From: Mycolicibacterium phlei
GTDB taxonomy: Bacteria > Actinomycetota > Actinomycetes > Mycobacteriales > Mycobacteriaceae
DNA: 64,000 nt
NCBI RefSeq assembly: GCF_001583415.1
Contig: NZ_CP014475.1
Coordinates: 496,001-560,000, forward strand
Direction of reading: 5' to 3'
Shown one piece after another: positions 1 to 64,000 of this stretch. The notes under the pieces were generated by a model. It was not told the origin of the DNA and searched no databases. It saw nothing but the letters and a program-made list of their open reading frames with translations. A program made the position numbers and the translations under genes. Numbering within the stretch: position 1 is the stretch's first letter; each line of letters starts with the position of its first letter.

Positions 1-677
1 AGGGCAGCCCGATCCGCTTCGCGATCGAACCCAAGCCCAACGAACCGCGTGGCGACATCCTGCTGCCGACCGTCGGCCATGCCCTGGCGTTCATCGAGAC
101 CCTGGCCCACCCCGAGCGCGTCGGCGTCAATCCCGAGGTCGGCCACGAGCAGATGGCGGGGCTGAACTTCATGCACGGCATCGCCCAGGCGCTCTACAGC
201 GGCAAGCTGTTCCACATCGACCTCAACGGTCAGCGGGGCATCAAATACGACCAGGACCTGGTGTTCGGCCACGGCGACCTGATCAACGCGTTCTCGCTGG
301 TCGACCTGCTCGAACACGGCGGACCCGACGGCACCCCCGCCTACGACGGGCCCCGCCACTTCGACTACAAGCCCAGCCGCACCGAGGACGCCGACGGGGT
401 GTGGGCCTCGGCGGCCGCGAACATGCGGATGTACCTGCTGCTGCGCGAGCGGGCCGCCGCGTTCCGCGCCGACCCGCGCGTGCGGGAGGCGATGGCGGCG
501 GCCAAGGTCGACGAGTTGCGCACCCCGACGCTGGCGGAGGGGGAGACCTACCGCGACCTGCTGGCCGACCGCAGCGCCTACGAGGACTTCGACGCCGACG
601 CCTACTTCGGTGGCCGGGGCGCCGGGTTCGTGGCCCTGCACCAGCTCGCGGTCGAGCATCTCGTCGGCGCCCGCTGA
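1..677 (+). CDS. xylA: Xylose isomerase, C-terminal part (5' end outside window)
   Basis: The reading frame is open from base 3 and stops with TGA at 675-677; the start lies upstream of the window. The enzyme interconverts D-xylose and D-xylulose. The visible 224 residues contain the typical block [11 protein letters not shown], a metal-binding region, followed by [17 protein letters not shown] and the [11 protein letters not shown] stretch of actinobacterial xylose isomerases of about 390 residues. A sugar ABC transporter follows on the same strand after 89 bases, which fits a xylose uptake and use operon. The family is certain from these motifs; substrate preference is inferred from family and neighbours. 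Confidence 0.93.
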
Positions 678-766
678 CGGTCAAAGCGCCAATTCGGTGA
701 CCCGGATCACGCTATATGTATAAGCAAACAACAAAAGCCGTACGCGACATCGTCGGAAGGATCTCC

Positions 767-1840
767 GTGAAGCGAACCAGCAGTCTGCTCCTGACCGCAG
801 TCGTCGGCGTCAGCCTGACCCTGACCGCGTGCGGCACGTCCTCGGACTCGGGGTCGAGCGACGCGTCGGGAAACCAGAAGATCGGCGTCATCCTGCCGGA
901 CACCAAGTCTTCGGTGCGCTGGGAGACCAAGGACCGGCCCGCACTGGAGGAGGCGTTCACCAACGCCGGCATCGACTACACCATCCAGAATGCCGAGGGC
1001 TCCGCCGACACGATGGCCACCATCGCCGACGGCATGATCGCCGACGGGGTCACGGTGCTGGCCATCGTCAACCTCGACTCCGACAGCGGCGCCTCCATCC
1101 AGGAGAAGGCTGCCGCGCAGGGGGTGAAGACCATCGACTACGACCGGCTCACCCTGGGCGGCTCCGCCGACGTCTACGTCTCCTTCGACAACACCAAGGT
1201 CGGTGAGCTGCAGGGCCAGGGCCTCGTCGACTGCCTCGGCGACAGACCCGCAAACGTGGTGTTCCTCAACGGATCTCCGACCGACAACAACGCCACACTG
1301 TTCTCCAGTGGCGCCCACTCGGTCGTCGACGCCACCCCGTCGATCACCATCGTCGGCGAGCAGGCGGTCCCGGACTGGGACACCGACAAGGCCGTCACGA
1401 TCTTCGAGCAGCTCTACACCGCCGCCGACGGCCGCGTCGACGGTGTGTACGCCGCCAACGACGGCCTCGCCGGTTCGGTGATCTCGATCCTGGAGAAGAA
1501 CCGGCGCGCCGGCCAGGTTCCGGTCACCGGTCAGGACGCGACGGTCGAGGGCCTGCAGAACATCCTCGCCGGAACCCAGTGCATGACGGTCTACAAGTCG
1601 GCCACCGAGGAGGCTAACGCGTTGGCGGAGGCCGCGATCGCGCTGGCCAACGGTGAGGAGCCGAAGACCACCAGCACCTCCCGCGATGACGTCGGCGGGC
1701 GCGACGTGCCGTCGGTGCTGCTGACGCCGAAGTCGATCACCAAGGACAACGTCGACATCGTGTTCGAAGACGGCGGCCAGTCCCGCGACGAGGTGTGCGC
1801 CGGACAGTTCGCCGAGACGTGCACGGCCGCGGGAGTCTGA
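767..1840 (+). CDS. Sugar ABC transporter substrate-binding lipoprotein (XylF-like)
   Basis: Periplasmic-binding-protein-type sugar receptor, probably for xylose given xylA upstream. I chose the GTG at 767 because GGAAGG lies 6 bases before it and the protein then starts directly with a signal peptide: KR, a hydrophobic stretch, and the lipobox LTAC with Cys22 as lipid anchor. A Ser/Gly/Asp-rich linker follows, then a two-lobe sugar-binding domain (IGVILPDTKSSVRWE near the start and GVYAANDGLAGS in the second lobe). An ATG at 716 in the same frame would add 17 residues before the signal peptide and is less likely. Its stop overlaps the ATPase start (TGATG), indicating one operon. Confidence 0.88.
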   Translation: MKRTSSLLLTAVVGVSLTLTACGTSSDSGSSDASGNQKIGVILPDTKSSVRWETKDRPALEEAFTNAGIDYTIQNAEGSADTMATIADGMIADGVTVLAIVNLDSDSGASIQEKAAAQGVKTIDYDRLTLGGSADVYVSFDNTKVGELQGQGLVDCLGDRPANVVFLNGSPTDNNATLFSSGAHSVVDATPSITIVGEQAVPDWDTDKAVTIFEQLYTAADGRVDGVYAANDGLAGSVISILEKNRRAGQVPVTGQDATVEGLQNILAGTQCMTVYKSATEEANALAEAAIALANGEEPKTTSTSRDDVGGRDVPSVLLTPKSITKDNVDIVFEDGGQSRDEVCAGQFAETCTAAGV

Positions 1841-2619
1841 TGGACACTCCGATCCTCGAATTACGAGGTGTCAACAAGAGTTTCGGCGTTGTGCACGTCC
1901 TGCACGACGTGGACTTCCGGGTCTACCCGGGACAGGTGACCGCGCTCGTCGGCGACAACGGCGCCGGAAAGTCCACGCTGGTCAAGGCGATCGCCGGGAT
2001 CCACCCCATCGACACCGGCACCTACCTGTTCGAGGGCAACCCGGTGACGGTGCGCGGCCCCAACGACGTCTCCGCGCTGGGCGTCGAGGTGGTCTACCAG
2101 GATCTCGCGCTGTGCGACAACCTCGACATCGTCGAGAACATGTTCCTCGGCCGTGAGCTCAAGACCCGGGGCGGCATGCTCGACGAGGCGCGCATGGAGA
2201 CGATGGCGCGCGAGGCGCTGACCTCCCTGTCTGTGCGCACCGTGAAATCCGTGCGCCAGCCGGTGTCCAGCCTCTCCGGCGGGCAGCGGCAGACCGTCGC
2301 GATCGCCAAGTCGGTGCTGTGGAACTCGAAGGTCGTGCTGCTCGACGAGCCCACCGCCGCACTCGGTGTCGCGCAGACCCGTCAGGTGCTCGAGCTGGTG
2401 CGCGGCCTCGCCGCGCGCGGTCTCGGAGTCGTGTTCATCTCGCACAACATGAACGACGTCTTCGAGGTCGCCGACCGCATCTGCGCGCTCTACCTGGGCC
2501 GGGTCGCCGCCGACGTCAAGGCCGCCGAGGTGTCACACAACCAGGTGGTGGAACTCATCACCGCCGGCCGGTCCGGCAGCCTCGGCCTGGCACCCGCGCA
2601 GGCAGCGCAGTCGATGTGA
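1840..2619 (+). CDS. Sugar ABC transporter ATP-binding protein, single nucleotide-binding domain
   Basis: ATPase subunit of the sugar importer. The ATG at 1840 overlaps the receptor stop codon by one base. Walker A GDNGAGKST is at residues 38-46, the signature LSGGQ at 145-149 and Walker B VVLLDEP at 165-171. The protein has 259 residues and one ATPase domain, like the fructose/ribose FrcA type, whereas enterobacterial XylG has two fused domains and about 510 residues. The next gene, a permease, completes the transporter. Confidence 0.9.
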   Translation: MDTPILELRGVNKSFGVVHVLHDVDFRVYPGQVTALVGDNGAGKSTLVKAIAGIHPIDTGTYLFEGNPVTVRGPNDVSALGVEVVYQDLALCDNLDIVENMFLGRELKTRGGMLDEARMETMAREALTSLSVRTVKSVRQPVSSLSGGQRQTVAIAKSVLWNSKVVLLDEPTAALGVAQTRQVLELVRGLAARGLGVVFISHNMNDVFEVADRICALYLGRVAADVKAAEVSHNQVVELITAGRSGSLGLAPAQAAQSM

Positions 2620-2645
2620 CCATCCCCGTGAACGAGGACCGCGAA

Positions 2646-3923
2646 ATGACCACCGTGCAAACCGATTCCGAGGTCACCCTGGCCGACGCCGAGTTCGCCG
2701 GGGACCTGCGTACCGACGAGACCTTCCGCGACGCGGTCCGCGGCTACCTGCAGCGGGTCCGCGGCGGCGACATGGGTTCGCTGCCCGCCGTGCTCGGCCT
2801 GCTCGTGCTGTTCGTGGTGTTCGGGCTGGCCAACGACCGCTTCCTGTCGGCGCTGAACCTGGCCAACCTGATCACCCAGGCCGGCGCGATCTGCGTGCTG
2901 GCGATGGGTCTGGTGTTCGTGCTGCTGCTCGGCGACATCGACCTGTCCGCCGGGGTGGCCGGCGGTGTGTCGGCCTGTGTGATGGCGCTGCTCATCGTCA
3001 ACACCGGATGGCCGTGGTGGGCGGGACTGCTGGCCGGAATCGCCTGCGGCGCCGCCATCGGGCTCACCATCGGCCTGCTGCGCGCCAAGCTGGGCATCCC
3101 GTCGTTCGTCGTCACGCTGGCGTTCTTCCTCGGCCTGCAGGGGGTGACTCTCAAGCTGATCGGCGAGGGCGGTTCGGTGCGCGTCGACGACAAGGTGATC
3201 CGCGGGCTGACAATCAGCAACCTGCCGGTCACGGCGGGCTGGGCCATCGCGTGGATCGTCGTGATCGGGTTCGCCGCCCTGACCTTCTTCCAGCACCGCC
3301 GCCAGCGGGCGCTGAAACTCGCGCACGCCCCGACCGGCGTCGTGGTCGCCCGGGTCGCGGCCGTCGCCGCCGTCGTGCTCGGCGTCACCTATCTGCTCAG
3401 CGTCAACCGAAGCGTCAACCCCAACAACGAGATCCGCGGCGTCCCCTACGTGCTGCCGCTGGTGCTGGTGCTGCTGATCGTGCTGACCGTGGTGCTGCGG
3501 CGCACCTCCTACGGCAGGCACATCTACGCGGTCGGCGGCAACGCCGAAGCCGCCCGCCGCGCGGGCATCCCGGTCGACCGCATCCGGGTGTCGGTGTTCG
3601 TGATGTGCTCGTCGCTGGCCGCGCTGAGCGGGATCATCGCGGCGTCCTACGCGGGCAAGGTGTCGGCGTCCTCGGGTGCGGGCAACACGCTGCTCTACGC
3701 CGTCGGCGCGGCGGTGATCGGTGGCACCAGCCTGTTCGGCGGCAAGGGTCGCGCCATCGACGCGGTGATCGGCGGCGTGGTGGTCGCGACGATCGCCAAC
3801 GGGCTCGGGCTGCTCAACCAGTCGTCGTACATCAACTTCCTGGTCACCGGTGGCGTGCTGCTGCTGGCCGCCAGTGTGGACGCGGTGTCGCGGCGGCGGC
3901 GCTCCTCGGCGGGCCTAGCCTAG
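2646..3923 (+). CDS. Sugar ABC transporter permease (XylH/BPD_transp_2-like)
   Basis: Membrane subunit of the sugar importer, 425 residues. I prefer the ATG at 2646 because GAGGA lies 7 bases upstream; in-frame GTG codons at 2616 (overlapping the ATPase stop) and 2628 are alternatives. The protein has a soluble N-terminus of about 50 residues, then repeated hydrophobic segments starting with LPAVLGLLVLFVVFGLA, the conserved GDIDLSAG motif near residue 100, and a C-terminal GGTSLFGGKG motif typical of the RbsC/XylH family. A charged cytoplasmic insertion splits the membrane segments at about residues 215-240. Its last 9 bases overlap the 3' end of the convergent aminotransferase gene. Confidence 0.88.
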   Translation: MTTVQTDSEVTLADAEFAGDLRTDETFRDAVRGYLQRVRGGDMGSLPAVLGLLVLFVVFGLANDRFLSALNLANLITQAGAICVLAMGLVFVLLLGDIDLSAGVAGGVSACVMALLIVNTGWPWWAGLLAGIACGAAIGLTIGLLRAKLGIPSFVVTLAFFLGLQGVTLKLIGEGGSVRVDDKVIRGLTISNLPVTAGWAIAWIVVIGFAALTFFQHRRQRALKLAHAPTGVVVARVAAVAAVVLGVTYLLSVNRSVNPNNEIRGVPYVLPLVLVLLIVLTVVLRRTSYGRHIYAVGGNAEAARRAGIPVDRIRVSVFVMCSSLAALSGIIAASYAGKVSASSGAGNTLLYAVGAAVIGGTSLFGGKGRAIDAVIGGVVVATIANGLGLLNQSSYINFLVTGGVLLLAASVDAVSRRRRSSAGLA

Positions 3924-5069
3924 CCATACGCCGATACGGGCTAGTGCCTCCTCGATGTCGCTCGTCGGCCCGGCGAACGACAGCCGGACGAATGACCCGC
4001 CGCGCGCCGGGTCGAAGTCCACGCCCGGCGCGATCGCAACCCCGGTGTCGTCCAACAACTTCGAGCAGAACGACAGCGAGTCGTCGGTCAGGTGCGAGAC
4101 GTCGGCGTAGACGTAGAACGCGCCGTCGGTGGGGGCCAGCTTGTCGATGCCCAGCCCCCGCAGCCCGTCGAGAAGCAGCTGCCGGTTGGCGGCGTAATGG
4201 TGCAGCAGGCCTTCGCATTCGGCGATCGCCTCGGGGGTGAACGCCGCGACCGCGGCCAGCTGCGGCAGCGTGGGCGGGCAGATGGTGAAGTTGCCGGTCA
4301 GACAGTCCACCGCGCGCTGCAGCTCCTTGGGCACCAGCATCCAGCCCAGCCGCCACCCGGTCATCGCGAAGTACTTCGAGAAGCTGTTCACCACAATGGA
4401 ATCGCGGGAGGTCTCCCAGGCGCAGCTGGTCTCGGGCGCACCCTCGTAGACCAGCCCGTGATACACCTCGTCGCTGATCAGCCGCACCCCGTTCGACGAG
4501 CACCACGTCGCGATCGCCGCCAGCTCGGCCGGCGCGATCACGGTGCCGGTCGGGTTGGCGGGGCTGGCGACGATCACGCCCTGCACCGGCGGGTCGAGCT
4601 CGGCGAGCATCTGCGCCGTCGGCTGGAACCGGGTCTCGGGGCCGCACGGGATCTCGACGACCTCGCAGCCCAGCGCGGTCAGGATGTTGCGGTAGCAGGG
4701 GTAGCCGGGGCTGGCGATCGCGACGCGGTCACCGGCGTCGAAGCACGCTAGAAACGCCAGCAGGAAACCACCCGACGAGCCGGTCGTGACCACCACATCG
4801 TCCGGGTCGACCTCCAGCCCGTGCCGGTCGCGGTAGGAGCCCGCGATGGCCTCGCGCAGCTCGTGGATGCCGAGCGCGACGGTGTAGCTCAGCACGGTGG
4901 TGTCCAGCGTCTTCTTGGCCGCCTCCAGCACCGGGCCGGGCGCACCCACGCTGGGCTGGCCCGCCGACAGGTTCACCAGGTCGCCGTGGCTGCGCTGGCG
5001 TTCAGCGGCCGCCAGCCAGACGTCCATCACATAGAACGGCGGGATGCCGGAGCGCAGCGAGACCTTCAC
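3915..5069 (-). CDS. aspB: PLP-dependent aminotransferase, class I/II (AspB-like, last gene of the fadE33-side operon)
   Basis: Fold-type I aminotransferase of 384 residues. The PLP-binding lysine is Lys232 in NSFSKYFAMTGWRLG; the ASPANPTGT block near residue 168 and the SDEVYHGL block near 199 (Asp for the pyridine nitrogen, Tyr for the PLP hydroxyl) are present. It lies 10 bases after fadE33 on the same strand, as does Rv3565 (aspB) in M. tuberculosis, so it is probably co-transcribed with the steroid-ring genes. Its amino-acid substrate cannot be read from sequence, and a direct role in steroid breakdown is not established. Confidence 0.87.
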   Translation of the reverse strand: MKVSLRSGIPPFYVMDVWLAAAERQRSHGDLVNLSAGQPSVGAPGPVLEAAKKTLDTTVLSYTVALGIHELREAIAGSYRDRHGLEVDPDDVVVTTGSSGGFLLAFLACFDAGDRVAIASPGYPCYRNILTALGCEVVEIPCGPETRFQPTAQMLAELDPPVQGVIVASPANPTGTVIAPAELAAIATWCSSNGVRLISDEVYHGLVYEGAPETSCAWETSRDSIVVNSFSKYFAMTGWRLGWMLVPKELQRAVDCLTGNFTICPPTLPQLAAVAAFTPEAIAECEGLLHHYAANRQLLLDGLRGLGIDKLAPTDGAFYVYADVSHLTDDSLSFCSKLLDDTGVAIAPGVDFDPARGGSFVRLSFAGPTSDIEEALARIGVWLG

Positions 5070-5079
5070 ACCGTCAACG

Positions 5080-6021
5080 CTAGAGCACTTCGGCTTCCAG
5101 CCGCCGCAGGTACTCCCGCGCAGGCCCGAGCAGCTGGGCGCTGCCGTGCGCCCGCTTGAAGTACAGCTGGATGTCGTGTTCCCAGGTGATCGCGATGCCG
5201 CCGTGCATCTGCACCGCCTCGGCCGCGACCTTGTTGAACGCCTCGGTCGCCGAGAACCGGGCCAGCGCCGCCGACGTCGGCGACGGGTTGGCGATCGCCT
5301 CGTCGACCACCGCGCGGGCGGACTGCACCGCGACGTACAGGTCGGCCATCCGGTGCTTGAGCGCCTGGAAGCTGCCGATCGGCCTGCCGAACTGCACCCG
5401 GTCCTTGGTGTACTGCACCGTCAGGTCCAGGCAGCGCGACGCGGCGCCGATCTGCTCGGCCGCCAGCAGCAGGGCCGCGGTGTCGGCCAGACCCGGGTCG
5501 GCGCCGATATCGGCGGTCTCCTCGGCCTCGACGCGGGCCAGCCGGCGGGTCAGGTCCATGGGCTTGAGCGGGGTGGCCGTGAAACGGGTCCAGCGGGTCA
5601 GCCGGTCACCGTCGGCGGCGACGACGACGTCGGCGACGTCACCGTTGACCACGAACCCCGGGTCGAACACGACCGCGCCGATGCGGCTGCCCTCGGCCAG
5701 CCCCTCCAGGGCGTCGGTGTCGGGCTCGTCGGCGGCCAGCAGCGCCAGCTCGGCCAGTGTCGTGCCCAGCAGCGGGGTCGGCACCAGCGCCTTGCCCAGC
5801 TCCTCGAGGACGACGGCCGCGTCGGCGAGCTCACCGCCCGCGCCGCCCAGCTCCTCGGGCACCACCAGCGCCGCGGCGCCGACCTGCTCGCACAGCAGCG
5901 ACCACAGCGACTCGTCGTAGCCGCGTTCGGACTCCATCGCCGCACGCACCGCCGCCGGCGACGCGTGCTTCTCCACCAGCGCCGCGACCGTCTCGCGCAG
6001 CAGCTGCCGTTCTTCGCTCAC
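5080..6021 (-). CDS. fadE33: Acyl-CoA dehydrogenase FadE33-type subunit
   Basis: One subunit of an acyl-CoA dehydrogenase for late C/D-ring steroid intermediates. I chose the GTG at 6021 because it makes the 4-base GTGA overlap with the fadE32 stop; the open frame continues 26 codons further upstream but gives an unconserved low-complexity tail. The 313-residue product has the C-terminal ACAD region (VQFGRPIGSFQALKHRMADLY, then AVQMHGGIAITWEHD). FadE31/32/33-type enzymes in M. tuberculosis work as mixed-subunit heterotetramers in which only one subunit type carries a full FAD site and catalytic base. The short length agrees with a partner subunit. Confidence 0.88.
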   Translation of the reverse strand: MSEERQLLRETVAALVEKHASPAAVRAAMESERGYDESLWSLLCEQVGAAALVVPEELGGAGGELADAAVVLEELGKALVPTPLLGTTLAELALLAADEPDTDALEGLAEGSRIGAVVFDPGFVVNGDVADVVVAADGDRLTRWTRFTATPLKPMDLTRRLARVEAEETADIGADPGLADTAALLLAAEQIGAASRCLDLTVQYTKDRVQFGRPIGSFQALKHRMADLYVAVQSARAVVDEAIANPSPTSAALARFSATEAFNKVAAEAVQMHGGIAITWEHDIQLYFKRAHGSAQLLGPAREYLRRLEAEVL

Positions 6022-6971
6022 AGTGCCTCCAGTACCCGTCGCCGGTGCAGACTCGGATCGCCCCACGCCGACCGCAGCGCCTGGGTGCGCAGCAGCCACA
6101 GCGACAGGTCGTGCTCCTGGGTGAAGCCGATCGCACCGTGCGTCTGCAGCGCCGAGCGGGCGGCCAGCAGCGCGGCGTCGCTGGCCGCGGCCTTGGCGGC
6201 GCTGACGTCGCGTGCGGTGTCGGGGGAGCCGTCGGCCAGCGACAGCGCCGCCCCGTAGACCAGCGGACGCGCCAGCTCGATCGCGATGTGCACGTCGGCC
6301 AGCTTGTGCTTGATGGCCTGGTAGGTGCCGATCAGCTTGCCGAACTGGCTGCGCTGCTTGGCGTATTCGACCGCCATGTCCAGCATCGCCTGGCCCGCGC
6401 CGACCAGCTGTGCCGCGGTGGCCAGCGCGCCGAACTCGTAGGCGCGCGCCACATCGGCGGGCCTGCCGTCACCGGCGGCCGAGACCTCGAACAGGCGGCG
6501 GCTGGCGTCCACCGACTCATGCTGCGCCCCGGCGGTGGCGTCGTGCACCTGACCGTCGGCGGCCAGCAGCACCAGGCCGGCGAAGTCGGCGTCGACGGCG
6601 CGCGGCACCTGCGGCGGTGCGGCCACGGTGGCGATCAGCTCACCGGCGGCCAGCGCGGCGCTGCGCTCGTCATCGGCGAGCAGGATCGGCGCCACCGCAA
6701 TGGATTCCGCGACGGGACCGGGCACGCACCAGCGACCGAGCCGCTCGACGGCCACCACCATGTCGACCGGGTGGGCCTCGATGCCGTCGTACTTCTCGGG
6801 TACCAGCAGCGCGGTCACGCCCAGTTCTGCCAACTGCGACCACACCTTGCGGCCCGGTGCGGTGTCACCGGACGCCCACGCCCGGACCGCGCCGGGCAGG
6901 TCGGCGGCGCCGAGTGCGGCGTCGATGCTCGCGGCGAAATCCCGCTGCTGTTCGTCAAGCTCGAAGTTCAT
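6018..6971 (-). CDS. fadE32: Acyl-CoA dehydrogenase FadE32-type subunit
   Basis: ACAD family protein of 317 residues in the operon fadD3-fadE31-fadE32-fadE33-aspB. It begins MNFELDEQQRDFAASIDAAL and ends with the typical THGAIGFTQEHDLSLWL and LRRRVLEAL helices. Like FadE33 it is shorter than a standard ACAD of about 380 residues, and in M. tuberculosis it pairs with FadE31. The start ATG lies 4 bases after the fadE31 stop and the stop overlaps fadE33 by 4 bases. The assignment rests on gene order and protein character. Confidence 0.88.
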   Translation of the reverse strand: MNFELDEQQRDFAASIDAALGAADLPGAVRAWASGDTAPGRKVWSQLAELGVTALLVPEKYDGIEAHPVDMVVAVERLGRWCVPGPVAESIAVAPILLADDERSAALAAGELIATVAAPPQVPRAVDADFAGLVLLAADGQVHDATAGAQHESVDASRRLFEVSAAGDGRPADVARAYEFGALATAAQLVGAGQAMLDMAVEYAKQRSQFGKLIGTYQAIKHKLADVHIAIELARPLVYGAALSLADGSPDTARDVSAAKAAASDAALLAARSALQTHGAIGFTQEHDLSLWLLRTQALRSAWGDPSLHRRRVLEAL

Positions 6972-6975
6972 CTGT

Positions 6976-8100
6976 CTACTTTCGGGGGAGCCCCAGCAGG
7001 CGCTCGGCGATGATGTTGCGCTGAATCTCGTTGGTACCGGCGTAGATCGGGCCGCCCAGGGAGAACAGCAGCCCGTCGGTCCAGTTGTCGGTCAGTTCGG
7101 CGTCGGCGCCCTGCAGGTCCAGTGCGGTCTGGTGGATCGCGACGTCGAGGTCCGACCAGAACACCTTGGTGACGCTGGACTCCGCGCCCAGCTCACCGCC
7201 GTTGCTGACCCGGGTGACCGTGCCGAAGGTGTGCAGCCGGTAGGCCTGCGCCTTGATCCAGGCGTCGGCGACCCGGTCGGCGAAGGCCGGGTCGGGGTTC
7301 TGCTTCCACTGCGCGACAAGGCGTTCCGCCGGGGCCAGGAAGCGGGCCGGGCTGCGCAGCGACATGCCGCGCTCGTTGCTCGAGGTGCTCATCGCCGCGC
7401 GCCACCCGTCGTGCACGCCGCCGATGACGTCGCGGTCCGGCACGAACACGTTGTCCAGGAAGATCTCACCGAACCCGGTGTCGCCGCCGAGCTGCGCGAT
7501 CGGGCGCACCGTCACACCCTCGGCCTTGAGGTCGAACATGAAGTAGGTCAGGCCCTTGTGCCGTTCGGCCTCCGGGTCGGAGCGGAACAGGCCGAAGGCG
7601 CGCTCGCCGAACACCGCGCGCGAGCTCCAGATCTTCTGCCCGTTGAGCAGCCAGCCGCCGTCGGTCTTGGTCGCCGTGGACCGCAGCGAGGCCAGGTCGC
7701 TGCCGGACTCCGGCTCCGACCAGGCCTGCGCCCAGATCTCCTCGCCGCTGGCCATTTTCGGCAGCACCCGGTCCAGCTGCTCCTCGGTGCCGTGGGCGAA
7801 CAGCGTCGGCGCCAGCATCGAGGTGCCGTTGGCGCTCGCGCGGCCCGGCGCCCCGGCCCGGAAGTACTCCTCCTCGAACACCACCCACTGCAGCAGGCTG
7901 GCGTCGCGGCCGCCGTACTTCTTCGGCCAGGTGATCACCGACAGGCCGGCGTCGTAGAGCACCCGGTCCCACTGCCGGTGCTGCTCGAAGCCCTCGTAGG
8001 TGTCGTAGGACTTGGTGGGGAAGTGGTGCCGGTTGGCGGCCAGGAACTCCCGCACCTCGGCCCGGAAAGCCTCGGTCTCGTCGTCGAAATTCAGGTCCAT
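6976..8100 (-). CDS. fadE31: Acyl-CoA dehydrogenase FadE31-type subunit
   Basis: Full-length ACAD of 374 residues, the common partner for FadE32 and FadE33. N-terminal helices are followed by AQAWSEPESGSDLASL (FAD and substrate region), GQKIWSSRA, and the C-terminal GGPIYAGTNEIQRNIIAERLLGLPR. The ATG at 8100 shares one base with the fadD3 stop (TGATG), so the two are translationally coupled. The operon is expected to be repressed by KstR2 through the box upstream of fadD3. Confidence 0.9.
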   Translation of the reverse strand: MDLNFDDETEAFRAEVREFLAANRHHFPTKSYDTYEGFEQHRQWDRVLYDAGLSVITWPKKYGGRDASLLQWVVFEEEYFRAGAPGRASANGTSMLAPTLFAHGTEEQLDRVLPKMASGEEIWAQAWSEPESGSDLASLRSTATKTDGGWLLNGQKIWSSRAVFGERAFGLFRSDPEAERHKGLTYFMFDLKAEGVTVRPIAQLGGDTGFGEIFLDNVFVPDRDVIGGVHDGWRAAMSTSSNERGMSLRSPARFLAPAERLVAQWKQNPDPAFADRVADAWIKAQAYRLHTFGTVTRVSNGGELGAESSVTKVFWSDLDVAIHQTALDLQGADAELTDNWTDGLLFSLGGPIYAGTNEIQRNIIAERLLGLPRK

Positions 8101-9644
8101 CAGGAAGATTCAGCCCTCTCACGCAGCAGCGGTTTGACCACCTTGCCCCCGGGATTCCGCGGTAGCGCGTCGAGGAACTCCACCGAACGCGGAACCTTGA
8201 AGTTCGCCAGATGCTCACGGGTGTAGGCGATCACGGTCTCCTCGTCGAGCTGGGCGCCGGGCTTGCGGACCACGAACGCCTTGCCGACCTCGCCGAGCCG
8301 CTGGTCGGGCACGCCGATCACCGCGGCCTCGGCGACCCCGTCCAGCCGGGCCAGCACCTGCTCGATCTCCGCCGGGTACACGTTGAACCCGCCGCAGATG
8401 TACATGTCCTTGAGCCGGTCGGTGATGCGCAGGTTGCCGTTGGCGTCGACGGTGCCGACGTCACCGGTGTGCAGCCAGCCGTCGGCGTCGATCGCGGCGG
8501 CGGTGGCCTCGGGATCGTCGAGGTACCCCAGCATCACGTTCGGCCCGCGCAGCAGCACCTCGCCGGTACCGTCCTCACCCGGATTGTCGATGCGCAGCTC
8601 GAATCCCGCGATCGGACGGCCCGAGGTGGTGGCGACGGTCACCGCGTCGTCCTCGGGACGGCACATCGTGCCGAACCCGCTGCCCTCGGTCAGGCCGTAG
8701 GCGGTCAGCACGATGTCGATGTCGAGCTCGGTCTGCATCCGCTCGATCAGCACGACCGGGATCACGGCCGCGCCGGTGACCGCGAACCGCAGCGACGTCA
8801 GGTCGTAGTCGCCGCGCTTCGGGTGGTCGAGCAGGGTCTGGTAGATCGTCGGCGGCCCGGGCAGCACCGTGATGCGGTGCTCCTGCACGGCGGCCATCGT
8901 CTTCTCCGGATCGAACGTCAGCTGCGGGATCAGCGTCGCGCCGGTCTGCAGGCAGGCCAGGATGCCGGCCTTGTAGCCGAAGTTGTGGAAGAACGGGTTG
9001 ATGCACAGGTAGCGGTCGTCGGCGGTCACCCGGCCGCACTCCGCCCACGCCGCCGACGCGTCCAGCGACTGGCGGTGCGCGCACAGCGCGCCCTTGCTGC
9101 GCCCGGTGGTGCCGGAGGTGAACAGGATGTCGGAGACGTCGTCGGGGCGCACCGCGGCCGCACGCGCGTCGGCGGCCGCCAGGTCGGTGCCGGTGGCGAC
9201 GAACTCGTCCCAGTCGCCGTCGTCCTTGTCCACCGGGATCCGCACGATGCGGCGCAGCTGCGGCAGCGCGGAGCGGTCCAGGGAGGCGGCCTTGTCGGCG
9301 CCGAGGAACTCGCCCGAGGCGAACAGCAGCGGGGCGCCGGTGCGGGCCAGGATGTCGGTGGCCTCGCTGGCGGTGTAGCGGGTGTTCAGCGGGATGAGTA
9401 CCCCGCCGGCGTACTGGATGCCCAGGCAGGCGACGACCCACTGCCAGGTGTTGGGCGCCCAGATCGCGATCCGGTCGCCGGGGTTGACACCGGCCGCGAT
9501 CAGCGCCGCCGCGGTGCGCCGGACCTCGTCGCGCAGCTCGCCGTAGGTGAGCCGGCGGCCCTCGGTGATCAGGGCGTCGTGGTCGGCCAACCGGTCGGCG
9601 ATCCGGTTCAGGACCTGCGGAGTGGTCCGCCCGTCCGACGTCAT
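8100..9644 (-). CDS. fadD3: HIP-CoA synthetase (FadD3-type acyl-CoA ligase)
   Basis: ATP-dependent acyl-CoA synthetase that activates the indane-propionate left after steroid A/B-ring removal, entering C/D-ring degradation. I chose the ATG at 9644 because GAGGAG precedes it and the product then has 514 residues, as in the family; the frame stays open to 9728. The AMP-binding motif LFTSGTTGRSKG lies at residues 175-185, and the C-terminal NPGGK motif carries the catalytic Lys near 501. It is divergent from fadE30, with a KstR2 box between them. FadD3 identity comes from its place between fadE31 and fadE30. Confidence 0.9.
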   Translation of the reverse strand: MTSDGRTTPQVLNRIADRLADHDALITEGRRLTYGELRDEVRRTAAALIAAGVNPGDRIAIWAPNTWQWVVACLGIQYAGGVLIPLNTRYTASEATDILARTGAPLLFASGEFLGADKAASLDRSALPQLRRIVRIPVDKDDGDWDEFVATGTDLAAADARAAAVRPDDVSDILFTSGTTGRSKGALCAHRQSLDASAAWAECGRVTADDRYLCINPFFHNFGYKAGILACLQTGATLIPQLTFDPEKTMAAVQEHRITVLPGPPTIYQTLLDHPKRGDYDLTSLRFAVTGAAVIPVVLIERMQTELDIDIVLTAYGLTEGSGFGTMCRPEDDAVTVATTSGRPIAGFELRIDNPGEDGTGEVLLRGPNVMLGYLDDPEATAAAIDADGWLHTGDVGTVDANGNLRITDRLKDMYICGGFNVYPAEIEQVLARLDGVAEAAVIGVPDQRLGEVGKAFVVRKPGAQLDEETVIAYTREHLANFKVPRSVEFLDALPRNPGGKVVKPLLRERAESS

Positions 9645-9723
9645 CAATGCTCCTCTGGATTGGACTGCCCGGACATGTCCCGCCGCCGGGTCGTGGACGG
9701 CGGACTTGGCGACCGGGCACCAA

Positions 9724-9747
9724 AGCAAGTGCTTGGTAGGTTAGCCT
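9724..9747. promoter_or_regulatory. KstR2 operator plus fadE30 -10 box
   Basis: A palindrome at 9724-9737 fits the KstR2 consensus AnCAAGnnCTTGnT at every fixed position (AGCAAGTGCTTGGT). Four bases later comes TAGCCT (9742-9747), a TANNNT -10 box, and six bases after that the fadE30 GTG, so fadE30 is probably leaderless. The operator would cover the upstream part of this promoter and the divergent fadD3 promoter. KstR2 is released by HIP-CoA in M. tuberculosis. Confidence 0.85.
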
Positions 9748-9753
9748 ACAAGG

Positions 9754-10932
9754 GTGATTGAGGTCGAGGAGTTCCGGGCTGAGGTCCGCGAATGGCTCGC
9801 CGAGAACCTCGTCGGCGAGTACGCCGCGCTGAAGGGCCTCGGCGGTCCCGGGCGCGAACACGAGGCATTCGAGGAACGGCTGGCGTGGAACCGGAAGCTG
9901 GCCGAGGCGGGCCTGACGTGTCTGGGCTGGCCGGAGGAGCACGGCGGCCGCGGGCTGACGGTCGCGCACCGGGTGGCGTTCTACGAGGAGTACGCGATCG
10001 CCAACGCCCCGGCGAAGGTCAACCACTTCGGTGAGGAGCTGCTGGGGCCGACGCTGATCGCGTTCGGCACCCCCGAACAGCAGAAGCGGTTCCTGCCCAA
10101 GATCCTCGACGTCACCGAGCTGTGGTGCCAGGGCTACTCCGAGCCCGGCGCGGGCAGCGACCTGGCCAATGTGTCCACCACCGCCGAACTGGTCGGCGAC
10201 GAGTGGGTGATCAACGGGCAGAAGGTGTGGACGTCGCTGGCGCACTGGGCGCAGTGGTGCTTCGTCGTCGCCCGCACCGAGAAGGGCTCCAAGCGCCACC
10301 AGGGGCTGTCGTACCTGCTGGTGCCGCTGGATCAGCCCGGCGTCGAGATCCGCCCGATCGTGCAGCTGACCGGCGACTCGGAGTTCAACGAGGTGTTCTT
10401 CGACGACGCCCGCACCGAGGCCTCGCTGGTGGTGGGGGAGCCAGGCGACGGCTGGCGGGTGGCGATGGGCACGCTGACGTTCGAGCGGGGTGTGTCCACG
10501 CTCGGTCAGCAGATCGAGTACGCCCGGGAGCTGTCCGGTGTCGCGGAGTTGGCGAAACGCACTGGCGCGGCGGACGATCCGCTGATCCGGGAGCGGCTGG
10601 CCCGGTCCTGGGCGGGGCTGCGCACGATGCGGTCCTACGCGCTGGCGACGATGGACCTCGGGCAGCACCGGAGCCGCCCCGGCGGCGACATGGGCGGGGG
10701 TCAAGACAACGTCTCGAAGCTGTTGTGGGCCAACTGGCATCGCGAACTCGGCGAGATCGCGATGGAGGTGCTGGGGCGCGAGGGGCTGACCCTGAGCGAC
10801 GGCGACTTCGACGAATGGCAGCGGCTGTTCCTGTTCTCCCGGGCCGACACGATCTACGGCGGGTCGAACGAGGTGCAGCGCAACATCATCGCCGAGCGGG
10901 TGCTCGGTCTACCGAGGGAACCAAAAGGGTGA
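9754..10932 (+). CDS. fadE30: Acyl-CoA dehydrogenase FadE30-type
   Basis: ACAD of 392 residues assigned to dehydrogenation of the HIP-CoA derivative in C/D-ring breakdown. Motifs seen are GYSEPGAGSDLAN, GQKVWTSLAHWAQWC, the FERGVSTLGQQ segment and the C-terminal GGSNEVQRNIIAERVLGLPRE. The GTG at 9754 has no Shine-Dalgarno sequence and stands six bases from a -10 box. Its stop overlaps ipdF by 4 bases (GTGA), starting the operon fadE30-ipdF-kstR2-fadA6. Confidence 0.9.
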   Translation: MIEVEEFRAEVREWLAENLVGEYAALKGLGGPGREHEAFEERLAWNRKLAEAGLTCLGWPEEHGGRGLTVAHRVAFYEEYAIANAPAKVNHFGEELLGPTLIAFGTPEQQKRFLPKILDVTELWCQGYSEPGAGSDLANVSTTAELVGDEWVINGQKVWTSLAHWAQWCFVVARTEKGSKRHQGLSYLLVPLDQPGVEIRPIVQLTGDSEFNEVFFDDARTEASLVVGEPGDGWRVAMGTLTFERGVSTLGQQIEYARELSGVAELAKRTGAADDPLIRERLARSWAGLRTMRSYALATMDLGQHRSRPGGDMGGGQDNVSKLLWANWHRELGEIAMEVLGREGLTLSDGDFDEWQRLFLFSRADTIYGGSNEVQRNIIAERVLGLPREPKG

Positions 10933-11723
10933 CGAAAGATCTTTCCGTAGCTCCGAAGGAGATTGAGGGACACGGCCTGCTGACCGGCAAGGTCGTCGTC
11001 GTGACCGCGGCGGCCGGCACCGGCATCGGGTCGTCGGTGGCCCGGCGGGCGCTGGCCGAGGGTGCCGATGTGGTGGTCTCCGACCATCACGAGCGCCGGC
11101 TGAACGAGACCCGTGAGCAGCTCAGCGCGCTGGGCCAGGGGCGGGTGGAGGCCGTCGTGTGCGACGTGACGTCCACCGAGCAGGTCGACGCGCTGATCGC
11201 GTCGGCGGCCGAGAAGATGGGCCGCATCGACGTGCTGGTCAACAACGCCGGCCTGGGCGGGGAGACGCCCGTCATCGACATGACCGACGAGGAGTGGGAC
11301 CGCGTCCTCAACGTCACGCTGACGTCGGTGATGCGTGCGACCCGCGCGGCGCTGCGGTACTTCCGCGGGGCCGACCACGGCGGCGTGATCGTCAACAATG
11401 CCAGCGTATTGGGTTGGCGCGCACAGCATTCGCAGTCGCACTACGCGGCGGCCAAGGCCGGCGTGATGGCCCTGACGCGGTGCAGTGCGATCGAGGCGGT
11501 CGAGTACGGCGTGCGGATCAACGCGGTCGCGCCCAGCATCGCCCGGCACAAGTTCCTGGAGAAGGTCAGCAGCGCGGACCTGCTGGACCGGCTGTCCGAC
11601 CAGGAGGCGTTCGGGCGTGCCGCCGAACCGTGGGAGGTGGCGGCCACCATCGCGTTCCTGGCCAGTGACTACTCCAGCTACCTGACCGGCGAAGTCATCT
11701 CGGTGTCGAGCCAGCGGGCATGA
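10929..11723 (+). CDS. ipdF: Short-chain dehydrogenase IpdF-type (5-hydroxy steroid C/D-ring oxidoreductase)
   Basis: SDR of 264 residues. The NAD-binding Gly-rich segment is near residue 25 (TAAAGTGIGSSVA), VNNAG near 105, and the catalytic Ser/Tyr/Lys occurs as NNASVLG and then YAAAKAG. In the known pathway this enzyme oxidises the 5-hydroxyl of the indane-propionyl-CoA intermediate. The GTG at 10929 overlaps the fadE30 stop, and its own stop overlaps kstR2, so expression is coupled along the operon. Confidence 0.87.
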   Translation: MTKDLSVAPKEIEGHGLLTGKVVVVTAAAGTGIGSSVARRALAEGADVVVSDHHERRLNETREQLSALGQGRVEAVVCDVTSTEQVDALIASAAEKMGRIDVLVNNAGLGGETPVIDMTDEEWDRVLNVTLTSVMRATRAALRYFRGADHGGVIVNNASVLGWRAQHSQSHYAAAKAGVMALTRCSAIEAVEYGVRINAVAPSIARHKFLEKVSSADLLDRLSDQEAFGRAAEPWEVAATIAFLASDYSSYLTGEVISVSSQRA

Positions 11724-12313
11724 GCGAGCAACCGGTGAGCAGGCGCGACGAGCTACTTGAGCTCGCCGCGACGATGTTCGCCGAGCGTGGCCTCAAGGCG
11801 ACGACAGTCCGCGACATCGCCGACTCCGCGGGCATCCTCTCCGGCAGCCTCTACCACCACTTCTCCTCCAAGGAGCAGATGGTCGACGAGGTGCTGCGCA
11901 ACTTCCTGGACTGGCTGTTCGCCCGTTACCAGGAGATCATCGACAGCGAGCCCAATCCGTTGGAACGGCTCAAGGGCCTGTTCATGACGTCGTTCGAGGC
12001 GATCGAGCACCGGCACGCCCACGTCGTCATCTACCAGGACGAGGCACAGCGGCTGTCTGGTCAGGAGCGCTTCTCCTACCTGGAGGAACGCAACCAGCAG
12101 CAGCGCAAGATGTGGATCGACCTGCTGAACCAGGGCGTCGAGGAGGGCTACTTCCGGCCCGACCTCGACGTCGATCTGGTGTACCGGTTCATCCGCGACA
12201 CCACCTGGGTTTCGGTCCGCTGGTACAAACCCGGCGGACCGCTCACGGCCGAGGAAGTCGGTCGTCAGTATCTCGCTATCGTTCTCGGTGGCATCACGAG
12301 AGAGAAGGACTGA
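11720..12313 (+). CDS. kstR2: TetR-family repressor KstR2
   Basis: Transcriptional repressor of the C/D-ring genes, 197 residues. The N-terminal helix-turn-helix lies at about residues 28-50 (TTVRDIADSAGILSGSLYHHF), followed by an all-helical ligand-binding domain. The ATG overlaps ipdF by 4 bases. Two matching KstR2 boxes are in this window, at 9724 and 21091. Because kstR2 lies third in an operon started by one of them, it should be autoregulated. Confidence 0.9.
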   Translation: MSEQPVSRRDELLELAATMFAERGLKATTVRDIADSAGILSGSLYHHFSSKEQMVDEVLRNFLDWLFARYQEIIDSEPNPLERLKGLFMTSFEAIEHRHAHVVIYQDEAQRLSGQERFSYLEERNQQQRKMWIDLLNQGVEEGYFRPDLDVDLVYRFIRDTTWVSVRWYKPGGPLTAEEVGRQYLAIVLGGITREKD

Positions 12314-12314
12314 A

Positions 12315-13475
<1,161 letters not shown>

Positions 13476-13477
13476 CA

Positions 13478-14152
13478 GTGGCGGACCCGACGCCGGTGCG
13501 GCCGGCGGCCACCGCGGTACTGGCCCGCGACGGCCGCGCCGGCTTGGAGGTGCTGCTGCTCAAACGGGCGGGCACGATGTCGTTCGGCGCGGACGCCTGG
13601 GTGTTCCCGGGCGGCCGTGTCGACGACGCCGACGCCGGTGCCGACGATCTGTTCAGCATCGAGGCCGCCCGCCGCGCCGCGGTCCGCGAGACCGAGGAGG
13701 AGGCCGGCATCGCCGTCGACGGCGCCGCACTGCGCGTGCTGTCGCGGTGGGTGCCGGGACCCGAAGCGCCGAAACGGTTTCTGACGTGGCTGTTGTTCGG
13801 CCGCGCCGAGACCGACGACGTGCGGGTCGACGGATCCGAGATCGTCGACCACCGCTGGATGGCTCCGGCGGATGCGCTCGAGGAGCACGGGCAGCAGCGG
13901 ATGGGTCTGCTGCCGCCGACCTGGCTCACGCTGCACCAGTTGTCGCGGCACGGATCGGTCGACGAGGCCAACGCGGCGATCGACGCGGTCGAACCGGAGT
14001 TCTACGAAAGCCATTTCGTGATGACCGAGACCCATCCGGTGATCCTCTGGCACGGCGATGCCGGCTATGAGACGCGCGACGCCGACGCGCCCGGCCCGCG
14101 GCACCGGCTGCACATGGTGAAGGGCCCCTGGCGCTACGAGCGCAGCGGCTGA
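13478..14152 (+). CDS. NUDIX hydrolase
   Basis: NUDIX-fold protein of 224 residues starting at a GTG two bases after fadA6, so it is likely read through from the steroid operon. The Nudix box is recognisable but stretched: GGRVDDADAG, about ten extra residues, then AAVRETEEEAGI at about residues 67-78. Such an insertion is common in the large actinobacterial NUDIX proteins. A C-terminal half of about 100 residues has no motif I recognise. Substrate unknown; CoA-derivative or nucleotide clean-up are both possible. Confidence 0.82.
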   Translation: MADPTPVRPAATAVLARDGRAGLEVLLLKRAGTMSFGADAWVFPGGRVDDADAGADDLFSIEAARRAAVRETEEEAGIAVDGAALRVLSRWVPGPEAPKRFLTWLLFGRAETDDVRVDGSEIVDHRWMAPADALEEHGQQRMGLLPPTWLTLHQLSRHGSVDEANAAIDAVEPEFYESHFVMTETHPVILWHGDAGYETRDADAPGPRHRLHMVKGPWRYERSG

Positions 14153-15013
14153 TCAGTTCCTGCCGTGCTGCAGGAACTTGAATCCCTTGTGGTGGTGGGC
14201 TTCCAGCGCCCAGATCAGGGCGATCACCGGTAGCGGCGCCAGCGCGACCAGCCAGGTGGCGCCGCTGGGCACCGCCTCGGCGATGGCCTGTGCGCGCGGT
14301 ATCCCGTTGACCACGGCGGGCAGCCACTCCTCGAGCAGGATCACCAGCAGCCGTGACGCCTGAAACGGGCCGACCGTCGTCGCGATCACCCAGGCGCCCA
14401 GCGTGATCACCAGCGACCACGGCCACCCCAGCAGCAGCGAATGCTTGTTGATGATCTCGGCCGTACACCGGATCGCCTCGCTGAGATAGGCAAAGGCCAA
14501 GCCCGCCAACAGAACTCCGGCCTGGGCCGCGAACAGGTCGTCGAGCACCGAGTGGGCCTGGTCGTGGTCGGGCCGCTTCGGCAGACCGATCGCCACCGCG
14601 ATCAGACCGGCCGACAGCGCCAGGGTGGTCAGCAGCGCGGTGGTGTTGGTGATCCGCTCGAACGACCGCACCACCGTGCCGATCACCGTCCGCGACGCCC
14701 GCGCCGCCGGAGCCCGGTAGAACACCACCAGCACCAGGCCCGACACCAGCGCGCAGATCAGCCAAGTCACGACGGTGCCGCACACCCCGGTCAGCGCCAG
14801 CGACGCCAGCAGCGGCACCAGCACCTCGTCGCTCTGCACACTGCCGCGGACCACCATCAGCGGCACCGCGCCGAACGCGATGATCGCCGACAACCGCAGC
14901 AGCAGGGGGAACGTGAACCGGGTCAGATCGGCCGGGTTGAGGTCGATCTCGCCCCGGCGGACGGCGTCGACCTCGGCGTGCAGCACCGACCGCGCCCGCG
15001 TCAGCCAGCGCAC
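14153..15013 (-). CDS. Multi-pass membrane protein of unknown function
   Basis: A 286-residue protein with a charged N-terminal cytoplasmic segment of about 30 residues followed by at least five hydrophobic segments, for example LLLRLSAIIAFGAVPLMVV, TWLICALVSGLVLVVFY and LLTTLALSAGLIAVAIG. It ends HHHKGFKFLQHGRN in the cytoplasm by the positive-inside rule. No catalytic motif seen. It is convergent with the NUDIX gene, the two stop codons touching, so it is not part of the fadA6 operon. I do not recognise the family. Confidence 0.7.
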   Translation of the reverse strand: MRWLTRARSVLHAEVDAVRRGEIDLNPADLTRFTFPLLLRLSAIIAFGAVPLMVVRGSVQSDEVLVPLLASLALTGVCGTVVTWLICALVSGLVLVVFYRAPAARASRTVIGTVVRSFERITNTTALLTTLALSAGLIAVAIGLPKRPDHDQAHSVLDDLFAAQAGVLLAGLAFAYLSEAIRCTAEIINKHSLLLGWPWSLVITLGAWVIATTVGPFQASRLLVILLEEWLPAVVNGIPRAQAIAEAVPSGATWLVALAPLPVIALIWALEAHHHKGFKFLQHGRN

Positions 15014-15029
15014 CTGGACAGGTTAACCG

Positions 15030-16148
15030 TCAGGAGTGGTCGTGGATGAGCACGCCCCGGATGTTGCGCCCGGCAAGCATGTCGTCGTAGCCCTGGTTGA
15101 TGTCGTTGAGCTTGTACTCGGCCGTGACGGTCTCGTCGAGCAGCAGCTTGCCGTCGCGGTAGAGGTTGAGCAGTCGCGGGATGTCGGCGCGCGGGTTGGC
15201 CTCGCCGTAGAGGCTGCCCAGCAGCCGCTTCTGGAACAGCGTCATCATGCACATCGACAGGTTGGCGGTGACGTCGGCCATCGAGGCGATCGCGGTCATC
15301 ACCACCGCACCGCCCTTGCGCACGATGTTGAGCGCCTCGTCGATGTGGCGGCCCTCCAGGACACCCATGGTCAGCAGCGCGGAATCGGCCATCACGCCGC
15401 GGGTCAGCTCCATGACCAGCGCCGAGGCCTCCTCCATCGAGGTGGCGAAGTGGGTGGCGCCGAAGCTGAATGCCTTGTCCCGCTTGGCTTCCACGGGTTC
15501 GACGACGACGATGTGCTCCGCGCCGGCCAACCGTGCGCCCTGCACGGCGCCACTGCCGATGCCGCCGAAACCGATGACCACCACGGTGTCGCCGGGCTTG
15601 ACGTCGGCGGTGTTGACCGCCGACCCCCAGCCGGTCATCACGCCGCAGCCCAGCAGGCAGGCCCGTTCCAGCGGCAGGTCGTCGTCGATCTTGACGACCG
15701 ACGCCTCGGCCAGCGTGCCGTACTGCGAGAAGCTGCCGACGCCGGAGAGGATGCCGACCTCCTTGCCCTTGACCTTGCGCCGGTAGGTGCCGTCGGCCTG
15801 CAGGCCGGTGAGGATGAGCGCACCGAGGTCGCACAGGTTCTGGTGGCCGCTGGCACACCACCGGCACCGGCCGCACGCCGGCAGGAACGATGTCACGACG
15901 TGGTCACCGGCCTTGAGGTCGCGCACGCCGGGTCCGACCTCGACGACGACGCCTGCGCCCTCGTGGCCGCCGATGATCGGCAGCGGCACACCGGCGAAGT
16001 CACCGGTGACGACGTGGTGGTCCGAATGGCACAGCCCACTGGCCTGGAACTCGATGAGCACCTCGCCCTCTTTCGGGCCGTCGAGGTCGATCTCCTCGAT
16101 GCTCCACGGTTGGTTGAGTTCCCACAGAACGGCGGCGTTCGTCTTCAT
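15030..16148 (-). CDS. Zinc-dependent alcohol dehydrogenase, NDMA-dependent type
   Basis: Medium-chain dehydrogenase of 372 residues. Catalytic zinc ligands are Cys40 (GLCHSDHH) and His62-Glu63 (GGHEGAG). The structural zinc site is Cys92, Cys95, Cys98 and Cys106 (CGRCRWC and LC), and the nucleotide-binding motif is GFGGIGSGAVQG near residue 195. The sequence matches the actinobacterial group with tightly bound NAD that uses N,N-dimethyl-4-nitrosoaniline as an artificial acceptor. Natural substrate unknown. It is on the opposite strand from the steroid operons around it, and I see no KstR2 box upstream. Confidence 0.87.
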   Translation of the reverse strand: MKTNAAVLWELNQPWSIEEIDLDGPKEGEVLIEFQASGLCHSDHHVVTGDFAGVPLPIIGGHEGAGVVVEVGPGVRDLKAGDHVVTSFLPACGRCRWCASGHQNLCDLGALILTGLQADGTYRRKVKGKEVGILSGVGSFSQYGTLAEASVVKIDDDLPLERACLLGCGVMTGWGSAVNTADVKPGDTVVVIGFGGIGSGAVQGARLAGAEHIVVVEPVEAKRDKAFSFGATHFATSMEEASALVMELTRGVMADSALLTMGVLEGRHIDEALNIVRKGGAVVMTAIASMADVTANLSMCMMTLFQKRLLGSLYGEANPRADIPRLLNLYRDGKLLLDETVTAEYKLNDINQGYDDMLAGRNIRGVLIHDHS

Positions 16149-16193
16149 GGCCGCGAGTGTAGGAAACCGGTCGCCGGAATATCGGTGAATCGA

Positions 16194-16919
16194 CTACTGG
16201 GCCAGAGCCAGACCGCCGAGTGCGACGATCCAGCTGGCGAAGCTGCCCACCAGGAAGTACTCGGTGATCTCGTCGATGCCGATTTGCCCGTTCTCCCGGG
16301 CCTTCTGGGCGTTGATCTCGGGAAACCGGATGATGCTCTTGGCGGCCAGCACGGCGCCGGCGGCCGCCAGTTGTCCGGCCAGGCCGAGGCCCAGCACCAG
16401 CACCCGCTCCATCGGCCCGAGCAGGCGGCCACCTTTGAGTCTGTCCGAGGGCTGGGGCTCCCCAACGGGTTTGACCGCGCCGACGGAGGCGAGAACCAAA
16501 CGGACCAACTGGTTTCCGGTGACCAGCTGCATCAGCGTGACACCGACGATCATCAGCAGCCGGTCGCCGCTGACGTCGATGCCGGTCCATCCCGGCCAGC
16601 GCGCCACCAGGCCGCCGACGTCGGATCCGCACCCCGACAACAAGATCAGTGACGCCATGCCGGCGCCGAACACCAGCAGCGGTGCCACCTCGCCGCGGCC
16701 GGTGCGCTCCGAGCGCGCGCTGAGCAGCACCCAGCCCACACCGGCCGCCGCCGCGATGAGCAGCAGCGCGATATCGCCGACGTGCCACAGCGCGGCCAGC
16801 GCCGCGCACCCCACGACGACGACGGGCGCCAGCACCGCCGACAGCCACAGCCGGTCGGTGACCCGGCGCACGATGTCGGCGACACCGATCGCGATCAGCA
16901 TCACCGCCAGCGCGCTCAC
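16194..16919 (-). CDS. Membrane protein coupled to a SatD-like regulator
   Basis: A 241-residue protein with about six hydrophobic segments, beginning MSALAVMLIAIGVADIVRRV and ending WIVALGGLALAQ, with a short charged cytoplasmic loop near residues 165-195. It overlaps the upstream satD-like gene by 4 bases, so the two are co-translated. SatD-type proteins are often paired with a small membrane protein. I see no transport or enzyme motif; function unknown. Confidence 0.72.
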   Translation of the reverse strand: MSALAVMLIAIGVADIVRRVTDRLWLSAVLAPVVVVGCAALAALWHVGDIALLLIAAAAGVGWVLLSARSERTGRGEVAPLLVFGAGMASLILLSGCGSDVGGLVARWPGWTGIDVSGDRLLMIVGVTLMQLVTGNQLVRLVLASVGAVKPVGEPQPSDRLKGGRLLGPMERVLVLGLGLAGQLAAAGAVLAAKSIIRFPEINAQKARENGQIGIDEITEYFLVGSFASWIVALGGLALAQ

Positions 16920-17569
16920 GGCACGTCCCGCAGCGCCTGGGATGCGGCGACGATCAGGTCCAGGCCGTCGCGACCGGCACGCTGGGACACCGCGGAGGCG
17001 CTTATGCCCTCGGCCGCGGCGATCTGCTTCTTCGGTGTGCCCGCCAACAGTCCCTTCACAATCCGCATCGATCGGTCATCGAGCGATCCAAGCAGATGGT
17101 CCCGACACATCAGGGCGGCGTTGAGCGCGTCGGCGTCGCGCCGGGACTCGTCGTCGGTGCGGAACGCGGTGCGCACCAGCGCGAACCCGGGTTGGCGCTG
17201 CGCGTCCGCGGTCCACTCGATCGCCGCCCGGGCCGACCACCATCCCGGACCGTCCTGGATGCCGGCCTCGGGGTCGAGCACGGTCACCTCGCCCCAGCCG
17301 ATGCCGAACCGCACGTCGACCTCGGGGGCGACCGCCAACCGGATGCGCAGGGCGGCGTCGATCGCCGCGCCGACGGTCGGGTAGCTGCCCTGGAACTCGT
17401 CGCCCACGGTGAAGGCGGGCGGGTCGACCGCGCCGGCGGCGACGGCGCCGAGCGCCTGGTTGAGCGCGCGGTGCACGGCGGCGCGATCGGCCACCCGGCG
17501 GGAGCCGACGACGTCGCCGATCAGCGTGGCGACCACCTGTGATGAAGCTGCACGCTTCACCGAAGACAT
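16916..17569 (-). CDS. SatD-family protein with C-terminal helix-turn-helix
   Basis: A 217-residue protein. The N-terminal part has the SatD signature (ATLIGDVVGSRRV at about residues 14-26, GDEFQGSYPTVGAAIDAAL and RFGIGWGEV). The last 50 residues form a helix-turn-helix of the sigma/LuxR kind (GTPKKQIAAAEGISASAVSQ). It is probably a DNA-binding autoregulator of the pair with the membrane gene downstream. The ATG at 17569 has no Shine-Dalgarno sequence and lies 6 bases after a perfect TATAAT, so the mRNA is probably leaderless. Confidence 0.78.
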   Translation of the reverse strand: MSSVKRAASSQVVATLIGDVVGSRRVADRAAVHRALNQALGAVAAGAVDPPAFTVGDEFQGSYPTVGAAIDAALRIRLAVAPEVDVRFGIGWGEVTVLDPEAGIQDGPGWWSARAAIEWTADAQRQPGFALVRTAFRTDDESRRDADALNAALMCRDHLLGSLDDRSMRIVKGLLAGTPKKQIAAAEGISASAVSQRAGRDGLDLIVAASQALRDVP

Positions 17570-17606
17570 GTGAAGATTATAGCTTCACTATGCCTGAGTT
17601 AAGCAA
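17543..17606 (-). promoter_or_regulatory. satD-like promoter with two GAAG dyads
   Basis: Read on the minus strand: TTGCTT (17606-17601) as a -35, a 19-base spacer, TATAAT (17581-17576) as -10, six bases, then the ATG. A dyad GTGAAG-N7-CTTCAC (17570-17588) covers the -10. A second dyad TGAAGC-N5-GCTTCA (17543-17559) lies just inside the coding region. The region is AT-rich compared with its surroundings. The arrangement fits repression by the encoded HTH protein; that link is an inference. Confidence 0.65.
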
Positions 17607-17612
17607 TAAGCT

Positions 17613-18682
17613 TTACTGAATGTAGGCGCTGGCGGCGCGCAGGTGCTCGACCGCGTCGGCGACGATCCGCTCGATCAGTTCCTGGCACGACGGCAGGTCG
17701 TCGACGATGCCCGCGACCTGGCCCGAGGCCAGCACACCCGCGTCGGTATTGCCCTCGACCAGCCCGGCCTTGAGCAGCATCGGGGTGTTGGCCGCCATGA
17801 TCACCTGCGACCAGGTCAGCTCCTTGCCGTGCCGCATCGCCAGGCCGTCGCGGATCATCGACCGCCACGTCATCCCGGACATCCTCTTGAACTTCTGGGC
17901 GTTGCGGACCGCCGCGGTGAACCCGCGTACCCGCGAGCCGCTCTCCAGCTTCTCGACCAGCCCGGTGCGCAGCACCCGGTGCGGCATCCCGTCGACGCGG
18001 GTCGAGACCACGGTGCCGTCCAGGCCCGCCTCGAGGTACCGCTGCTTGACCGCGTCGGGCACCGTCGAGTCCGACGTCAGCAGGAAGCGGGTGCCCATCG
18101 CGACACCGGCCGCGCCGTAGGACAGCGCCGCGGCCAGCCCGCGGCCGTCGAAGAAGCCGCCCGCCGCGATCACCGGCATCCCGGTGTCGGCCACGGCGTC
18201 GAGCACCGACGGCAGCAGCAGGGTGGTGGCGACCGGGCCGGTGTGACCACCGCCCTCGCCGCCCTGCACGATCACCGCGTCGGCGCCCCAGGCGGCCACC
18301 TTCTTGGCGTGCTTGGCCAGGCCGACCGACGGGATCACCACCACGCCGGCCTCCTTGAGCCGGGCGATCAGCTCGGGCTTGGGGCCAGCGCGAACGACGC
18401 CACCTTCACGCCCTCGCGGATCAGCAGCTCGATGCGTTCAGCGGCGTCGCCGGCGTCGGCGCGGATGTTGATGCCGAACGGCTTGTCGGTGGCGGCCTTG
18501 ACCTTCTTGACCGCCGTGGCCAGCTCGTCGAGCGTCATCGTCGCCGACGCCAGGATGCCCAGGCCGCCGGCGTTGGACGTCGCCGATACCAGCCGCGCAC
18601 CGGCCACCCAGCCCATGCCGGTCTGCACCACCGGGTGCTCGATACCGACCAGCTCGGTCAGCGGGGTCTTCAGCGCGCCCAT
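17613..18682 (-). pseudogene. ipdC: IpdC-type flavin-dependent oxidoreductase, frameshifted
   Basis: NPD-like (2-nitropropane dioxygenase family) enzyme required for steroid C/D-ring degradation in the known pathway. The ATG at 18682 is two bases after ipdB. Residues 1 to about 99 read MGALKTPLTELVGIEHPVVQ through VASFALAP; the frame then shifts at a run of four C on the coding strand (GGGG at 18381-18384), giving a premature stop. One more C would restore APKPELIARLKEAG and join the remainder (VIPSVGLAKHAKK, then GGEGGGHTGP, AAGGFFDGRG and GTRFLLTSDS) to the TAA at 17613, for a normal length of about 355 residues. A real mutation or a homopolymer sequencing error are both possible. Confidence 0.85.
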
Positions 18683-18684
18683 CG

Positions 18685-19434
18685 TTAGACCTTGACTTCC
18701 TTGTCGCGCAACGCCTTCGGGTCGATGACCTCGCGCAACAGCCGCTGCTCCTCCTCCGAGGGCAGCCGGGTGGTCCCGGCCTGCTCGAGGCCGTGCACCT
18801 CGAACGAGGTGTTCTCGGCGACCTGGTCCGGCTCCACCCCCGGGTGCAGCGACACCGCGCGCATCTGATGGTCGGGGCCGTTGAAGTCGAACACCCCGAG
18901 GTTGGTCACCACCCGGTACACGTCGACGAAGCGGTAGGCCGGGTTGTCGGGATCGACCTTGTCCCAGCCGATTCCGGAGACGATGTCGACGGGCTCGGTG
19001 AACACCCGCGTGGAGTGGTTGCCCACCCAGTAGCTGGTGCGGTGGTTGATGGTGTTACCAGGGGCGCCGCGGACGCCGAACATCTGGCGGGTCGGGTGCT
19101 GGTGCGGACCGAACGCCGACAGGTTCTGGTTGCCGTAGCGGTCGATCTGGTTGGCGCCCATCACCACATGGCGACGGCCCCACGCCAGCGTCTCGAAGAC
19201 GCGGCCGAACGGCATCCAGCCCTCGATCGCCGCGGGGGCGCCGATGGCCGGGGTGTCGGCGATCAGTCGGGCCTCGCCGTCGGTCAGCAGGATGTCCGGG
19301 GAGAACGTCAGCCGGGCCAACCGGGCGCCGATCTGCACGATCGTCGTCATCGGGCTGACCATGATCTCGCCGGCGTCGCGGAACAGTTCGGCGCACGCGA
19401 CGGCGCACACCTCGGCACGGGTCACCGACATCAC
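18685..19434 (-). CDS. ipdB: Steroid ring-C hydrolase subunit B (CoA-transferase fold)
   Basis: Beta subunit of IpdAB, a CoA-transferase-family heterodimer that acts as a hydrolase opening the last steroid ring (COCHEA-CoA) in the known pathway. The 249-residue product has PMTTIVQIGARLARLTFSPDILLTDGEA, a type-I CoA-transferase beta region, and SGIGWDKVDPDNPAYRFVDVYRVVTNLGVFDF. Its ATGATG start overlaps the ipdA stop by 4 bases, so equal amounts of both subunits are expected. Confidence 0.9.
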   Translation of the reverse strand: MMSVTRAEVCAVACAELFRDAGEIMVSPMTTIVQIGARLARLTFSPDILLTDGEARLIADTPAIGAPAAIEGWMPFGRVFETLAWGRRHVVMGANQIDRYGNQNLSAFGPHQHPTRQMFGVRGAPGNTINHRTSYWVGNHSTRVFTEPVDIVSGIGWDKVDPDNPAYRFVDVYRVVTNLGVFDFNGPDHQMRAVSLHPGVEPDQVAENTSFEVHGLEQAGTTRLPSEEEQRLLREVIDPKALRDKEVKV

Positions 19435-20312
19435 TGCGCCCCTTCCTCTGCAAATTTCCGCACGGCCGCTTGGTAGTCCGCCTCGCTGCCGGACAGGTAC
19501 GTCTTGACGAACTCCGCCCAGGCCGCCTCGTCCTTGGCCGCCTCGGCGTAGTGACGCTGGAACTTCTCGTCGCGCCGGTAGTCCGGTTCGGCGGTGGTGA
19601 AGTGGGCACCGTTGGGCGCCTCCACGACCGCGTCGACCATCATCCGGTTGACCAGAAGAGCCTGCGGCGGAACCGATTTCACCAGCTCCTCGGTGGACAC
19701 CACCTTCTCCACCGACAGCAGCCGCTTCTCGGCCGCCATCAGGTACAGGTCGTCGAAGTACGGGTCGATGCCGGTGTAGGCCGCATTGCCCTGGGCGTCA
19801 CCGAGGTTCAGGTGCACCAGCGCGACGTCGAGGTTCAGCGCGGGCATCGCGATGAGCTCTTCGTAGCGGTCACTGCTGGGGTAGGGCGACTTCACGGTCT
19901 TGAGCTCGTCACCCCAGAACTTGAGCACGTCGCTGCCCAGGCCGGCGCGGATCGGCAGGAACGGTAGACGCTGGGCGGCGGCCTGCAGACCGCAGCGCAG
20001 CATGCCCTCGTCCATCTCGCGCGCCTCGATCGCGCCCGAGGTGCGCGCCTTGGCGAACCACGGGTCGTAGAACGGCGGCGAGTCCAGCGACACGAAGCCG
20101 TAGTAGACGCGCTTGACCTTGCCCGCCGAGCACAGCAGGCCCAGGTCCGGGCCGCCGTAGGTGACGACGGTCAGGTCGGTCACGTCGGTGCGCAGCAGCG
20201 CGCGGATGAACGCCATCGGCTTGCGCCGTGAGCCCCATCCGCCGATGCCGATGGTCATGCCACTTCGGATCGAGGCCACCGCCTCGTCCAAAGTTGTTCT
20301 CTTGTCCGTCAC
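19431..20312 (-). CDS. ipdA: Steroid ring-C hydrolase subunit A (CoA-transferase fold)
   Basis: Alpha subunit of IpdAB, 293 residues. The N-terminus MTDKRTTLDEAVASIRSGMTIGIGGWGSRRKP is the glycine-rich start of CoA-transferase family I alpha subunits, and VTYGGPDLGLLCSAGKVKRVYYGFVSLD follows. It lies between echA20 and ipdB with 4-base overlaps on both sides. Function in opening ring C comes from the characterised mycobacterial and rhodococcal enzymes. Confidence 0.9.
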   Translation of the reverse strand: MTDKRTTLDEAVASIRSGMTIGIGGWGSRRKPMAFIRALLRTDVTDLTVVTYGGPDLGLLCSAGKVKRVYYGFVSLDSPPFYDPWFAKARTSGAIEAREMDEGMLRCGLQAAAQRLPFLPIRAGLGSDVLKFWGDELKTVKSPYPSSDRYEELIAMPALNLDVALVHLNLGDAQGNAAYTGIDPYFDDLYLMAAEKRLLSVEKVVSTEELVKSVPPQALLVNRMMVDAVVEAPNGAHFTTAEPDYRRDEKFQRHYAEAAKDEAAWAEFVKTYLSGSEADYQAAVRKFAEEGAQ

Positions 20313-21064
20313 TTCGATCCCTTGTTGGTTCCGGCGAAGGCGTCGCGGTGTTCGTCGGCGACACCGGCGAGGTTGAGTTCGAACGTGAAGCCCTGCTCCA
20401 TGCGGTAGCTCGAGTTGACGCGCTGCACGTCGATGAAGTTCAGCGCCTCCTTGGCGGCCCGGATCACCCGGGTGTCCTTGTTGGCGATGTCACGGGCCAC
20501 CCGCAGCGCGGCCTCGTCGAGCTGCTCGCGCGGCACCACCTCGTGCACCGAGCCGAACTGGTGCAGGGTGGCGGCGTCGACGGTGGCCGCGGTGTAGAAC
20601 AGCCGGCGCATCATGTGCTGCGGCACCAGCCGCGACAGGTGGGTGGCGGCGCCGAGTGCACCGCGCTCCACCTCGGGCAGACCGAATTTCGCGTCGTCGG
20701 AGGCCACGATCACGTCGGCGTTGCCGACCAGGCCGATCCCGCCGCCGACGCAGAACCCGTTCACCGCGGCGACGACGGGCACCGCGCACTCGTAGACCGC
20801 GCGGAACGCCTCGTAGCAGCCGCGGTTGGCGTCGATGAGCGCGGTGAAGCCCTCGGTGTTCTGCATCTCCTTGATGTCGACACCGGCGTTGAAGCCGCGG
20901 CCCTCGGCCCGAAGGATCACCACGTGGGTGTCCTGGTCACGGCCGGCGGCGGTGATCGCGTCGGCGAGTTCGAACCAGCCCTTCGACGGGATCGCGTTGA
21001 CGGGCGGGTAGTTCACGGTCACCGAGACGATGTGCGGTTCGGTGACTGCAGAGGTGATGGTCAT
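20309..21064 (-). CDS. echA20: Steroid ring-D hydrolase (crotonase family, EchA20-type)
   Basis: Crotonase-fold enzyme of 251 residues that hydrolytically opens ring D (HIEC-CoA) in the known pathway. I chose the ATG at 21064, preceded by GGAAG, because the protein then starts MTITSAVTEPHIVSVTVNYPPVNA. The open frame extends much further upstream but runs into the divergent gene. Oxyanion-hole segments are GRGFNAGVDIKEMQ and AAVNGFCVGGGIGLVGNADVIVAS. First gene of echA20-ipdA-ipdB-ipdC behind a KstR2 box. Confidence 0.91.
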   Translation of the reverse strand: MTITSAVTEPHIVSVTVNYPPVNAIPSKGWFELADAITAAGRDQDTHVVILRAEGRGFNAGVDIKEMQNTEGFTALIDANRGCYEAFRAVYECAVPVVAAVNGFCVGGGIGLVGNADVIVASDDAKFGLPEVERGALGAATHLSRLVPQHMMRRLFYTAATVDAATLHQFGSVHEVVPREQLDEAALRVARDIANKDTRVIRAAKEALNFIDVQRVNSSYRMEQGFTFELNLAGVADEHRDAFAGTNKGSK

Positions 21065-21090
21065 GGCACTTCCTGGAGGGGCAGTAGGAA

Positions 21091-21113
21091 AGCAAGCACT
21101 TGCTTGGTACGCT
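21091..21113. promoter_or_regulatory. KstR2 operator plus -10 box of divergent SDR gene
   Basis: AGCAAGCACTTGCT at 21091-21104 is a perfect KstR2 box (AnCAAGnnCTTGnT) and a perfect palindrome. Three bases later is TACGCT (21108-21113), a TANNNT -10, and six bases after it the GTG of the SDR gene at 21120. This repeats the fadE30 promoter geometry almost exactly. It should also control echA20-ipdABC on the other strand. Confidence 0.88.
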
Positions 21114-21119
21114 AGCACA

Positions 21120-21896
21120 GTGACCGACACCGAAGGCATAAACCTCGGACTCAAGGACCGGGTGGTCCTGGTGACCGGCGGGGTGCGTGGCGTCGGCGCG
21201 GGCATCAGCGCGGTGTTCGCCGACCAGGGCGCCACCGTTGTGACCTGCGCCCGCCGTCCCGTCGAGGGCCTGCCGTACGAGTTCCACTCCTGCGATGTGC
21301 GCGACGACGACGCGGTGGCCGCCATGATCGAGGCCATCGTCGCCAAGCACGGCCGGCTCGACGTCGTGGTGAACAACGCGGGCGGCTCGCCGTACGTGCG
21401 CGCCGACGAGGCGTCGGCGAAGTTCAGCCGCAAGATCATCGAGCTCAATCTGCTTGGGCCGCTGTCGGTGTCGACGCACGCCAACGCGGTGATGCAGCGC
21501 CAGCAGCGAGGCGGCTCGATCATCAACATCGCCAGCGTGAGCGGCCGTCGCCCGACGCCGGGCACCGCACCCTACGGTGCGGCCAAGGCCGGGGTGGAGA
21601 GCCTGACGTCGACGCTGGCCGTCGAGTGGGCGCCGAAGGTGCGGGTGAACTCGGTGGTGGTCGGCATGGTCGAGACCGAGCAGGCCGACCTGTTCTACGG
21701 CGACGCCGAGTCGATCGCCGCCATCTGCGAGAACGTGCCGTTGGGGCGGCTGGCCAAACCGGACGACGTCGGCTGGGCCGCCGCGTTCCTGGCCTCGGAC
21801 GCCGCCGCCTACATCAGCGGGGCCTCGCTCGAGGTGCACGGCGGCGGAGAGCCGCCGCACTACCTGTCCACCACCAAAGCCGACATCAAACGTTAG
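21120..21896 (+). CDS. Short-chain dehydrogenase in the KstR2 regulon (Rv3549c-type)
   Basis: Classical SDR of 258 residues. The GTG at 21120 is six bases from a -10 box, so the mRNA is probably leaderless; the open frame to 21030 crosses the operator and is rejected. Cofactor motif TGGVRGVGAGIS is near residue 20 and VNNAGG near 88; the catalytic site is ASVSGRRPTPGTAPYGAAKAG with Tyr and Lys. In M. tuberculosis the gene at this place (Rv3549c) is KstR2-controlled; the exact steroid intermediate it handles is not settled. Confidence 0.87.
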   Translation: MTDTEGINLGLKDRVVLVTGGVRGVGAGISAVFADQGATVVTCARRPVEGLPYEFHSCDVRDDDAVAAMIEAIVAKHGRLDVVVNNAGGSPYVRADEASAKFSRKIIELNLLGPLSVSTHANAVMQRQQRGGSIINIASVSGRRPTPGTAPYGAAKAGVESLTSTLAVEWAPKVRVNSVVVGMVETEQADLFYGDAESIAAICENVPLGRLAKPDDVGWAAAFLASDAAAYISGASLEVHGGGEPPHYLSTTKADIKR

Positions 21897-21910
21897 AGGA
21901 GACAACGGAT

Positions 21911-22816
21911 ATGGGACTGCTCGACGGCCGTGTGGTCATCGTGACGGGCGCGGGGAACGGCATCGGCCGGGCGCACGCGCTGGCATTCGCCGCTGAGGGC
22001 GCGCGCGTCGTGGTCAACGACATCGGCGTCGGGTTGGACGGGTCGCCCGCCAGCGGTGGCAGTGCCGCGCAGGCCGTCGTCGACGAGATCAAGGCCGCCG
22101 GCGGCGAGGCGATCGCCAACGGCTCCAACGTCGCCGACTGGAAGCAGGCCGAGGAGCTGATCCAGTCCGCCGTGGACACCTTCGGTGGACTCGACGTGCT
22201 GGTGAACAACGCCGGCATCGTGCGTGACCGGATGTTCGCCAACACCAGCGAAGAGGAGTTCGACGCCGTCATCGCCGTGCACCTCAAGGGGCACTTCGCC
22301 ACGATGAAGCACGCCGCCTCGTACTGGCGCGCGCAGTCCAAGGCCGGCAACACCGTCGACGCCCGCATCATCAACACCAGCTCCGGCGCTGGCCTGCAGG
22401 GCAGTGTCGGGCAGGCCAACTACTCCGCGGCCAAGGCGGGTATCGCGGCGCTGACCCTGGTCGGTGCCGCCGAGATGGGCCGCTACGGGGTGACCGTCAA
22501 CGCGATCGCGCCGTCGGCGCGGACCCGGATGACCGAGAACGTGTTCGCCGAGATGATGGCCACCCAGGACAAGGAGTTCGACTCCATGGCGCCGGAGAAC
22601 ATCTCGCCGCTGGTGGTGTGGCTGGGCAGTGCCGAGTCCCGCGACGTGACCGGCCGGGTGTTCGAGGTCGAGGGCGGCATCATCCGGGTGGCTGAGGGCT
22701 GGAACCGCGGCGCCGAGATCGACAAGGGCGCGCGCTGGGATCCGGCCGAACTCGGCCCGGTGGTCAGCGATCTGCTGCAGAAGTCGCGGCAGCCGCTGCC
22801 GGTGTTCGGGGCCTGA
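21911..22816 (+). CDS. Short-chain dehydrogenase (Rv3548c-type, possible hydroxyacyl-CoA dehydrogenase)
   Basis: SDR of 301 residues with TGAGNGIGRAHALAFAAEGARVVVND at the N-terminus, LVNNAGIVRDRMFANTSEEEFD, and the active site INTSSGAGLQGSVGQANYSAAKAG. These are features of the peroxisomal multifunctional-enzyme (17-beta-HSD4) type of hydroxyacyl-CoA dehydrogenase. GAGGAG precedes the ATG by about 10 bases. It follows the previous SDR by 14 bases in the same operon, as in M. tuberculosis. Substrate uncertain. Confidence 0.85.
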   Translation: MGLLDGRVVIVTGAGNGIGRAHALAFAAEGARVVVNDIGVGLDGSPASGGSAAQAVVDEIKAAGGEAIANGSNVADWKQAEELIQSAVDTFGGLDVLVNNAGIVRDRMFANTSEEEFDAVIAVHLKGHFATMKHAASYWRAQSKAGNTVDARIINTSSGAGLQGSVGQANYSAAKAGIAALTLVGAAEMGRYGVTVNAIAPSARTRMTENVFAEMMATQDKEFDSMAPENISPLVVWLGSAESRDVTGRVFEVEGGIIRVAEGWNRGAEIDKGARWDPAELGPVVSDLLQKSRQPLPVFGA

Positions 22817-22819
22817 TCG

Positions 22820-23800
22820 CTACCTGCGGCACGCGCTGAGGTAGGTCTCACCTGCCTGTTCGGCGGCCTGTTCGGGGTTGAGCCAGCCGACGTCCTGGAA
22901 GTAGTAGGTGTCGTCGGGGTGATCCGGTGAGCCCGCGATCACCTCGGCGAGGTTGACGCGGGTGTCGCGGTGGTATCCGGGTCGCGCTATGAACAGCCGA
23001 ACCGATTCCATGGTGCGCCAGTCGAATCCATCGGGGAGCGGCTTGTCGATCGCCATCCCCGGGGGTGCTTCGCCGAGGGTGAGATGGTCGAAGTCGACGG
23101 GTTCGGCACCGTGGGGGATGCTCACGGCGAACTCGACGTCCCTGCGCGTGGGATCCGGAGGTCGGAAGAACACGGAGACACCGTTGGTCTCGTCACACGG
23201 GGTTCCGGTCCGGATCCGCAGGGTCCCGTCGGTCACCCGCGCCCCGAAGGTCTCCGGCAGTTCGGGTTCGTCGGCGGGATCCTCGGTGCAGATCGTGAGC
23301 ATCGACGTGCCGTTCTCTGCGGCGACCTGCTCGGGGTTGAGCCACCCGATGTCCTGGAAGTAGTAGGTGTCCTCGGGATGGTCGGCCGACCCGGAGATGA
23401 CCTCGGCCAACTCAGCGGGCGTGCCGCCCGGGGCGTCGGTCGGCTCTACCGTCAACATCACGTTTTTTGCTGTGCGCCAATCGAAATCATCAGCGAGCGG
23501 TTCTTTGACGGTCAGCCCACCGGGGTAGGGGCCGTCCAGCGTGAGGTACTCGACCTCGGTGGCCCGGCCGGGCGGGGCGACCAGCTGCAGCCTGCCTCCC
23601 GGGCCGGGCGAGAAGCGAACTACCACCCAGTCGACGCGTTGACATGGCGTTCCGGTCCAGAAGCGGAGCTGACCGTCGGTCACCCGCACACCGAAGCCGA
23701 CGGGAAGCGACGGCGGATCGGGGACAGGAGCACTCGGGACTGGGAGACAGCCCGCGACGGCGAGTATCGCGACGGCTATAAGGGAAATTCGGCGGATCAC
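22820..23800 (-). CDS. Lipoprotein with two copies of an unknown domain
   Basis: A 326-residue predicted lipoprotein. I chose the GTG at 23800, which overlaps the upstream gene's stop by 4 bases (GTGA) and starts directly with a signal peptide: RRISLIAVAILAVAGC, lipobox VAGC, Cys18. The mature part is two repeats of about 145 residues. Each opens with F-G-x-R-V-T-D-G and a TGTPC motif and closes with the DDTYYFQD or EDTYYFQD signature followed by GWLNPEQ. No family recognised. The translational coupling to a secreted EspE-like protein suggests an immunity or partner role on the outer face of the membrane; this is inference. Confidence 0.72.
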   Translation of the reverse strand: MIRRISLIAVAILAVAGCLPVPSAPVPDPPSLPVGFGVRVTDGQLRFWTGTPCQRVDWVVVRFSPGPGGRLQLVAPPGRATEVEYLTLDGPYPGGLTVKEPLADDFDWRTAKNVMLTVEPTDAPGGTPAELAEVISGSADHPEDTYYFQDIGWLNPEQVAAENGTSMLTICTEDPADEPELPETFGARVTDGTLRIRTGTPCDETNGVSVFFRPPDPTRRDVEFAVSIPHGAEPVDFDHLTLGEAPPGMAIDKPLPDGFDWRTMESVRLFIARPGYHRDTRVNLAEVIAGSPDHPDDTYYFQDVGWLNPEQAAEQAGETYLSACRR

Positions 23801-25164
23801 TCGTAACCTCCGTCCGACAGGCCGGCTTCCTTTTCCAACGGGTGGTCGGTGAAGAGCTCGACGAGCTTGCCGGTGAGGTAGGCGTCGATGAAGCCGAGAT
23901 AGCCGAGGCGCTGCCACTGTCGAGAGTGGATCTCCTCGTGATGCAGGATGCGGTCGAGGTCCAGCCGGTTGTTGCCCGGTCGGCCTTCACCGCTTTCGGT
24001 CGGGTAGTACATCACGCCGTCGCCGATCATGTCGCGAAGCGTCTGAGCGGGGTCGCTGGGGTCGTCGATGTTGACCATGAAGATGTCGCCCCAGGTGGTG
24101 CCGCCGCCCTGACTGAACAGATCCTGGTATTCGTTGCCGCCCAACCCCATCAGCATGCCGTTCGGGGTGGTCACCAACCGTCCGCCGTTGCCGTGTACGA
24201 AGCCGACATCGCGGTTGTAGCTCCACGAGTTGGCGCTCTGACGCTCGATGATGCGGCCGACCTCGTCGGCGGAGTACGGAGGCGTGTCAGGGAATTCCCT
24301 ACCCGGTGTTTCGTCGTAGTCGGTGCCGCAGTTGAGGATGTAGGTCATCAGCGCGGCCTTGCGGGCATCGTCGGCGCTGATATCCGTGGGCATCAGGAAG
24401 AACGACTTACCGTCGCGATCGGTGATCTTCTCCATCCCCTCCAGCACCTTGAAACTCTCAGGGGTGATGTTGTGGCGGCGGGCGATCTCGACCAGTGTCT
24501 CCGGCGGAACTCCCTGGCGTTCCGCGTTTTCCAGCCACTCGGCGTAGTACCCGCTGGGCTTCTCGTCCAGCAGGCCGGCGTCGCGTAACGCCCTCTCGTA
24601 CTCGTTGTCCGGTTCCCTGCCGTCCTTGTCCCCGCCCCCGGCGAACTGCAGGTAGCCTTCCCGGCCGAACTTCTGCTCGCCGAGCATCCGGTACTCGTCA
24701 CCCAGCCCGGCGATCCGCGCCCCGATCGCGTTCAGTTCGCCGTTGGAGGTCCGGACGACCTCGACCACCTCGCCGATGGCCTTCTGCACGATCGGCAGCA
24801 ACATCCGCTCACCGGCCGCGCTCTGCGGGACGGCGGCCGCCGCGGCGCGCACCCACTGCCGGATCGCGTCGAGCCGTTCCCGGCCCGCGGCGACCACCGC
24901 CGCCGACCGGTCGATCTGCGCGCTGAGCCGCTGATCCAGGTCGGCGAGCCCGCCGAACACGCTGCGGTGTTCGGCCGCCGCGGCACCGTACGCCGACGAC
25001 GCCGGCCCCGTCCAGCGGCTGTCCGGCATCGCCGACCCGAGGCTGTCCTGCATCCTGCGCAGTGCCGCGCTGCCGTCGTACCGGGAACCCGGCTGCGGCG
25101 CGCCCTGCCCGAAGGTGCCGCGCGCGTTCGACCAGGTCGACTCGAACGCCGCCAACACGATCAT
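23797..25164 (-). CDS. EspE/EspA-like type VII secretion protein with C-terminal HExxH metallopeptidase-like domain
   Basis: A 455-residue protein. Residues 1-160 look like the EspA/EspE secretion domain: helical, WTGPASSAYGAAAAEHR with a Trp-x-Gly near residue 51, and a long helical stretch of Q, A, V and E. The middle region (DNEYERALRDAGLLDE and PPETLVEIARRHNITP) is typical of Esp-linked polymorphic toxins. Near the end, HEEIH at residues 409-413 fits the zincin motif HExxH, and PLEKEA about 30 residues later could supply the third ligand (Glu444 or Glu446). No signal peptide, consistent with ESX export. Likely a secreted hydrolase whose partner is the overlapping lipoprotein gene. Catalytic activity is inferred. 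Confidence 0.72.
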   Translation of the reverse strand: MIVLAAFESTWSNARGTFGQGAPQPGSRYDGSAALRRMQDSLGSAMPDSRWTGPASSAYGAAAAEHRSVFGGLADLDQRLSAQIDRSAAVVAAGRERLDAIRQWVRAAAAAVPQSAAGERMLLPIVQKAIGEVVEVVRTSNGELNAIGARIAGLGDEYRMLGEQKFGREGYLQFAGGGDKDGREPDNEYERALRDAGLLDEKPSGYYAEWLENAERQGVPPETLVEIARRHNITPESFKVLEGMEKITDRDGKSFFLMPTDISADDARKAALMTYILNCGTDYDETPGREFPDTPPYSADEVGRIIERQSANSWSYNRDVGFVHGNGGRLVTTPNGMLMGLGGNEYQDLFSQGGGTTWGDIFMVNIDDPSDPAQTLRDMIGDGVMYYPTESGEGRPGNNRLDLDRILHHEEIHSRQWQRLGYLGFIDAYLTGKLVELFTDHPLEKEAGLSDGGYE

Positions 25165-25213
25165 GGTTCGATCCTCCCACCGTCAGCGGGGGTCGACCTG
25201 CGCCAATTTCCGG

Positions 25214-26533
25214 CTATGCGGCGGCCGGCTCCGAGGCGCCGGCATCGTCGTCCCCGGCATCGTCGTCGCTGTCCTCGGGCCCGGGCTCGGGCTGTGCGGC
25301 CGGTTCGGCCTCCTCCTCGGTGGCCTGCTTTTCGGCAAGCGCGTCGTCGCCCTTGACCGGTTCGGTGACCTTGTCGCCCGGTACCACCTTGTTGCCGTCG
25401 CTCAGATCCGTTGCACCGTTGCGCTTCTTGTCCTTCGGCGACTCCAGCGGATCCGCATCGCCGTCGTTCTCGGAGTCGGCGCCGTCAGTGACGGTGTCGG
25501 TGCCGGTGCCGGTGCCGGTGCCGGTGACCGCCGCGACGCGGTGCACGTTCGCGACCTGGAAATCGTCCTCGAGGTCCTTCTCGAGGTCGTTCTCCACCTT
25601 CGGGGCCGGGCGGAACTCGTCGACGATGTCGCGCACCGTGTCCGGCACGAACCGCACCACCGCCGACACCACGTCGACGACGCCGTCGCGCACGGCCTGC
25701 GCCAGCGCAGCGACGTCACCGGAGGCGAACGCGCGGCCGATGTTGTACAGCGCGGTCTGCGGTGCCACCACCAGATCCCGCACGTTGACGAACAACTTGA
25801 CCGGCAGTGACGGGTTCGGCGACACCGGCCGGCCCGCCCAGCTCACCAACGTCCAACCCTCATCGGGACTGCCCTCGATCACCACCTGCTCGGTGTTGTC
25901 GAGCTGATGGCTGAGCATCAACCCGAAGTCCGGGTTGTCGACGTTCATCATCACCCAGAACATGATCGTGGCGCCGTGCGAGAACACCACCGCGTTCTCG
26001 TCGCCGTTGTCGGCGATGTGCCGCAGCGCGCCGTCGACCCTGGCGTCGAACGAGTTTCCGTCCTCGCCGCCGATGACGGGCAGGAAGCGGGCGCCCAGCA
26101 TCCACGTGATCGGCGCCAGCGCGTATCCGATCCGCCCGAGGCCCTCGTCCTCGGAGGAGCCATCGAAGATGCCCGCCGAGATCTCCCGCAGACCCGGCAG
26201 CGTCTCGTAGGCCGGATTGCCCAGCAGATCCAGCGTCGGCTGCGCGGTGAGCAGGGTGCGCTGCATCGACGACACGTAGAAGCCGTCGAAGCCCGCGGCG
26301 GCCAGTTCCGCGGCGATCGCCTCGGCCTGCTGCTGTCCGAGCGGGCTCAACTCGGGGCCAGGCACTTTCGTGTCGATGACACCGGCCGCGTTGGCCGCCG
26401 ACTCGGCGTGCCGCACGAAGGTCACCCGCATCGCCCACGCCGGGATCGCGGTGGCCAGCACCAGCAGCACCGCCGACAGCGCGGCGATCAGAACCCTGCG
26501 AACGTGACGTGTGTGGCTGTCGTGCATCACCAA
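25214..26533 (-). CDS. Secreted histidine phosphatase with acidic low-complexity tail
   Basis: A 439-residue protein with a signal peptide (VRRVLIAALSAVLLVLATAIPAWA) and a histidine-phosphatase domain starting FVRHAESAAN, with the phosphorylated His42 next to Arg41, and the second catalytic His in VVFSHGATIMFW. Residues from about 310 on are low-complexity: a (TG)n stretch encoded by five copies of a GGTGCC-type hexamer near 25500, then many Asp and Glu to AGASEPAAA. The start could be the first or third codon (MVM). Physiological substrate unknown; mycobacterial relatives are cell-wall-associated. Confidence 0.82.
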   Translation of the reverse strand: MVMHDSHTRHVRRVLIAALSAVLLVLATAIPAWAMRVTFVRHAESAANAAGVIDTKVPGPELSPLGQQQAEAIAAELAAAGFDGFYVSSMQRTLLTAQPTLDLLGNPAYETLPGLREISAGIFDGSSEDEGLGRIGYALAPITWMLGARFLPVIGGEDGNSFDARVDGALRHIADNGDENAVVFSHGATIMFWVMMNVDNPDFGLMLSHQLDNTEQVVIEGSPDEGWTLVSWAGRPVSPNPSLPVKLFVNVRDLVVAPQTALYNIGRAFASGDVAALAQAVRDGVVDVVSAVVRFVPDTVRDIVDEFRPAPKVENDLEKDLEDDFQVANVHRVAAVTGTGTGTGTDTVTDGADSENDGDADPLESPKDKKRNGATDLSDGNKVVPGDKVTEPVKGDDALAEKQATEEEAEPAAQPEPGPEDSDDDAGDDDAGASEPAAA

Positions 26534-26631
26534 CTCCGTTTCTGCCCTGCGCGTGTCGTCACGGTACGACGAGGCGCCCGCGATGGGGGCGAAAACGGCA
26601 CCGATGAGGCCGATGGCCCTATCCTCAGCCC

Positions 26632-27021
26632 GTGCCCTCTGAGAAGCGAATCACCGACGCCGACCGCATCGCCGCGGCGGACGCCTACATCGATGCCCTG
26701 GCCAGCCACCGCGCCGACGACGTCCCGTTCGCACCGGACTGTGTGCGCATCGAACAGGGCATCAAGACCGGCTTCTCCGGCGATCACCTGCGCCGCAGCC
26801 TCAACCGTGGACCGCAGTACCGCGTCATCACCGCGACCACCGACCGGCAGTACACCGTCGACGGCGACCACGTGCACGCGACGTTCACCGTCGTCACCAA
26901 GGCCAGAATCGCCGGGCGCCGCGTCGTCGCCCCGGTGCGCGAGACGTTCCTGATTCCGGCCTCCGACGGGCTGATTCACCACATCCGCGCCCGGTTCAGC
27001 CCCACCCTGCGCCGGGACTGA
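26632..27021 (+). CDS. NTF2-like (SnoaL/DUF8021-type) protein
   Basis: A 129-residue cytoplasmic protein starting at a GTG. It has the pattern of a small NTF2-like fold: N-terminal helices (ITDADRIAAADAYIDAL), a loop FAPDCVRIEQGIKTGFSGDHL, then alternating beta strands (YTVDGDHVHATFTVVTKA and RRVVAPVRETFLI). No catalytic residues can be assigned. It converges on fadA5 across a strong hairpin and is divergent from the phosphatase gene. Confidence 0.7.
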   Translation: MPSEKRITDADRIAAADAYIDALASHRADDVPFAPDCVRIEQGIKTGFSGDHLRRSLNRGPQYRVITATTDRQYTVDGDHVHATFTVVTKARIAGRRVVAPVRETFLIPASDGLIHHIRARFSPTLRRD

Positions 27022-27027
27022 ACGCAG

Positions 27028-27060
27028 AAGTGCCCCCGATCCGCGGGACCGGGGGCACTT
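27028..27060. terminator. Bidirectional hairpin terminator
   Basis: A perfect 11-base inverted repeat (AAGTGCCCCCG at 27028-27038 and its complement at 27050-27060) with an 11-base loop, between the convergent NTF2-like gene and fadA5. There is no long T run on either side, as is usual in mycobacteria. Confidence 0.8.
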
Positions 27061-27079
27061 CGTCAGGAGTGTTCGGACG

Positions 27080-28252
<1,173 letters not shown>

Positions 28253-28253
28253 C

Positions 28254-28346
28254 TAGAACACGTTTCATTACCCTGACAAGCGAGGATGGCGACCTGCCTT
28301 TTATCTGCGCAGAAGGCATGTTTTACTGGCACTAGAACACGTTGCA
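28254..28346. promoter_or_regulatory. Divergent fadA5/cyp125 promoter with two KstR boxes
   Basis: Two near-identical sites, TAGAACACGTTTCA (28254-28267) and TAGAACACGTTGCA (28333-28346), fit the KstR core TnnAACnnGTTnnA. One is 10 bases upstream of fadA5 and the other 15 bases upstream of cyp125, so each gene seems to have its own operator. KstR is relieved by steroid CoA thioesters. Confidence 0.83.
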
Positions 28347-28361
28347 ATAAGGAGCGCACGG

Positions 28362-29612
28362 ATGCCTTGTCCCAACCTGCCCAAGGGCTTCGACCCTCTC
28401 GATGCGGATCTCAATCTGAAGGGTCTGCCAGTCGCAGAACTCGCCGAGTTGCGCAAGTCCGAGCCGATTCACTGGGTTGACGTGCCGGGCGGGACCGGCG
28501 GGTTCGGCGACAAAGGCTACTGGATCGTCACCAAGCACAAGGACGTCAAAGAGGTGTCGCGGCGCAGCGACGTCTTCGGCAGCTCGCCCGACGGCGCCAT
28601 CCCGGTGTGGCCGCAGAGCATGACGCGCGATGCCATCGATCTGCAGCGCAACGTGCTGCTGAACATGGACGCCCCGCAGCACACCCGGCTGCGCAAGATC
28701 ATCTCCCGCGGCTTCACCCCGCGCGCCATCGGTCGGCTCGAGGACGAGCTGGCGGCCCGCGCGCAGAAGATCGCCGAGACCGCGGCCGCGCAGGAGACCG
28801 GCGACTTCGTCGAGCAGGTGGCCTGCGAGCTGCCGCTGCAGGCCATCGCCGAGCTGCTCGGTGTCCCGCAGGACGACCGCGACAAGCTGTTCCGCTGGTC
28901 CAACGAGATGACCGCCGGTGAGGACCCGGAGTACGCCGACATCGACCCGGCCATGTCGTCGGTCGAGCTGATCCAGTACGCGATGAAGATGGCCGAGGAG
29001 CGGGCCAAGAACCCGACCGAGGACATCGTCACCAAGCTGATCGAGGCCGACATCGACGGCGAGAAGCTGTCCGACGACGAGTTCGGCTTCTTCGTGGTCA
29101 TGCTCGCGGTGGCCGGCAACGAGACCACCCGCAACTCCACCACGCACGGCATGATCGCGTTCGCGGAGAACCCCGACCAGTGGGAGCTGTTCAAGCGGGA
29201 GCGCCCGGAGACCGCGGTCGACGAGATCGTCCGCTGGGCCACCCCGGTGTCCGCCTTCCAGCGCACCGCGCTCGAGGACACCGAGCTGAGCGGGGTGAAG
29301 ATCAAGAAGGGCGAGCGCGTCGTGATGAGCTACCGCTCGGCCAACTTCGACGAAGAGGTCTTCGAGGACCCCTACAAGTTCAACATCCTGCGCGACCCGA
29401 ACCCGCACGTCGGCTTCGGCGGCACCGGGGCGCACTACTGCATCGGCGCCAACCTCGCCAAGCTGACCCTCAAGCTGATCTTCAACGCGATCGCCGACCA
29501 CATGCCCGATCTGAAGCCGATCGGCGAACCCGAGCGTCTGAAGTCCGGCTGGCTCAACGGCATCAAGCACTGGCAGGTGGATTACACCGGCAAGTGCCCG
29601 GTGGCGCACTGA
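28362..29612 (+). CDS. cyp125: Steroid C26-monooxygenase CYP125
   Basis: Cytochrome P450 of 416 residues that oxidises the terminal side-chain carbon of cholesterol or cholestenone. The ATG has AAGGAG upstream. The I-helix motif AVAGNETTRN is near residue 248, the K-helix E-x-x-R occurs as VDEIVRW, and the haem-binding loop is HVGFGGTGAHYCIG with Cys360 as thiolate ligand. It heads the operon cyp125-chsE1-chsE2-chsH2-chsH1-ltp2. Confidence 0.93.
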   Translation: MPCPNLPKGFDPLDADLNLKGLPVAELAELRKSEPIHWVDVPGGTGGFGDKGYWIVTKHKDVKEVSRRSDVFGSSPDGAIPVWPQSMTRDAIDLQRNVLLNMDAPQHTRLRKIISRGFTPRAIGRLEDELAARAQKIAETAAAQETGDFVEQVACELPLQAIAELLGVPQDDRDKLFRWSNEMTAGEDPEYADIDPAMSSVELIQYAMKMAEERAKNPTEDIVTKLIEADIDGEKLSDDEFGFFVVMLAVAGNETTRNSTTHGMIAFAENPDQWELFKRERPETAVDEIVRWATPVSAFQRTALEDTELSGVKIKKGERVVMSYRSANFDEEVFEDPYKFNILRDPNPHVGFGGTGAHYCIGANLAKLTLKLIFNAIADHMPDLKPIGEPERLKSGWLNGIKHWQVDYTGKCPVAH

Positions 29613-29653
29613 GCCGGTAAGCGGTCGGAACAGACGGATCGAGGAGGATTCGG

Positions 29654-30673
29654 GTGGACTTCAGTCCAGACGAGGGGCAGCAGGCTGTCGCCGATGTGGT
29701 GAACTCGGTGCTCGGACGCGAGAACAGCTGGGACGCCCTGGTTTCCGGTGGTGTGACCGCGCTGGCGGTGCCGGAACGGCTCGGCGGTGACGGCGTCGGG
29801 TTGCGGGAGATCGCGACGGCGCTCACCGAGATCGGCAGGCACGGGACGGTCAGCCCGGCGCTGGCCACCCTCGGGCTCGGGTTGCTGCCCCTGCTGGACC
29901 TGGCCTCCGAGGAGCAGCAGGACCGCTACCTGGCCGGCGTGCCGAAGGGTGCGGTGCTGACCGGTGCCCTCAACGAGCCCGGCGCACCGCTGCCGGACCG
30001 GCCGGCGACCACGTTCGCCGACGGCAAGCTGTCCGGCACCAAGGTCGCCGTTCCCTATGCGGGACAGGCGGATTGGCTGGTCGTCACCGCTGACAACGCG
30101 GTGGTCGTGGTCTCGCCGAAGGCCGACGGGGTGACGCTGGTCCAGACGCCGACGGCCAACCACGGCGACGAGTACACGGTGACGTTCACCGACGTCGCGG
30201 TCGACGGGGTCCTCGACGGGGCGAGCGCGCGGCGGGTGAACCAGCTGGCGCTGGCCGCCATCGGCGCGTTCGCGGCCGGCCTGGTGGCCGGTGCACTGCG
30301 GCTGACCGCCGACTACGTCGCCACCCGCGAGCAGTTCGGCAAGCCGCTGTCGACGTTCCAGACGGTGGCCGCGCAGCTGTCCGAGGTCTACATCGCCTCG
30401 CGCACACTGACTCTGGTGTCCAACTCGGTCACCTACCTGCTGTCGGAGGGCCGCGACGCCGACACCGACCTCGACATCCTCGGCTACTGGCTGGCGTCGC
30501 AGGCGCCGCCGGTGATGCAGCTCTGCCACCACATGCACGGCGGCATGGGTATGGACATCACCTACCCGATGGATCGCTACTACTCCTCTGTCAAGGATCT
30601 CGCGCGCCTGGTGGGCGGGAAGTCGCACCGGCTCGACCTGGTGGGCGCAGCGCTGGAAAGCGAGGCGAGGTAG
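29654..30673 (+). CDS. chsE1: Acyl-CoA dehydrogenase subunit ChsE1 (FadE28)
   Basis: One half of the ChsE1-ChsE2 heterotetramer, which dehydrogenates the last three-carbon side-chain steroid-CoA. It has 339 residues and starts at GTG 29654 behind GAGGAGG. ACAD helices such as REQFGKPLSTFQTVAAQLSEVYIASR and MHGGMGMDITYPMDRYYS are present. A three-base gap leads into chsE2, as expected for obligate partners. Confidence 0.9.
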   Translation: MDFSPDEGQQAVADVVNSVLGRENSWDALVSGGVTALAVPERLGGDGVGLREIATALTEIGRHGTVSPALATLGLGLLPLLDLASEEQQDRYLAGVPKGAVLTGALNEPGAPLPDRPATTFADGKLSGTKVAVPYAGQADWLVVTADNAVVVVSPKADGVTLVQTPTANHGDEYTVTFTDVAVDGVLDGASARRVNQLALAAIGAFAAGLVAGALRLTADYVATREQFGKPLSTFQTVAAQLSEVYIASRTLTLVSNSVTYLLSEGRDADTDLDILGYWLASQAPPVMQLCHHMHGGMGMDITYPMDRYYSSVKDLARLVGGKSHRLDLVGAALESEAR

Positions 30674-30675
30674 GA

Positions 30676-31839
30676 ATGTTCATCGAACTCACGCCTGAGC
30701 AGAAGAAGCTGCAGGCCGAACTGCGGGAGTACTTCTCGAACCTCATCTCGCCCGAAGAGCGCGAGGAGATGGAGAAGGACCGGCACGGCAAGGCCTATCG
30801 CGCGGTCATCAAGCGGATGGGCTCCGACGGCAAGCTCGGCGTCGGCTGGCCCAAGGAGTACGGCGGCCTGGGCTACGGTCCGCTCGAGCAGTCGATCTTC
30901 GTCAACGAGGCGCAGCGCGCCGACGTGCCGCTGCCCGCGGTGACGCTGCAGACCGTCGGCCCGACCCTGCAGCAGTACGGCACCGAGGAGCAGAAGAAGA
31001 AGTTCCTGCCCGCGATCCTGTCCGGTGACGTGCACTTCGCGATCGGCTACACCGAGCCGGAGGCCGGCACCGACCTGGCGTCGCTGCGTACCACGGCGGT
31101 GCGCCAGGGTGACGAGTACATCGTCAACGGGCAGAAGGTGTTCACCACCGGCGGGCATGACGCCGACTACATCTGGCTGGCATGCCGCACCGACCCGACT
31201 GCGGCCAAGCACAAGGGCATCTCGATCCTGATCGTCGACACCAAGGATCCCGGCTACTCGTGGACGCCGATGATCCTGTCCGACGGCGCCCACCACACCA
31301 ACGCCACCTACTACAACGATGTGCGGGTGCCCGTCGACATGCTCGTCGGCGAGGAGAACGGCGGCTGGAAGCTGATCACCACGCAGCTCAACAACGAGCG
31401 CGTGATGCTCGGCCCGGCCGGCCGGTTCGGGGCGCTCTACGACCGGGTGTACGCATGGGCGACCACGCCCGGCAGCAACGGCGACGTGCCGATCAACCAC
31501 GACGACGTCAAGCGTTCGCTCGGCGAGCTCAAGGCGATGTGGCGGATCAACGAGCTGCTCAACTGGCAGGTCGCCGCGGCGGGCGAGACCATCGACGTCG
31601 CCGACGCCGCCGCCACCAAGGTGTTCGGCACCGAGCGCATCCAGTACGCGGGCCGGCTGGCCGAGGAGATCGTCGGCAGGCACGGCAACCCGGCGGATCC
31701 CGAGACCGCCGATCTGCTGAAATGGCTTGACACGCAGACGAAGCGCAACCTGGTGATCACGTTCGGCGGAGGTGTCAACGAGGTGATGCGGGAGATGATC
31801 GCGGCTGCGGGCCTGAAGGTTCCGAGGGTTCCGCGATGA
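30676..31839 (+). CDS. chsE2: Acyl-CoA dehydrogenase subunit ChsE2 (FadE29)
   Basis: Partner of ChsE1, 387 residues. It has IGYTEPEAGTDLASLRTTA, GQKVFTTGGHDADYIWLACRT and LNNERVMLGPAGRFG, and a C-terminus ending in FGGGVNEVMREMIAAAGLKVPRVPR. The start ATG is in GAGGTAGGAATG, and its stop overlaps chsH2 by 4 bases. Role in side-chain shortening follows from the characterised M. tuberculosis complex. Confidence 0.91.
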   Translation: MFIELTPEQKKLQAELREYFSNLISPEEREEMEKDRHGKAYRAVIKRMGSDGKLGVGWPKEYGGLGYGPLEQSIFVNEAQRADVPLPAVTLQTVGPTLQQYGTEEQKKKFLPAILSGDVHFAIGYTEPEAGTDLASLRTTAVRQGDEYIVNGQKVFTTGGHDADYIWLACRTDPTAAKHKGISILIVDTKDPGYSWTPMILSDGAHHTNATYYNDVRVPVDMLVGEENGGWKLITTQLNNERVMLGPAGRFGALYDRVYAWATTPGSNGDVPINHDDVKRSLGELKAMWRINELLNWQVAAAGETIDVADAAATKVFGTERIQYAGRLAEEIVGRHGNPADPETADLLKWLDTQTKRNLVITFGGGVNEVMREMIAAAGLKVPRVPR

Positions 31840-32834
31840 GCGCTGACCTGCAGGCCGGTATCGAGAGGCTGATAGCCGACGGCAAGAGTGCGCCGCGCAC
31901 GGGCCGGGATCCCGTGAACCGGCCCATGATCCACCACTGGGTCGACGCGATCGGCGACAAGAACCCCATCTACGTCGACGAGGAGGCCGCCAAGGCCGTC
32001 GGGCATCCCGGCATCGTCGCCCCGCCGGCCATGATCCAGGTGTGGACCATGGGCGGTCTGGGCGCGGGCCGCCCCGACGACGATCCGCTGTCGAAGGCCA
32101 TGAAGCTCTTCGACGACGCCGGATATGTCGGGGTGGTGGCCACCAACTGCGAGCAGACCTACCACCGCTACCTGCGGCCGGGCGAAGAGGTCACCATCCA
32201 CGCCGAGATCGCCGACGTGGTGGGTCCCAAGCAGACCGCGCTGGGTGAGGGCTACTTCATCAACCAGCACATCACCTGGACCGTGCCCGGCGCCGACGGC
32301 GACGAAACCGTCGCCGAGATGGACTGGCGCATCATGAAGTTCCGGCCGCGGGAAGACAGTCAAGCCGCCGGCGGGCAGGAGCGCAGCGACCGGGGAATCA
32401 ACACCGTGCCGGAGGATCTGGACCCGGACAAGCTGATGCGGCCCGCGTCGTCGCGGGACACGCAGTTCTTCTGGGACGGCGTCAAGGTCCACGAACTGCG
32501 CATCCAGCGTCGGCCCGACGGCACGCTGCAGCACCCGCCGGTGCCCGCCGTGTGGCAGGACAAAGAGGCGCCCATCGACTATGTCGTGTCCTCCGGCAAC
32601 GGCACGGTGTACAGCTACGTCGTGCACCATGCGCCGAAGGTGCCCGGGCGCACGCTGCCGTTCGTCATCGCGCTCGTCGAGCTCGAGGAGGGCGTGCGCA
32701 TGCTCGGCGAACTGCGCAACGTGGATCCGGAGAAGGTGGAGATCGGCATGCCGGTGCGTGTCACCTTCATCGACTTCCCGGACAGCGAGATCAGTCCGGC
32801 GTGGACGCTGTACGCATGGGAGCCGCGAGCATGA
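31836..32834 (+). CDS. chsH2: Steroid-enoyl-CoA hydratase subunit ChsH2 (MaoC-like plus DUF35 fusion)
   Basis: A 332-residue two-domain protein. Residues 1 to about 170 are a MaoC-like hot-dog domain (MIHHWVDAIGDKNPIYVDEEAA). After a linker near 180, a DUF35 domain (RDTQFFWDGVKVHELRIQR and ending AWTLYAWEPRA) follows. The hot-dog domain pairs with ChsH1 to hydrate the C22 steroid-enoyl-CoA, while the DUF35 domain binds Ltp2 to form the retro-aldolase. Overlaps of 4 bases occur on both sides. Confidence 0.9.
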   Translation: MSADLQAGIERLIADGKSAPRTGRDPVNRPMIHHWVDAIGDKNPIYVDEEAAKAVGHPGIVAPPAMIQVWTMGGLGAGRPDDDPLSKAMKLFDDAGYVGVVATNCEQTYHRYLRPGEEVTIHAEIADVVGPKQTALGEGYFINQHITWTVPGADGDETVAEMDWRIMKFRPREDSQAAGGQERSDRGINTVPEDLDPDKLMRPASSRDTQFFWDGVKVHELRIQRRPDGTLQHPPVPAVWQDKEAPIDYVVSSGNGTVYSYVVHHAPKVPGRTLPFVIALVELEEGVRMLGELRNVDPEKVEIGMPVRVTFIDFPDSEISPAWTLYAWEPRA

Positions 32835-33229
32835 CCGTGATCGAAGTGGGCACCAAGCTGCCCGAACTGTCCATCTACGGCGACCCGACCTTCATCGTGT
32901 CGACCGCGATCGCCACCCGCGACTACCAGGACGTCCACCACGACCGGGACAAGGCGCAGGCCAAGGGATCCAAGGACATCTTCGTCAACATCCTGACCGA
33001 CACCGGTCTGGTGCAGCGTTACCTGACCGACTGGGCCGGGCCCGCGGCGCGGATCAAGTCGATCGGGCTGCGCCTCGGGGTGCCGTGGTACGCCTACGAC
33101 ACCGTGACGTTCACCGGTGAGATCACCGCCGTCGAGGGCGATCTGGTGACCGTCAAGGTGATCGGTGCCAACAGCCTGGGTAATCACGTCATCGCCACCG
33201 CGACACTGACTTTGGGAGACAAGGCATGA
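32831..33229 (+). CDS. chsH1: Steroid-enoyl-CoA hydratase subunit ChsH1 (MaoC-like)
   Basis: A 132-residue single hot-dog domain protein that completes the hydratase with ChsH2. It begins MTVIEVGTKLPELSIYGDPTF and has TRDYQDVHHDRDKAQAKGSKDIFVNILTDTG, where the His residues resemble the hydratase catalytic pair. I chose the ATG at 32831 (ATGA overlap); the open frame further upstream lies inside chsH2. Confidence 0.9.
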   Translation: MTVIEVGTKLPELSIYGDPTFIVSTAIATRDYQDVHHDRDKAQAKGSKDIFVNILTDTGLVQRYLTDWAGPAARIKSIGLRLGVPWYAYDTVTFTGEITAVEGDLVTVKVIGANSLGNHVIATATLTLGDKA

Positions 33230-34389
33230 CCGGCTTGTCGGGCAAGGCCGCCATCGCAGGTATCGGCGCCACCGACTTCTCGAAGAACTCCGGGCGCAGC
33301 GAACTGCGCCTGGCCGCGGAATGTGTGCTCGACGCTCTCGACGACGCCGGCCTGAAGCCGTCGGACGTCGACGGTCTGGTGACCTTCACGATGGACTCCA
33401 ACCTGGAGACCGCCGTGGCCCGCTCCACCGGGATCGGTGAGCTGAAGTTCTTCAGCCAGATCGGCTACGGCGGTGGCGCCGCGGCCGCGACGGTGCAGCA
33501 GGCCGCGCTGGCCGTCGCCACCGGCGTCGCCGAGGTGGTGGTCGCCTACCGTGCCTTCAACGAGCGCTCCGAGTTCCGCTTCGGTCAGGTCAACGCGGGG
33601 CTGGTGACCAACGCCGACTCGCGCGGGGTTGAGTACAGCTGGTCGTATCCGCACGGCCTGTCCACGCCAGCGGCCTCGGTGGCCATGATCGCCCGCCGCT
33701 ACATGCACGAATACGGCGCCACCAGCGCGGATTTCGGTGTGGTGTCGGTGGCCGACCGCAAGCACGCCGCCACCAACCCCAAGGCGCACTTCTACGGCAA
33801 GCCCATCACCATCGAGGACCACCAGAACTCCCGGTGGATCGCCGAACCGCTGCGGCTGCTGGACTGCTGCCAGGAGACCGACGGCGGCGTGGCCATCGTT
33901 GTCACCACCCCTGAGCGGGCCAAGGACCTCAAGCACCGGCCGGCGATCATCGAGGCCGCCGCGCAGGGCTCCGGCGAGGACCAGTTCACGATGTACTCGT
34001 ACTACCGCGACGAACTCGGTCTGCCCGAGATGGGGCTGGTCGGTAGGCAGCTGTGGCAGCAGAGCGGCCTGTCGCCCGAGGACATCCAGACCGCGGTGAT
34101 CTACGACCACTTCACGCCGTACGTGCTGCTGCAGCTCGAGGAGCTCGGCTTCTGCGGCAAGGGTGAGGCCAAGGACTTCATCGCGAACGGCGCCATCGAG
34201 ATCGGCGGCCGGCTGCCCATCAACACCCACGGCGGACAGCTGGGTGAGGCCTACATCCACGGCATGAACGGCATCGCCGAGGCGGTGCGCCAGCTGCGCG
34301 GCACGTCGGTCAACCAGGTGCCGAACGTCGAGCATGTGCTGGTCACCGCGGGCACCGGGGTGCCGACGTCCGGGTTGATCCTCGGCTGA
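33226..34389 (+). CDS. ltp2: Steroid side-chain aldolase Ltp2 (thiolase fold)
   Basis: Thiolase-superfamily protein of 387 residues that, with the ChsH2 DUF35 domain, cleaves the 17-hydroxy-C22-CoA to androstenedione and propionyl-CoA. It starts MTGLSGKAAIAGIGATDFSKNSGRS. The usual thiolase Cys nucleophile is absent, as in characterised Ltp2 proteins. It retains YDHFTPYVLLQLEELGFC and NTHGGQLGEAYIHGMNGIAEAVRQLRG. Last gene of the cyp125 operon. Its propionyl-CoA product is what the methylcitrate-cycle genes in the adjacent island would consume. Confidence 0.91.
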   Translation: MTGLSGKAAIAGIGATDFSKNSGRSELRLAAECVLDALDDAGLKPSDVDGLVTFTMDSNLETAVARSTGIGELKFFSQIGYGGGAAAATVQQAALAVATGVAEVVVAYRAFNERSEFRFGQVNAGLVTNADSRGVEYSWSYPHGLSTPAASVAMIARRYMHEYGATSADFGVVSVADRKHAATNPKAHFYGKPITIEDHQNSRWIAEPLRLLDCCQETDGGVAIVVTTPERAKDLKHRPAIIEAAAQGSGEDQFTMYSYYRDELGLPEMGLVGRQLWQQSGLSPEDIQTAVIYDHFTPYVLLQLEELGFCGKGEAKDFIANGAIEIGGRLPINTHGGQLGEAYIHGMNGIAEAVRQLRGTSVNQVPNVEHVLVTAGTGVPTSGLILG

Positions 34390-34428
34390 ACCGGGTCTCA
34401 CGCGGACGACGCCACTACCCTGTGGGGC

Positions 34429-34980
34429 GTGACGTCGTCGACACCGCCGGAAGGGCCCTACGAACCGCAGCCTGACGAGTCCGACACCGGCCCGATCCCC
34501 GCGGTCACGTCGCACCCGCGTGGAACTGGCGTGCAACGGGATTCAGCGTGGGACACGCCGCTGATCATCAACCCCCGCCTCGTGCGGCGACAGCGCAACG
34601 TCAATCCGGTGGCCGTCACGGCGGCGGTGCTGGCCGCGGTGGCCGTCGGTGCCGCGGTGTACGGGATGACCCGCCAGTCCGGCGAGGACGTCGAACCGGC
34701 CGTGGCCGCTCCGCCGACCACCCAGGGACCTCAGGCGTCGGCGGAGGACGAGCAGCTGCTGCAGCGGCTGCCGAAGGGCTACCGCACGGGCGCATGCGAA
34801 CCCGCGGACCCGCCGGAAGGGGCGCTCGCCCAGGTGATCTGCGAACGCAACACCGACGCCGGCGGTCCGCTGTCGGGCACCTACACCCTCGTCGAGGACC
34901 GTGCGCAACTCGAGAAGACGTTCCGCGCGGTGATGGACACCGCGACACGGGTCGACTGCCCGGGCCGCATCCAGTCGCCC
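34429..34980 (+). pseudogene. 5' part of a membrane-protein gene split by the 27-kb island
   Basis: Codons 1-184 of a gene starting at GTG 34429. The product has a Pro- and Asp-rich cytoplasmic tail, a membrane segment (VAVTAAVLAAVAVGAAVYGM) and an external domain (LPKGYRTGACEPADPPEGALAQVICERN and GGPLSGTYTLVED). The coding sequence is cut after CPGRIQSP at 34980. The reading frame runs 25 more codons through island DNA to a TGA at 35058, giving an unrelated tail. The missing end, GPWRRNATPDR to AWWSKHS, lies at 62436-62621. The intact product would have about 244 residues. Function unknown. Confidence 0.8.
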
Positions 34981-35005
34981 GTTCACTGCCCGACAGGGCG
35001 TGTCG
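34981..35005. repeat. Left end of the island: terminal and imperfect direct repeats
   Basis: GTTCACTG (34981-34988) is the inverted copy of the right terminus. ACTGCCCGACAGGGC (34985-34999) is an imperfect direct copy of 62413-62426. The segment also contains CGACA-GGGCG-TGTCG (34991-35005), arms like those of a tyrosine-recombinase crossover site. A similar CGACA-AC-TGTCG is at 62408-62419. Confidence 0.65.
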
Positions 35006-35070
35006 AGGGCGTCCAAGATGTGGCATCGGTGATGATGGGATCGTTGCCCGTGCGGTGAGAGGGATCCGTA

Positions 35071-36579
35071 ATGGCTGGTAAATCTGCTGCCGGTTGGTCT
35101 CTGCACTTCTATGATTTCCAGCGCCGTTTCGTCTCGGTGGACGATGTGGTGCCCGGGTTGGGTGACATTGCGGACTGGGCGAAGCGCAATGGTGCGCGTG
35201 ATGGCACACCGTTCTTTCTTGATCCGTGGGGCCGTGCGGATGCTGTGGTGAACGCCTACTGGCGCGATCCGGTGTTAAGACGGCGAGCAACGGCGACGGT
35301 GCGCCGGTACGCCTTGTCGTTGAAGGTCTGGCTGGATTTCTTGCACGCGGTGGATGTTCGGTGGGACCACGCGTCGCGATCGGAGCTTGCTGCGTTCAAG
35401 GAGTGGCGACTGTCGGCGCGGGAGAATCCCCAGTATGTGAGTGCTGCCAGCTTCTGCGTTGATCGGTCGGCGATCCGCGGGTTCTATTTGTGGGCGGCCG
35501 AGCATCAGGGAGTTGAGAACCCGGTTCGAGCACGGGCGATAGCCACGTCATGGGCGGGTGGGCAGCGTGTGACTTTGGAGAGCACCCCGTCGGGGATGCG
35601 CAGGTCAGACGTGAAATGGCTTACTCCACAAGCATTTCGACTGTGGCGCAACCTAGGTTTGCGTGGCTTCACCACGGCTGGTATGCCGCACCCTGATTGG
35701 CGGGGATCGACCGAGGATCGTGATACCGCATTCGTCGACGGCTTGTTCGGGACCGGTTTGCGCATCGGTGAGTGGTCCAGTGTGTTGACGATCGAGGTGC
35801 CGACACCGGGCTCGGAGGGCCTGACGCGTTCGCGTGTTGCGTCCGCCTGCGCCAAAGGTGGTAGCGGACGAACCTTCTGGATACGACACCGCGTCTCTCA
35901 ACAGGTTGATTTCTATCTGCACGAGGGCAGTCGTACTGCGGCAGTCGCCCGTGCGCAGGCGGCGGGTCGCTACGAGCAGGTGGTGGATAGCTGGATCGCT
36001 GAACGGGTTCGCAGCGACAGACGATTGGACGTTGTCGATGATGAGGGTTCGCGGCGCGTGGTGAGTTTGGATGCGCTCGATCCGCTGTTGCGGATGAAGA
36101 TGTTTCGCCGGGTGCGTGGTGGGTTGGAGCCGATGTGGTTGTGGCTCAACCATGACGGGACGCCCCGCCCGAAGCACGCGTGGTACAAGACTTTTGACAG
36201 GGCGAACGCCAGAGTCGCAGGGGCATTGACGCACGAGCACGGTGCTCCGCTGTGGTGTCGTCCCCACATGTTGAGGCATTCCTTCGCGCTGCGCTGGTAC
36301 TGCATCGCGACGTTCGTGGCGTGGCGCCGCACCGGCATGTTGACCGCACAGGAGCAGCGAGACTTCCGCAATCAGCTCGGCGATGTGTGGTTCCTGCTGG
36401 CCACCTTGCTGGGGCATCGCAGCGCTGAGGTGACCCGGAATGTGTATCTGGAGCCCTTTCAAGCATTGCAGGTCGAGGAACTTGTCGCATTGATGGATGC
36501 CGATGATCGGCAATCCCTGGAGCGTCTCGTTGCCACGGTCGGCGTTGGTGAGCCGCGTGTGTTGACAGGGCATCGGTGA
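35071..36579 (+). CDS. ginA: Tyrosine recombinase GinA-like
   Basis: A 502-residue site-specific recombinase, first gene of the island operon. The ATG at 35071 has AGAGGGA 6 bases upstream. An N-terminal SAM-like DNA-binding domain (about residues 55-160) precedes a catalytic domain with all the key residues: Arg231 (GTGLRIGEW), His399-x-x-Arg402 (HMLRH), His449 (GHRS) and Tyr459 (NVYLE). It is much longer than a phage integrase, as in GInt and Tn554-type recombinases. Its codon use (more T- and A-ending codons) differs from the steroid genes next to it, a sign of foreign origin. It overlaps ginB by 4 bases. Confidence 0.85.
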   Translation: MAGKSAAGWSLHFYDFQRRFVSVDDVVPGLGDIADWAKRNGARDGTPFFLDPWGRADAVVNAYWRDPVLRRRATATVRRYALSLKVWLDFLHAVDVRWDHASRSELAAFKEWRLSARENPQYVSAASFCVDRSAIRGFYLWAAEHQGVENPVRARAIATSWAGGQRVTLESTPSGMRRSDVKWLTPQAFRLWRNLGLRGFTTAGMPHPDWRGSTEDRDTAFVDGLFGTGLRIGEWSSVLTIEVPTPGSEGLTRSRVASACAKGGSGRTFWIRHRVSQQVDFYLHEGSRTAAVARAQAAGRYEQVVDSWIAERVRSDRRLDVVDDEGSRRVVSLDALDPLLRMKMFRRVRGGLEPMWLWLNHDGTPRPKHAWYKTFDRANARVAGALTHEHGAPLWCRPHMLRHSFALRWYCIATFVAWRRTGMLTAQEQRDFRNQLGDVWFLLATLLGHRSAEVTRNVYLEPFQALQVEELVALMDADDRQSLERLVATVGVGEPRVLTGHR

Positions 36580-38360
36580 CGGGTCGACCTGCGGCGCAGC
36601 CGGATCCAGCGTGGCGTCCCGTATCGCGGCGCCGCGGTCTGGTCGTGAGGTTTGTCAGTGAGGACGGAGGGGTGTGGAAGGATTTCGATTTCGGTCGCCT
36701 CCCGGGTAACGGCGGCGTGTGTCACGATTTTGCGGTCGCGTTCGAGGAAGCTACCGGGGTGTTGGGAGTGTCCAAGCGGGTGCGGGGCGCTGGTGCGTTG
36801 TGGCAGGCCGCCCGGCACGCGTGCTGTTGGCTGGACGAGAACCGCCCGGGGATCGAGGGACTGGCCGCGCTGTCTGTCGCTGATGCCGGGTTGCTGGCCA
36901 TGTCCTGTCGGGTGCCCAGTGGGCCGGGTCCCGCGCCGGCGCTCAAGACGTTGCTGCGGTGCAGTCCTGTCGTCTCCGAGCAGGTCTGTCATGGGTTCGC
37001 GCGGGTGCGTCATCAAAGGAATCTTTCAGCGCGACAACCATATTCGGCTGACGAGTTTCGCCGGATCAATGTGGTGGCGCGGGCAATCGTTCGGCGGGCG
37101 CGAAGTCGGCTGCGGATGCATTGGGAGATGGTTGCCGATTTTCGTGGCGGTCGGTTCGATCATCTCCCCACAGCCGATCCGCGTCGCAGTCTGGCCGAAG
37201 TGCTCGATCACTGCGCCCGGGAAGGTGACTTTCCGCGCACCGCGTCGGGTGCCAGGGCGTACGTGACACGCCGGGCGGTCAGTGCTGCCGGTGGGTGTCG
37301 GTTGTTGCCGTTGCTGCATGTGACACCGGGTGAGGCGTGGGCGTTCGGTGTGCTGCTGGCCGGGCTGACCGGCCTAAACCTCTCGACGCTGGACGCACTG
37401 CCGGCCCCACACCGATCCGCGAGCAGCCCGGACGAACCCGGCATCGTCTTCGTCCACGCTGACAAAGCCCGCCGCGGCCGGCGATCGGTGATGACGGTGC
37501 CGGTGACAGCGCTGCGCCCAGAGCTTCGGCCACTCGGGGGCGACCATCAGCGCGCCGCGGTGCTCAATACGTCGCTCACGACGGCGTACGGGGTGTTCAT
37601 GTTGTTGCTGGAGCTGACCGAGCCGGCTCGCGCGCTGACCGGTAGCCGGCAGGCTTTTGTCTATTACAGCGCCCAGCCCGACGCGGTGGAAGGCAAACGC
37701 TTCGGCTACGGCATCAGCAGCACCGCCAGTGGTGTCGACGCGCGGCGACGGTGGATGGCGCCGTGGCTGACCGGGGATACCGAAGGTGATCAGCTGCTGA
37801 TGGGGATCAGCATGGACCGGTTACGTAAAACGTATCTGGAACGGGTCCGTATGCCGACAGCGCACACGCCAGCGACGTTAGCGGGCTATCTGGGCCGGAT
37901 GGATTCGGTGCGCACCGAGGGGTTTCAGATCGTGACCGAGGCGCTCAATGCCCAGGTCGCCCAAGCATTGTACCGCCGCTCGATGACCGTACATTCCAGC
38001 ATCGAGGACAACGGTTCTGGCCAGGATGCCGTTCTGGGGAGCTGTGCTGATTTCGAGCATTCCCCGGTCGACGGAAGACGCTGCCGCGCGTCGTTTCTGG
38101 CATGCCTGGACTGCAGCAACGCCCGCGCGTTTCCGCGGCACCTGCCCATTCAGCTGGTAGTCGCCGACCGGCTTCGTGACCTGCGCACCGAGATGCCGAT
38201 CGCGCAGTGGATCACCGAGCATGCCGGTCCACTGGCGCAGCTGGAGGACATCTTCGCCGAGTACGAACCGGCCCAGCTGGATGCGGCGCGCGGCCAGATC
38301 GCTCAGCGCGATCACCGCACCGCAACGCTGTTGCTGTCGGGAAACTTGGAAGCACCGTGA
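36576..38360 (+). CDS. ginB: Tyrosine-recombinase-like protein GinB-like, degenerate active site
   Basis: A 594-residue protein starting at GTG 36576 (GTGA overlap). The size and the C-terminal half resemble the large recombinase subunits of GInt/Tn554 elements, but the catalytic positions are altered. The Arg of the TG-x-R motif is Asn268 (GLTGLNLSTL), and H-x-x-R is Asp414-x-x-Arg417 (MDRLRKTY). A Cys cluster (Cys490, Cys503, Cys510, Cys513, in a CLDCSNA context) suggests a zinc-binding module, and a similar cluster occurs in ginC. I infer a structural or DNA-binding role rather than strand cleavage. Confidence 0.72.
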   Translation: MTGRPAAQPDPAWRPVSRRRGLVVRFVSEDGGVWKDFDFGRLPGNGGVCHDFAVAFEEATGVLGVSKRVRGAGALWQAARHACCWLDENRPGIEGLAALSVADAGLLAMSCRVPSGPGPAPALKTLLRCSPVVSEQVCHGFARVRHQRNLSARQPYSADEFRRINVVARAIVRRARSRLRMHWEMVADFRGGRFDHLPTADPRRSLAEVLDHCAREGDFPRTASGARAYVTRRAVSAAGGCRLLPLLHVTPGEAWAFGVLLAGLTGLNLSTLDALPAPHRSASSPDEPGIVFVHADKARRGRRSVMTVPVTALRPELRPLGGDHQRAAVLNTSLTTAYGVFMLLLELTEPARALTGSRQAFVYYSAQPDAVEGKRFGYGISSTASGVDARRRWMAPWLTGDTEGDQLLMGISMDRLRKTYLERVRMPTAHTPATLAGYLGRMDSVRTEGFQIVTEALNAQVAQALYRRSMTVHSSIEDNGSGQDAVLGSCADFEHSPVDGRRCRASFLACLDCSNARAFPRHLPIQLVVADRLRDLRTEMPIAQWITEHAGPLAQLEDIFAEYEPAQLDAARGQIAQRDHRTATLLLSGNLEAP

Positions 38361-40496
38361 CGCGAGCGGCCAGAATTCCCGACACGGTGGCCGGTGTCCA
38401 CCTCACCCCGGACACCGAGGTGCTACTCAACCGCCCGCTGTTCATCCCTGCAACCAGGTGCCGATTCGGCGACCCGGTATGGGATCTGTCCGCGGCCATC
38501 CAGGACCGCCACAGCGCCGGACAAGCTGTGCATTGGGATCGATTTCCGGAGCCGTTTCGCCAGGCCTGCAAGCTCTACCTGTTCGCTTTGCTCAACATCG
38601 TTGACAACGCGCCCCGTCTGGATGCGTCGCGTTCGCCGTACCCCCATGTCAAGACGATTCTGGGTGAGTTGGTGCCGCTGCGTCGGTTCACCAGGTGGCT
38701 CGTAGAGCGGGAGGTACTTTCCTTCAGTCACGTCAGCATCGACCACCTCGACAGCTATCTGCTCCACGTCACCGACGCACCCGGGGTCAGCGCCGGCACT
38801 CAACGCCGATCGCTGCAGGCAGTCAAGCGGCTCCACCTGTACCGGGACGTCCTTCCAACGCAATGTCGGCTTCCGGCCGCCACACTGTGGGGCAGGGCCA
38901 GCGCGCGAGGACTCGCCCAGTACGAGTCCTCCTGGGGTAAGCCGAACACCACGGCTCGCATTGATCCCGATGTCATGGAGCCACTGCTCTCGGCGGCCCT
39001 GGCCGTTAGCACCACTGTCGCCGCCGATCTGCTTCCTGCCGCACGCAACCTCCTCGCGATGCGCGCGTTGGCGCATCGCATCGCACCGGACATCCGCCGC
39101 GCTCGCACCAGCACGGTGTCGCTGCACGACACCACCACCGCACAGCTCGACAGTCTGCTGACCGCCCTGGCCCACCACGGCGACCCGCTTCCGGGTGTCA
39201 GCACCGGCGAGAGCACCTCGGTCGATCTCACGGGCCTGGCGGTGGCGGGATGGCTCAACCACACCGAACTCACACGCATGAACGACACGGCGAGCATGCT
39301 GGCCGCCCACGCACTGCCTATCGAGGCAGACATGGTCCGCACGACCACGTTCAGCACGATCGGCACGCACCGATGGCGGCACAGCCCTATCGAGGCCCCA
39401 GAAATCGTCGAACACCTTCGCTACATCACCACCGCTTGCTTTCTGGTGATCGCCTACCTGTCCGGTGTCCGGACCGGGGAAGCCCTCAACCTGCGTCGCG
39501 GATGCATCACCCGAGACCCGCAGCTGGGTTTGACGTTCATGTCCGGCCACCAGCTCAAGACAGGTGAGCGGCGTGGGGACCGATCACCGGCCACGATCCC
39601 GTGGGTGGTAACCGAGGAAACCGCCCACGCGGTCAGTGTTCTCGAACAGATCACCGCCGGCGATCTGCTCTTCCCCGGATTCCAGTGGTGCTCTCAGGAA
39701 CAGTTCCTCTACGGATCCCACCGGACGAGGACACCCGGGTCGATCAACACCGACATCACCCGTTTCATCGATTGGTTCAACCGCGCCGTCGCCCCCGCCG
39801 TCGATCACCCGCTGATTCCCGACGACCCGCAGGGCGCCATTCAGGTGCCGCGCCTGCGGCGCACACTGGCCTGGCACATCGTCCGCCGACCCGGCGGAAC
39901 CATCGCCGGCGCAACGCAATACGGTCACCTGCACACAGATCATCCAAGGTTACGCCGGCGGAGCAGACGCAGGATTCCTCGACGAGATCACCTTCGAACA
40001 GTTCCTGCACCGCGCCGAAACCCTCCACGATGACGCCCACCGACTCAAGCGCGGCGAACACGTCTCCGGCCCCGCAGCCGACGAATACAAGGCCCGCGTC
40101 GGCCGCGCGAACACTTTCGCCGGCCTAACTGTCACCACCACCAGCCAGGTCAACACCGCGATGGCCAACCCGGATCTGCAGATCCACCACGGCGCGCTGG
40201 TCACCTGTGTATTCCGCCCCGCCACTGCAGCGTGCCTGCCACACACCGACGACGTGACCGGACCCGTCTGGAGCCGCTGCCGTCTCGACTGCACCAACGC
40301 CGCCCGCACCGATCGCGACGTCGCGAACCTGCGCGCCCATGCCGACACGCTCACACACGACCTCAACAGCCTGACCCTGCCCGAACCGCTACGACAACGC
40401 ATCCATGCACGGCTCACCGAGCACGAAAAGGCACTCGACGCACACGAATCCAGCCGACCAGCAACACCCACCCGGACAGGACACCAGCAACGATGA
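38357..40496 (+). pseudogene. ginC: Tyrosine recombinase GinC-like, frameshifted before the catalytic Tyr
   Basis: Starts at GTG 38357 overlapping the ginB stop. The first frame encodes about 526 residues with Arg372 (SGVRTGEAL) and His507-x-x-Arg510 (WHIVRR), then QYGHLHT. At 39932-39938 (CACACAG) the frame must shift by +1 to continue as QIIQGYAGG, whose Tyr (codon 39951-39953) is the expected nucleophile. The second frame runs on through a Cys cluster (TCVFRPATAACL and CRLDC) to TGA 40494-40496. One lost CA unit would explain it. Uncorrected, the first frame ends at 40033 with a nonsense tail. The full length would be about 713 residues. Confidence 0.78.
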
Positions 40497-40909
40497 CCGT
40501 GCCGCCGCCGCGCACCACCAGAACCGATGACGAGCGCCAGCTCGTACTGGCCGCGATGAGCCGAATCCGGGACAACACCGCCCAACACGGCAACGGCGCC
40601 CACACCGTTGTCGCGTTGGCCAGCGAATCAGGGATACCCCGACAACGACTCTACGAACACCACGCCGACCTGCTCAACGAGTTCAAAGCCGCCGCCGCAA
40701 CCGGACCCGTTGCCACGAATGCCCGTGCCCTGCAACGTCAACTCGCCCACGCACGCGAGCACAATCACCAACTCGCCGCCGAAAACACAGAACTACGTGC
40801 CAAGATCCGGACACTGTCGGCAGCGATCGCAGAACTCACTCACCAAGGAGCCGAAGCCACGCATGTCATTGTCCCGATGCCGCGACGCCACCCGGGACTA
40901 TCGCGTTAG
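40493..40909 (+). CDS. ginD: Small coiled-coil DNA-binding helper GinD/TnpC-like (DUF6262-type)
   Basis: A 138-residue protein starting at ATG 40493 (ATGA overlap with the ginC second frame, which supports that frame being the real one). The N-terminal half has a helix-turn-helix-like segment (ALASESGIPRQRLYEHHADL). Residues about 83-121 form a coiled coil (LQRQLAHAREHNHQLAAENT and following). The small fourth gene of GInt operons and TnpC of Tn554 have this build. Expected to assist the recombinases in site choice or orientation. Confidence 0.75.
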   Translation: MTVPPPRTTRTDDERQLVLAAMSRIRDNTAQHGNGAHTVVALASESGIPRQRLYEHHADLLNEFKAAAATGPVATNARALQRQLAHAREHNHQLAAENTELRAKIRTLSAAIAELTHQGAEATHVIVPMPRRHPGLSR

Positions 40910-40932
40910 CGCGATAGTCCCGGTGCTGGCGT
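40885..40932. terminator. Large hairpin at the end of the gin operon
   Basis: A perfect 14-base stem (CCGGGACTATCGCG at 40892-40905 and its complement at 40910-40923) with loop TTAG, which contains part of the ginD stop codon. A further 6-base pairing (ACGCCA 40885-40890 with TGGCGT 40927-40932) extends it past a small internal loop. It could be the operon terminator, or a recombination site, since recognisable IS256-remnant sequence starts immediately to its right. Confidence 0.7.
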
Positions 40933-41059
40933 TTCTTGACGATCTGGGGCTCGAACGTGGATGCCCCTGGGAGTGTCTGAACAACGGTGGATCTGATCTT
41001 GGTCTGACACGCCGAGTTCGACCGAGCCGGTGGTGACGGTAAGTACGGCGTGGTGCGGG
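40924..41059 (-). pseudogene. IS256-family transposase remnant, middle part
   Basis: On the minus strand this reads VLTVTTGSVEL, then after frame breaks TFEPQIVKKRQ, the conserved middle of IS256-family transposases. It is the continuation of the N-terminal remnant at 43882-44060, from which it is separated by the inserted IS3-family element. Several frameshifts show long decay. Everything downstream of KKRQ is missing, ending at the gin hairpin. Confidence 0.75.
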
Positions 41060-41110
41060 TGATCCGCCCCGGCGTGTCTGGAGAGTTCTTCCGTTGGGAA
41101 GGATGGGCAC

Positions 41111-41437
41111 GTGGGATCGAAGTCATCGAGGCGGTATCCAGACGAGCTGAAGGTGCGGGCGGTGCAGATGGTGGCCGATCTGCGCAGCGAGACAGTTTCG
41201 GAGTGGGAGGCGATGGGCCGGGTTGCTGACCTGCTGGGCGTCGGTACTGCCGAAACGGTGCGCAAATGGGTCCGCCAGGCTGAGATCGACGCCGGCTCTC
41301 GGGCGGGGCGGACCAGCGAGGAATCCGAGGTCCTGCGCAAGCTGCGCCGGGAGAATGCCGAACTCAAGCGGGCCAACGCGATCTTGAAGGCGGCCTCGGT
41401 TTTCTTCGCCGCCGAGCTCGACCGGCCCTCTCAGTAG
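41111..41437 (+). CDS. IS3-family transposase OrfA
   Basis: A 108-residue helix-turn-helix protein starting GTG or ATG-like at 41111 (SSRRYPDELKVRAVQMVADL, then TAETVRKWVRQAEIDAG) with a C-terminal leucine zipper-like helix (LRKLRRENAELKRANAILKAAS). OrfB lies in the -1 frame, so the active transposase would be made by -1 frameshifting, probably at the TTTT run at 41400-41403. Confidence 0.88.
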   Translation: MGSKSSRRYPDELKVRAVQMVADLRSETVSEWEAMGRVADLLGVGTAETVRKWVRQAEIDAGSRAGRTSEESEVLRKLRRENAELKRANAILKAASVFFAAELDRPSQ

Positions 41438-42087
41438 TCGTGGAGTTCATCAGCGCCCACCAGCACATGCGGGTGGGCGTTGATGGTCTCAAGTGGGGTG
41501 TCGAGTCGATGTGCGCTGTGCTTTCCGAGTACGGCGTCACGATCGCCCCGTCGACGTATTACGCCCACCGCGCCCGTCAGGGCCCCTCGAAAGCCGACTG
41601 GGCCGATGCGCAGGTGATCGATGCGATCTGGCAGCTTCGCCAATCGCAGAGTCTGTACCGAGTCCTGGGCGCTCGTAAGACATGGATTGTATTGCGCACC
41701 AACGGTATCGACGTATCGCGCTGTGTCGTGGAACGGGTCATGCGGGAGATGGGTTGGCGGGGTGCGTGCAAGCGCCGGCGGGTGCGCACCACCGTCGCCG
41801 ATCCGGCAGCGACGCGAGCCCCGGATCGGGTCCGGCGTAATTTCGTCGCCGGTGCGCCTGACCGATTGTGGGTGGCCGATTTCACCTACTGCCGGACTCG
41901 TGCCGGCTGGGCCTACACGGCGTTCGTCACCGATGTCTATGCCCGCAAGATCGTGGGTTGGAAGGTGGCTACCGAGATGACCCAGAAGCTGGTGACCGAT
42001 GCGATCGACCACGCTATCGACACCAGAAAGCGTTCGGGTGCAGCATCTTTGGATTCACTTATCCACCACAGCGACGCGGGCTCGCAA
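41401..42087 (+). pseudogene. IS3-family transposase OrfB, 5' part
   Basis: The -1 frame from the slippery TTTT run reads through the HTH-like and integrase-core N-terminal regions: EFISAHQHMRVGV, STYYAHRAR, LWVADFTYCRTRAGW (first catalytic Asp) and LIHHSDAGSQ (second Asp), where it is cut by the IS30-family element at 42087. The rest is at 43546-43851. Independent translation could start at the GTG at 41440. Confidence 0.85.
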
Positions 42088-43542
42088 GGCGGATTCAATC
42101 GGTGGTCGCAACACCGGCTTGATGAAGTGAGTGTAGGTGTTCGGCGAAGGCTTCCGCGGGAGTGCGCCAGCCGAGGGTTTTCCGCGGCCTGGTGTTGAGG
42201 GTATGGGCGATCGCTGCCACGTCCTCGGCCGACCATCTTGAGAGGTCGGTCCCTTTTGGAAAGTATTGGCGTAACAGGCCATTGGTGTTCTCATTGGTAC
42301 CGCGCTGCCACGGACTCTTCGGATCAGCGAAGAACACCTTGACTCCGGAGGCGACCGAGAACTGGGCGTGCGCCGACAGTTCCTTGCCCCGGTCCCAGGT
42401 CAACGACCGACGCAGTTGCGCGGGCAACGTGGTGATCGTCTGTTCCAGAGCGTTGGCCATCGTGATGGCGCCATAGCCGGCCAACGCCGGCCCGTTCTTG
42501 GTCCGCGGAATTATCCCGTAACCAACTTCACGTGGCAGATGGACCAGCATGGTGAACCGGCTGCTGCGCTCGACCAGCGTGCCGATTGCACTGCGCTGCA
42601 AGCCAATCAGGAGATCACCCTCCCAATGTCCGGGAACAGCGCGATCATCGACCTCGGGTGGGCGTTGGCTGATCAACGTCTCAGGGGTGACATGGGCCCA
42701 CGCCTTGGACCGCGTTCGTGCCCGCGGTACCCGCAGTGCCCGGCCTCGGCGCAGGCAGCTGACCAGATCCCGCTTCAGCGCACCGCGAGATTCGACGTAC
42801 AGCGCTTGATAGATGGCCTCGTGGCTGATCCGCATAGTCACATCATCGGGGAAGTCCAGCGGGAGCCGTCGAGCGATCTGTTCTGGACTCCATGCCTGCA
42901 CCCAGGCCCGATCACCCCGGTGCGGCTTGTTGCGTCCCTTCCACGGGGCGGCGGCGGGACCGACGATGACCTGGCCATCAGCGCCGCGAACGACGCCGGA
43001 CAGTTTGTCCTGGACGTACTGACGCAGCCGGTCGTTGCTAACGAGCTTGGCGGTCTTGGGGCGGCGGGCGCGCCGCTCGGCGTGCCACTGCGCAGTGGAG
43101 GCCTTATAGTCGAGTCGATAGGTGCGGGTCGAGGCATTGCGGCGCAACTCCCGTGAGATGGTCGACGGTGCACGCTTGAGCCGCCGGGCGATCTCACGCA
43201 CCCCGGCGCCCTGGGCGCGCCATAACGCGATGTTCTCACGTTCATCCGAGGACAGGTAACGTCCCGAAACTGTTTCTGGCAAGCATGGATTCACTCCACC
43301 AGCGTGACGGAACCAGCGGAACCCAACCGGCGACGACACGCCCGCTTCGGCAGCGGCGTCCTCAGTCATAGCCCCCGCAGCGATCGCCGCCCAGAACCTC
43401 ACCCGATCCTGACGCCACGCCACCGACGGCCGACCCGGAGACGGAATCTGTCCCCGATACAACCGAACCGCCCGCTGCCGATCCAACACACCCATTCCAC
43501 ACCTCCATAATCGAGGTGTTGCGACGATCAGTTGAATCCGCC
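42088..43542 (-). mobile_element. IS30-family insertion sequence, 1455 bp
   Basis: The ends are imperfect inverted repeats of about 28 bases: GGCGGATTCAA and TCGCAACACC are shared, with a divergent 7-base centre. The element is flanked by the 3-base target duplication CAA (42085-42087 and 43543-43545). Removing the element and one CAA rejoins the IS3 OrfB frame exactly as SQYTAVAF. The insertion therefore looks recent and intact. Confidence 0.92.
42095..43495 (-). CDS. IS30-family transposase
   Basis: A 466-residue transposase. The N-terminal HTH is LSSDERENIALWRAQGAGVREIARRL then PSTISRELRRN. The catalytic DDE is seen as GHWEGDLLIG (Asp), LTWDRGKELS (Asp) and SPWQRGTNENTNGLLRQYFPKG (Glu, about 33 residues after the second Asp). 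The stop codon lies inside the terminal inverted repeat. No frame damage, so it should be functional. Confidence 0.92.
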   Translation of the reverse strand: MGVLDRQRAVRLYRGQIPSPGRPSVAWRQDRVRFWAAIAAGAMTEDAAAEAGVSSPVGFRWFRHAGGVNPCLPETVSGRYLSSDERENIALWRAQGAGVREIARRLKRAPSTISRELRRNASTRTYRLDYKASTAQWHAERRARRPKTAKLVSNDRLRQYVQDKLSGVVRGADGQVIVGPAAAPWKGRNKPHRGDRAWVQAWSPEQIARRLPLDFPDDVTMRISHEAIYQALYVESRGALKRDLVSCLRRGRALRVPRARTRSKAWAHVTPETLISQRPPEVDDRAVPGHWEGDLLIGLQRSAIGTLVERSSRFTMLVHLPREVGYGIIPRTKNGPALAGYGAITMANALEQTITTLPAQLRRSLTWDRGKELSAHAQFSVASGVKVFFADPKSPWQRGTNENTNGLLRQYFPKGTDLSRWSAEDVAAIAHTLNTRPRKTLGWRTPAEAFAEHLHSLHQAGVATTD

Positions 43543-43545
43543 CAA

Positions 43546-43851
43546 TACACCGCGGTCGCGTTCACCGAACGTCTGGCCGCTGAGGGGATCCTGCCTTCAG
43601 TCGGATCCGTCGGGGATAGTTTCGATAATGCTCTGGCCGAATCGGTGAACAGCAGCTACAAGACCGAACTCATCGACCGCCAGCCGCTCTATCCCGGTGC
43701 CACCGAACTGGCGCTGGGGACCGCCGAATGGGTGGCCTTCTACAACCGTCAGCGACCCAACGGCTACTGCCAGGACCTGACCCCCGATCGGGCCGAAGCG
43801 CTCTACTACCATCGCCAACGGCACCCTCATGCCGAGGAGGCACTCAGATAA
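43546..43851 (+). pseudogene. IS3-family transposase OrfB, 3' part
   Basis: Continues the split OrfB: YTAVAFTERLAAEGILPSVG, then GDSFDNALAESVNSSYKTELI with the catalytic Glu, WVAFYNRQRPNGY, and a stop at 43849-43851. An open frame reaches back into the IS30 end (43516), but those residues belong to the IS30 terminal repeat. Confidence 0.88.
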
Positions 43852-43881
43852 GAGAACCTCCCGACATGCCGGGGCGGATCA

Positions 43882-44060
43882 GGGTGCCGTCGCGAACGTT
43901 GCCCGACCCCGCCGTGGGCGGGTCGGCTTCTCATAACCGAGGTGCTCGGTCATCTCCTCATTGAGCGCGGTCTCAGGGACTGTCTTGGTTAACTGCTTGC
44001 AGCCCGTCGGGTCCGGTCAGCGACAGGCCCTGTTGTTGTGCCAGTCGGACCCGCTCGACG
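43882..44060 (-). pseudogene. IS256-family transposase remnant, N-terminal part
   Basis: On the minus strand, two frames read QGLSLTGPDGL and then KQLTKTV-ETALNEEMTEHLGYEK followed by GSGNVRDGT, the conserved N-terminal core of IS256-family transposases. A frameshift after PDGL shows decay. The reading continues beyond the IS3 insertion at 40924-41059, which proves that IS3 inserted into this gene. Confidence 0.78.
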
Positions 44061-44289
44061 CAGCCTGCTGCTTGGCGGACTACTCGGCCTTCTTCTTGGT
44101 CACATCTTCCAGTGTCGTCATCACGGCCCCTTTACCGCCGAGCATCGCTCGGCGTGTCAGTCCAGGAAACACCGTCAAATGCAAGGTCCGGCGAATCGCG
44201 GCAGCGGTGATCTTCTCGCGATGTAGGGCATAGCAGCTTCGGTTGTGGGCCTCCCGCACGGTCTGGTCAGCAGTAGGGCGCATCGGTCG
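44061..44289. other. Non-coding or unassigned stretch between IS256 remnant and riboswitch
   Basis: A minus-strand frame here reads IRRTLHLTVFPGLTRRAMLGGKGAVMTTLEDVTKKKAE and stops, but it has no partner or start I can support. It may be an older element remnant. No other feature seen. Confidence 0.4.
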
Positions 44290-44456
44290 GCTATTGTTGT
44301 GGGGCTGGTCGGCCCGACCGGCCCGATGAGTAGGTAGGAAGCCGGTGCGAATCCGGCATGGTCCCGCCACTGTGACTGGGGAGCGAACCCCACATCGACC
44401 ACGGCTTGACGGCTGGAAGGTCGGGGTGAGCACTGATCCAGAAGTCAGGATACTGC
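44290..44456 (+). promoter_or_regulatory. Cobalamin (B12) riboswitch upstream of the metF-like gene
   Basis: Contains the conserved core of the class: GGAAGCCGGTGCGAATCCGGC, where the CCGG arms pair, then GGTCCCGCCACTGTGA, a variable stem, and the B12-box-like CCAGAAGTCAGGATACTGC near the end. It lies about 170 bases upstream of the metF-like start on the same strand. A 9-codon mini-ORF (ATG 44598, TGA overlapping the ATG at 44627) is between them and could couple translation. Expected to switch the gene off when B12 is available. Confidence 0.85.
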
Positions 44457-44626
44457 TCTCATTGGCCCTCTTGCTGGGACGTGGACATCCCGGATGGAGT
44501 CGATGCAGTGATGTGCCTGTGCGTCTGGCGACGCGGCACCTTGAGCGTGCCACCCGATAGCCCTGATGCGGCCGACACCGCGGAACAGGGATCCGCTATG
44601 CCGCCCGCTGAGTCCAGGGGTGCCTG

Positions 44627-45517
44627 ATGACTCTCAATACTGTTGCCCTGGAACTTGTCCCATCGAATCTGGACCTCGGCACGGCACATGCGCTCGCCGA
44701 GTTGCAGAAGGTGCGCAAGTTGGCAGTTGATGCCGGTCTCGATGGACGCATCCGCCACATCATGATCCCCGGGATGATCGAGGAGGATGACGGCCGTCCC
44801 GTCGAGATGAAACCAAAGCTCGACGTTCTCGACTACTGGGAGTTGGTCCAGCGCGAACTTCCCGACGTGCGTGGGCTGTGCACCCAGGTCACGTCGTTTC
44901 TCGGTGAGCGCTCGCTGCGTCGGCGGTTGACCGCGTTGATTCGGCACGGGTTCGAGGGGATCGCGTTTGTCGGGGTTCCGCGCACCATGACCGACGGTGA
45001 GGGCGCAGGAGTCGCACCGACCGACGCGCTGTCGACCTTTTCCCATCTGGTGAAACACCGCGGCGTGATCCTGATCCCGACCAGGGACGACGAACTGAGC
45101 CGATTCGGGTTCAAGTGCAAAGAGGGCGCCACCTACGGGATGACCCAGCTGCTGTACTCCGACGCGATCGTCAACTTCCTCACCGAGTTCTCGCGCAACA
45201 CCGACCACCGCCCGGAGATCCTTTTGTCGTTCGGTTTCGTCCCGAAGATGGAATCCGAAGTCGGCCTGATCGACTGGCTCATCCAGGACCCCGACAACGG
45301 GGCTGTCGCGACTGAACAACAGTTCGTGCGGCGGTTGGCTGCGAGCGAGCCCGCGCAGAAGCGCGCCCAGATGCTGGACCTGTACAAGCGCGTGATCGAC
45401 GGCGTAGTCGATCTCGGTTTTCCAGTCAGCCTGCATTTCGAGGCCCCCTACGGGGTCTCCGCTCCGGCGTTCGAGACCTTAGCCGCGATGCTCGACTACT
45501 GGGCACCGGACCGCTGA
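44627..45517 (+). CDS. MetF-like methylenetetrahydrofolate reductase, mycobacterial type
   Basis: A 296-residue protein of the unusual mycobacterial MTHFR group (Rv2172c-like), which reduces 5,10-methylene-THF to 5-methyl-THF. Recognisable blocks are MTLNTVALELVPSNLD, MIPGMIEEDDGRPVEMKPKLDVLDYW, GIAFVGVPRTM, GEGAGVAPTDALS and YGMTQLLYSDAIVNFL. Relatives in M. smegmatis were reported to be NADH-dependent and to lack flavin. Placement behind a B12 riboswitch and in the same island as metE suggests it supplies methyl groups for B12-independent methionine synthesis. Confidence 0.85.
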   Translation: MTLNTVALELVPSNLDLGTAHALAELQKVRKLAVDAGLDGRIRHIMIPGMIEEDDGRPVEMKPKLDVLDYWELVQRELPDVRGLCTQVTSFLGERSLRRRLTALIRHGFEGIAFVGVPRTMTDGEGAGVAPTDALSTFSHLVKHRGVILIPTRDDELSRFGFKCKEGATYGMTQLLYSDAIVNFLTEFSRNTDHRPEILLSFGFVPKMESEVGLIDWLIQDPDNGAVATEQQFVRRLAASEPAQKRAQMLDLYKRVIDGVVDLGFPVSLHFEAPYGVSAPAFETLAAMLDYWAPDR

Positions 45518-45520
45518 ACC

Positions 45521-48500
45521 TCAGCGGATGACCAACAACAGGTCCCCGCTTTCCACCTGGGTGGTTCCCGACACGGCCAGCCGGTCGACGACCCCGCGCT
45601 TGGGTGCGGTGATGGCTGCCTCCATTTTCATCGCCTCGATGGTCGCGACGGTCTGGCCGGCGGTGACGTCGTCGCCGGGCTCGACGTTGACCGTGACCAC
45701 GCCGGCGAACGGTGCGGCGATGTGGTCGGGGTTGGACCGGTCGGCCTTCTCGGCGGCCGGGATGTCGCTGGCGATACTGCGGTCGCGCACCAGCACCGGG
45801 CGCAGCTGGCCGTTGAGGATGCACATCACCGTTCGCATACCGCGTTCGTCGGGTTCGGAGATCGCCTCCAGCCCGATCAGCAGCTCGACACCGCGCTCCA
45901 GCTGGACGCGGTGTTCCTCGCCGGACCGCAGCCCGTAGAAGAACTGGTTGGCACTGAGCTGGCTGGTGTCACCGTAGGCCTCGCGGTGCTGTTCGAATTC
46001 CTTTGTCGGACTGGGGAACAGCAACCGGTTCAGCGCGGCCTGACGTTTTGGCCCGGCCTGCGCCAGCACCGCCTCGTCCTCGGCGCCGAGTTCCACCTGC
46101 GGTTTGGCGGGCGGCCTACCTGCCAGCGCCTTGCTGCGCAGCGGTTCCGGCCAGCCGCCCGGCGGGTCGCCGAGTTCACCGCGCAGGAACCCGATCACCG
46201 ATTCGGGAATGTCGAAACGCGCCGGGTCCGAGGCGAACTCCTCGGCGCTCACGCCGGCGCCGACGAGGGCCAGCGCCAGGTCGCCGACGACCTTGCTCGA
46301 CGGGGTCACCTTCACCAGTCTGCCCAGCACCCGGTCCGCGGCGGCGTAGCTGGCCTCGATCTCCTCGAAGCGGTCGCCCAGTCCGAGCGCGATCGCCTGC
46401 TGGCGCAGGTTCGACAGCTGGCCGCCCGGGATCTCGTGACGGTACACCCGACCCGTCGGCGCGGGCAGCCCACTCTCGAAGGGCGCGTACACCTTTCGCA
46501 GCGCCTCCCAGTACGGCTCCAGATCGCACACCGCCTGCAGCGACAGACCGGTGTCGAACTCGGTGTGCGCGGTGGCCGCGACGATCGAGCTCAGCGCGGG
46601 CTGGCTGGTGGTGCCCGCCAGCGGCGCCGAGGCACCGTCGACCGCACTGGCCCCGGCCTGCCACGCGGCCAGATAGGTGGCCAGCTGGCCTCCCGGGGTG
46701 TCGTGCGTATGGACATGCACCGGAAGGTCGAATCGACTGCGCAGCGCGGATACCAGCGTGGCGGCCGCGTGGGGACGCAGCAGCCCGGCCATGTCCTTGA
46801 TCGCCAGCACGTGCGCACCGGCCTCGACGATCTGCTCGGCCAGCTTCAGGTAGTAGTCCAGGGTGTAGAGGTCCTCGGCGGGGTCGGACAAGTCGCCGGT
46901 GTAGCTCATCGCGACCTCGGCGACGGCCGTGCCGGTTTCGCGCACGGCGTCGATCGCTGGACGCATCGAGTTCACGTTGTTCAATGCGTCGAAGATCCGG
47001 AAGATGTCGATCCCGGTGCGGGAGGCCTCGTCGACGAATGCGTCGGTGACACTCGTCGGATAGGGCGTGTAACCGACGGTGTTGCGCCCGCGCAGCAGCA
47101 TCTGCAGGCAGATGTTGGGCATCGCCTCACGCAGCACCGCCAACCGCTCCCACGGGTCCTCCTTCAGGAAGCGCAGCGCCACGTCGTATGTCGCGCCGCC
47201 CCAGCATTCGACCGACAGCAGCTGCGGCGTCGTGCGCGCCACGTAGGGCGCAACCATCAGCAGGCCCGATGTACGCACCCGGGTGGCCAGCAGCGACTGG
47301 TGGGCGTCGCGGAACGTCGTGTCGGTGACGCCGAGTGCGGGGCTGTCCCTCAACCACTCCGAAAAGCCCTGTGGTCCCAGCTGTTCGAGGAGCTGGCGGG
47401 TGCCCGGCGGTGGCGGTACCGACAGGTCGACATCGGGTAACTTGTCATGCGGGTACACCGCTGACGGGCGCTCGCCGTGCGGCTTGTTGACCGTGACGTC
47501 GGCCAGGTAGTTGAGGATGCGAGTGCCTCGGTCCGCGGGGGTGTGTGCGGTCAGCAGACGCGGGCGCTCGTCGATGAATGACGTGGTGATTCGGCCGGCC
47601 CGGAAGTCGGGGTCATCGAGGACCGCGAGCAGGAAGCCGATGTTGGTCGCGACTCCGCGGATCCGGAACTCGGCCAGCGCGCGTCGCGCCCGCGCTGCCG
47701 CGCCGTCGAAATCCTGTCCGCGGCAGGTTAGTTTCACCAGCATGGAGTCGAAGTGTGCGCTGATCTCGGCGCCGGTGTGGGTGCCGCCGTCGAGTCGGAC
47801 ACCGGCGCCGCCTGGCGACCGGTAGGCGGTGATCCTGCCGGTGTCCGGACGGAAGCCGTTGGCAGGGTCCTCGGTCGTGATGCGGCACTGCATCGCCGTG
47901 CCGCGGATACGGACGGCGTCCTGGCTCAGACCGAGATCGCCGAGCGTTTCTCCGGACGCCAGCCGCAGCTGACTCGCCACCAGGTCGACGTCGGTGATCT
48001 CCTCGGTGACGGTGTGCTCGACCTGGATACGCGGATTGCACTCGATGAACACATGATGACCGCGCTCGTCGAGAAGGAACTCCACGGTGCCGGCGCAGAA
48101 GTAGTCGATCTGCCGGGCGAAGGCGACGGCATCGGCACAGATCCGTTGGCGCTGTGTGTCGCTCAGGTTCGGCGCCGGCGCGAGCTCGATGACCTTTTGA
48201 TGCCGGCGTTGCATGCTGCAGTCACGTTCGAAGAGGTGGATGATCTCGCCGGTGCGGTCGGCCAGGACCTGCACCTCGATGTGGCGTGGGTTGAGGACGG
48301 CCTGCTCGAGATAGACCATCGGATCACCGAATGCCGACTCCGCTTCGCGGCTGGCCGCCTCGATCGACTCGGCCAGCGCGGCCGGCTCGGTCACGCGCCG
48401 CATTCCCCTACCGCCGCCGCCGGAGACTGCCTTGACGAAGAGCGGGAAGTCCATCGCCTCGGCGGCAGAAACCAGTTCGGCGACGTTCGCCGACGGCGCC

Positions 48501-48946
48501 GATGACGCCAGTACCGGCAAGCCGGCCTCCCGCGCCGCGGTGATCGCCTTGAACTTGTTTCCCGTCAGCTCGAGAACGTGTGCACGCGGCCCGACGAACA
48601 CGATGCCGGCCTGGTGACACGCCGCAGCCAGTTCAGGATTCTCCGAGAGGAATCCGTACCCCGGATAGATTGCGTCAGCACCGGAATGCTTTGCTACCCG
48701 GATTATCTCATCGACAGACAGGTATGCGCGGACCGGATGACCTGTTTCGCCGATCTGGTATGCCTCGTCCGCTTTGAGACGGTGCGGCGAATTGCGGTCC
48801 TCGTAGGCAAACACCGCGACCGTCGAGATTCCGAGCTCGTAGGCGGCCCGAAACGCGCGGATGGCGATCTCGCCGCGATTGGCGACAAGCAGTTTGGTGA
48901 TCGCGCGCTCAGACAAGGGACCGCTGCGGCTGGCCCGAGTACTCAC
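45521..48946 (-). CDS. pca: Pyruvate carboxylase
   Basis: Full-length multidomain enzyme of 1141 residues that makes oxaloacetate from pyruvate. Order: biotin carboxylase (TKLLVANRGEIAIRAF; ATP-grasp loop KAVSGGGGRGMR near residue 172; VEFLLDE and FIECNPRIQVEHTVTE), carboxyltransferase (GVTDTTFRDAHQSLLATRVR), and biotin carrier with Lys1107 in EAMKMEA. The GTG at 48946 overlaps prpC by 38 bases; a TTG at 48916 would give a start closer to the usual N-terminus and only 8 bases of overlap. Last gene of prpD-prpB-prpC-pca. Its oxaloacetate is the co-substrate of methylcitrate synthase. Confidence 0.92.
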   Translation of the reverse strand: MSTRASRSGPLSERAITKLLVANRGEIAIRAFRAAYELGISTVAVFAYEDRNSPHRLKADEAYQIGETGHPVRAYLSVDEIIRVAKHSGADAIYPGYGFLSENPELAAACHQAGIVFVGPRAHVLELTGNKFKAITAAREAGLPVLASSAPSANVAELVSAAEAMDFPLFVKAVSGGGGRGMRRVTEPAALAESIEAASREAESAFGDPMVYLEQAVLNPRHIEVQVLADRTGEIIHLFERDCSMQRRHQKVIELAPAPNLSDTQRQRICADAVAFARQIDYFCAGTVEFLLDERGHHVFIECNPRIQVEHTVTEEITDVDLVASQLRLASGETLGDLGLSQDAVRIRGTAMQCRITTEDPANGFRPDTGRITAYRSPGGAGVRLDGGTHTGAEISAHFDSMLVKLTCRGQDFDGAAARARRALAEFRIRGVATNIGFLLAVLDDPDFRAGRITTSFIDERPRLLTAHTPADRGTRILNYLADVTVNKPHGERPSAVYPHDKLPDVDLSVPPPPGTRQLLEQLGPQGFSEWLRDSPALGVTDTTFRDAHQSLLATRVRTSGLLMVAPYVARTTPQLLSVECWGGATYDVALRFLKEDPWERLAVLREAMPNICLQMLLRGRNTVGYTPYPTSVTDAFVDEASRTGIDIFRIFDALNNVNSMRPAIDAVRETGTAVAEVAMSYTGDLSDPAEDLYTLDYYLKLAEQIVEAGAHVLAIKDMAGLLRPHAAATLVSALRSRFDLPVHVHTHDTPGGQLATYLAAWQAGASAVDGASAPLAGTTSQPALSSIVAATAHTEFDTGLSLQAVCDLEPYWEALRKVYAPFESGLPAPTGRVYRHEIPGGQLSNLRQQAIALGLGDRFEEIEASYAAADRVLGRLVKVTPSSKVVGDLALALVGAGVSAEEFASDPARFDIPESVIGFLRGELGDPPGGWPEPLRSKALAGRPPAKPQVELGAEDEAVLAQAGPKRQAALNRLLFPSPTKEFEQHREAYGDTSQLSANQFFYGLRSGEEHRVQLERGVELLIGLEAISEPDERGMRTVMCILNGQLRPVLVRDRSIASDIPAAEKADRSNPDHIAAPFAGVVTVNVEPGDDVTAGQTVATIEAMKMEAAITAPKRGVVDRLAVSGTTQVESGDLLLVIR

Positions 48947-50039
48947 TCAGGGGACGGATCAGAGCATTGGAGGCAGCCTGTTCCATGATGTGGGCGGTCC
49001 AACCGGTGATCCGGCTCATCACGAACAGCGGGGTGAAACTCTCGATCGGGAAGTCCATCAGGTAATAGGCAGGGCCGGTGGGAAAGTCGAGGTTCGGCTT
49101 GATCCTCGTCGCTGCGAACATCGCGCTCTCCAGCGTGTTGTAGATGTCGAGCCAACGCTGTCCGTCACGCACCTGGGCAACCTGCTCCAAAGCAACCTTC
49201 ATGGTCGGCACCCGGGAATCACCGTTCTTGTAGACCCGGTGGCCAAATCCCATGACCTTCTCCTTGCGGGATAGTTTGCCGTGCAACCACTCCGGAGCCT
49301 TTTCGGCCGAACCGATTTCGAGCATGTCGTGCATGACCGCTTCGTTGGCGCCGCCGTGCAGCGAACCCTTGAGAGCGCCGATCGCCGCGGTCACCGCGCT
49401 GTAGATGTCTGACTGGGTCGAGGTGACGACGCGGGCGGCGAAGGTGGAGGCGTTGAAGCTGTGCTCAGCGTAGAGCACCATCGACTGTTCGAACGCGCGC
49501 ACCACGACGGGCTCCGGCACCTCACCGAAGCACATGTTCAAGAAGTTCTGCGCATAACCGAGCTGGCTGTGCGGAGGGATCGGGGTCAATCCCTGACGAC
49601 GCCGGATGTCGGTGGCGACGATCGTCGGCAGCACGGCGAACATCCGCAGCGACTTGGCGTAGTTGGCCTCCGCCGTGTCGACGTCCTCTTCTGGATCCTC
49701 GGCTCCCAGATAGCTGATCGCCGTACGCACCACGTCCATGGGATGACAGTTGTCGGGCAACTTCGCCAGCAGCGCCTGCATCGACCGGTCGATCCGCCGC
49801 GACGCCCGCTCACGCTGGCTGAACAAAGCCAGCTGCTGATCGGTCGGCAGTTCGCCGTGCCACAACAGATACGCGACCTGTTCAAAGCTGCACTGGGCGG
49901 CCAGGTCCTGCACCGGGTAGCCCCGGTAGGTCAGGCTGTTGGTCTCGGGCACGACCTTCGAGATGGCGGTGGTGTCGACGACGACACCGGCAAGTCCCTT
50001 GTGAATGCGCGGAGCTTCGGATTCTGTTGCTGTGGTCAT
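48909..50039 (-). CDS. prpC: 2-Methylcitrate synthase
   Basis: Citrate-synthase-family enzyme of 376 residues condensing propionyl-CoA with oxaloacetate. The ATG at 50039 overlaps the prpB stop (ATGA) with GAGGTGAGA upstream. Motifs are GLAGVVVDTTAISKV, SLTYRGYPVQDLA, the active-site His in GSLHGGANEAVM and MGFGHRVYKNGD, and the Asp region KPNLDFPTGPAYYLM. Assignment as PrpC rather than citrate synthase comes from its place between prpB and pca and the short N-terminus. Confidence 0.92.
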   Translation of the reverse strand: MTTATESEAPRIHKGLAGVVVDTTAISKVVPETNSLTYRGYPVQDLAAQCSFEQVAYLLWHGELPTDQQLALFSQRERASRRIDRSMQALLAKLPDNCHPMDVVRTAISYLGAEDPEEDVDTAEANYAKSLRMFAVLPTIVATDIRRRQGLTPIPPHSQLGYAQNFLNMCFGEVPEPVVVRAFEQSMVLYAEHSFNASTFAARVVTSTQSDIYSAVTAAIGALKGSLHGGANEAVMHDMLEIGSAEKAPEWLHGKLSRKEKVMGFGHRVYKNGDSRVPTMKVALEQVAQVRDGQRWLDIYNTLESAMFAATRIKPNLDFPTGPAYYLMDFPIESFTPLFVMSRITGWTAHIMEQAASNALIRPLSEYSGQPQRSLV

Positions 50040-50953
50040 GCTCTCACCTCCTGCACGGCGAAGTTGTAGATGTCGGAGTCGAACTGGTTGTAGTCGGCGT
50101 AGCGCAGCAGTTCGTAGAGCCTGCTGCGGTGCTGCATGCTGCCCAGTAGGCCGGATTGCGTTCCAGCGTCGAAGACTTCGCGCATACCGATCTCTACGGC
50201 GTGCATGGCCAGCCGCAGCGTGGTGACGGGATAGATGACGACGTTGTAGCCGATGTCGGCCAGCTCGCGGGCATTGACCAGCTCGGACTTGCCGAACTCG
50301 GTCATATTGGCCAGCAGCGGGGTGTCGACCGCGGCGCGGAAGGCGGCGAATTCCTCCGGGGTGGACAGCGCCTCGGTGAAGATCAGGTCCGCGCCGGCGT
50401 CGGCATATGTCTTGGCCCTTTCGATCGCTGCGTCGATGCCCTCGATGCCGGCGGCGTCGGTGCGCGCACAGATGATGAAGTTCGGATCCCGGCGAGCAGC
50501 CACCGCGGCACGCAGCCGCTTGACCATGTCCTCGGCCGGTACCACGGCTTTGCCGTCGAGATGTCCGCACCGTTTGGGGTTGACCTGGTCCTCGAGGTGG
50601 CAGCCGGCCAAGCCCGCGTCTTCGAGTAGGGTGACGGTCCGGGCAGCGCTCATCGGCTCGCCGAAGCCGGTGTCGGCGTCGACGAGGGTAAACAGGTCGG
50701 TGGCCGAGGCGATCTGAGCGCTTCGGGTGACCACCTCGGTCAGGGTCGTCAACCCGATGTCGGGCAATCCGAGGTCGGCCGACAGCACCGCACCCGAGAC
50801 GTAGATTCCGTCGAACCCGATGTCGGTAAGGCTCTTGGCCACCAGCGGCGAGAACGCTCCCGGCATCCGCTGCAGCCGGCCGGAGTCCAGGGCGTCCCGG
50901 AATGCCTTGCGCTTCTGGGCCGCCGAAACGGTGGAACCCATCAGCCCGCTCAT
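50036..50953 (-). CDS. prpB: 2-Methylisocitrate lyase
   Basis: A 305-residue enzyme of the isocitrate-lyase/PEP-mutase family that splits methylisocitrate to pyruvate and succinate. The catalytic loop is [11 protein letters not shown] (KRCGH in place of the usual KKCGH). Metal-binding and substrate residues lie in [12 protein letters not shown] and IICARTDA. It overlaps prpD and prpC by 4 bases each. A dedicated PrpB means the cycle does not depend on isocitrate lyase, unlike in M. tuberculosis. Confidence 0.93.
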
Positions 50954-52455
50954 TGGAAAATCCCCGAGGGGATCGTCGGCGACTTGTCCAACACCGTCTT
51001 GTCGACCCGGACGTTGAGCACGCCCAGGCCCCCCGGCTTCAGCGAGGCGAGTTCGTCGACGGCGGCCAGGAAGCGCTGCTGTTCCGCGGGATCGACGACG
51101 CCGTCGGCCAGGGTGACGAACTTGTTGCGGTACTGCTCACGCGCGAATGGGCGCGCCCCGAGCGGGTGGGCGTCGGCGACCGCGAGCTCGTCGGTGATGA
51201 CCTCACCACTCTTGAGCGTGATCTCGACACGCGCGCCGAACGCCTTCTCGGCCGGGTCGGTGGCGTGATAGCGGCGCGTCCACTCCGGATCCTCGACAGT
51301 GGAGATCTTGCGCCACAGTTCGATGGTGTCCGGTCGGTGCGCCCGCTCCGGCGAATACGACGTTTCGTGGTGCCAGACGCCGTCCTGCAGCGCGACGGCA
51401 AAGATGTACATCACCGAGTGGTCCAGGGTCTCGCGGGACGCGTCGGGATCGAACTTCTGCGGGTCGTTGCTGCCTGTTCCGATCACCACGTGGGTGTGGT
51501 GGCTGGTGTGCAGCACAATCGAGGCGATCTGGTCGAGATCACCGATCCGTTCGCGCATTCTGCGAGCCAGGTCGATCGGGGCCTGACTCTGGTACTCCGC
51601 GGAATGCTCCTTGGTGTAGCTGTCCAGGATCGCGCGCTTGGATTCACCCGGCTCGGGCAGCGGAACCTGGTAGGTGTGCTCGGGGCCGGCGAGCATCCAG
51701 GCGATGACTCCGTCCTCGCCCTCCCAGATCGGTGCCGGCGATCCCTCGCCGCGCATCGCGCGGTCGACGGCCTCGATGGCGACCTTGCCCGCGTGGGCGG
51801 GCGCGTAGGCCTTCCAGCTCGAGATCAGGCCCTTGCGGGACTGCCGGGTGGCCGTCGTCAGGTGCAGAGCCTGCCCGATCGCGGCATAGATCGTTTCGGG
51901 GTCCAGCCGCAGCATGGTGCCGAGTCCAGCGGCGACCGACGGGCCCAGGTGGGCGACATGGTCGATTTTGTGCTGGTGCAGGCAGATGCCCTTGACCAGG
52001 TCGATCTGGATCTCGTACGCCGTAGCCAGGCCGCGGATCAGGTCGGCGCCACGCACGCCGAGATGCTGGGCGACGGCGACCAGCGGGGGGATGTTGTCGC
52101 CCGGGTGCGAGTAGTCCGCGGCCAGGAACGTGTCGTGGAAGTCGAGTTCGCGGACGGCGACACCATTGGCCCAGGCGGCCCACTCCGGGGAGTATCCACC
52201 GTCGATGCCGAAGACGGTCGCGCCTGCGTTGGCGCGATGTGCCTGCGCCTGCGCCCGGGCCACCGCCACGGGCCGACGGGTGACCGAGGCCGCCGACACC
52301 GCGGCGTTGTCGATGATCCGGTTGAGCACCATCTCCTCGACATCGGCGTCGACCGCGACCGGGTCGGCGGCGACCTGCGCGATCTTCCACGCGAGATGTT
52401 CGGAGCGGGGGAAGTCCTCGGCGCTGCGCCGGGTGCGGACGTCGTGAATACGCAT
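50950..52455 (-). CDS. prpD: 2-Methylcitrate dehydratase
   Basis: MmgE/PrpD-family enzyme of 501 residues that dehydrates 2-methylcitrate. I chose the ATG at 52455 because a TAGCGT -10 box is 7 bases before it (leaderless); a GTG at 52464 is the alternative. It begins [32 protein letters not shown] and has [18 protein letters not shown], and [26 protein letters not shown], typical of the family. First gene of prpD-prpB-prpC-pca, divergent from its regulator prpR. Confidence 0.92.
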
Positions 52456-52462
52456 GATCCGC

Positions 52463-52572
52463 ACGCTACGCAGCCCCTAATGGCACGTAAAGAGCCTGTA
52501 TATGCGTAGTTTTGTGTCCTGGTGGGCCAGCCTTTGCAAATCCTGTGTAAGAATCGCGGTTAGGCTGTGTGT
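52463..52572. promoter_or_regulatory. Divergent prpD/prpR promoter with PrpR box
   Basis: The palindrome TTTGCAAA at 52533-52540 matches the published RamB/PrpR motif. On the plus strand TAGGCT (52561-52566) is a -10 box six bases before the GTG at 52573. On the minus strand TAGCGT (52468-52463) is a -10 seven bases before the prpD ATG. Both transcripts would be leaderless, and PrpR bound at TTTGCAAA would sit between them. Confidence 0.75.
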
Positions 52573-53991
52573 GTGGCGAAGACGTTCATAGGCCCTCGCC
52601 TACGCAGGTTGCGGGAAGAGCACGGCCTGACTCAGGTCGCGCTGGCGCGTGCCCTCGGGCTGTCGACGAGCTACATCAACCAGTTGGAGAACGACCAGCG
52701 TCCGGTTACGGTGCCGGTCCTGTTGTCGCTGTCGGAGCGCTTCGACCTGCCGACCCACTACTTCACCCCGGACTCGGATGCCCGGCTGGTCTCCGACCTT
52801 CGCGACATCCTGGTCGACAGCGCGGCCACCCAAGCGCAGATCGAGGAACTCGTCGCCCGGATGCCCGCCGTCGGGCAGACGTTGGTGACACTGCACCGCC
52901 GATTGTTCGACGCGACCACCGAACTCGAGGCGATGCACACCCGCGCCAGCGCGGACGCGCCGGTGCCGTTGCAGCAACCGATGCCGTTCGAGGAGGTCCG
53001 CGATTTCTTCTACGACCGCAAGAACCACGTCGCTGAACTCGACCAGGCGGCGGAGGGTGTGTTCGATCGCCGCGGCCTGCGGATCGGCGGGCTCGACGCT
53101 CAGCTGGCCGAGCTGTTGTCCGACGAGTTGGGCATCAATGTCGTCATCGACGACGGACAAGTGCTAAGCGCCAACGGCAAACGCATCTACCGACCTGACC
53201 ATGCGACACTGTACGTCGCCCGCTGGCTACATCCCGGTCAACGGGCCTTCCAGATTGCCACTCAGTACGCGCTACTGACCCAGGCCGAATTGATCGCCGA
53301 GCTGGTCGCCGATGCCGACGACCTCAGCACCGAGGCACGGGAAGTGGCGCGCATCGGACTCGCGAACTACTACGCGGGCGCGCTGCTGCTGCCGTACCGG
53401 ATGTTCCTGGCGGCGGCCGAGGAGTTGCGCTATGACATCGACCGGCTGGCCCGTCGCTTCGAGGTCGGCTTCGAGACCGTGTGCCATCGCCTGTCGACGC
53501 TGCAGCGTCCCGACGCCCGCGGGGTTCCGTTCATCTTCGTGCGCACCGACAACGCCGGAAACATCTCGAAACGGCAGTCCGCGACTGCTTTTCACTTCTC
53601 GCGTGTCGGTGGAAACTGCCCGTTGTGGGTCGTGCACCAGGCATTCGCCCGACCTGGGCAGTTCGTCACCCAGGTCGCCCAGATGCCCGACGGACGGTCC
53701 TACTTCTGGATCGCCAGGACCACCGCACCCAGTCAGAGCAGTTATCTGGGCCCGAGCAAGAGCTTTGCGATCGGTCTCGGTTGCGATCTCACCCACGCTC
53801 ACCGGCTGATCTATTCGGCGGGTATCGATCTCGCCGACGAAGCGGCCGCCGTCCCGATCGGCGCCGGATGCAAAGTCTGCGAACGTCCCGCTTGCCCCCA
53901 GCGCGCGTTTCCCTACATCGGGCGTCCGGTCAGGGTCGACCCGAACACCAGCAGCGACCTGCCTTACCCGACGGTCATCGACCCCCGCTGA
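52573..53991 (+). CDS. prpR: Propionate-responsive regulator PrpR (XRE/ScfR family)
   Basis: A 472-residue regulator. I chose the GTG at 52573 (VAKTFIGPRLRRLREE), six bases after a -10; an in-frame GTG at 52567 adds two residues. The N-terminal helix-turn-helix (LTQVALARALGLSTSYINQLENDQRPVTVPVLL) is at about residues 18-50. A DUF2083-type middle domain follows. A C-terminal CKVCERPACPQRAFPYIGRP module with Cys433, Cys436 and Cys441 could bind an Fe-S cluster, as in M. tuberculosis PrpR. Activates prp genes in response to propionyl-CoA in relatives. Its 3' end overlaps the convergent citE gene by 17 bases. Confidence 0.9.
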   Translation: MAKTFIGPRLRRLREEHGLTQVALARALGLSTSYINQLENDQRPVTVPVLLSLSERFDLPTHYFTPDSDARLVSDLRDILVDSAATQAQIEELVARMPAVGQTLVTLHRRLFDATTELEAMHTRASADAPVPLQQPMPFEEVRDFFYDRKNHVAELDQAAEGVFDRRGLRIGGLDAQLAELLSDELGINVVIDDGQVLSANGKRIYRPDHATLYVARWLHPGQRAFQIATQYALLTQAELIAELVADADDLSTEAREVARIGLANYYAGALLLPYRMFLAAAEELRYDIDRLARRFEVGFETVCHRLSTLQRPDARGVPFIFVRTDNAGNISKRQSATAFHFSRVGGNCPLWVVHQAFARPGQFVTQVAQMPDGRSYFWIARTTAPSQSSYLGPSKSFAIGLGCDLTHAHRLIYSAGIDLADEAAAVPIGAGCKVCERPACPQRAFPYIGRPVRVDPNTSSDLPYPTVIDPR

Positions 53992-54886
53992 TCAGCGCCG
54001 CCCGGGCCAGAGTCTCCTCGGCCATCTTGACGTGTGCGGCGTCCACCAGCACGCCCTCGACCCCGACGGCGCCCCGCCCCTTGGCCTCTGCCTCCCGGTA
54101 CGCGGCGACATTGCGTTCGGCACGGGCGATTTCGTCGGCGGTTGGCGCGTAGACCTCGTTGGCGATCGGCACCTGGTCGGGATGGATGGCCCACTTTCCG
54201 GTGTAACCCATCAACGAGGACCGCCGGGCGTCCCGCTCGTAGCCCTCCAGGTTCCGGTAGTCCGGATAGGGTGAGTCGATCGCGTCGATCCCCGCGATGC
54301 GGGCCGCCACCATGATCTTGTTGCGTGCATAGACCCAGAAGTCACCGGGATACTCGCCGAGCGGATCGAAATTGGTGTCCACGCGGGCGCCCTGTGACAG
54401 CGAGAAGTCCCCGACGCCGAAGATCACCGCATCCAATCGGGGACTGGCCCGCACGATGTCCTCGGCGTTGGCCAGTCCCTCGACCTCCTCGATCAGGACT
54501 TCGAGGCGGATCTTCTTGTCCAGACCGAGCTTTGCCTCCAGCTGGGTCAGCAGGACGTCGACCCACCACACATCCCGTGCCGTCTTGGCCTTCGGGATCA
54601 CAATGGTGTCTAGGTGCGCTCCTGCGTGCGTGACGATCTCGATGATGTCGTCATGACACCATTCGGTGTCGAGGCCGTTGATCCGGACCGCGCGTGTGGT
54701 GCGGCCCCAATCGAGCTGGGTCAGCGCGTGAACGGCCTTGGCACGCGATTCCACCTTGAGCCCCATCGGTGTGGCGTCCTCCAGATCCAGGAACACCAGA
54801 TCGGCGCCGCAGGTGACGCCCTTGTCGAACATGTGGTCGTTGCAAGCCGGCAACGCGAGCTCAGAGCGGCGCAGCAGATTGGTCAC
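53975..54886 (-). CDS. HpcH/HpaI/CitE-family CoA-ester lyase
   Basis: A 303-residue CitE-type lyase. The GTG at 54886 has GGAAGAA upstream; the longer open frame runs inside the CoA-transferase gene. It has LRRSELALPACNDHMFDKG, VFLDLEDATP (metal-binding acidic residues), VLIEEVEGLANAEDI and VIFGVGDFSLSQGARVD. Members cleave citryl-, malyl-, citramalyl- or beta-methylmalyl-CoA; the exact substrate is unclear. With the adjacent CoA-transferase it could form an activate-and-cleave pair for a dicarboxylate such as citramalate or itaconate. That is a hypothesis. Confidence 0.83.
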   Translation of the reverse strand: MTNLLRRSELALPACNDHMFDKGVTCGADLVFLDLEDATPMGLKVESRAKAVHALTQLDWGRTTRAVRINGLDTEWCHDDIIEIVTHAGAHLDTIVIPKAKTARDVWWVDVLLTQLEAKLGLDKKIRLEVLIEEVEGLANAEDIVRASPRLDAVIFGVGDFSLSQGARVDTNFDPLGEYPGDFWVYARNKIMVAARIAGIDAIDSPYPDYRNLEGYERDARRSSLMGYTGKWAIHPDQVPIANEVYAPTADEIARAERNVAAYREAEAKGRGAVGVEGVLVDAAHVKMAEETLARAALISGGR

Positions 54887-54903
54887 AGGTCTTCTTCCAT
54901 CGG

Positions 54904-56103
54904 TCAGAGCACGCCGCGGGCGCGCAGTTCGTTGAGTTCGGCCGGCAACAGGCCCAACAGGTTTCCGTAGATCTCGTCGTTGTGTTCGCCCAGGGTCGGG
55001 CCGAGGTGGTCGATGCGTCCGTCGGCGCCGGAGAACCGCGGCACCGGTGCCTGCACCGTCACGCGACCCAACTGGCCGTCCTCTACCGCGACGAATACGC
55101 CGCGGTGGCGCAGCTGCTCGTCGGCAACCAGGTCCTCGATGTCGTAGACGGGGGCCGCGGCCACCTCCGCGTCGTCGAACACCGCCATCGCCTCGGCGAG
55201 GGTCTTGGTGGCCACCCACTCCGCGACGACGGCATCGACTTCTCGTGCCCGCGCCAGCCGACGCTGCGGGTCGGAGAAGTCGGCGTCGCTGACGAGGTCG
55301 GCACGCCCGATGGCTTTGAACACCCGAAGTGCCAGTGCAGGTGAGCTTCCCGACATCGCCAGCCACTTGCCGTCGGCGGTCTGGTAGGTGTTGCGCGGCG
55401 CCGAGATGTCCCAGCGGTTTCCGGCCCGCGCAGGCACCAGCCCCAATTGGTCGTAGCCCAGGAGTGTCTGCTCCAGCAGCCGGGCCAGCGGATCGATGAG
55501 ATTGATGTCGATCAGCTGACCGTCGCCACCGTGCACGTCGCGGTGATACAGCGCCATCATCACGGCATACGCGGCGTTCAGCGACGCCACCCCGTCGGCC
55601 AGCATGAACGGCGGCAGGGTCGGCGGACCGTCCGCCTCACCGGTCAGATGGGCGAACCCGCTCATCGCCTCACCGAGGGTGCCGAAGCCCGGCCGCTCGG
55701 CCTTCGGACCGGACAGGCCATAGCCGGTGATGTGCAGCATGACGATCTGGTCGTTGATCCGGCGCAGGGTCTCGTAGCCCATGTTCCACCGCGCCAGTGT
55801 CTGGGGGCGGGTGTTGACGACGACCACGTCGGCATGCTCGACGAGTCGGTGAGCCAGCGCCTGGCCCTCTGCGCTGCGCAAGTCGAGAGTGATCGACTTC
55901 TTGTTCCGCGACACCGACTTCCACATCAGGCCGACCCCGTCGCGCTGACTGCCCCAGGTCCGGATCGGGTCGCCGTGATGTGGCTGCTCTACCTTGATCA
56001 CCTCGGCACCGAACTCCCCAAGGTACGTTGCGGCCAGCGGGGCGGCGGCCAGCGTGGCGAAGTCCAGGACTCGGACTCCCTCAAGCATCGCGTTCGGTGT
56101 CAT
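54904..56103 (-). CDS. Class III CoA-transferase (CaiB/BaiF family)
   Basis: A 399-residue family III CoA-transferase. VRVLDFATLAAAPLAATYLGEFGAEVIKVE is the N-terminal fold; the SRNKKSITLDLRSAEGQ segment and GAEVIKVEQPHHGDPIRTWG are typical. The catalytic Asp is expected near residue 170, in GGDGQLIDINLIDPLARL or just before it. It starts directly at the stop of the monooxygenase gene (no gap) and is followed by citE, so the three form an operon. Substrate unknown. Confidence 0.85.
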   Translation of the reverse strand: MTPNAMLEGVRVLDFATLAAAPLAATYLGEFGAEVIKVEQPHHGDPIRTWGSQRDGVGLMWKSVSRNKKSITLDLRSAEGQALAHRLVEHADVVVVNTRPQTLARWNMGYETLRRINDQIVMLHITGYGLSGPKAERPGFGTLGEAMSGFAHLTGEADGPPTLPPFMLADGVASLNAAYAVMMALYHRDVHGGDGQLIDINLIDPLARLLEQTLLGYDQLGLVPARAGNRWDISAPRNTYQTADGKWLAMSGSSPALALRVFKAIGRADLVSDADFSDPQRRLARAREVDAVVAEWVATKTLAEAMAVFDDAEVAAAPVYDIEDLVADEQLRHRGVFVAVEDGQLGRVTVQAPVPRFSGADGRIDHLGPTLGEHNDEIYGNLLGLLPAELNELRARGVL

Positions 56104-57465
56104 CTACGCGCTCAACCGGGTCGATGCGGGCCGCTCCAATCCGAGGTGCCCGCGCAGGGTCGACGCCTCGTAGGCAGTGCGGAACAGCCCGCGCCGCTGC
56201 AGCTCCGGCACCACCATGCGCACCACGTCTTCGAATGCTCCGGGCATGTGCGTGGCGGCCAGGACGAACCCGTCGCAGGCCTGCGCCTCGAACCACTCCG
56301 CCATCTGGTCGGCCACCTGGGGGCCGGTCCCGACGAAGCGGGGGCCTTGCAGCAGCGTCGCCCGATGCCCGGCGAGGTCACGTACCGTCACCGTATCCCC
56401 GCCGATGTGGTTACGGATGTTCTGCACCAGGCCCCTGATCCCCGACACCGACGCGATCAGCTCGTCGGTGACCGGATCATCCAGACCATGCGCAGCGAAG
56501 TCGTAATTCATCAGTTCTGACAGCAGCGTGAGCGACGCCATCGGGTCGACGAGGTCATGGAGGAACATCGCCTCACGTTCCTTGGCGTGCGACTCGCTCT
56601 CGCCGACCACGGCATAGGCCATCGGGCAGATGCGCACGGCCGACGGGTTGCGTCCTGCCTCGGCTATGCGAGCCTTTTGGTCGGCGTAGTGCTCTCGTGC
56701 GATCGCCAGGCCGGGATCGCCGGTGAAGATCAATTCCGCCCAGCGGGAGGCGAAGTCGCGCCCCCGTCCCGAGGACCCGGCCTGCAGGATGACCGGCCGG
56801 CCCTGCGGGGTCCGGGGTACCGTCAGCGGTCCGCGTGCCGAGAAGTATTTGCCCTGGTGCCGGAGTTCGTGCACCTTGTCGGGGTCGGCGTACATGCCAC
56901 CGGCTCGGTCGTGCCGGATGGCGTCGTCGTCCCAGGTGTCCCACAATCCGGTAACCACGTCGAGAAACTCGTCTGCGCGGTCATAGCGCTCGTCGTGGTC
57001 CAGATGGGCATCGACGCCGAAATTCTGGGCTTCGCTGTCGTTGACGGAGGTCACCACATTCCATGCGGCGCGTCCGCGCGACAGGTGATCCAGGCTGGCG
57101 AACGTCCGCGCGACGTGGAACGGCTGGTAGTACGTCGTCGAATAGGTGGCGCCAAGGCCGATGTGCGATGTCGCTTGAGCGAGTACGCCGAGGATGACGC
57201 TGAGGTCGAGTTTGACCGGGCGCGCGCCGTAGCGGACCGCTTCAGCGACCGAACCGCCGTAGATGCCGGGCATGGCAAGTCGGTCGTCGAAGAACATCAG
57301 ATCGAAGCAGCCTTCCTCCAGCTGCCGCCCGACTTTGGCGTAGTACGCCGCGTCGAGATAGCCGTGTTCGGTGGCGGGGTGCCGCCACGATCCGGCATAC
57401 ACGGAGGTGCTTCCCGCCTGCATGAAAGCCACCAGAGACATCTTGTCGGTGCGACGCTGACCCAT
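56104..57465 (-). CDS. FMN-dependent monooxygenase of the NtaA/SnaA/DszA group
   Basis: Luciferase-like flavin monooxygenase of 453 residues. I chose the ATG at 57465 (MGQRRTDKMSLVAFMQAGSTS); a TTG at 57501 would place the palindromic operator inside the gene. Typical blocks are SWRHPATEHGYLDAAYYAKVGRQLEEGCFDLMFFDD, ATYSTTYYQPFHVARTFASLDHLSRGRAAWNVVTS and PVILQAGSSGRGRDFA. Group members oxidise sulfonates, nitrilotriacetate or dibenzothiophene sulfone with FMNH2 from a separate reductase. No reductase gene is nearby. Substrate unknown. Confidence 0.85.
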   Translation of the reverse strand: MGQRRTDKMSLVAFMQAGSTSVYAGSWRHPATEHGYLDAAYYAKVGRQLEEGCFDLMFFDDRLAMPGIYGGSVAEAVRYGARPVKLDLSVILGVLAQATSHIGLGATYSTTYYQPFHVARTFASLDHLSRGRAAWNVVTSVNDSEAQNFGVDAHLDHDERYDRADEFLDVVTGLWDTWDDDAIRHDRAGGMYADPDKVHELRHQGKYFSARGPLTVPRTPQGRPVILQAGSSGRGRDFASRWAELIFTGDPGLAIAREHYADQKARIAEAGRNPSAVRICPMAYAVVGESESHAKEREAMFLHDLVDPMASLTLLSELMNYDFAAHGLDDPVTDELIASVSGIRGLVQNIRNHIGGDTVTVRDLAGHRATLLQGPRFVGTGPQVADQMAEWFEAQACDGFVLAATHMPGAFEDVVRMVVPELQRRGLFRTAYEASTLRGHLGLERPASTRLSA

Positions 57466-57478
57466 GAACCGCAATCTA

Positions 57479-57512
57479 ACATCTGATATATCAAATTTCA
57501 AACGCTAGATGT
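57479..57512. promoter_or_regulatory. Putative GntR operator in the monooxygenase/GntR intergenic region
   Basis: The perfect palindrome TGATATATCA (57484-57493) lies in an AT-rich stretch, framed by ACATCT (57479-57484) and its complement AGATGT (57507-57512). It is between the monooxygenase start and the divergent GntR gene, where an autoregulatory FCD-type GntR protein would be expected to bind. Confidence 0.55.
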
Positions 57513-57533
57513 CCAAATTGCTAAGATCATCGG

Positions 57534-58211
57534 GTGGTCGGGATGGACATCGGCGGAACGGTGCGCGAACGCGCCGCCCGTGAGCTCCGCGACCGCATTC
57601 TCACCGGCGCGTTACCTGCGGGCACCCGAATCGACCTGGATGCGATTACCGCCGAGTTCGCCACCAGTCGCACGCCGGTACGCGAGGCGTTGCTCGAGCT
57701 GTCGTTCGAGGGCCTGGTTCGCGTGGCCCCGCGCAGTGGCATCACGGTGATCGGCATCAGCTCGGCCGACGTCCTCGACAGCTTCACAATCCTCGGCGTC
57801 CTCACCGGACAGGCGGCGGCCTGGGCCGCCGAACGCGTCACCGACGAAGAACTCGACCAGCTGCGGGCATTGGCGGCCGGCGTCGCCGAACACTCCGGCG
57901 ACGACGCCATCGGCGAAGCGAATTGGCGTTTCCACCAAGCCATTCACCGCGCCGCCCATTCCCCAAGGCTGCTCGCTGCGATCAAGCAGGCGGCACGCGT
58001 GGTCCCCACCAACTTCCTGGTCCTGTTCCCCGAGCACGAGAAACACTCGCTGTCCGAGCACGAAGAGCTCCTCGACGCACTGGAGAAACGTGACGCCGAC
58101 CACGCGCGGGTCATCGCCGAGCACCACGTCCTGGAAGCCGGCCGATCCCTGGCCGACTGGCTGGACCGCCGAAACGACCATCGGTCAGGGTCGCTGCCGA
58201 CAGCCCGGTAG
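57534..58211 (+). CDS. GntR-family regulator, FadR/FCD subgroup
   Basis: A 225-residue regulator starting at GTG 57534 (an ATG at 57543 is also possible). A winged helix-turn-helix occupies residues about 10-75 (ELRDRILTGALPAGTRIDLDAITAEF, then TSRTPVREALLELSFEGLV). An FCD ligand domain with metal-binding His and Asp residues follows (EANWRFHQAIHRAAHSPRL and LSEHEELLDALEKRD). Divergent from the monooxygenase-CoA-transferase-citE operon, which it most likely represses. Confidence 0.85.
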   Translation: MVGMDIGGTVRERAARELRDRILTGALPAGTRIDLDAITAEFATSRTPVREALLELSFEGLVRVAPRSGITVIGISSADVLDSFTILGVLTGQAAAWAAERVTDEELDQLRALAAGVAEHSGDDAIGEANWRFHQAIHRAAHSPRLLAAIKQAARVVPTNFLVLFPEHEKHSLSEHEELLDALEKRDADHARVIAEHHVLEAGRSLADWLDRRNDHRSGSLPTAR

Positions 58212-58284
58212 AGGTACGCTGCAGCCGCAGCTGGTTTGTCCGCTACAGGCGCTCGACGAACGCCCGTACCGGCCATCGAGTTCC

Positions 58285-58460
58285 GTGTGCTGTCACAGGT
58301 GCGGAACGAGAGGGAACCCGGTGAGAATCCGGGACTGTCCCGCAGCGGTATGCAGGAACGACCGCCGTCATCAGCACTGGCCCCGCCTAGGGGCTGGGAA
58401 GCGACGGCCAGTAGGTGTGCGTCAGCGCACGCGCCTGTGAGTCCGAAGACCTGCCAGCCG
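58285..58460 (+). promoter_or_regulatory. Cobalamin (B12) riboswitch upstream of metE
   Basis: Core features: GAGAGGGAACCCGGTGAGAATCCGGGACTGTCCCGCAGCGGTA in pieces (the AACCCGGTGAGAATCCGGG hairpin, then ACTGTCCCGCAGC), the stems of the middle domain, and the B12 box GAGTCCGAAGACCTGCC near 58437-58454. It ends about 140 bases before metE on the same strand. Control of metE by a B12 riboswitch is established in mycobacteria. Confidence 0.9.
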
Positions 58461-58598
58461 TACCGGATGCGCCGCGTCCGGTGGTTCATCGCCTCGTGGA
58501 ATGGGCATTGGCCGAATCGGTAGACCTGTCGTGGTCAGCCGCGTTCGGTTCGACGTCTCAAGGCGATGGCCTTCCGCCGTACCGAAGAGGACGTCCTC

Positions 58599-60881
58599 AT
58601 GACCGCAACACCGTTCACCGCCACCATCCTCGGATCGCCCCGTATCGGCCCGAATCGCGAACTCAAGCGCGCCGTCGAGAAGTACTGGGCCGGAAACCTT
58701 GACCGCAGCGGACTGGAGTCGGTCGCGGCCAAGATCCGCCGCGACACCTGGGAATCGCTGACCGCCGCCGGGCTGGATTCCGTTCCGGTGAACACCTTCT
58801 CCTACTACGACCACGTGCTCGACACCGCCGTTCTGGTCGGCGCTTTGCCTCCCCGCGTGGCCGGGGTAGCCGACGATCTGGACCGCTACTTCGCCGCCGC
58901 GCGAGGCGGCACCTACGACGGCACCGACATCGCTCCACTGGAGATGACCAAGTGGTTTGACACCAACTACCACTACATCGTCCCCGAACTCGGTCCCGAC
59001 ACCAGCTTCGCCCTCCACCCTGCCAAAGTCATCGAAGAGCTGAGAGAGGCACGGGCACTCGGTATTCCAGCACGCCCGGTCGTGGTCGGACCCATCACAT
59101 TCCTGGCGCTGAGCAAGGCCGTCGGCGGGGCCGTTGCTCCGATCTCCCGACTCGGCGAGCTGGTGAGCGTGTACGGCCAACTGTTGGAGCTGCTCGCCGA
59201 CGAGGGCGTGCAGTGGGTGCAGATCGACGAGCCCGTGCTGGTCACCGACATCCTCGACAACGCGGCCGAGCTGGCCGGGCAGACCTACAAGATCCTCGGC
59301 GGGCTGGCGAAGCGGCCCGCTCTGTTCGTCGCGAGCTACTTCGGTGAGCTCACCGACGCGCTGCCGGCACTGGCCCGCACGCCGGTCGAGGCGATCGGCG
59401 TCGACCTGGTGGCCGGGAGCGCCGCTGCGGTGGCCGCCGTGCCGGAACTCACGACCAAGACCGTGGTCGCCGGCGTCGTGGACGGCCGCAACATCTGGCG
59501 CACCGACCTGCAGTCGGCGTTGGGGACATTGGCGTCACTACTGGGGTCCGTCGGCAACCTCGCCGTCTCCACGTCGTGCTCGACACTGCATGTGCCCTAC
59601 ACCCTCGACGCCGAGTCGGAGCTCGACCCTGCACTGCGCAGCTGGCTGGCCTTCGGGTTCGAGAAGGTCACCGAGGTCGTCGCGCTGGCGCGCGGCCTCA
59701 CGCAGGGACGCGAAGCCATCGCCGGTGAGATCGCCGCATCCAACGACGCGATCGCCGCACGCAAGTCCGACCCGCGACTCAACAACGATCACGTGCGGGA
59801 ACGGCTCTCGTCGATCCTTGCCTCGGGCGCCCAGCGCGGCCCGGCCGCACGCCGGCGGGAGGTTCAGCAGGACCGGCTGGGCCTGCCCCCGCTCCCGACG
59901 ACCACGATCGGGTCGTACCCGCAGACGTCGGCCATCCGCGTGGCCCGCGCCGAACTGCGCAACGGCACCATCGACACCGCCGAGTACGAGAGGCGGATGA
60001 AACACGAGATCGCGGGGGTGGTGAAGTTGCAGGAAGACCTGGGCCTCGACGTGCTCGTGCACGGCGAGCCGGAGCGCAACGACATGGTGCAGTATTTCGC
60101 CGAACAGCTGACGGGTTTCTTCGCGACCGAGAACGGCTGGGTGCAGTCCTACGGCTCACGGTGCGTGCGTCCGCCGATTCTGTACGGCGACGTGGCGCGC
60201 CCAGAGCCGATGACGGTGAGCTGGGCGCAGTATGCCCAGTCGCTGACCGACAAGCCGATGAAAGGCATGCTCACCGGACCGGTCACCATCCTGGCGTGGT
60301 CGTTTGTCCGCGACGACCAGCCGCTGGCCGATACCGCCGCCCAGGTCGCGCTCGCCATCCGTGACGAGACCGTCGATCTGCAGGCCGCGGGCATCGTGAT
60401 CATCCAGGTCGACGAGCCCGCCTTGCGCGAACTCCTCCCGCTGCGGTCGAAAGACCAAGCGGCGTACCTGAAATGGGCCGTCGAGGCGTTCCGATTGGCG
60501 ACGTCGGGGGTCGAGGACATCACCCAGATTCACACTCACCTGTGCTACTCGGAGTTCGGCGAGGTGATCGGGGCGATCGCCGATCTCGATGCCGACGTGA
60601 CCTCGATCGAGGCCGCCCGCTCGCACATGGAGGTGCTCGACGACCTCAACGCCGCCGGGTTCAGCAACGGCGTCGGCCCCGGAGTCTACGACATCCACTC
60701 CCCGCGCGTTCCGACCACCGAGGAGATGGTGACCGCCTTGCGGCAGGCACTGAAAGCTGTACCCGCCGAACGCCTTTGGGTCAACCCTGATTGCGGACTG
60801 AAAACTCGCAAGACCGACGAGGTCACCGAGTCACTGCGCAACATGGTGGCTGCCGCCAGAGAAGCACGAGCGGACGCGTGA
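58599..60881 (+). CDS. metE: B12-independent methionine synthase
   Basis: 5-Methyltetrahydropteroyltriglutamate-homocysteine methyltransferase of 760 residues. I chose the ATG at 58599 ([25 protein letters not shown]) behind GAAGAGGA; the frame is open from 58566. It is the expected two-barrel protein with GSYPQTS opening the C-terminal half. The zinc ligands are His647 and Cys649 (HLCYSEFG) and Cys732 ([10 protein letters not shown]). Uses 5-methyl-THF without cobalamin, replacing MetH when B12 is absent. Its methyl donor could come from the metF-like gene of the same island. Confidence 0.94.
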
Positions 60882-60934
60882 TCCCTGCGGGTGGTGGCTC
60901 CGGTACGACGCCGAGGCCACCACCCGCGGAGAAG

Positions 60935-61192
60935 TCACTCAGGGGCGGCGCTGGAATGCGAGACCGTCATCGCGATGGTCTGGAGGATCTCCTGCCCGTC
61001 CTTGCCGATCAGCGTCTCCAGGCCCATCAACAGCAGCCCTGACAGGTTGACAAGCCCGATCGCCAACGCCGAAGCGCCCTCGGGCTCGCCCAGATAGCTC
61101 TCGATCCTGGCGCGCAGCAGGTCATCGTCGCGGTCGTCGAGCCACGCAGTCATGACGTCAATCGCCCAACGGGTTTTCTCGTCGTCGGCCAT
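60935..61192 (-). CDS. Small conserved-looking protein of unknown function
   Basis: An 85-residue protein from ATG 61192 (MADDEKTRWAIDVMTAWLDDRDD). A longer open frame runs through sodA on the other strand and is rejected. Acidic N-terminal half with helical pattern, then ALAIGLVNLSGLLLMGLETLIG, which could be an amphipathic or weak membrane helix. Convergent with metE and divergent from sodA. No family recognised. Confidence 0.6.
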   Translation of the reverse strand: MADDEKTRWAIDVMTAWLDDRDDDLLRARIESYLGEPEGASALAIGLVNLSGLLLMGLETLIGKDGQEILQTIAMTVSHSSAAPE

Positions 61193-61342
61193 AGGTGATC
61201 GACCACTCCAGTAGGTGTGACTGCGGGCTTTCCGCGTACGCCATCGCACGAGCGGTACTTCCACAAATACATCACCAACTGTATATGTGTAAAGATGGAC
61301 AGGTATTCCGAGTGTAGGTCCATCAAGCGCGAGAGGATACCC

Positions 61343-61963
61343 ATGGCTGAGTACACCCTGCCCGAGCTCGATTACGACTATGCGGCCCTGGAACCGCATA
61401 TCTCCGGACAGATCAACGAGATTCACCACAGCAAGCACCACGCCACCTACGTCAAGGGCGTCAACGACGCGATCGCCAAGCTTGAAGAAGCGCGCGCCAA
61501 CGGCGATCACGGCGCGATCTTCCTGCACGAGAAGAACCTTGCGTTCCACCTCGGCGGGCACGTCAACCACACGATCTGGTGGAAGAACCTGTCCCCGCAC
61601 GGTGGCGACAAGCCGACCGGGGATCTCGCGGCTGCGATCGACGACCAGTTCGGATCGTTCGACAACTTTCGCGCGCAGTTCACCGCGGCCGCCAACGGTT
61701 TGCAGGGGTCCGGCTGGGCGGTGTTGGGCTACGACACCCTCGGTGACCGGCTGCTGACCTTCCAGTTGTACGACCAGCAAGCAAATGTCCCACTGGGGAT
61801 CATCCCGCTGTTGCTGGTCGACATGTGGGAACATGCGTACTACCTGCAGTACAAGAACGTCAAGGCCGACTATGTGAAGGCGATCTGGAACGTCGTCAAC
61901 TGGCAAGACGTGCAGGTGCGCTTCGCCGCTGCCACCGGCAAGGGGCCGGAACCGATCGTCTGA
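61343..61963 (+). CDS. sodA: Superoxide dismutase, Fe/Mn type
   Basis: A 206-residue superoxide dismutase starting [33 protein letters not shown], where the first metal His is present. Further ligands occur in [15 protein letters not shown] (His) and [11 protein letters not shown] (Asp and His). GAGAGGA precedes the ATG at 61343. No signal peptide, as in the mycobacterial SodA that is exported by another route. The upstream 150 bases are AT-rich with TATATGTGTAAAG as possible promoter. Confidence 0.93.
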
Positions 61964-62412
61964 GCGGCACAGTCGGCGCCGAGGGCAGTCTTGGTCCTAT
62001 CGCTCTCGAAGTGCTCGAATCTTCAGCAGCGCCGCTGCGCGACAACGACGGGCGGCGCTTACCGCCGGATATCGCGGGTGTGGTGCTGGCTTCGTCGTGT
62101 GGTGTTGGCCTTCTCAAGGCCGCCATAGGTTCGGTCATGCTCGAGGCACGGTGCTGAACCCAAGGCTCGGGTTGCGCGGAGGGGCGCCCCGATTATCCAA
62201 ATCAACTAAGCTGCAACGCTTCTTGGCGAGGAATACCTTGGACTGTGTTTGACACATTTCTGCGAATGCGCTCGGGAAGACGGCCAATTTGCAGTTGAGG
62301 CCCGAGCCAACTCGATACCAGCCCCGAACCGGGTCTCACCGCGTCTCAGTTCAGCGTGAACAGTGAATCAGGATGTCTCTCGCGCATCCTGATTATGCTA
62401 GTGTCTCCGACA
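61964..62412. other. Gene-free right part of the island with an AT-richer end and a hairpin
   Basis: No convincing gene. From about 62200 the sequence is clearly richer in A and T than the surrounding genes (for example ATTATCCAAATCAACTAAG), as expected for the short AT-rich 3' end of GInt islands. A perfect 10-base stem (AATCAGGATG at 62366-62375 and its complement at 62385-62394, loop of 9) lies 33 bases from the island end and could be a terminator or recombinase-binding site. Confidence 0.6.
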
Positions 62413-62434
62413 ACTGTCGACAGGGCCAGTGAAC
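62413..62434. repeat. Right end of the island: terminal and imperfect direct repeats
   Basis: ACTGTCGACAGGGC (62413-62426) is the imperfect direct copy of 34985-34999 (T in place of CC). CAGTGAAC (62427-62434) is the inverted copy of 34981-34988. The host gene resumes two bases later. Confidence 0.65.
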
Positions 62435-62435
62435 A

Positions 62436-62621
62436 CCGGGCCCGTGGCGGCGCAACGCCACCCCGGACCGGATCAGCGGTCAGCTGTTCTGCGGTCTGCG
62501 CGACGGTGATCCGATGATCGCCTGGACCGACGACGTCAAGATGACGGTCAGCGCCGTGCGGTCGGGCGCCGACGGCCCGACCTTCCCCCAGCTCTACGCG
62601 TGGTGGTCGAAACACTCGTGA
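62436..62621 (+). pseudogene. 3' part of the membrane-protein gene split by the island
   Basis: The 61 codons PGPWRRNATPDRISGQ through FPQLYAWWSKHS and a TGA (62619-62621) have no start codon of their own. They complete the external domain of the protein that begins at 34429: the left part ends CPGRIQSP and this part goes on GPWRRN. The Pro codon is present on both sides (CCC left, CCG right), so a short target repeat of 2-3 bases is possible. Confidence 0.8.
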
Positions 62622-62648
62622 CGGCCGGGCCGCCTCGGCGCTGACGGG

Positions 62649-63500
62649 TTACGGCGTGGGAGCCGGCGTGTAGGTCACCGGGGTCGGCACCTCGTCGCCC
62701 GCGGGGATCGGGGTGCCCGAGCTGCCCGCAGGCGCCGCGGTCCCCTCCTCGATCGGCGTGCCCGAGCTGCCCTCCTCGATCGGGGTGCCGGTGCTGCCCT
62801 CGGGGGCCTCGGTGCTCGTGGTCGCCGGAGTGGCCTCGGTGGCTTCAGCGTCGGTGGCCTCAGCGTCGGTGGCCTCGGCACCCTCAGCCTCGGTGGCCTC
62901 AGCGTCGGTGGCCTCGGCACCCTCAGCGGCCTCGGTGCTTTCGGTGCTCGTGGTCGGTGCCGGGGTGGCCGGGGTCTGCGCGGGATAGCTGCGGTACGAC
63001 GGCGCGCTGCTCGGCGCGGGGGCCGGCGGCTCGGTCCACACCAGCAGGTCCAGCCCGCCGGCGTTGTACACCACACGGTCCGGATCGGGGCCGGTCACGT
63101 CGAAGTAGATCTTGCCGGTGGTCTGCTGGCCCTCGGCCAGGGTCGCCGGATTCACGCCCTGCGGGGTGGCTGCGCCGAACAGCACGCGGTAGTTGGTGCC
63201 GTCGGCGGCGCGGGCGTTGAGGTTGGAGATGATCGGCGTCACCGAGCCCTGAATGGCCTCGTCGGTGGCGGTGGCCTCCCACAGGGTGCCGTACACCGGG
63301 TACGGGATGGTGTCGCTGCTCGGCTTCAGGTCGGTGATGGTCCACCCCTGAATGACGTTGCCGTCAACCAGCTTTCCCTGGCTTCCGAGTGTCACGCTGT
63401 GCACGGCGGAGGACTCGCCCTCGGCGAGGGCGACGGGGGCCGCGATGAGTCCCGCCGTTGCGGCCGCAGCGAACAGACCGGTGATCCTGGTGAATTTCAC
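62649..63500 (-). CDS. Secreted MPT63-family (DUF1942) protein with repetitive C-terminal tail
   Basis: A 283-residue exported protein starting at GTG 63500 behind AGGAG. Signal peptide KFTRITGLFAAAATAGLIAAPVALA. Residues about 27-150 match the MPT63/DUF1942 beta-sandwich (GSQGKLVDGNVIQGWTITDL, then FGAATPQGVNPATLAEGQQTTGKIYFDVTG). The C-terminal 130 residues are Pro/Thr-rich and then Ala/Glu/Thr-rich repeats of the types TDAEA and TEAEGAEA and three SGTPIEEG-like units. These are encoded by near-identical DNA repeats (about 62730-62950) that could vary in number. Likely surface or cell-wall associated. Confidence 0.83.
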   Translation of the reverse strand: MKFTRITGLFAAAATAGLIAAPVALAEGESSAVHSVTLGSQGKLVDGNVIQGWTITDLKPSSDTIPYPVYGTLWEATATDEAIQGSVTPIISNLNARAADGTNYRVLFGAATPQGVNPATLAEGQQTTGKIYFDVTGPDPDRVVYNAGGLDLLVWTEPPAPAPSSAPSYRSYPAQTPATPAPTTSTESTEAAEGAEATDAEATEAEGAEATDAEATDAEATEATPATTSTEAPEGSTGTPIEEGSSGTPIEEGTAAPAGSSGTPIPAGDEVPTPVTYTPAPTP

Positions 63501-63582
63501 GTGGTGCTCCTGACTGGTCAGACAGCGGGAAATAGTCAACACCAGAAAAATACCAGCCGAAACACGGCCGAAAGACGGCAAA

Positions 63583-63616
63583 AACCGGGCCCGCCCGGTC
63601 GTGGGCAGGCCCGGTT
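63583..63616 (-). terminator. Intrinsic terminator after the MaoC gene
   Basis: On the minus strand, 14-base arms with one mismatch (63603-63616 with 63583-63596, core AACCGGGCC) and a 6-base loop are followed by a T run (GGTTTTTGCC). It lies 18 bases beyond the stop of the MaoC gene and before the MPT63-like gene. Confidence 0.78.
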
Positions 63617-63634
63617 CTTGCAGAGTCGGTGTGT

Positions 63635-64000
63635 CTACCTGGGCAGAAGCTCCACGCCGGACAGCGCCACCGCGTCGTCGCGGCTGGGCACGGTGACGAG
63701 CGCCTGCAGCGCGTCGCCCTCCTTCCACACCCGCACCTTCAGCGTCTCACCGGGGAACACCACACCGGAGAACCGGGCGCCGTAGCTGGCGACCCGTGAG
63801 GTGTCACCGTCGAGGAACTCGTTTACGAGCGCCATCGCGGTCATCCCGTAGGTGCACAGGCCGTGCAGGATCGGCTTCGGGAACCCGGCCGCGCTGGCGA
63901 ACGCGGGATCGGAGTGCAGCGGGTTGCGGTCACCGCACATGCGGTAGAGCAGCGCCTGCTGCGGGGAGACCGGGATCTCCAGTTCGGCGTCCGGGGTGCG
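63635..64000 (-). CDS. MaoC-like enoyl-CoA hydratase, C-terminal part (start outside window)
   Basis: The frame is open to the window edge on the minus strand; the visible 121 residues are the C-terminal hot-dog domain with the complete hydratase-2 motif YRMCGDRNPLHSDPAFA (catalytic Asp and His), then GLCTYGMTAMALV and FSGVVFPGETLKVRVWKEG. In M. tuberculosis the MaoC hydratase near ltp2 is Rv3538 (ChsH3-type, side-chain beta-oxidation), which fits. Its presence shows that the steroid cluster continues beyond the island. The internal ATG at 63940 is not the true start. Confidence 0.87.
   Translation of the reverse strand, partial: RTPDAELEIPVSPQQALLYRMCGDRNPLHSDPAFASAAGFPKPILHGLCTYGMTAMALVNEFLDGDTSRVASYGARFSGVVFPGETLKVRVWKEGDALQALVTVPSRDDAVALSGVELLPR

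Follow-up and report, generated by a model that had tools for sequence, protein, structure and literature searches.

How one membrane-protein gene of Mycolicibacterium phlei came to lie in two pieces, and what the DNA between them brings to its host, is the question raised by this locus. The window analyzed here is a stretch of 64,000 nucleotides (positions 496001-560000 of contig NZ_CP014475.1, assembly GCF_001583415.1) from a complete (100%) host genome of one contig and 5,349,645 bp (G000). Most probably, the intervening DNA is a B12-independence module that originated on the chromosome of a mycobacterium, was captured there and was transferred. Its structure (Table 1), its site, a sister island, the single copies of metE and prpD, and the riboswitch matches are shown below; its transfer, its regulation, and its benefit to the host are inferred.

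Table 1. Coordinates of the split gene, the island and its cargo within the window
Feature	Position	Strand	Remarks
Target gene, left part	34429..34980	+	Membrane-protein gene, codons 1-184; intact orthologs abut here
Left end of element, GTTCACTGCCCGACAGGGC	34981..34999		Conserved across 19 distinct left junctions
P1 (GinA/IntA position), tyrosine recombinase	35071..36579	+	All catalytic residues; 502 aa
P2, recombinase-fold protein	36576..38360	+	Without first arginine and first histidine; 594 aa
P3, large recombinase-like protein	38357..40496	+	Two parts matched in different frames, 38357-39937 and 40161-40496
PD, small fourth protein of operon	40493..40909	+	
Stretch absent from G368 sister island	40923..44184		~3.26 kb
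IS3-family element	41111-42198 and 43516-43851	+	Interrupted by IS30-family element
IS30-family element	42095-43495	-	Splits IS3-family element; IS pair spans 41111-43851
Cobalamin riboswitch RF00174	44294..44475	+	76.7 bits; before MTHFR_2
MTHFR_2, mycobacterial methylenetetrahydrofolate reductase	44627..45517	+	635.6 bits
Pyruvate carboxylase	45521..48946	-	
prpC, 2-methylcitrate synthase	48909..50039	-	
prpB, methylisocitrate lyase	50036..50953	-	
prpD, 2-methylcitrate dehydratase	50950..52464	-	
ScfR-domain regulator, RamB/PrpR type	52567..53991	+	Divergent from prpD
CitE-like C-C lyase	53975..54886	-	
Class III CoA-transferase	54904..56103	-	
NtaA/DmoA-family FMN monooxygenase	56104..57501	-	
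GntR/FCD regulator	57534..58211	+	
Cobalamin riboswitch RF00174	58261..58472	+	83.9 bits; before metE
metE, cobalamin-independent methionine synthase	58566..60881	+	
Fe/Mn superoxide dismutase	61217..61963	+	
AT-richer far end, terminus CAGTGAAC	62174..62434		55.8% G+C
Target gene, right part	62435..62621	+	GPW... readable from 62439

The island occupies 27,454 bp (34981-62434) between GTTCACTG and CAGTGAAC, and it cuts one target gene at a proline codon; the last base of codon 184 is 34980, and the reading is regained at 62439. Nine relatives (L014 to L022) have the two halves of the ortholog side by side, with the end of the left match and the start of the right match falling on neighboring bases. 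In L014 (G011), for instance, the left part stops at 2106 and the right part begins at 2107 with no gap, and ltp2 lies to the left of the gene, with the genes for the DUF1942 lipoprotein and MaoC to its right. Among the nine, ltp2 adjoins in L014 and L016, MaoC is found in L014 and L018, and the lipoprotein gene is present in most. The uninterrupted junction reads CPG(N/R)IQSP followed directly by G(P/A)W in the orthologs whose junction was read. The earlier note had claimed that an island splits a single membrane-protein gene, with the frame breaking and resuming at the two positions given above, and had proposed a search for the uninterrupted gene in island-free relatives; the sequence and the abutting orthologs bear out both claims, and that search found the gene in all nine, twice with ltp2 beside it. 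Its placing of steroid genes on both outer sides is upheld in part, by family matches (lipid-transfer thiolase, P450, acyl-CoA dehydrogenase, SDR) for four of nine left-hand proteins; that the flanking region is the cholesterol-degradation cluster, as we take it to be, comes from established knowledge.

The two ends of the island are inverted relative to each other, GTTCACTG at 34981-34988 and CAGTGAAC at 62427-62434, and form terminal inverted repeats that are perfect over 8 bp and extended imperfectly. Host bases xCCx are found at both junctions, and a clean 6-bp spacer is absent. An imperfect direct repeat of 14-15 nt, ACTGCCCGACAGGGC and ACTGTCGACAGGGC, lies near the two ends; its subterminal position and its conservation in other elements favor a role within the predicted recombinase-binding ends over one as an att repeat. 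The G+C content of the last 260 bp is 55.8%, against 65.3% for the whole island. Counted without identical 60-base flanks and without motif matches less than 60 bases from a locus end, 16 of 19 distinct left junctions, that of the window included, encode CP(G/P)xxQ(S/C/T)P; the remaining three are one CRGNIQSP, in a reading frame that contains stops, and a pair (L093, L204) in which only the final QSP or RSP is found. On the right, PGPW is encoded at 12 of 17 distinct junctions and missing from 5. The target gene family includes Ser/Thr kinases (four of six proteins tested), and PknE was the best PDB match of one. The presence of the element in a steroid locus is incidental, since what it recognizes is a coding motif of this gene family, wherever the gene happens to lie.

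A sister island was found in another species of the genus (G368), matching at 94.3% over 5,953 and at 93.2% over 18,289 aligned positions; it is 24.2 kb long, has PGPW codons at its right end, and sits in a different target gene. Since it has the same two ends, chance is excluded as the origin of the island structure. The stretch that it lacks encloses the IS3- and IS30-family insertions of the window (41111-43851), which the earlier note did not include. A cousin element of ~11.1 kb in a third species (G089; L209, 2952-14053) interrupts the same target gene as the island of the window, at the identical codon; it is flanked by ltp2 and the lipoprotein gene and carries a P450 and a LuxR-type regulator. 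Of 12 further assembled elements, seven, with lengths of ~10 to 21 kb, have the right half of a target gene directly at their right end; within the stretch examined, this half was not found in G248, G296, G148, and G310, and other sequence follows the right-end motifs of G148, G296, and G310. By alignment search with P2, 76 of 396 genomes of the genus matched at an E value of 0.001 (18 of them, host included, below 1e-200), a scan of named genomes gave 30 loci distributed over Mycolicibacterium, Mycobacteroides, Nocardia, Rhodococcus, Streptomyces, Nocardioides, Frankia, Actinacidiphila, and Flexivirga, and P2 matches were also present in 85 plasmid records, alphaproteobacteria among them. In G301, which holds three such cassettes, a ~10-kb cousin (L196, 2709-12668) encodes MerB, a MerC-like protein, and a flavin disulphide oxidoreductase. 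A 75% identical cassette lies at a CPGNIQSP junction on the Mycobacterium intracellulare plasmid NZ_LT703506.1 (L210); this 324-kb plasmid is typed as mobilizable and is a possible vehicle for the cassette. Two sphingomonad plasmids (L213, L214) have related sets of three recombinase genes, after which a gene for a zincin-like metallopeptidase takes the place of the small fourth gene.

In established biochemistry, MetE does the work of MetH without B12, and the methylcitrate cycle is likewise the B12-free counterpart of methylmalonyl-CoA mutase. In the complete host genome, metE and prpD have one match each at an E value of 1e-10, both on the island; MetH and the methylmalonyl-CoA mutase family, present in all eight genomes searched, are encoded outside it in the host, and a second MTHFR_2 gene also lies outside it. 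Four compared relatives (G011, G027, G019, G034) have neither metE nor this prpD, so the functions brought by the cargo are ones that a genome can lack; G089 and G301 have metE only, prpD being absent. At an E value of 1e-100, 237 of the 396 genomes of the genus had a match to metE, and 203 had one to this prpD. The distance between the two genes, taken in 61 genomes with both on one contig (genomes with them on different contigs, G000, and G368 being left out), is within 34 kb in 55, among the matches listed. Because of this proximity, the cargo appears most likely to be a captured mycobacterial chromosomal locus, and since metE and prpD are neighbors on many mycobacterial chromosomes, their joint presence on the island need not reflect selection there. 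The genes for the CitE-like lyase, CoA-transferase, monooxygenase, and superoxide dismutase fall outside the B12 explanation; the first three form a subcluster (53975-57501) that adjoins metE also on the G372 chromosome. In G286 (contig C167, L190-L191), all 12 cargo genes of the island have a match, partial for pyruvate carboxylase, and no recombinase match was obtained within the stretch examined; 126 bases at the contig end are 97% identical to positions 41059-41184 of the window, beside the IS3-family genes.

The earlier note picked up neither the riboswitches nor the B12 logic behind the cargo. Both riboswitch matches of the island lie above the RF00174 gathering score of 31.5, flank the methylcitrate-cycle cluster, and recur in G368 and G286; no such match was obtained for the prp operon itself. 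On the chromosomes of G372 and G148, the stretches examined have one riboswitch each, before metE; the MTHFR_2 gene of G148 has no riboswitch match, and that of G372 lies outside the stretch examined. Five RF00174 matches were obtained in the host at an E value of 0.001, four of them above the gathering score and two on the island. Two further matches, one below the gathering score, are located ~30-46 kb left of the window (G000:C1 450114-467125). Repression of metE by B12 via a riboswitch has been reported in M. tuberculosis and M. smegmatis, according to the accessible text of PMC8088520. As far as these loci are described in the accessible text of PMC4428469 and PMC8088520, the island shares with mycobacterial chromosomes the B12 riboswitch before metE and a B12-independent methylcitrate route beside the B12-dependent one, but differs in that the set is found on a mobile-type island and has a second riboswitch before the methylenetetrahydrofolate reductase gene. 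Judged from titles and abstract openings, no metE or cobalamin-riboswitch island resembling this one was found in the literature covered; one paper on the methylcitrate cycle with islands and integrases describes, in the text accessible, a prpDBC cluster and not an island.

The recombination operon at the left end comprises three recombinase-type proteins and the small protein PD. In P1, all six catalytic residues (R231, K262, H399, R402, H449, and Y459) are invariant among 11 sequences. P2 has no Pfam family match; its predicted model gave nothing significant with Foldseek alone, and tyrosine recombinases occupy the 32 best VIA-align rows. Across 23 P2 sequences, N268 stands at the expected first arginine and D or Q at the first histidine, K297, R417, and Y438 are invariant, and H430 is nearly so. 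In P3 (14 sequences), R372, K401, R501, R502, and H524 are invariant and the tyrosine nearly so. The P3 gene of the window changes frame near 39.94 kb; its two parts share one frame in all 12 close relatives having both, G368 included, and two distant relatives (L109, L113) have P3 frame changes of their own. With P3 out of frame, the copy in the window is probably no longer able to move. In Mycolicibacterium septicum (L093, 11653-14073), the P3 gene has an apparent in-frame extra of ~177 bases, in which residues 551-577 are repeated. In a comparison with plasmid operons, matches at 1e-9 or better were obtained for P1 with the first and for P3 with the third protein of the Novosphingobium, Klebsiella, and Paraburkholderia operons. 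For P2, the second protein of the Novosphingobium operon was matched at 2e-9 and that of Klebsiella, weakly, at 0.001, with no match below 0.05 to those of the Paraburkholderia, Pseudomonas aeruginosa, and Burkholderia glumae operons, and PD has no match in the compared plasmid operons. In the alignment, the second proteins of all five plasmid operons are without arginine at the first-arginine position of P2, and those of P. aeruginosa and B. glumae have an arginine adjacent to it.

These features bear on the class of the element, which the earlier note had labeled GInt, with a ginABCD-like operon. As presented in the accessible text of PMC5385486 (2017), GInts have GinA and GinB with RHRHY and lack the first arginine in GinC, the third protein; they carry 2.5-70 kb of cargo, a short AT-richer far end, and imperfect direct repeats of 10-17 nt. 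The island shares with that description the four-gene operon at one end, a large cargo from related bacteria and within this size range (sister elements measure ~10-24 kb), the short AT-rich far end, and a high site specificity that is sometimes intragenic; its P1 and P3 have clear matches in the A and C proteins of four-gene plasmid operons of GInt type, and its P2 has a weak one in the B protein. It differs in that its target is a coding motif of a gene family, and Actinobacteria are unmentioned in the main text of that paper. The tripartite layout, the inverted termini, the AT-richer opposite end, and the site specificity noted earlier all hold, and so does the presence of the direct repeat, of 14-15 nt but subterminal, and of the four recombination genes, except that P3 is frame-changed. 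The label itself fits only in part: P1 is complete, P3 has R372, and the first arginine is missing in P2, the second protein. Because one stated mark of GInts is absent, in a comparison made by description only, we place the island in an actinobacterial branch of the four-gene islands related to GInts and SEs, rather than calling it a GInt. No GInt-type integrase island in Mycobacterium was found in the literature covered, mostly papers outside subscription. Actinobacterial Tn554-like transposons (Van Houdt et al. 2012), which in the accessible text of PMC3414803 have an ordinary and a long recombinase plus a small protein and occur in Mycobacterium, resemble the island but have two recombinase genes; because a third recombinase-fold protein, P2, separates P1 from P3 in the window as well as in its close relatives, an element of two recombinases and TnpC only was ruled out. 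So was a RIT, with three recombinases of ~315-410 aa, by the lengths of P1 (502 aa), P2 (594 aa), and the P3 relative in L084 (714 aa).

Might the island instead be a strand-biased circularizing element (SE), of which one strand is copied out with no empty site left? In the accessible text of Idola et al. (2023; PMC10214605), the SE order intA-tfp-intB-srap corresponds to a full recombinase, a catalytically incomplete protein, a large recombinase, and a small protein, an order that the island shows by catalytic type and size only, together with inverted terminal sequences and few target sites. We regard this as improbable: Tfp is said there to lack the catalytic RHRY residues, whereas P2 retains the lysine, arginine, histidine, and tyrosine of the set; SEs have, in that text, 13-19 bp imperfect inverted repeats and a 6-bp spacer, the latter not seen in clean form at the site described above, and are reported from Gammaproteobacteria only. 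The island, compared by description, differs also in its tens of kilobases of metabolic cargo. That there was no insertion at all, the cargo being ancestral here and the two gene parts never one gene, can be given practically no credence, as it is already contradicted by orthologs that abut between the same neighbors, and further by the location of the sister island in another gene and by the different element at the same codon in G089.

A more serious alternative, still unlikely in our view, is accidental capture: a ready-made chromosomal prp-metE neighborhood would have been picked up, with B12 playing no part in its spread or benefit. The common proximity of metE and prpD agrees with it, as do related elements with other cargo, such as a mercury-resistance set in G301, the P450 in G089, and a multicopper oxidase in G120; the four relatives devoid of both genes speak against it, as does the keeping of two riboswitches in both G368 and G286. 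The reading of the cargo as a B12-independence module is preferred. It is probable that the island arrived site-specifically and provides B12-free methionine synthesis and propionate breakdown through the only metE and prpD of the host, together with two predicted riboswitches. By a slight balance, we also favor the wider proposal of a transmissible B12-independence unit, which has a coding-motif landing pad in a mycobacterial sensor gene family and in one insertion gives a B12-dependent mycobacterium riboswitch-controlled MetE and methylenetetrahydrofolate reductase and a complete methylcitrate cycle.

In the proposed mechanism, a circular form of the island would insert at DNA coding for CPGxIQSP and GPW, between these two motifs, in a family of sensor-like membrane proteins, and P1, P2, P3, and PD would bind the ends GTTCACTG...CAGTGAAC for this insertion. 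Ample B12 would, through the two riboswitches, keep metE and the reductase repressed, and the host would then rely on MetH and methylmalonyl-CoA mutase. Under B12 shortage, the riboswitches would lift this repression from MetE and from the enzyme making its methyl donor; in the same condition, PrpC, PrpD, and PrpB would convert propionyl-CoA and oxaloacetate to pyruvate and succinate, and pyruvate carboxylase would replenish the oxaloacetate.

If this is true, the B12 dependence of mycobacteria, which is usually discussed as chromosomal gene gain or loss, would be changeable by one mobile island with its own B12 sensors. The island also represents an actinobacterial branch of four-gene recombinase islands in which site choice is open to test, the site being a conserved protein motif read as DNA that several genes of each genome contain. 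Because the host encodes its B12-independent enzymes on the island and their B12-dependent counterparts at other places in the genome, this division of labor can be tested by simple gene removal.
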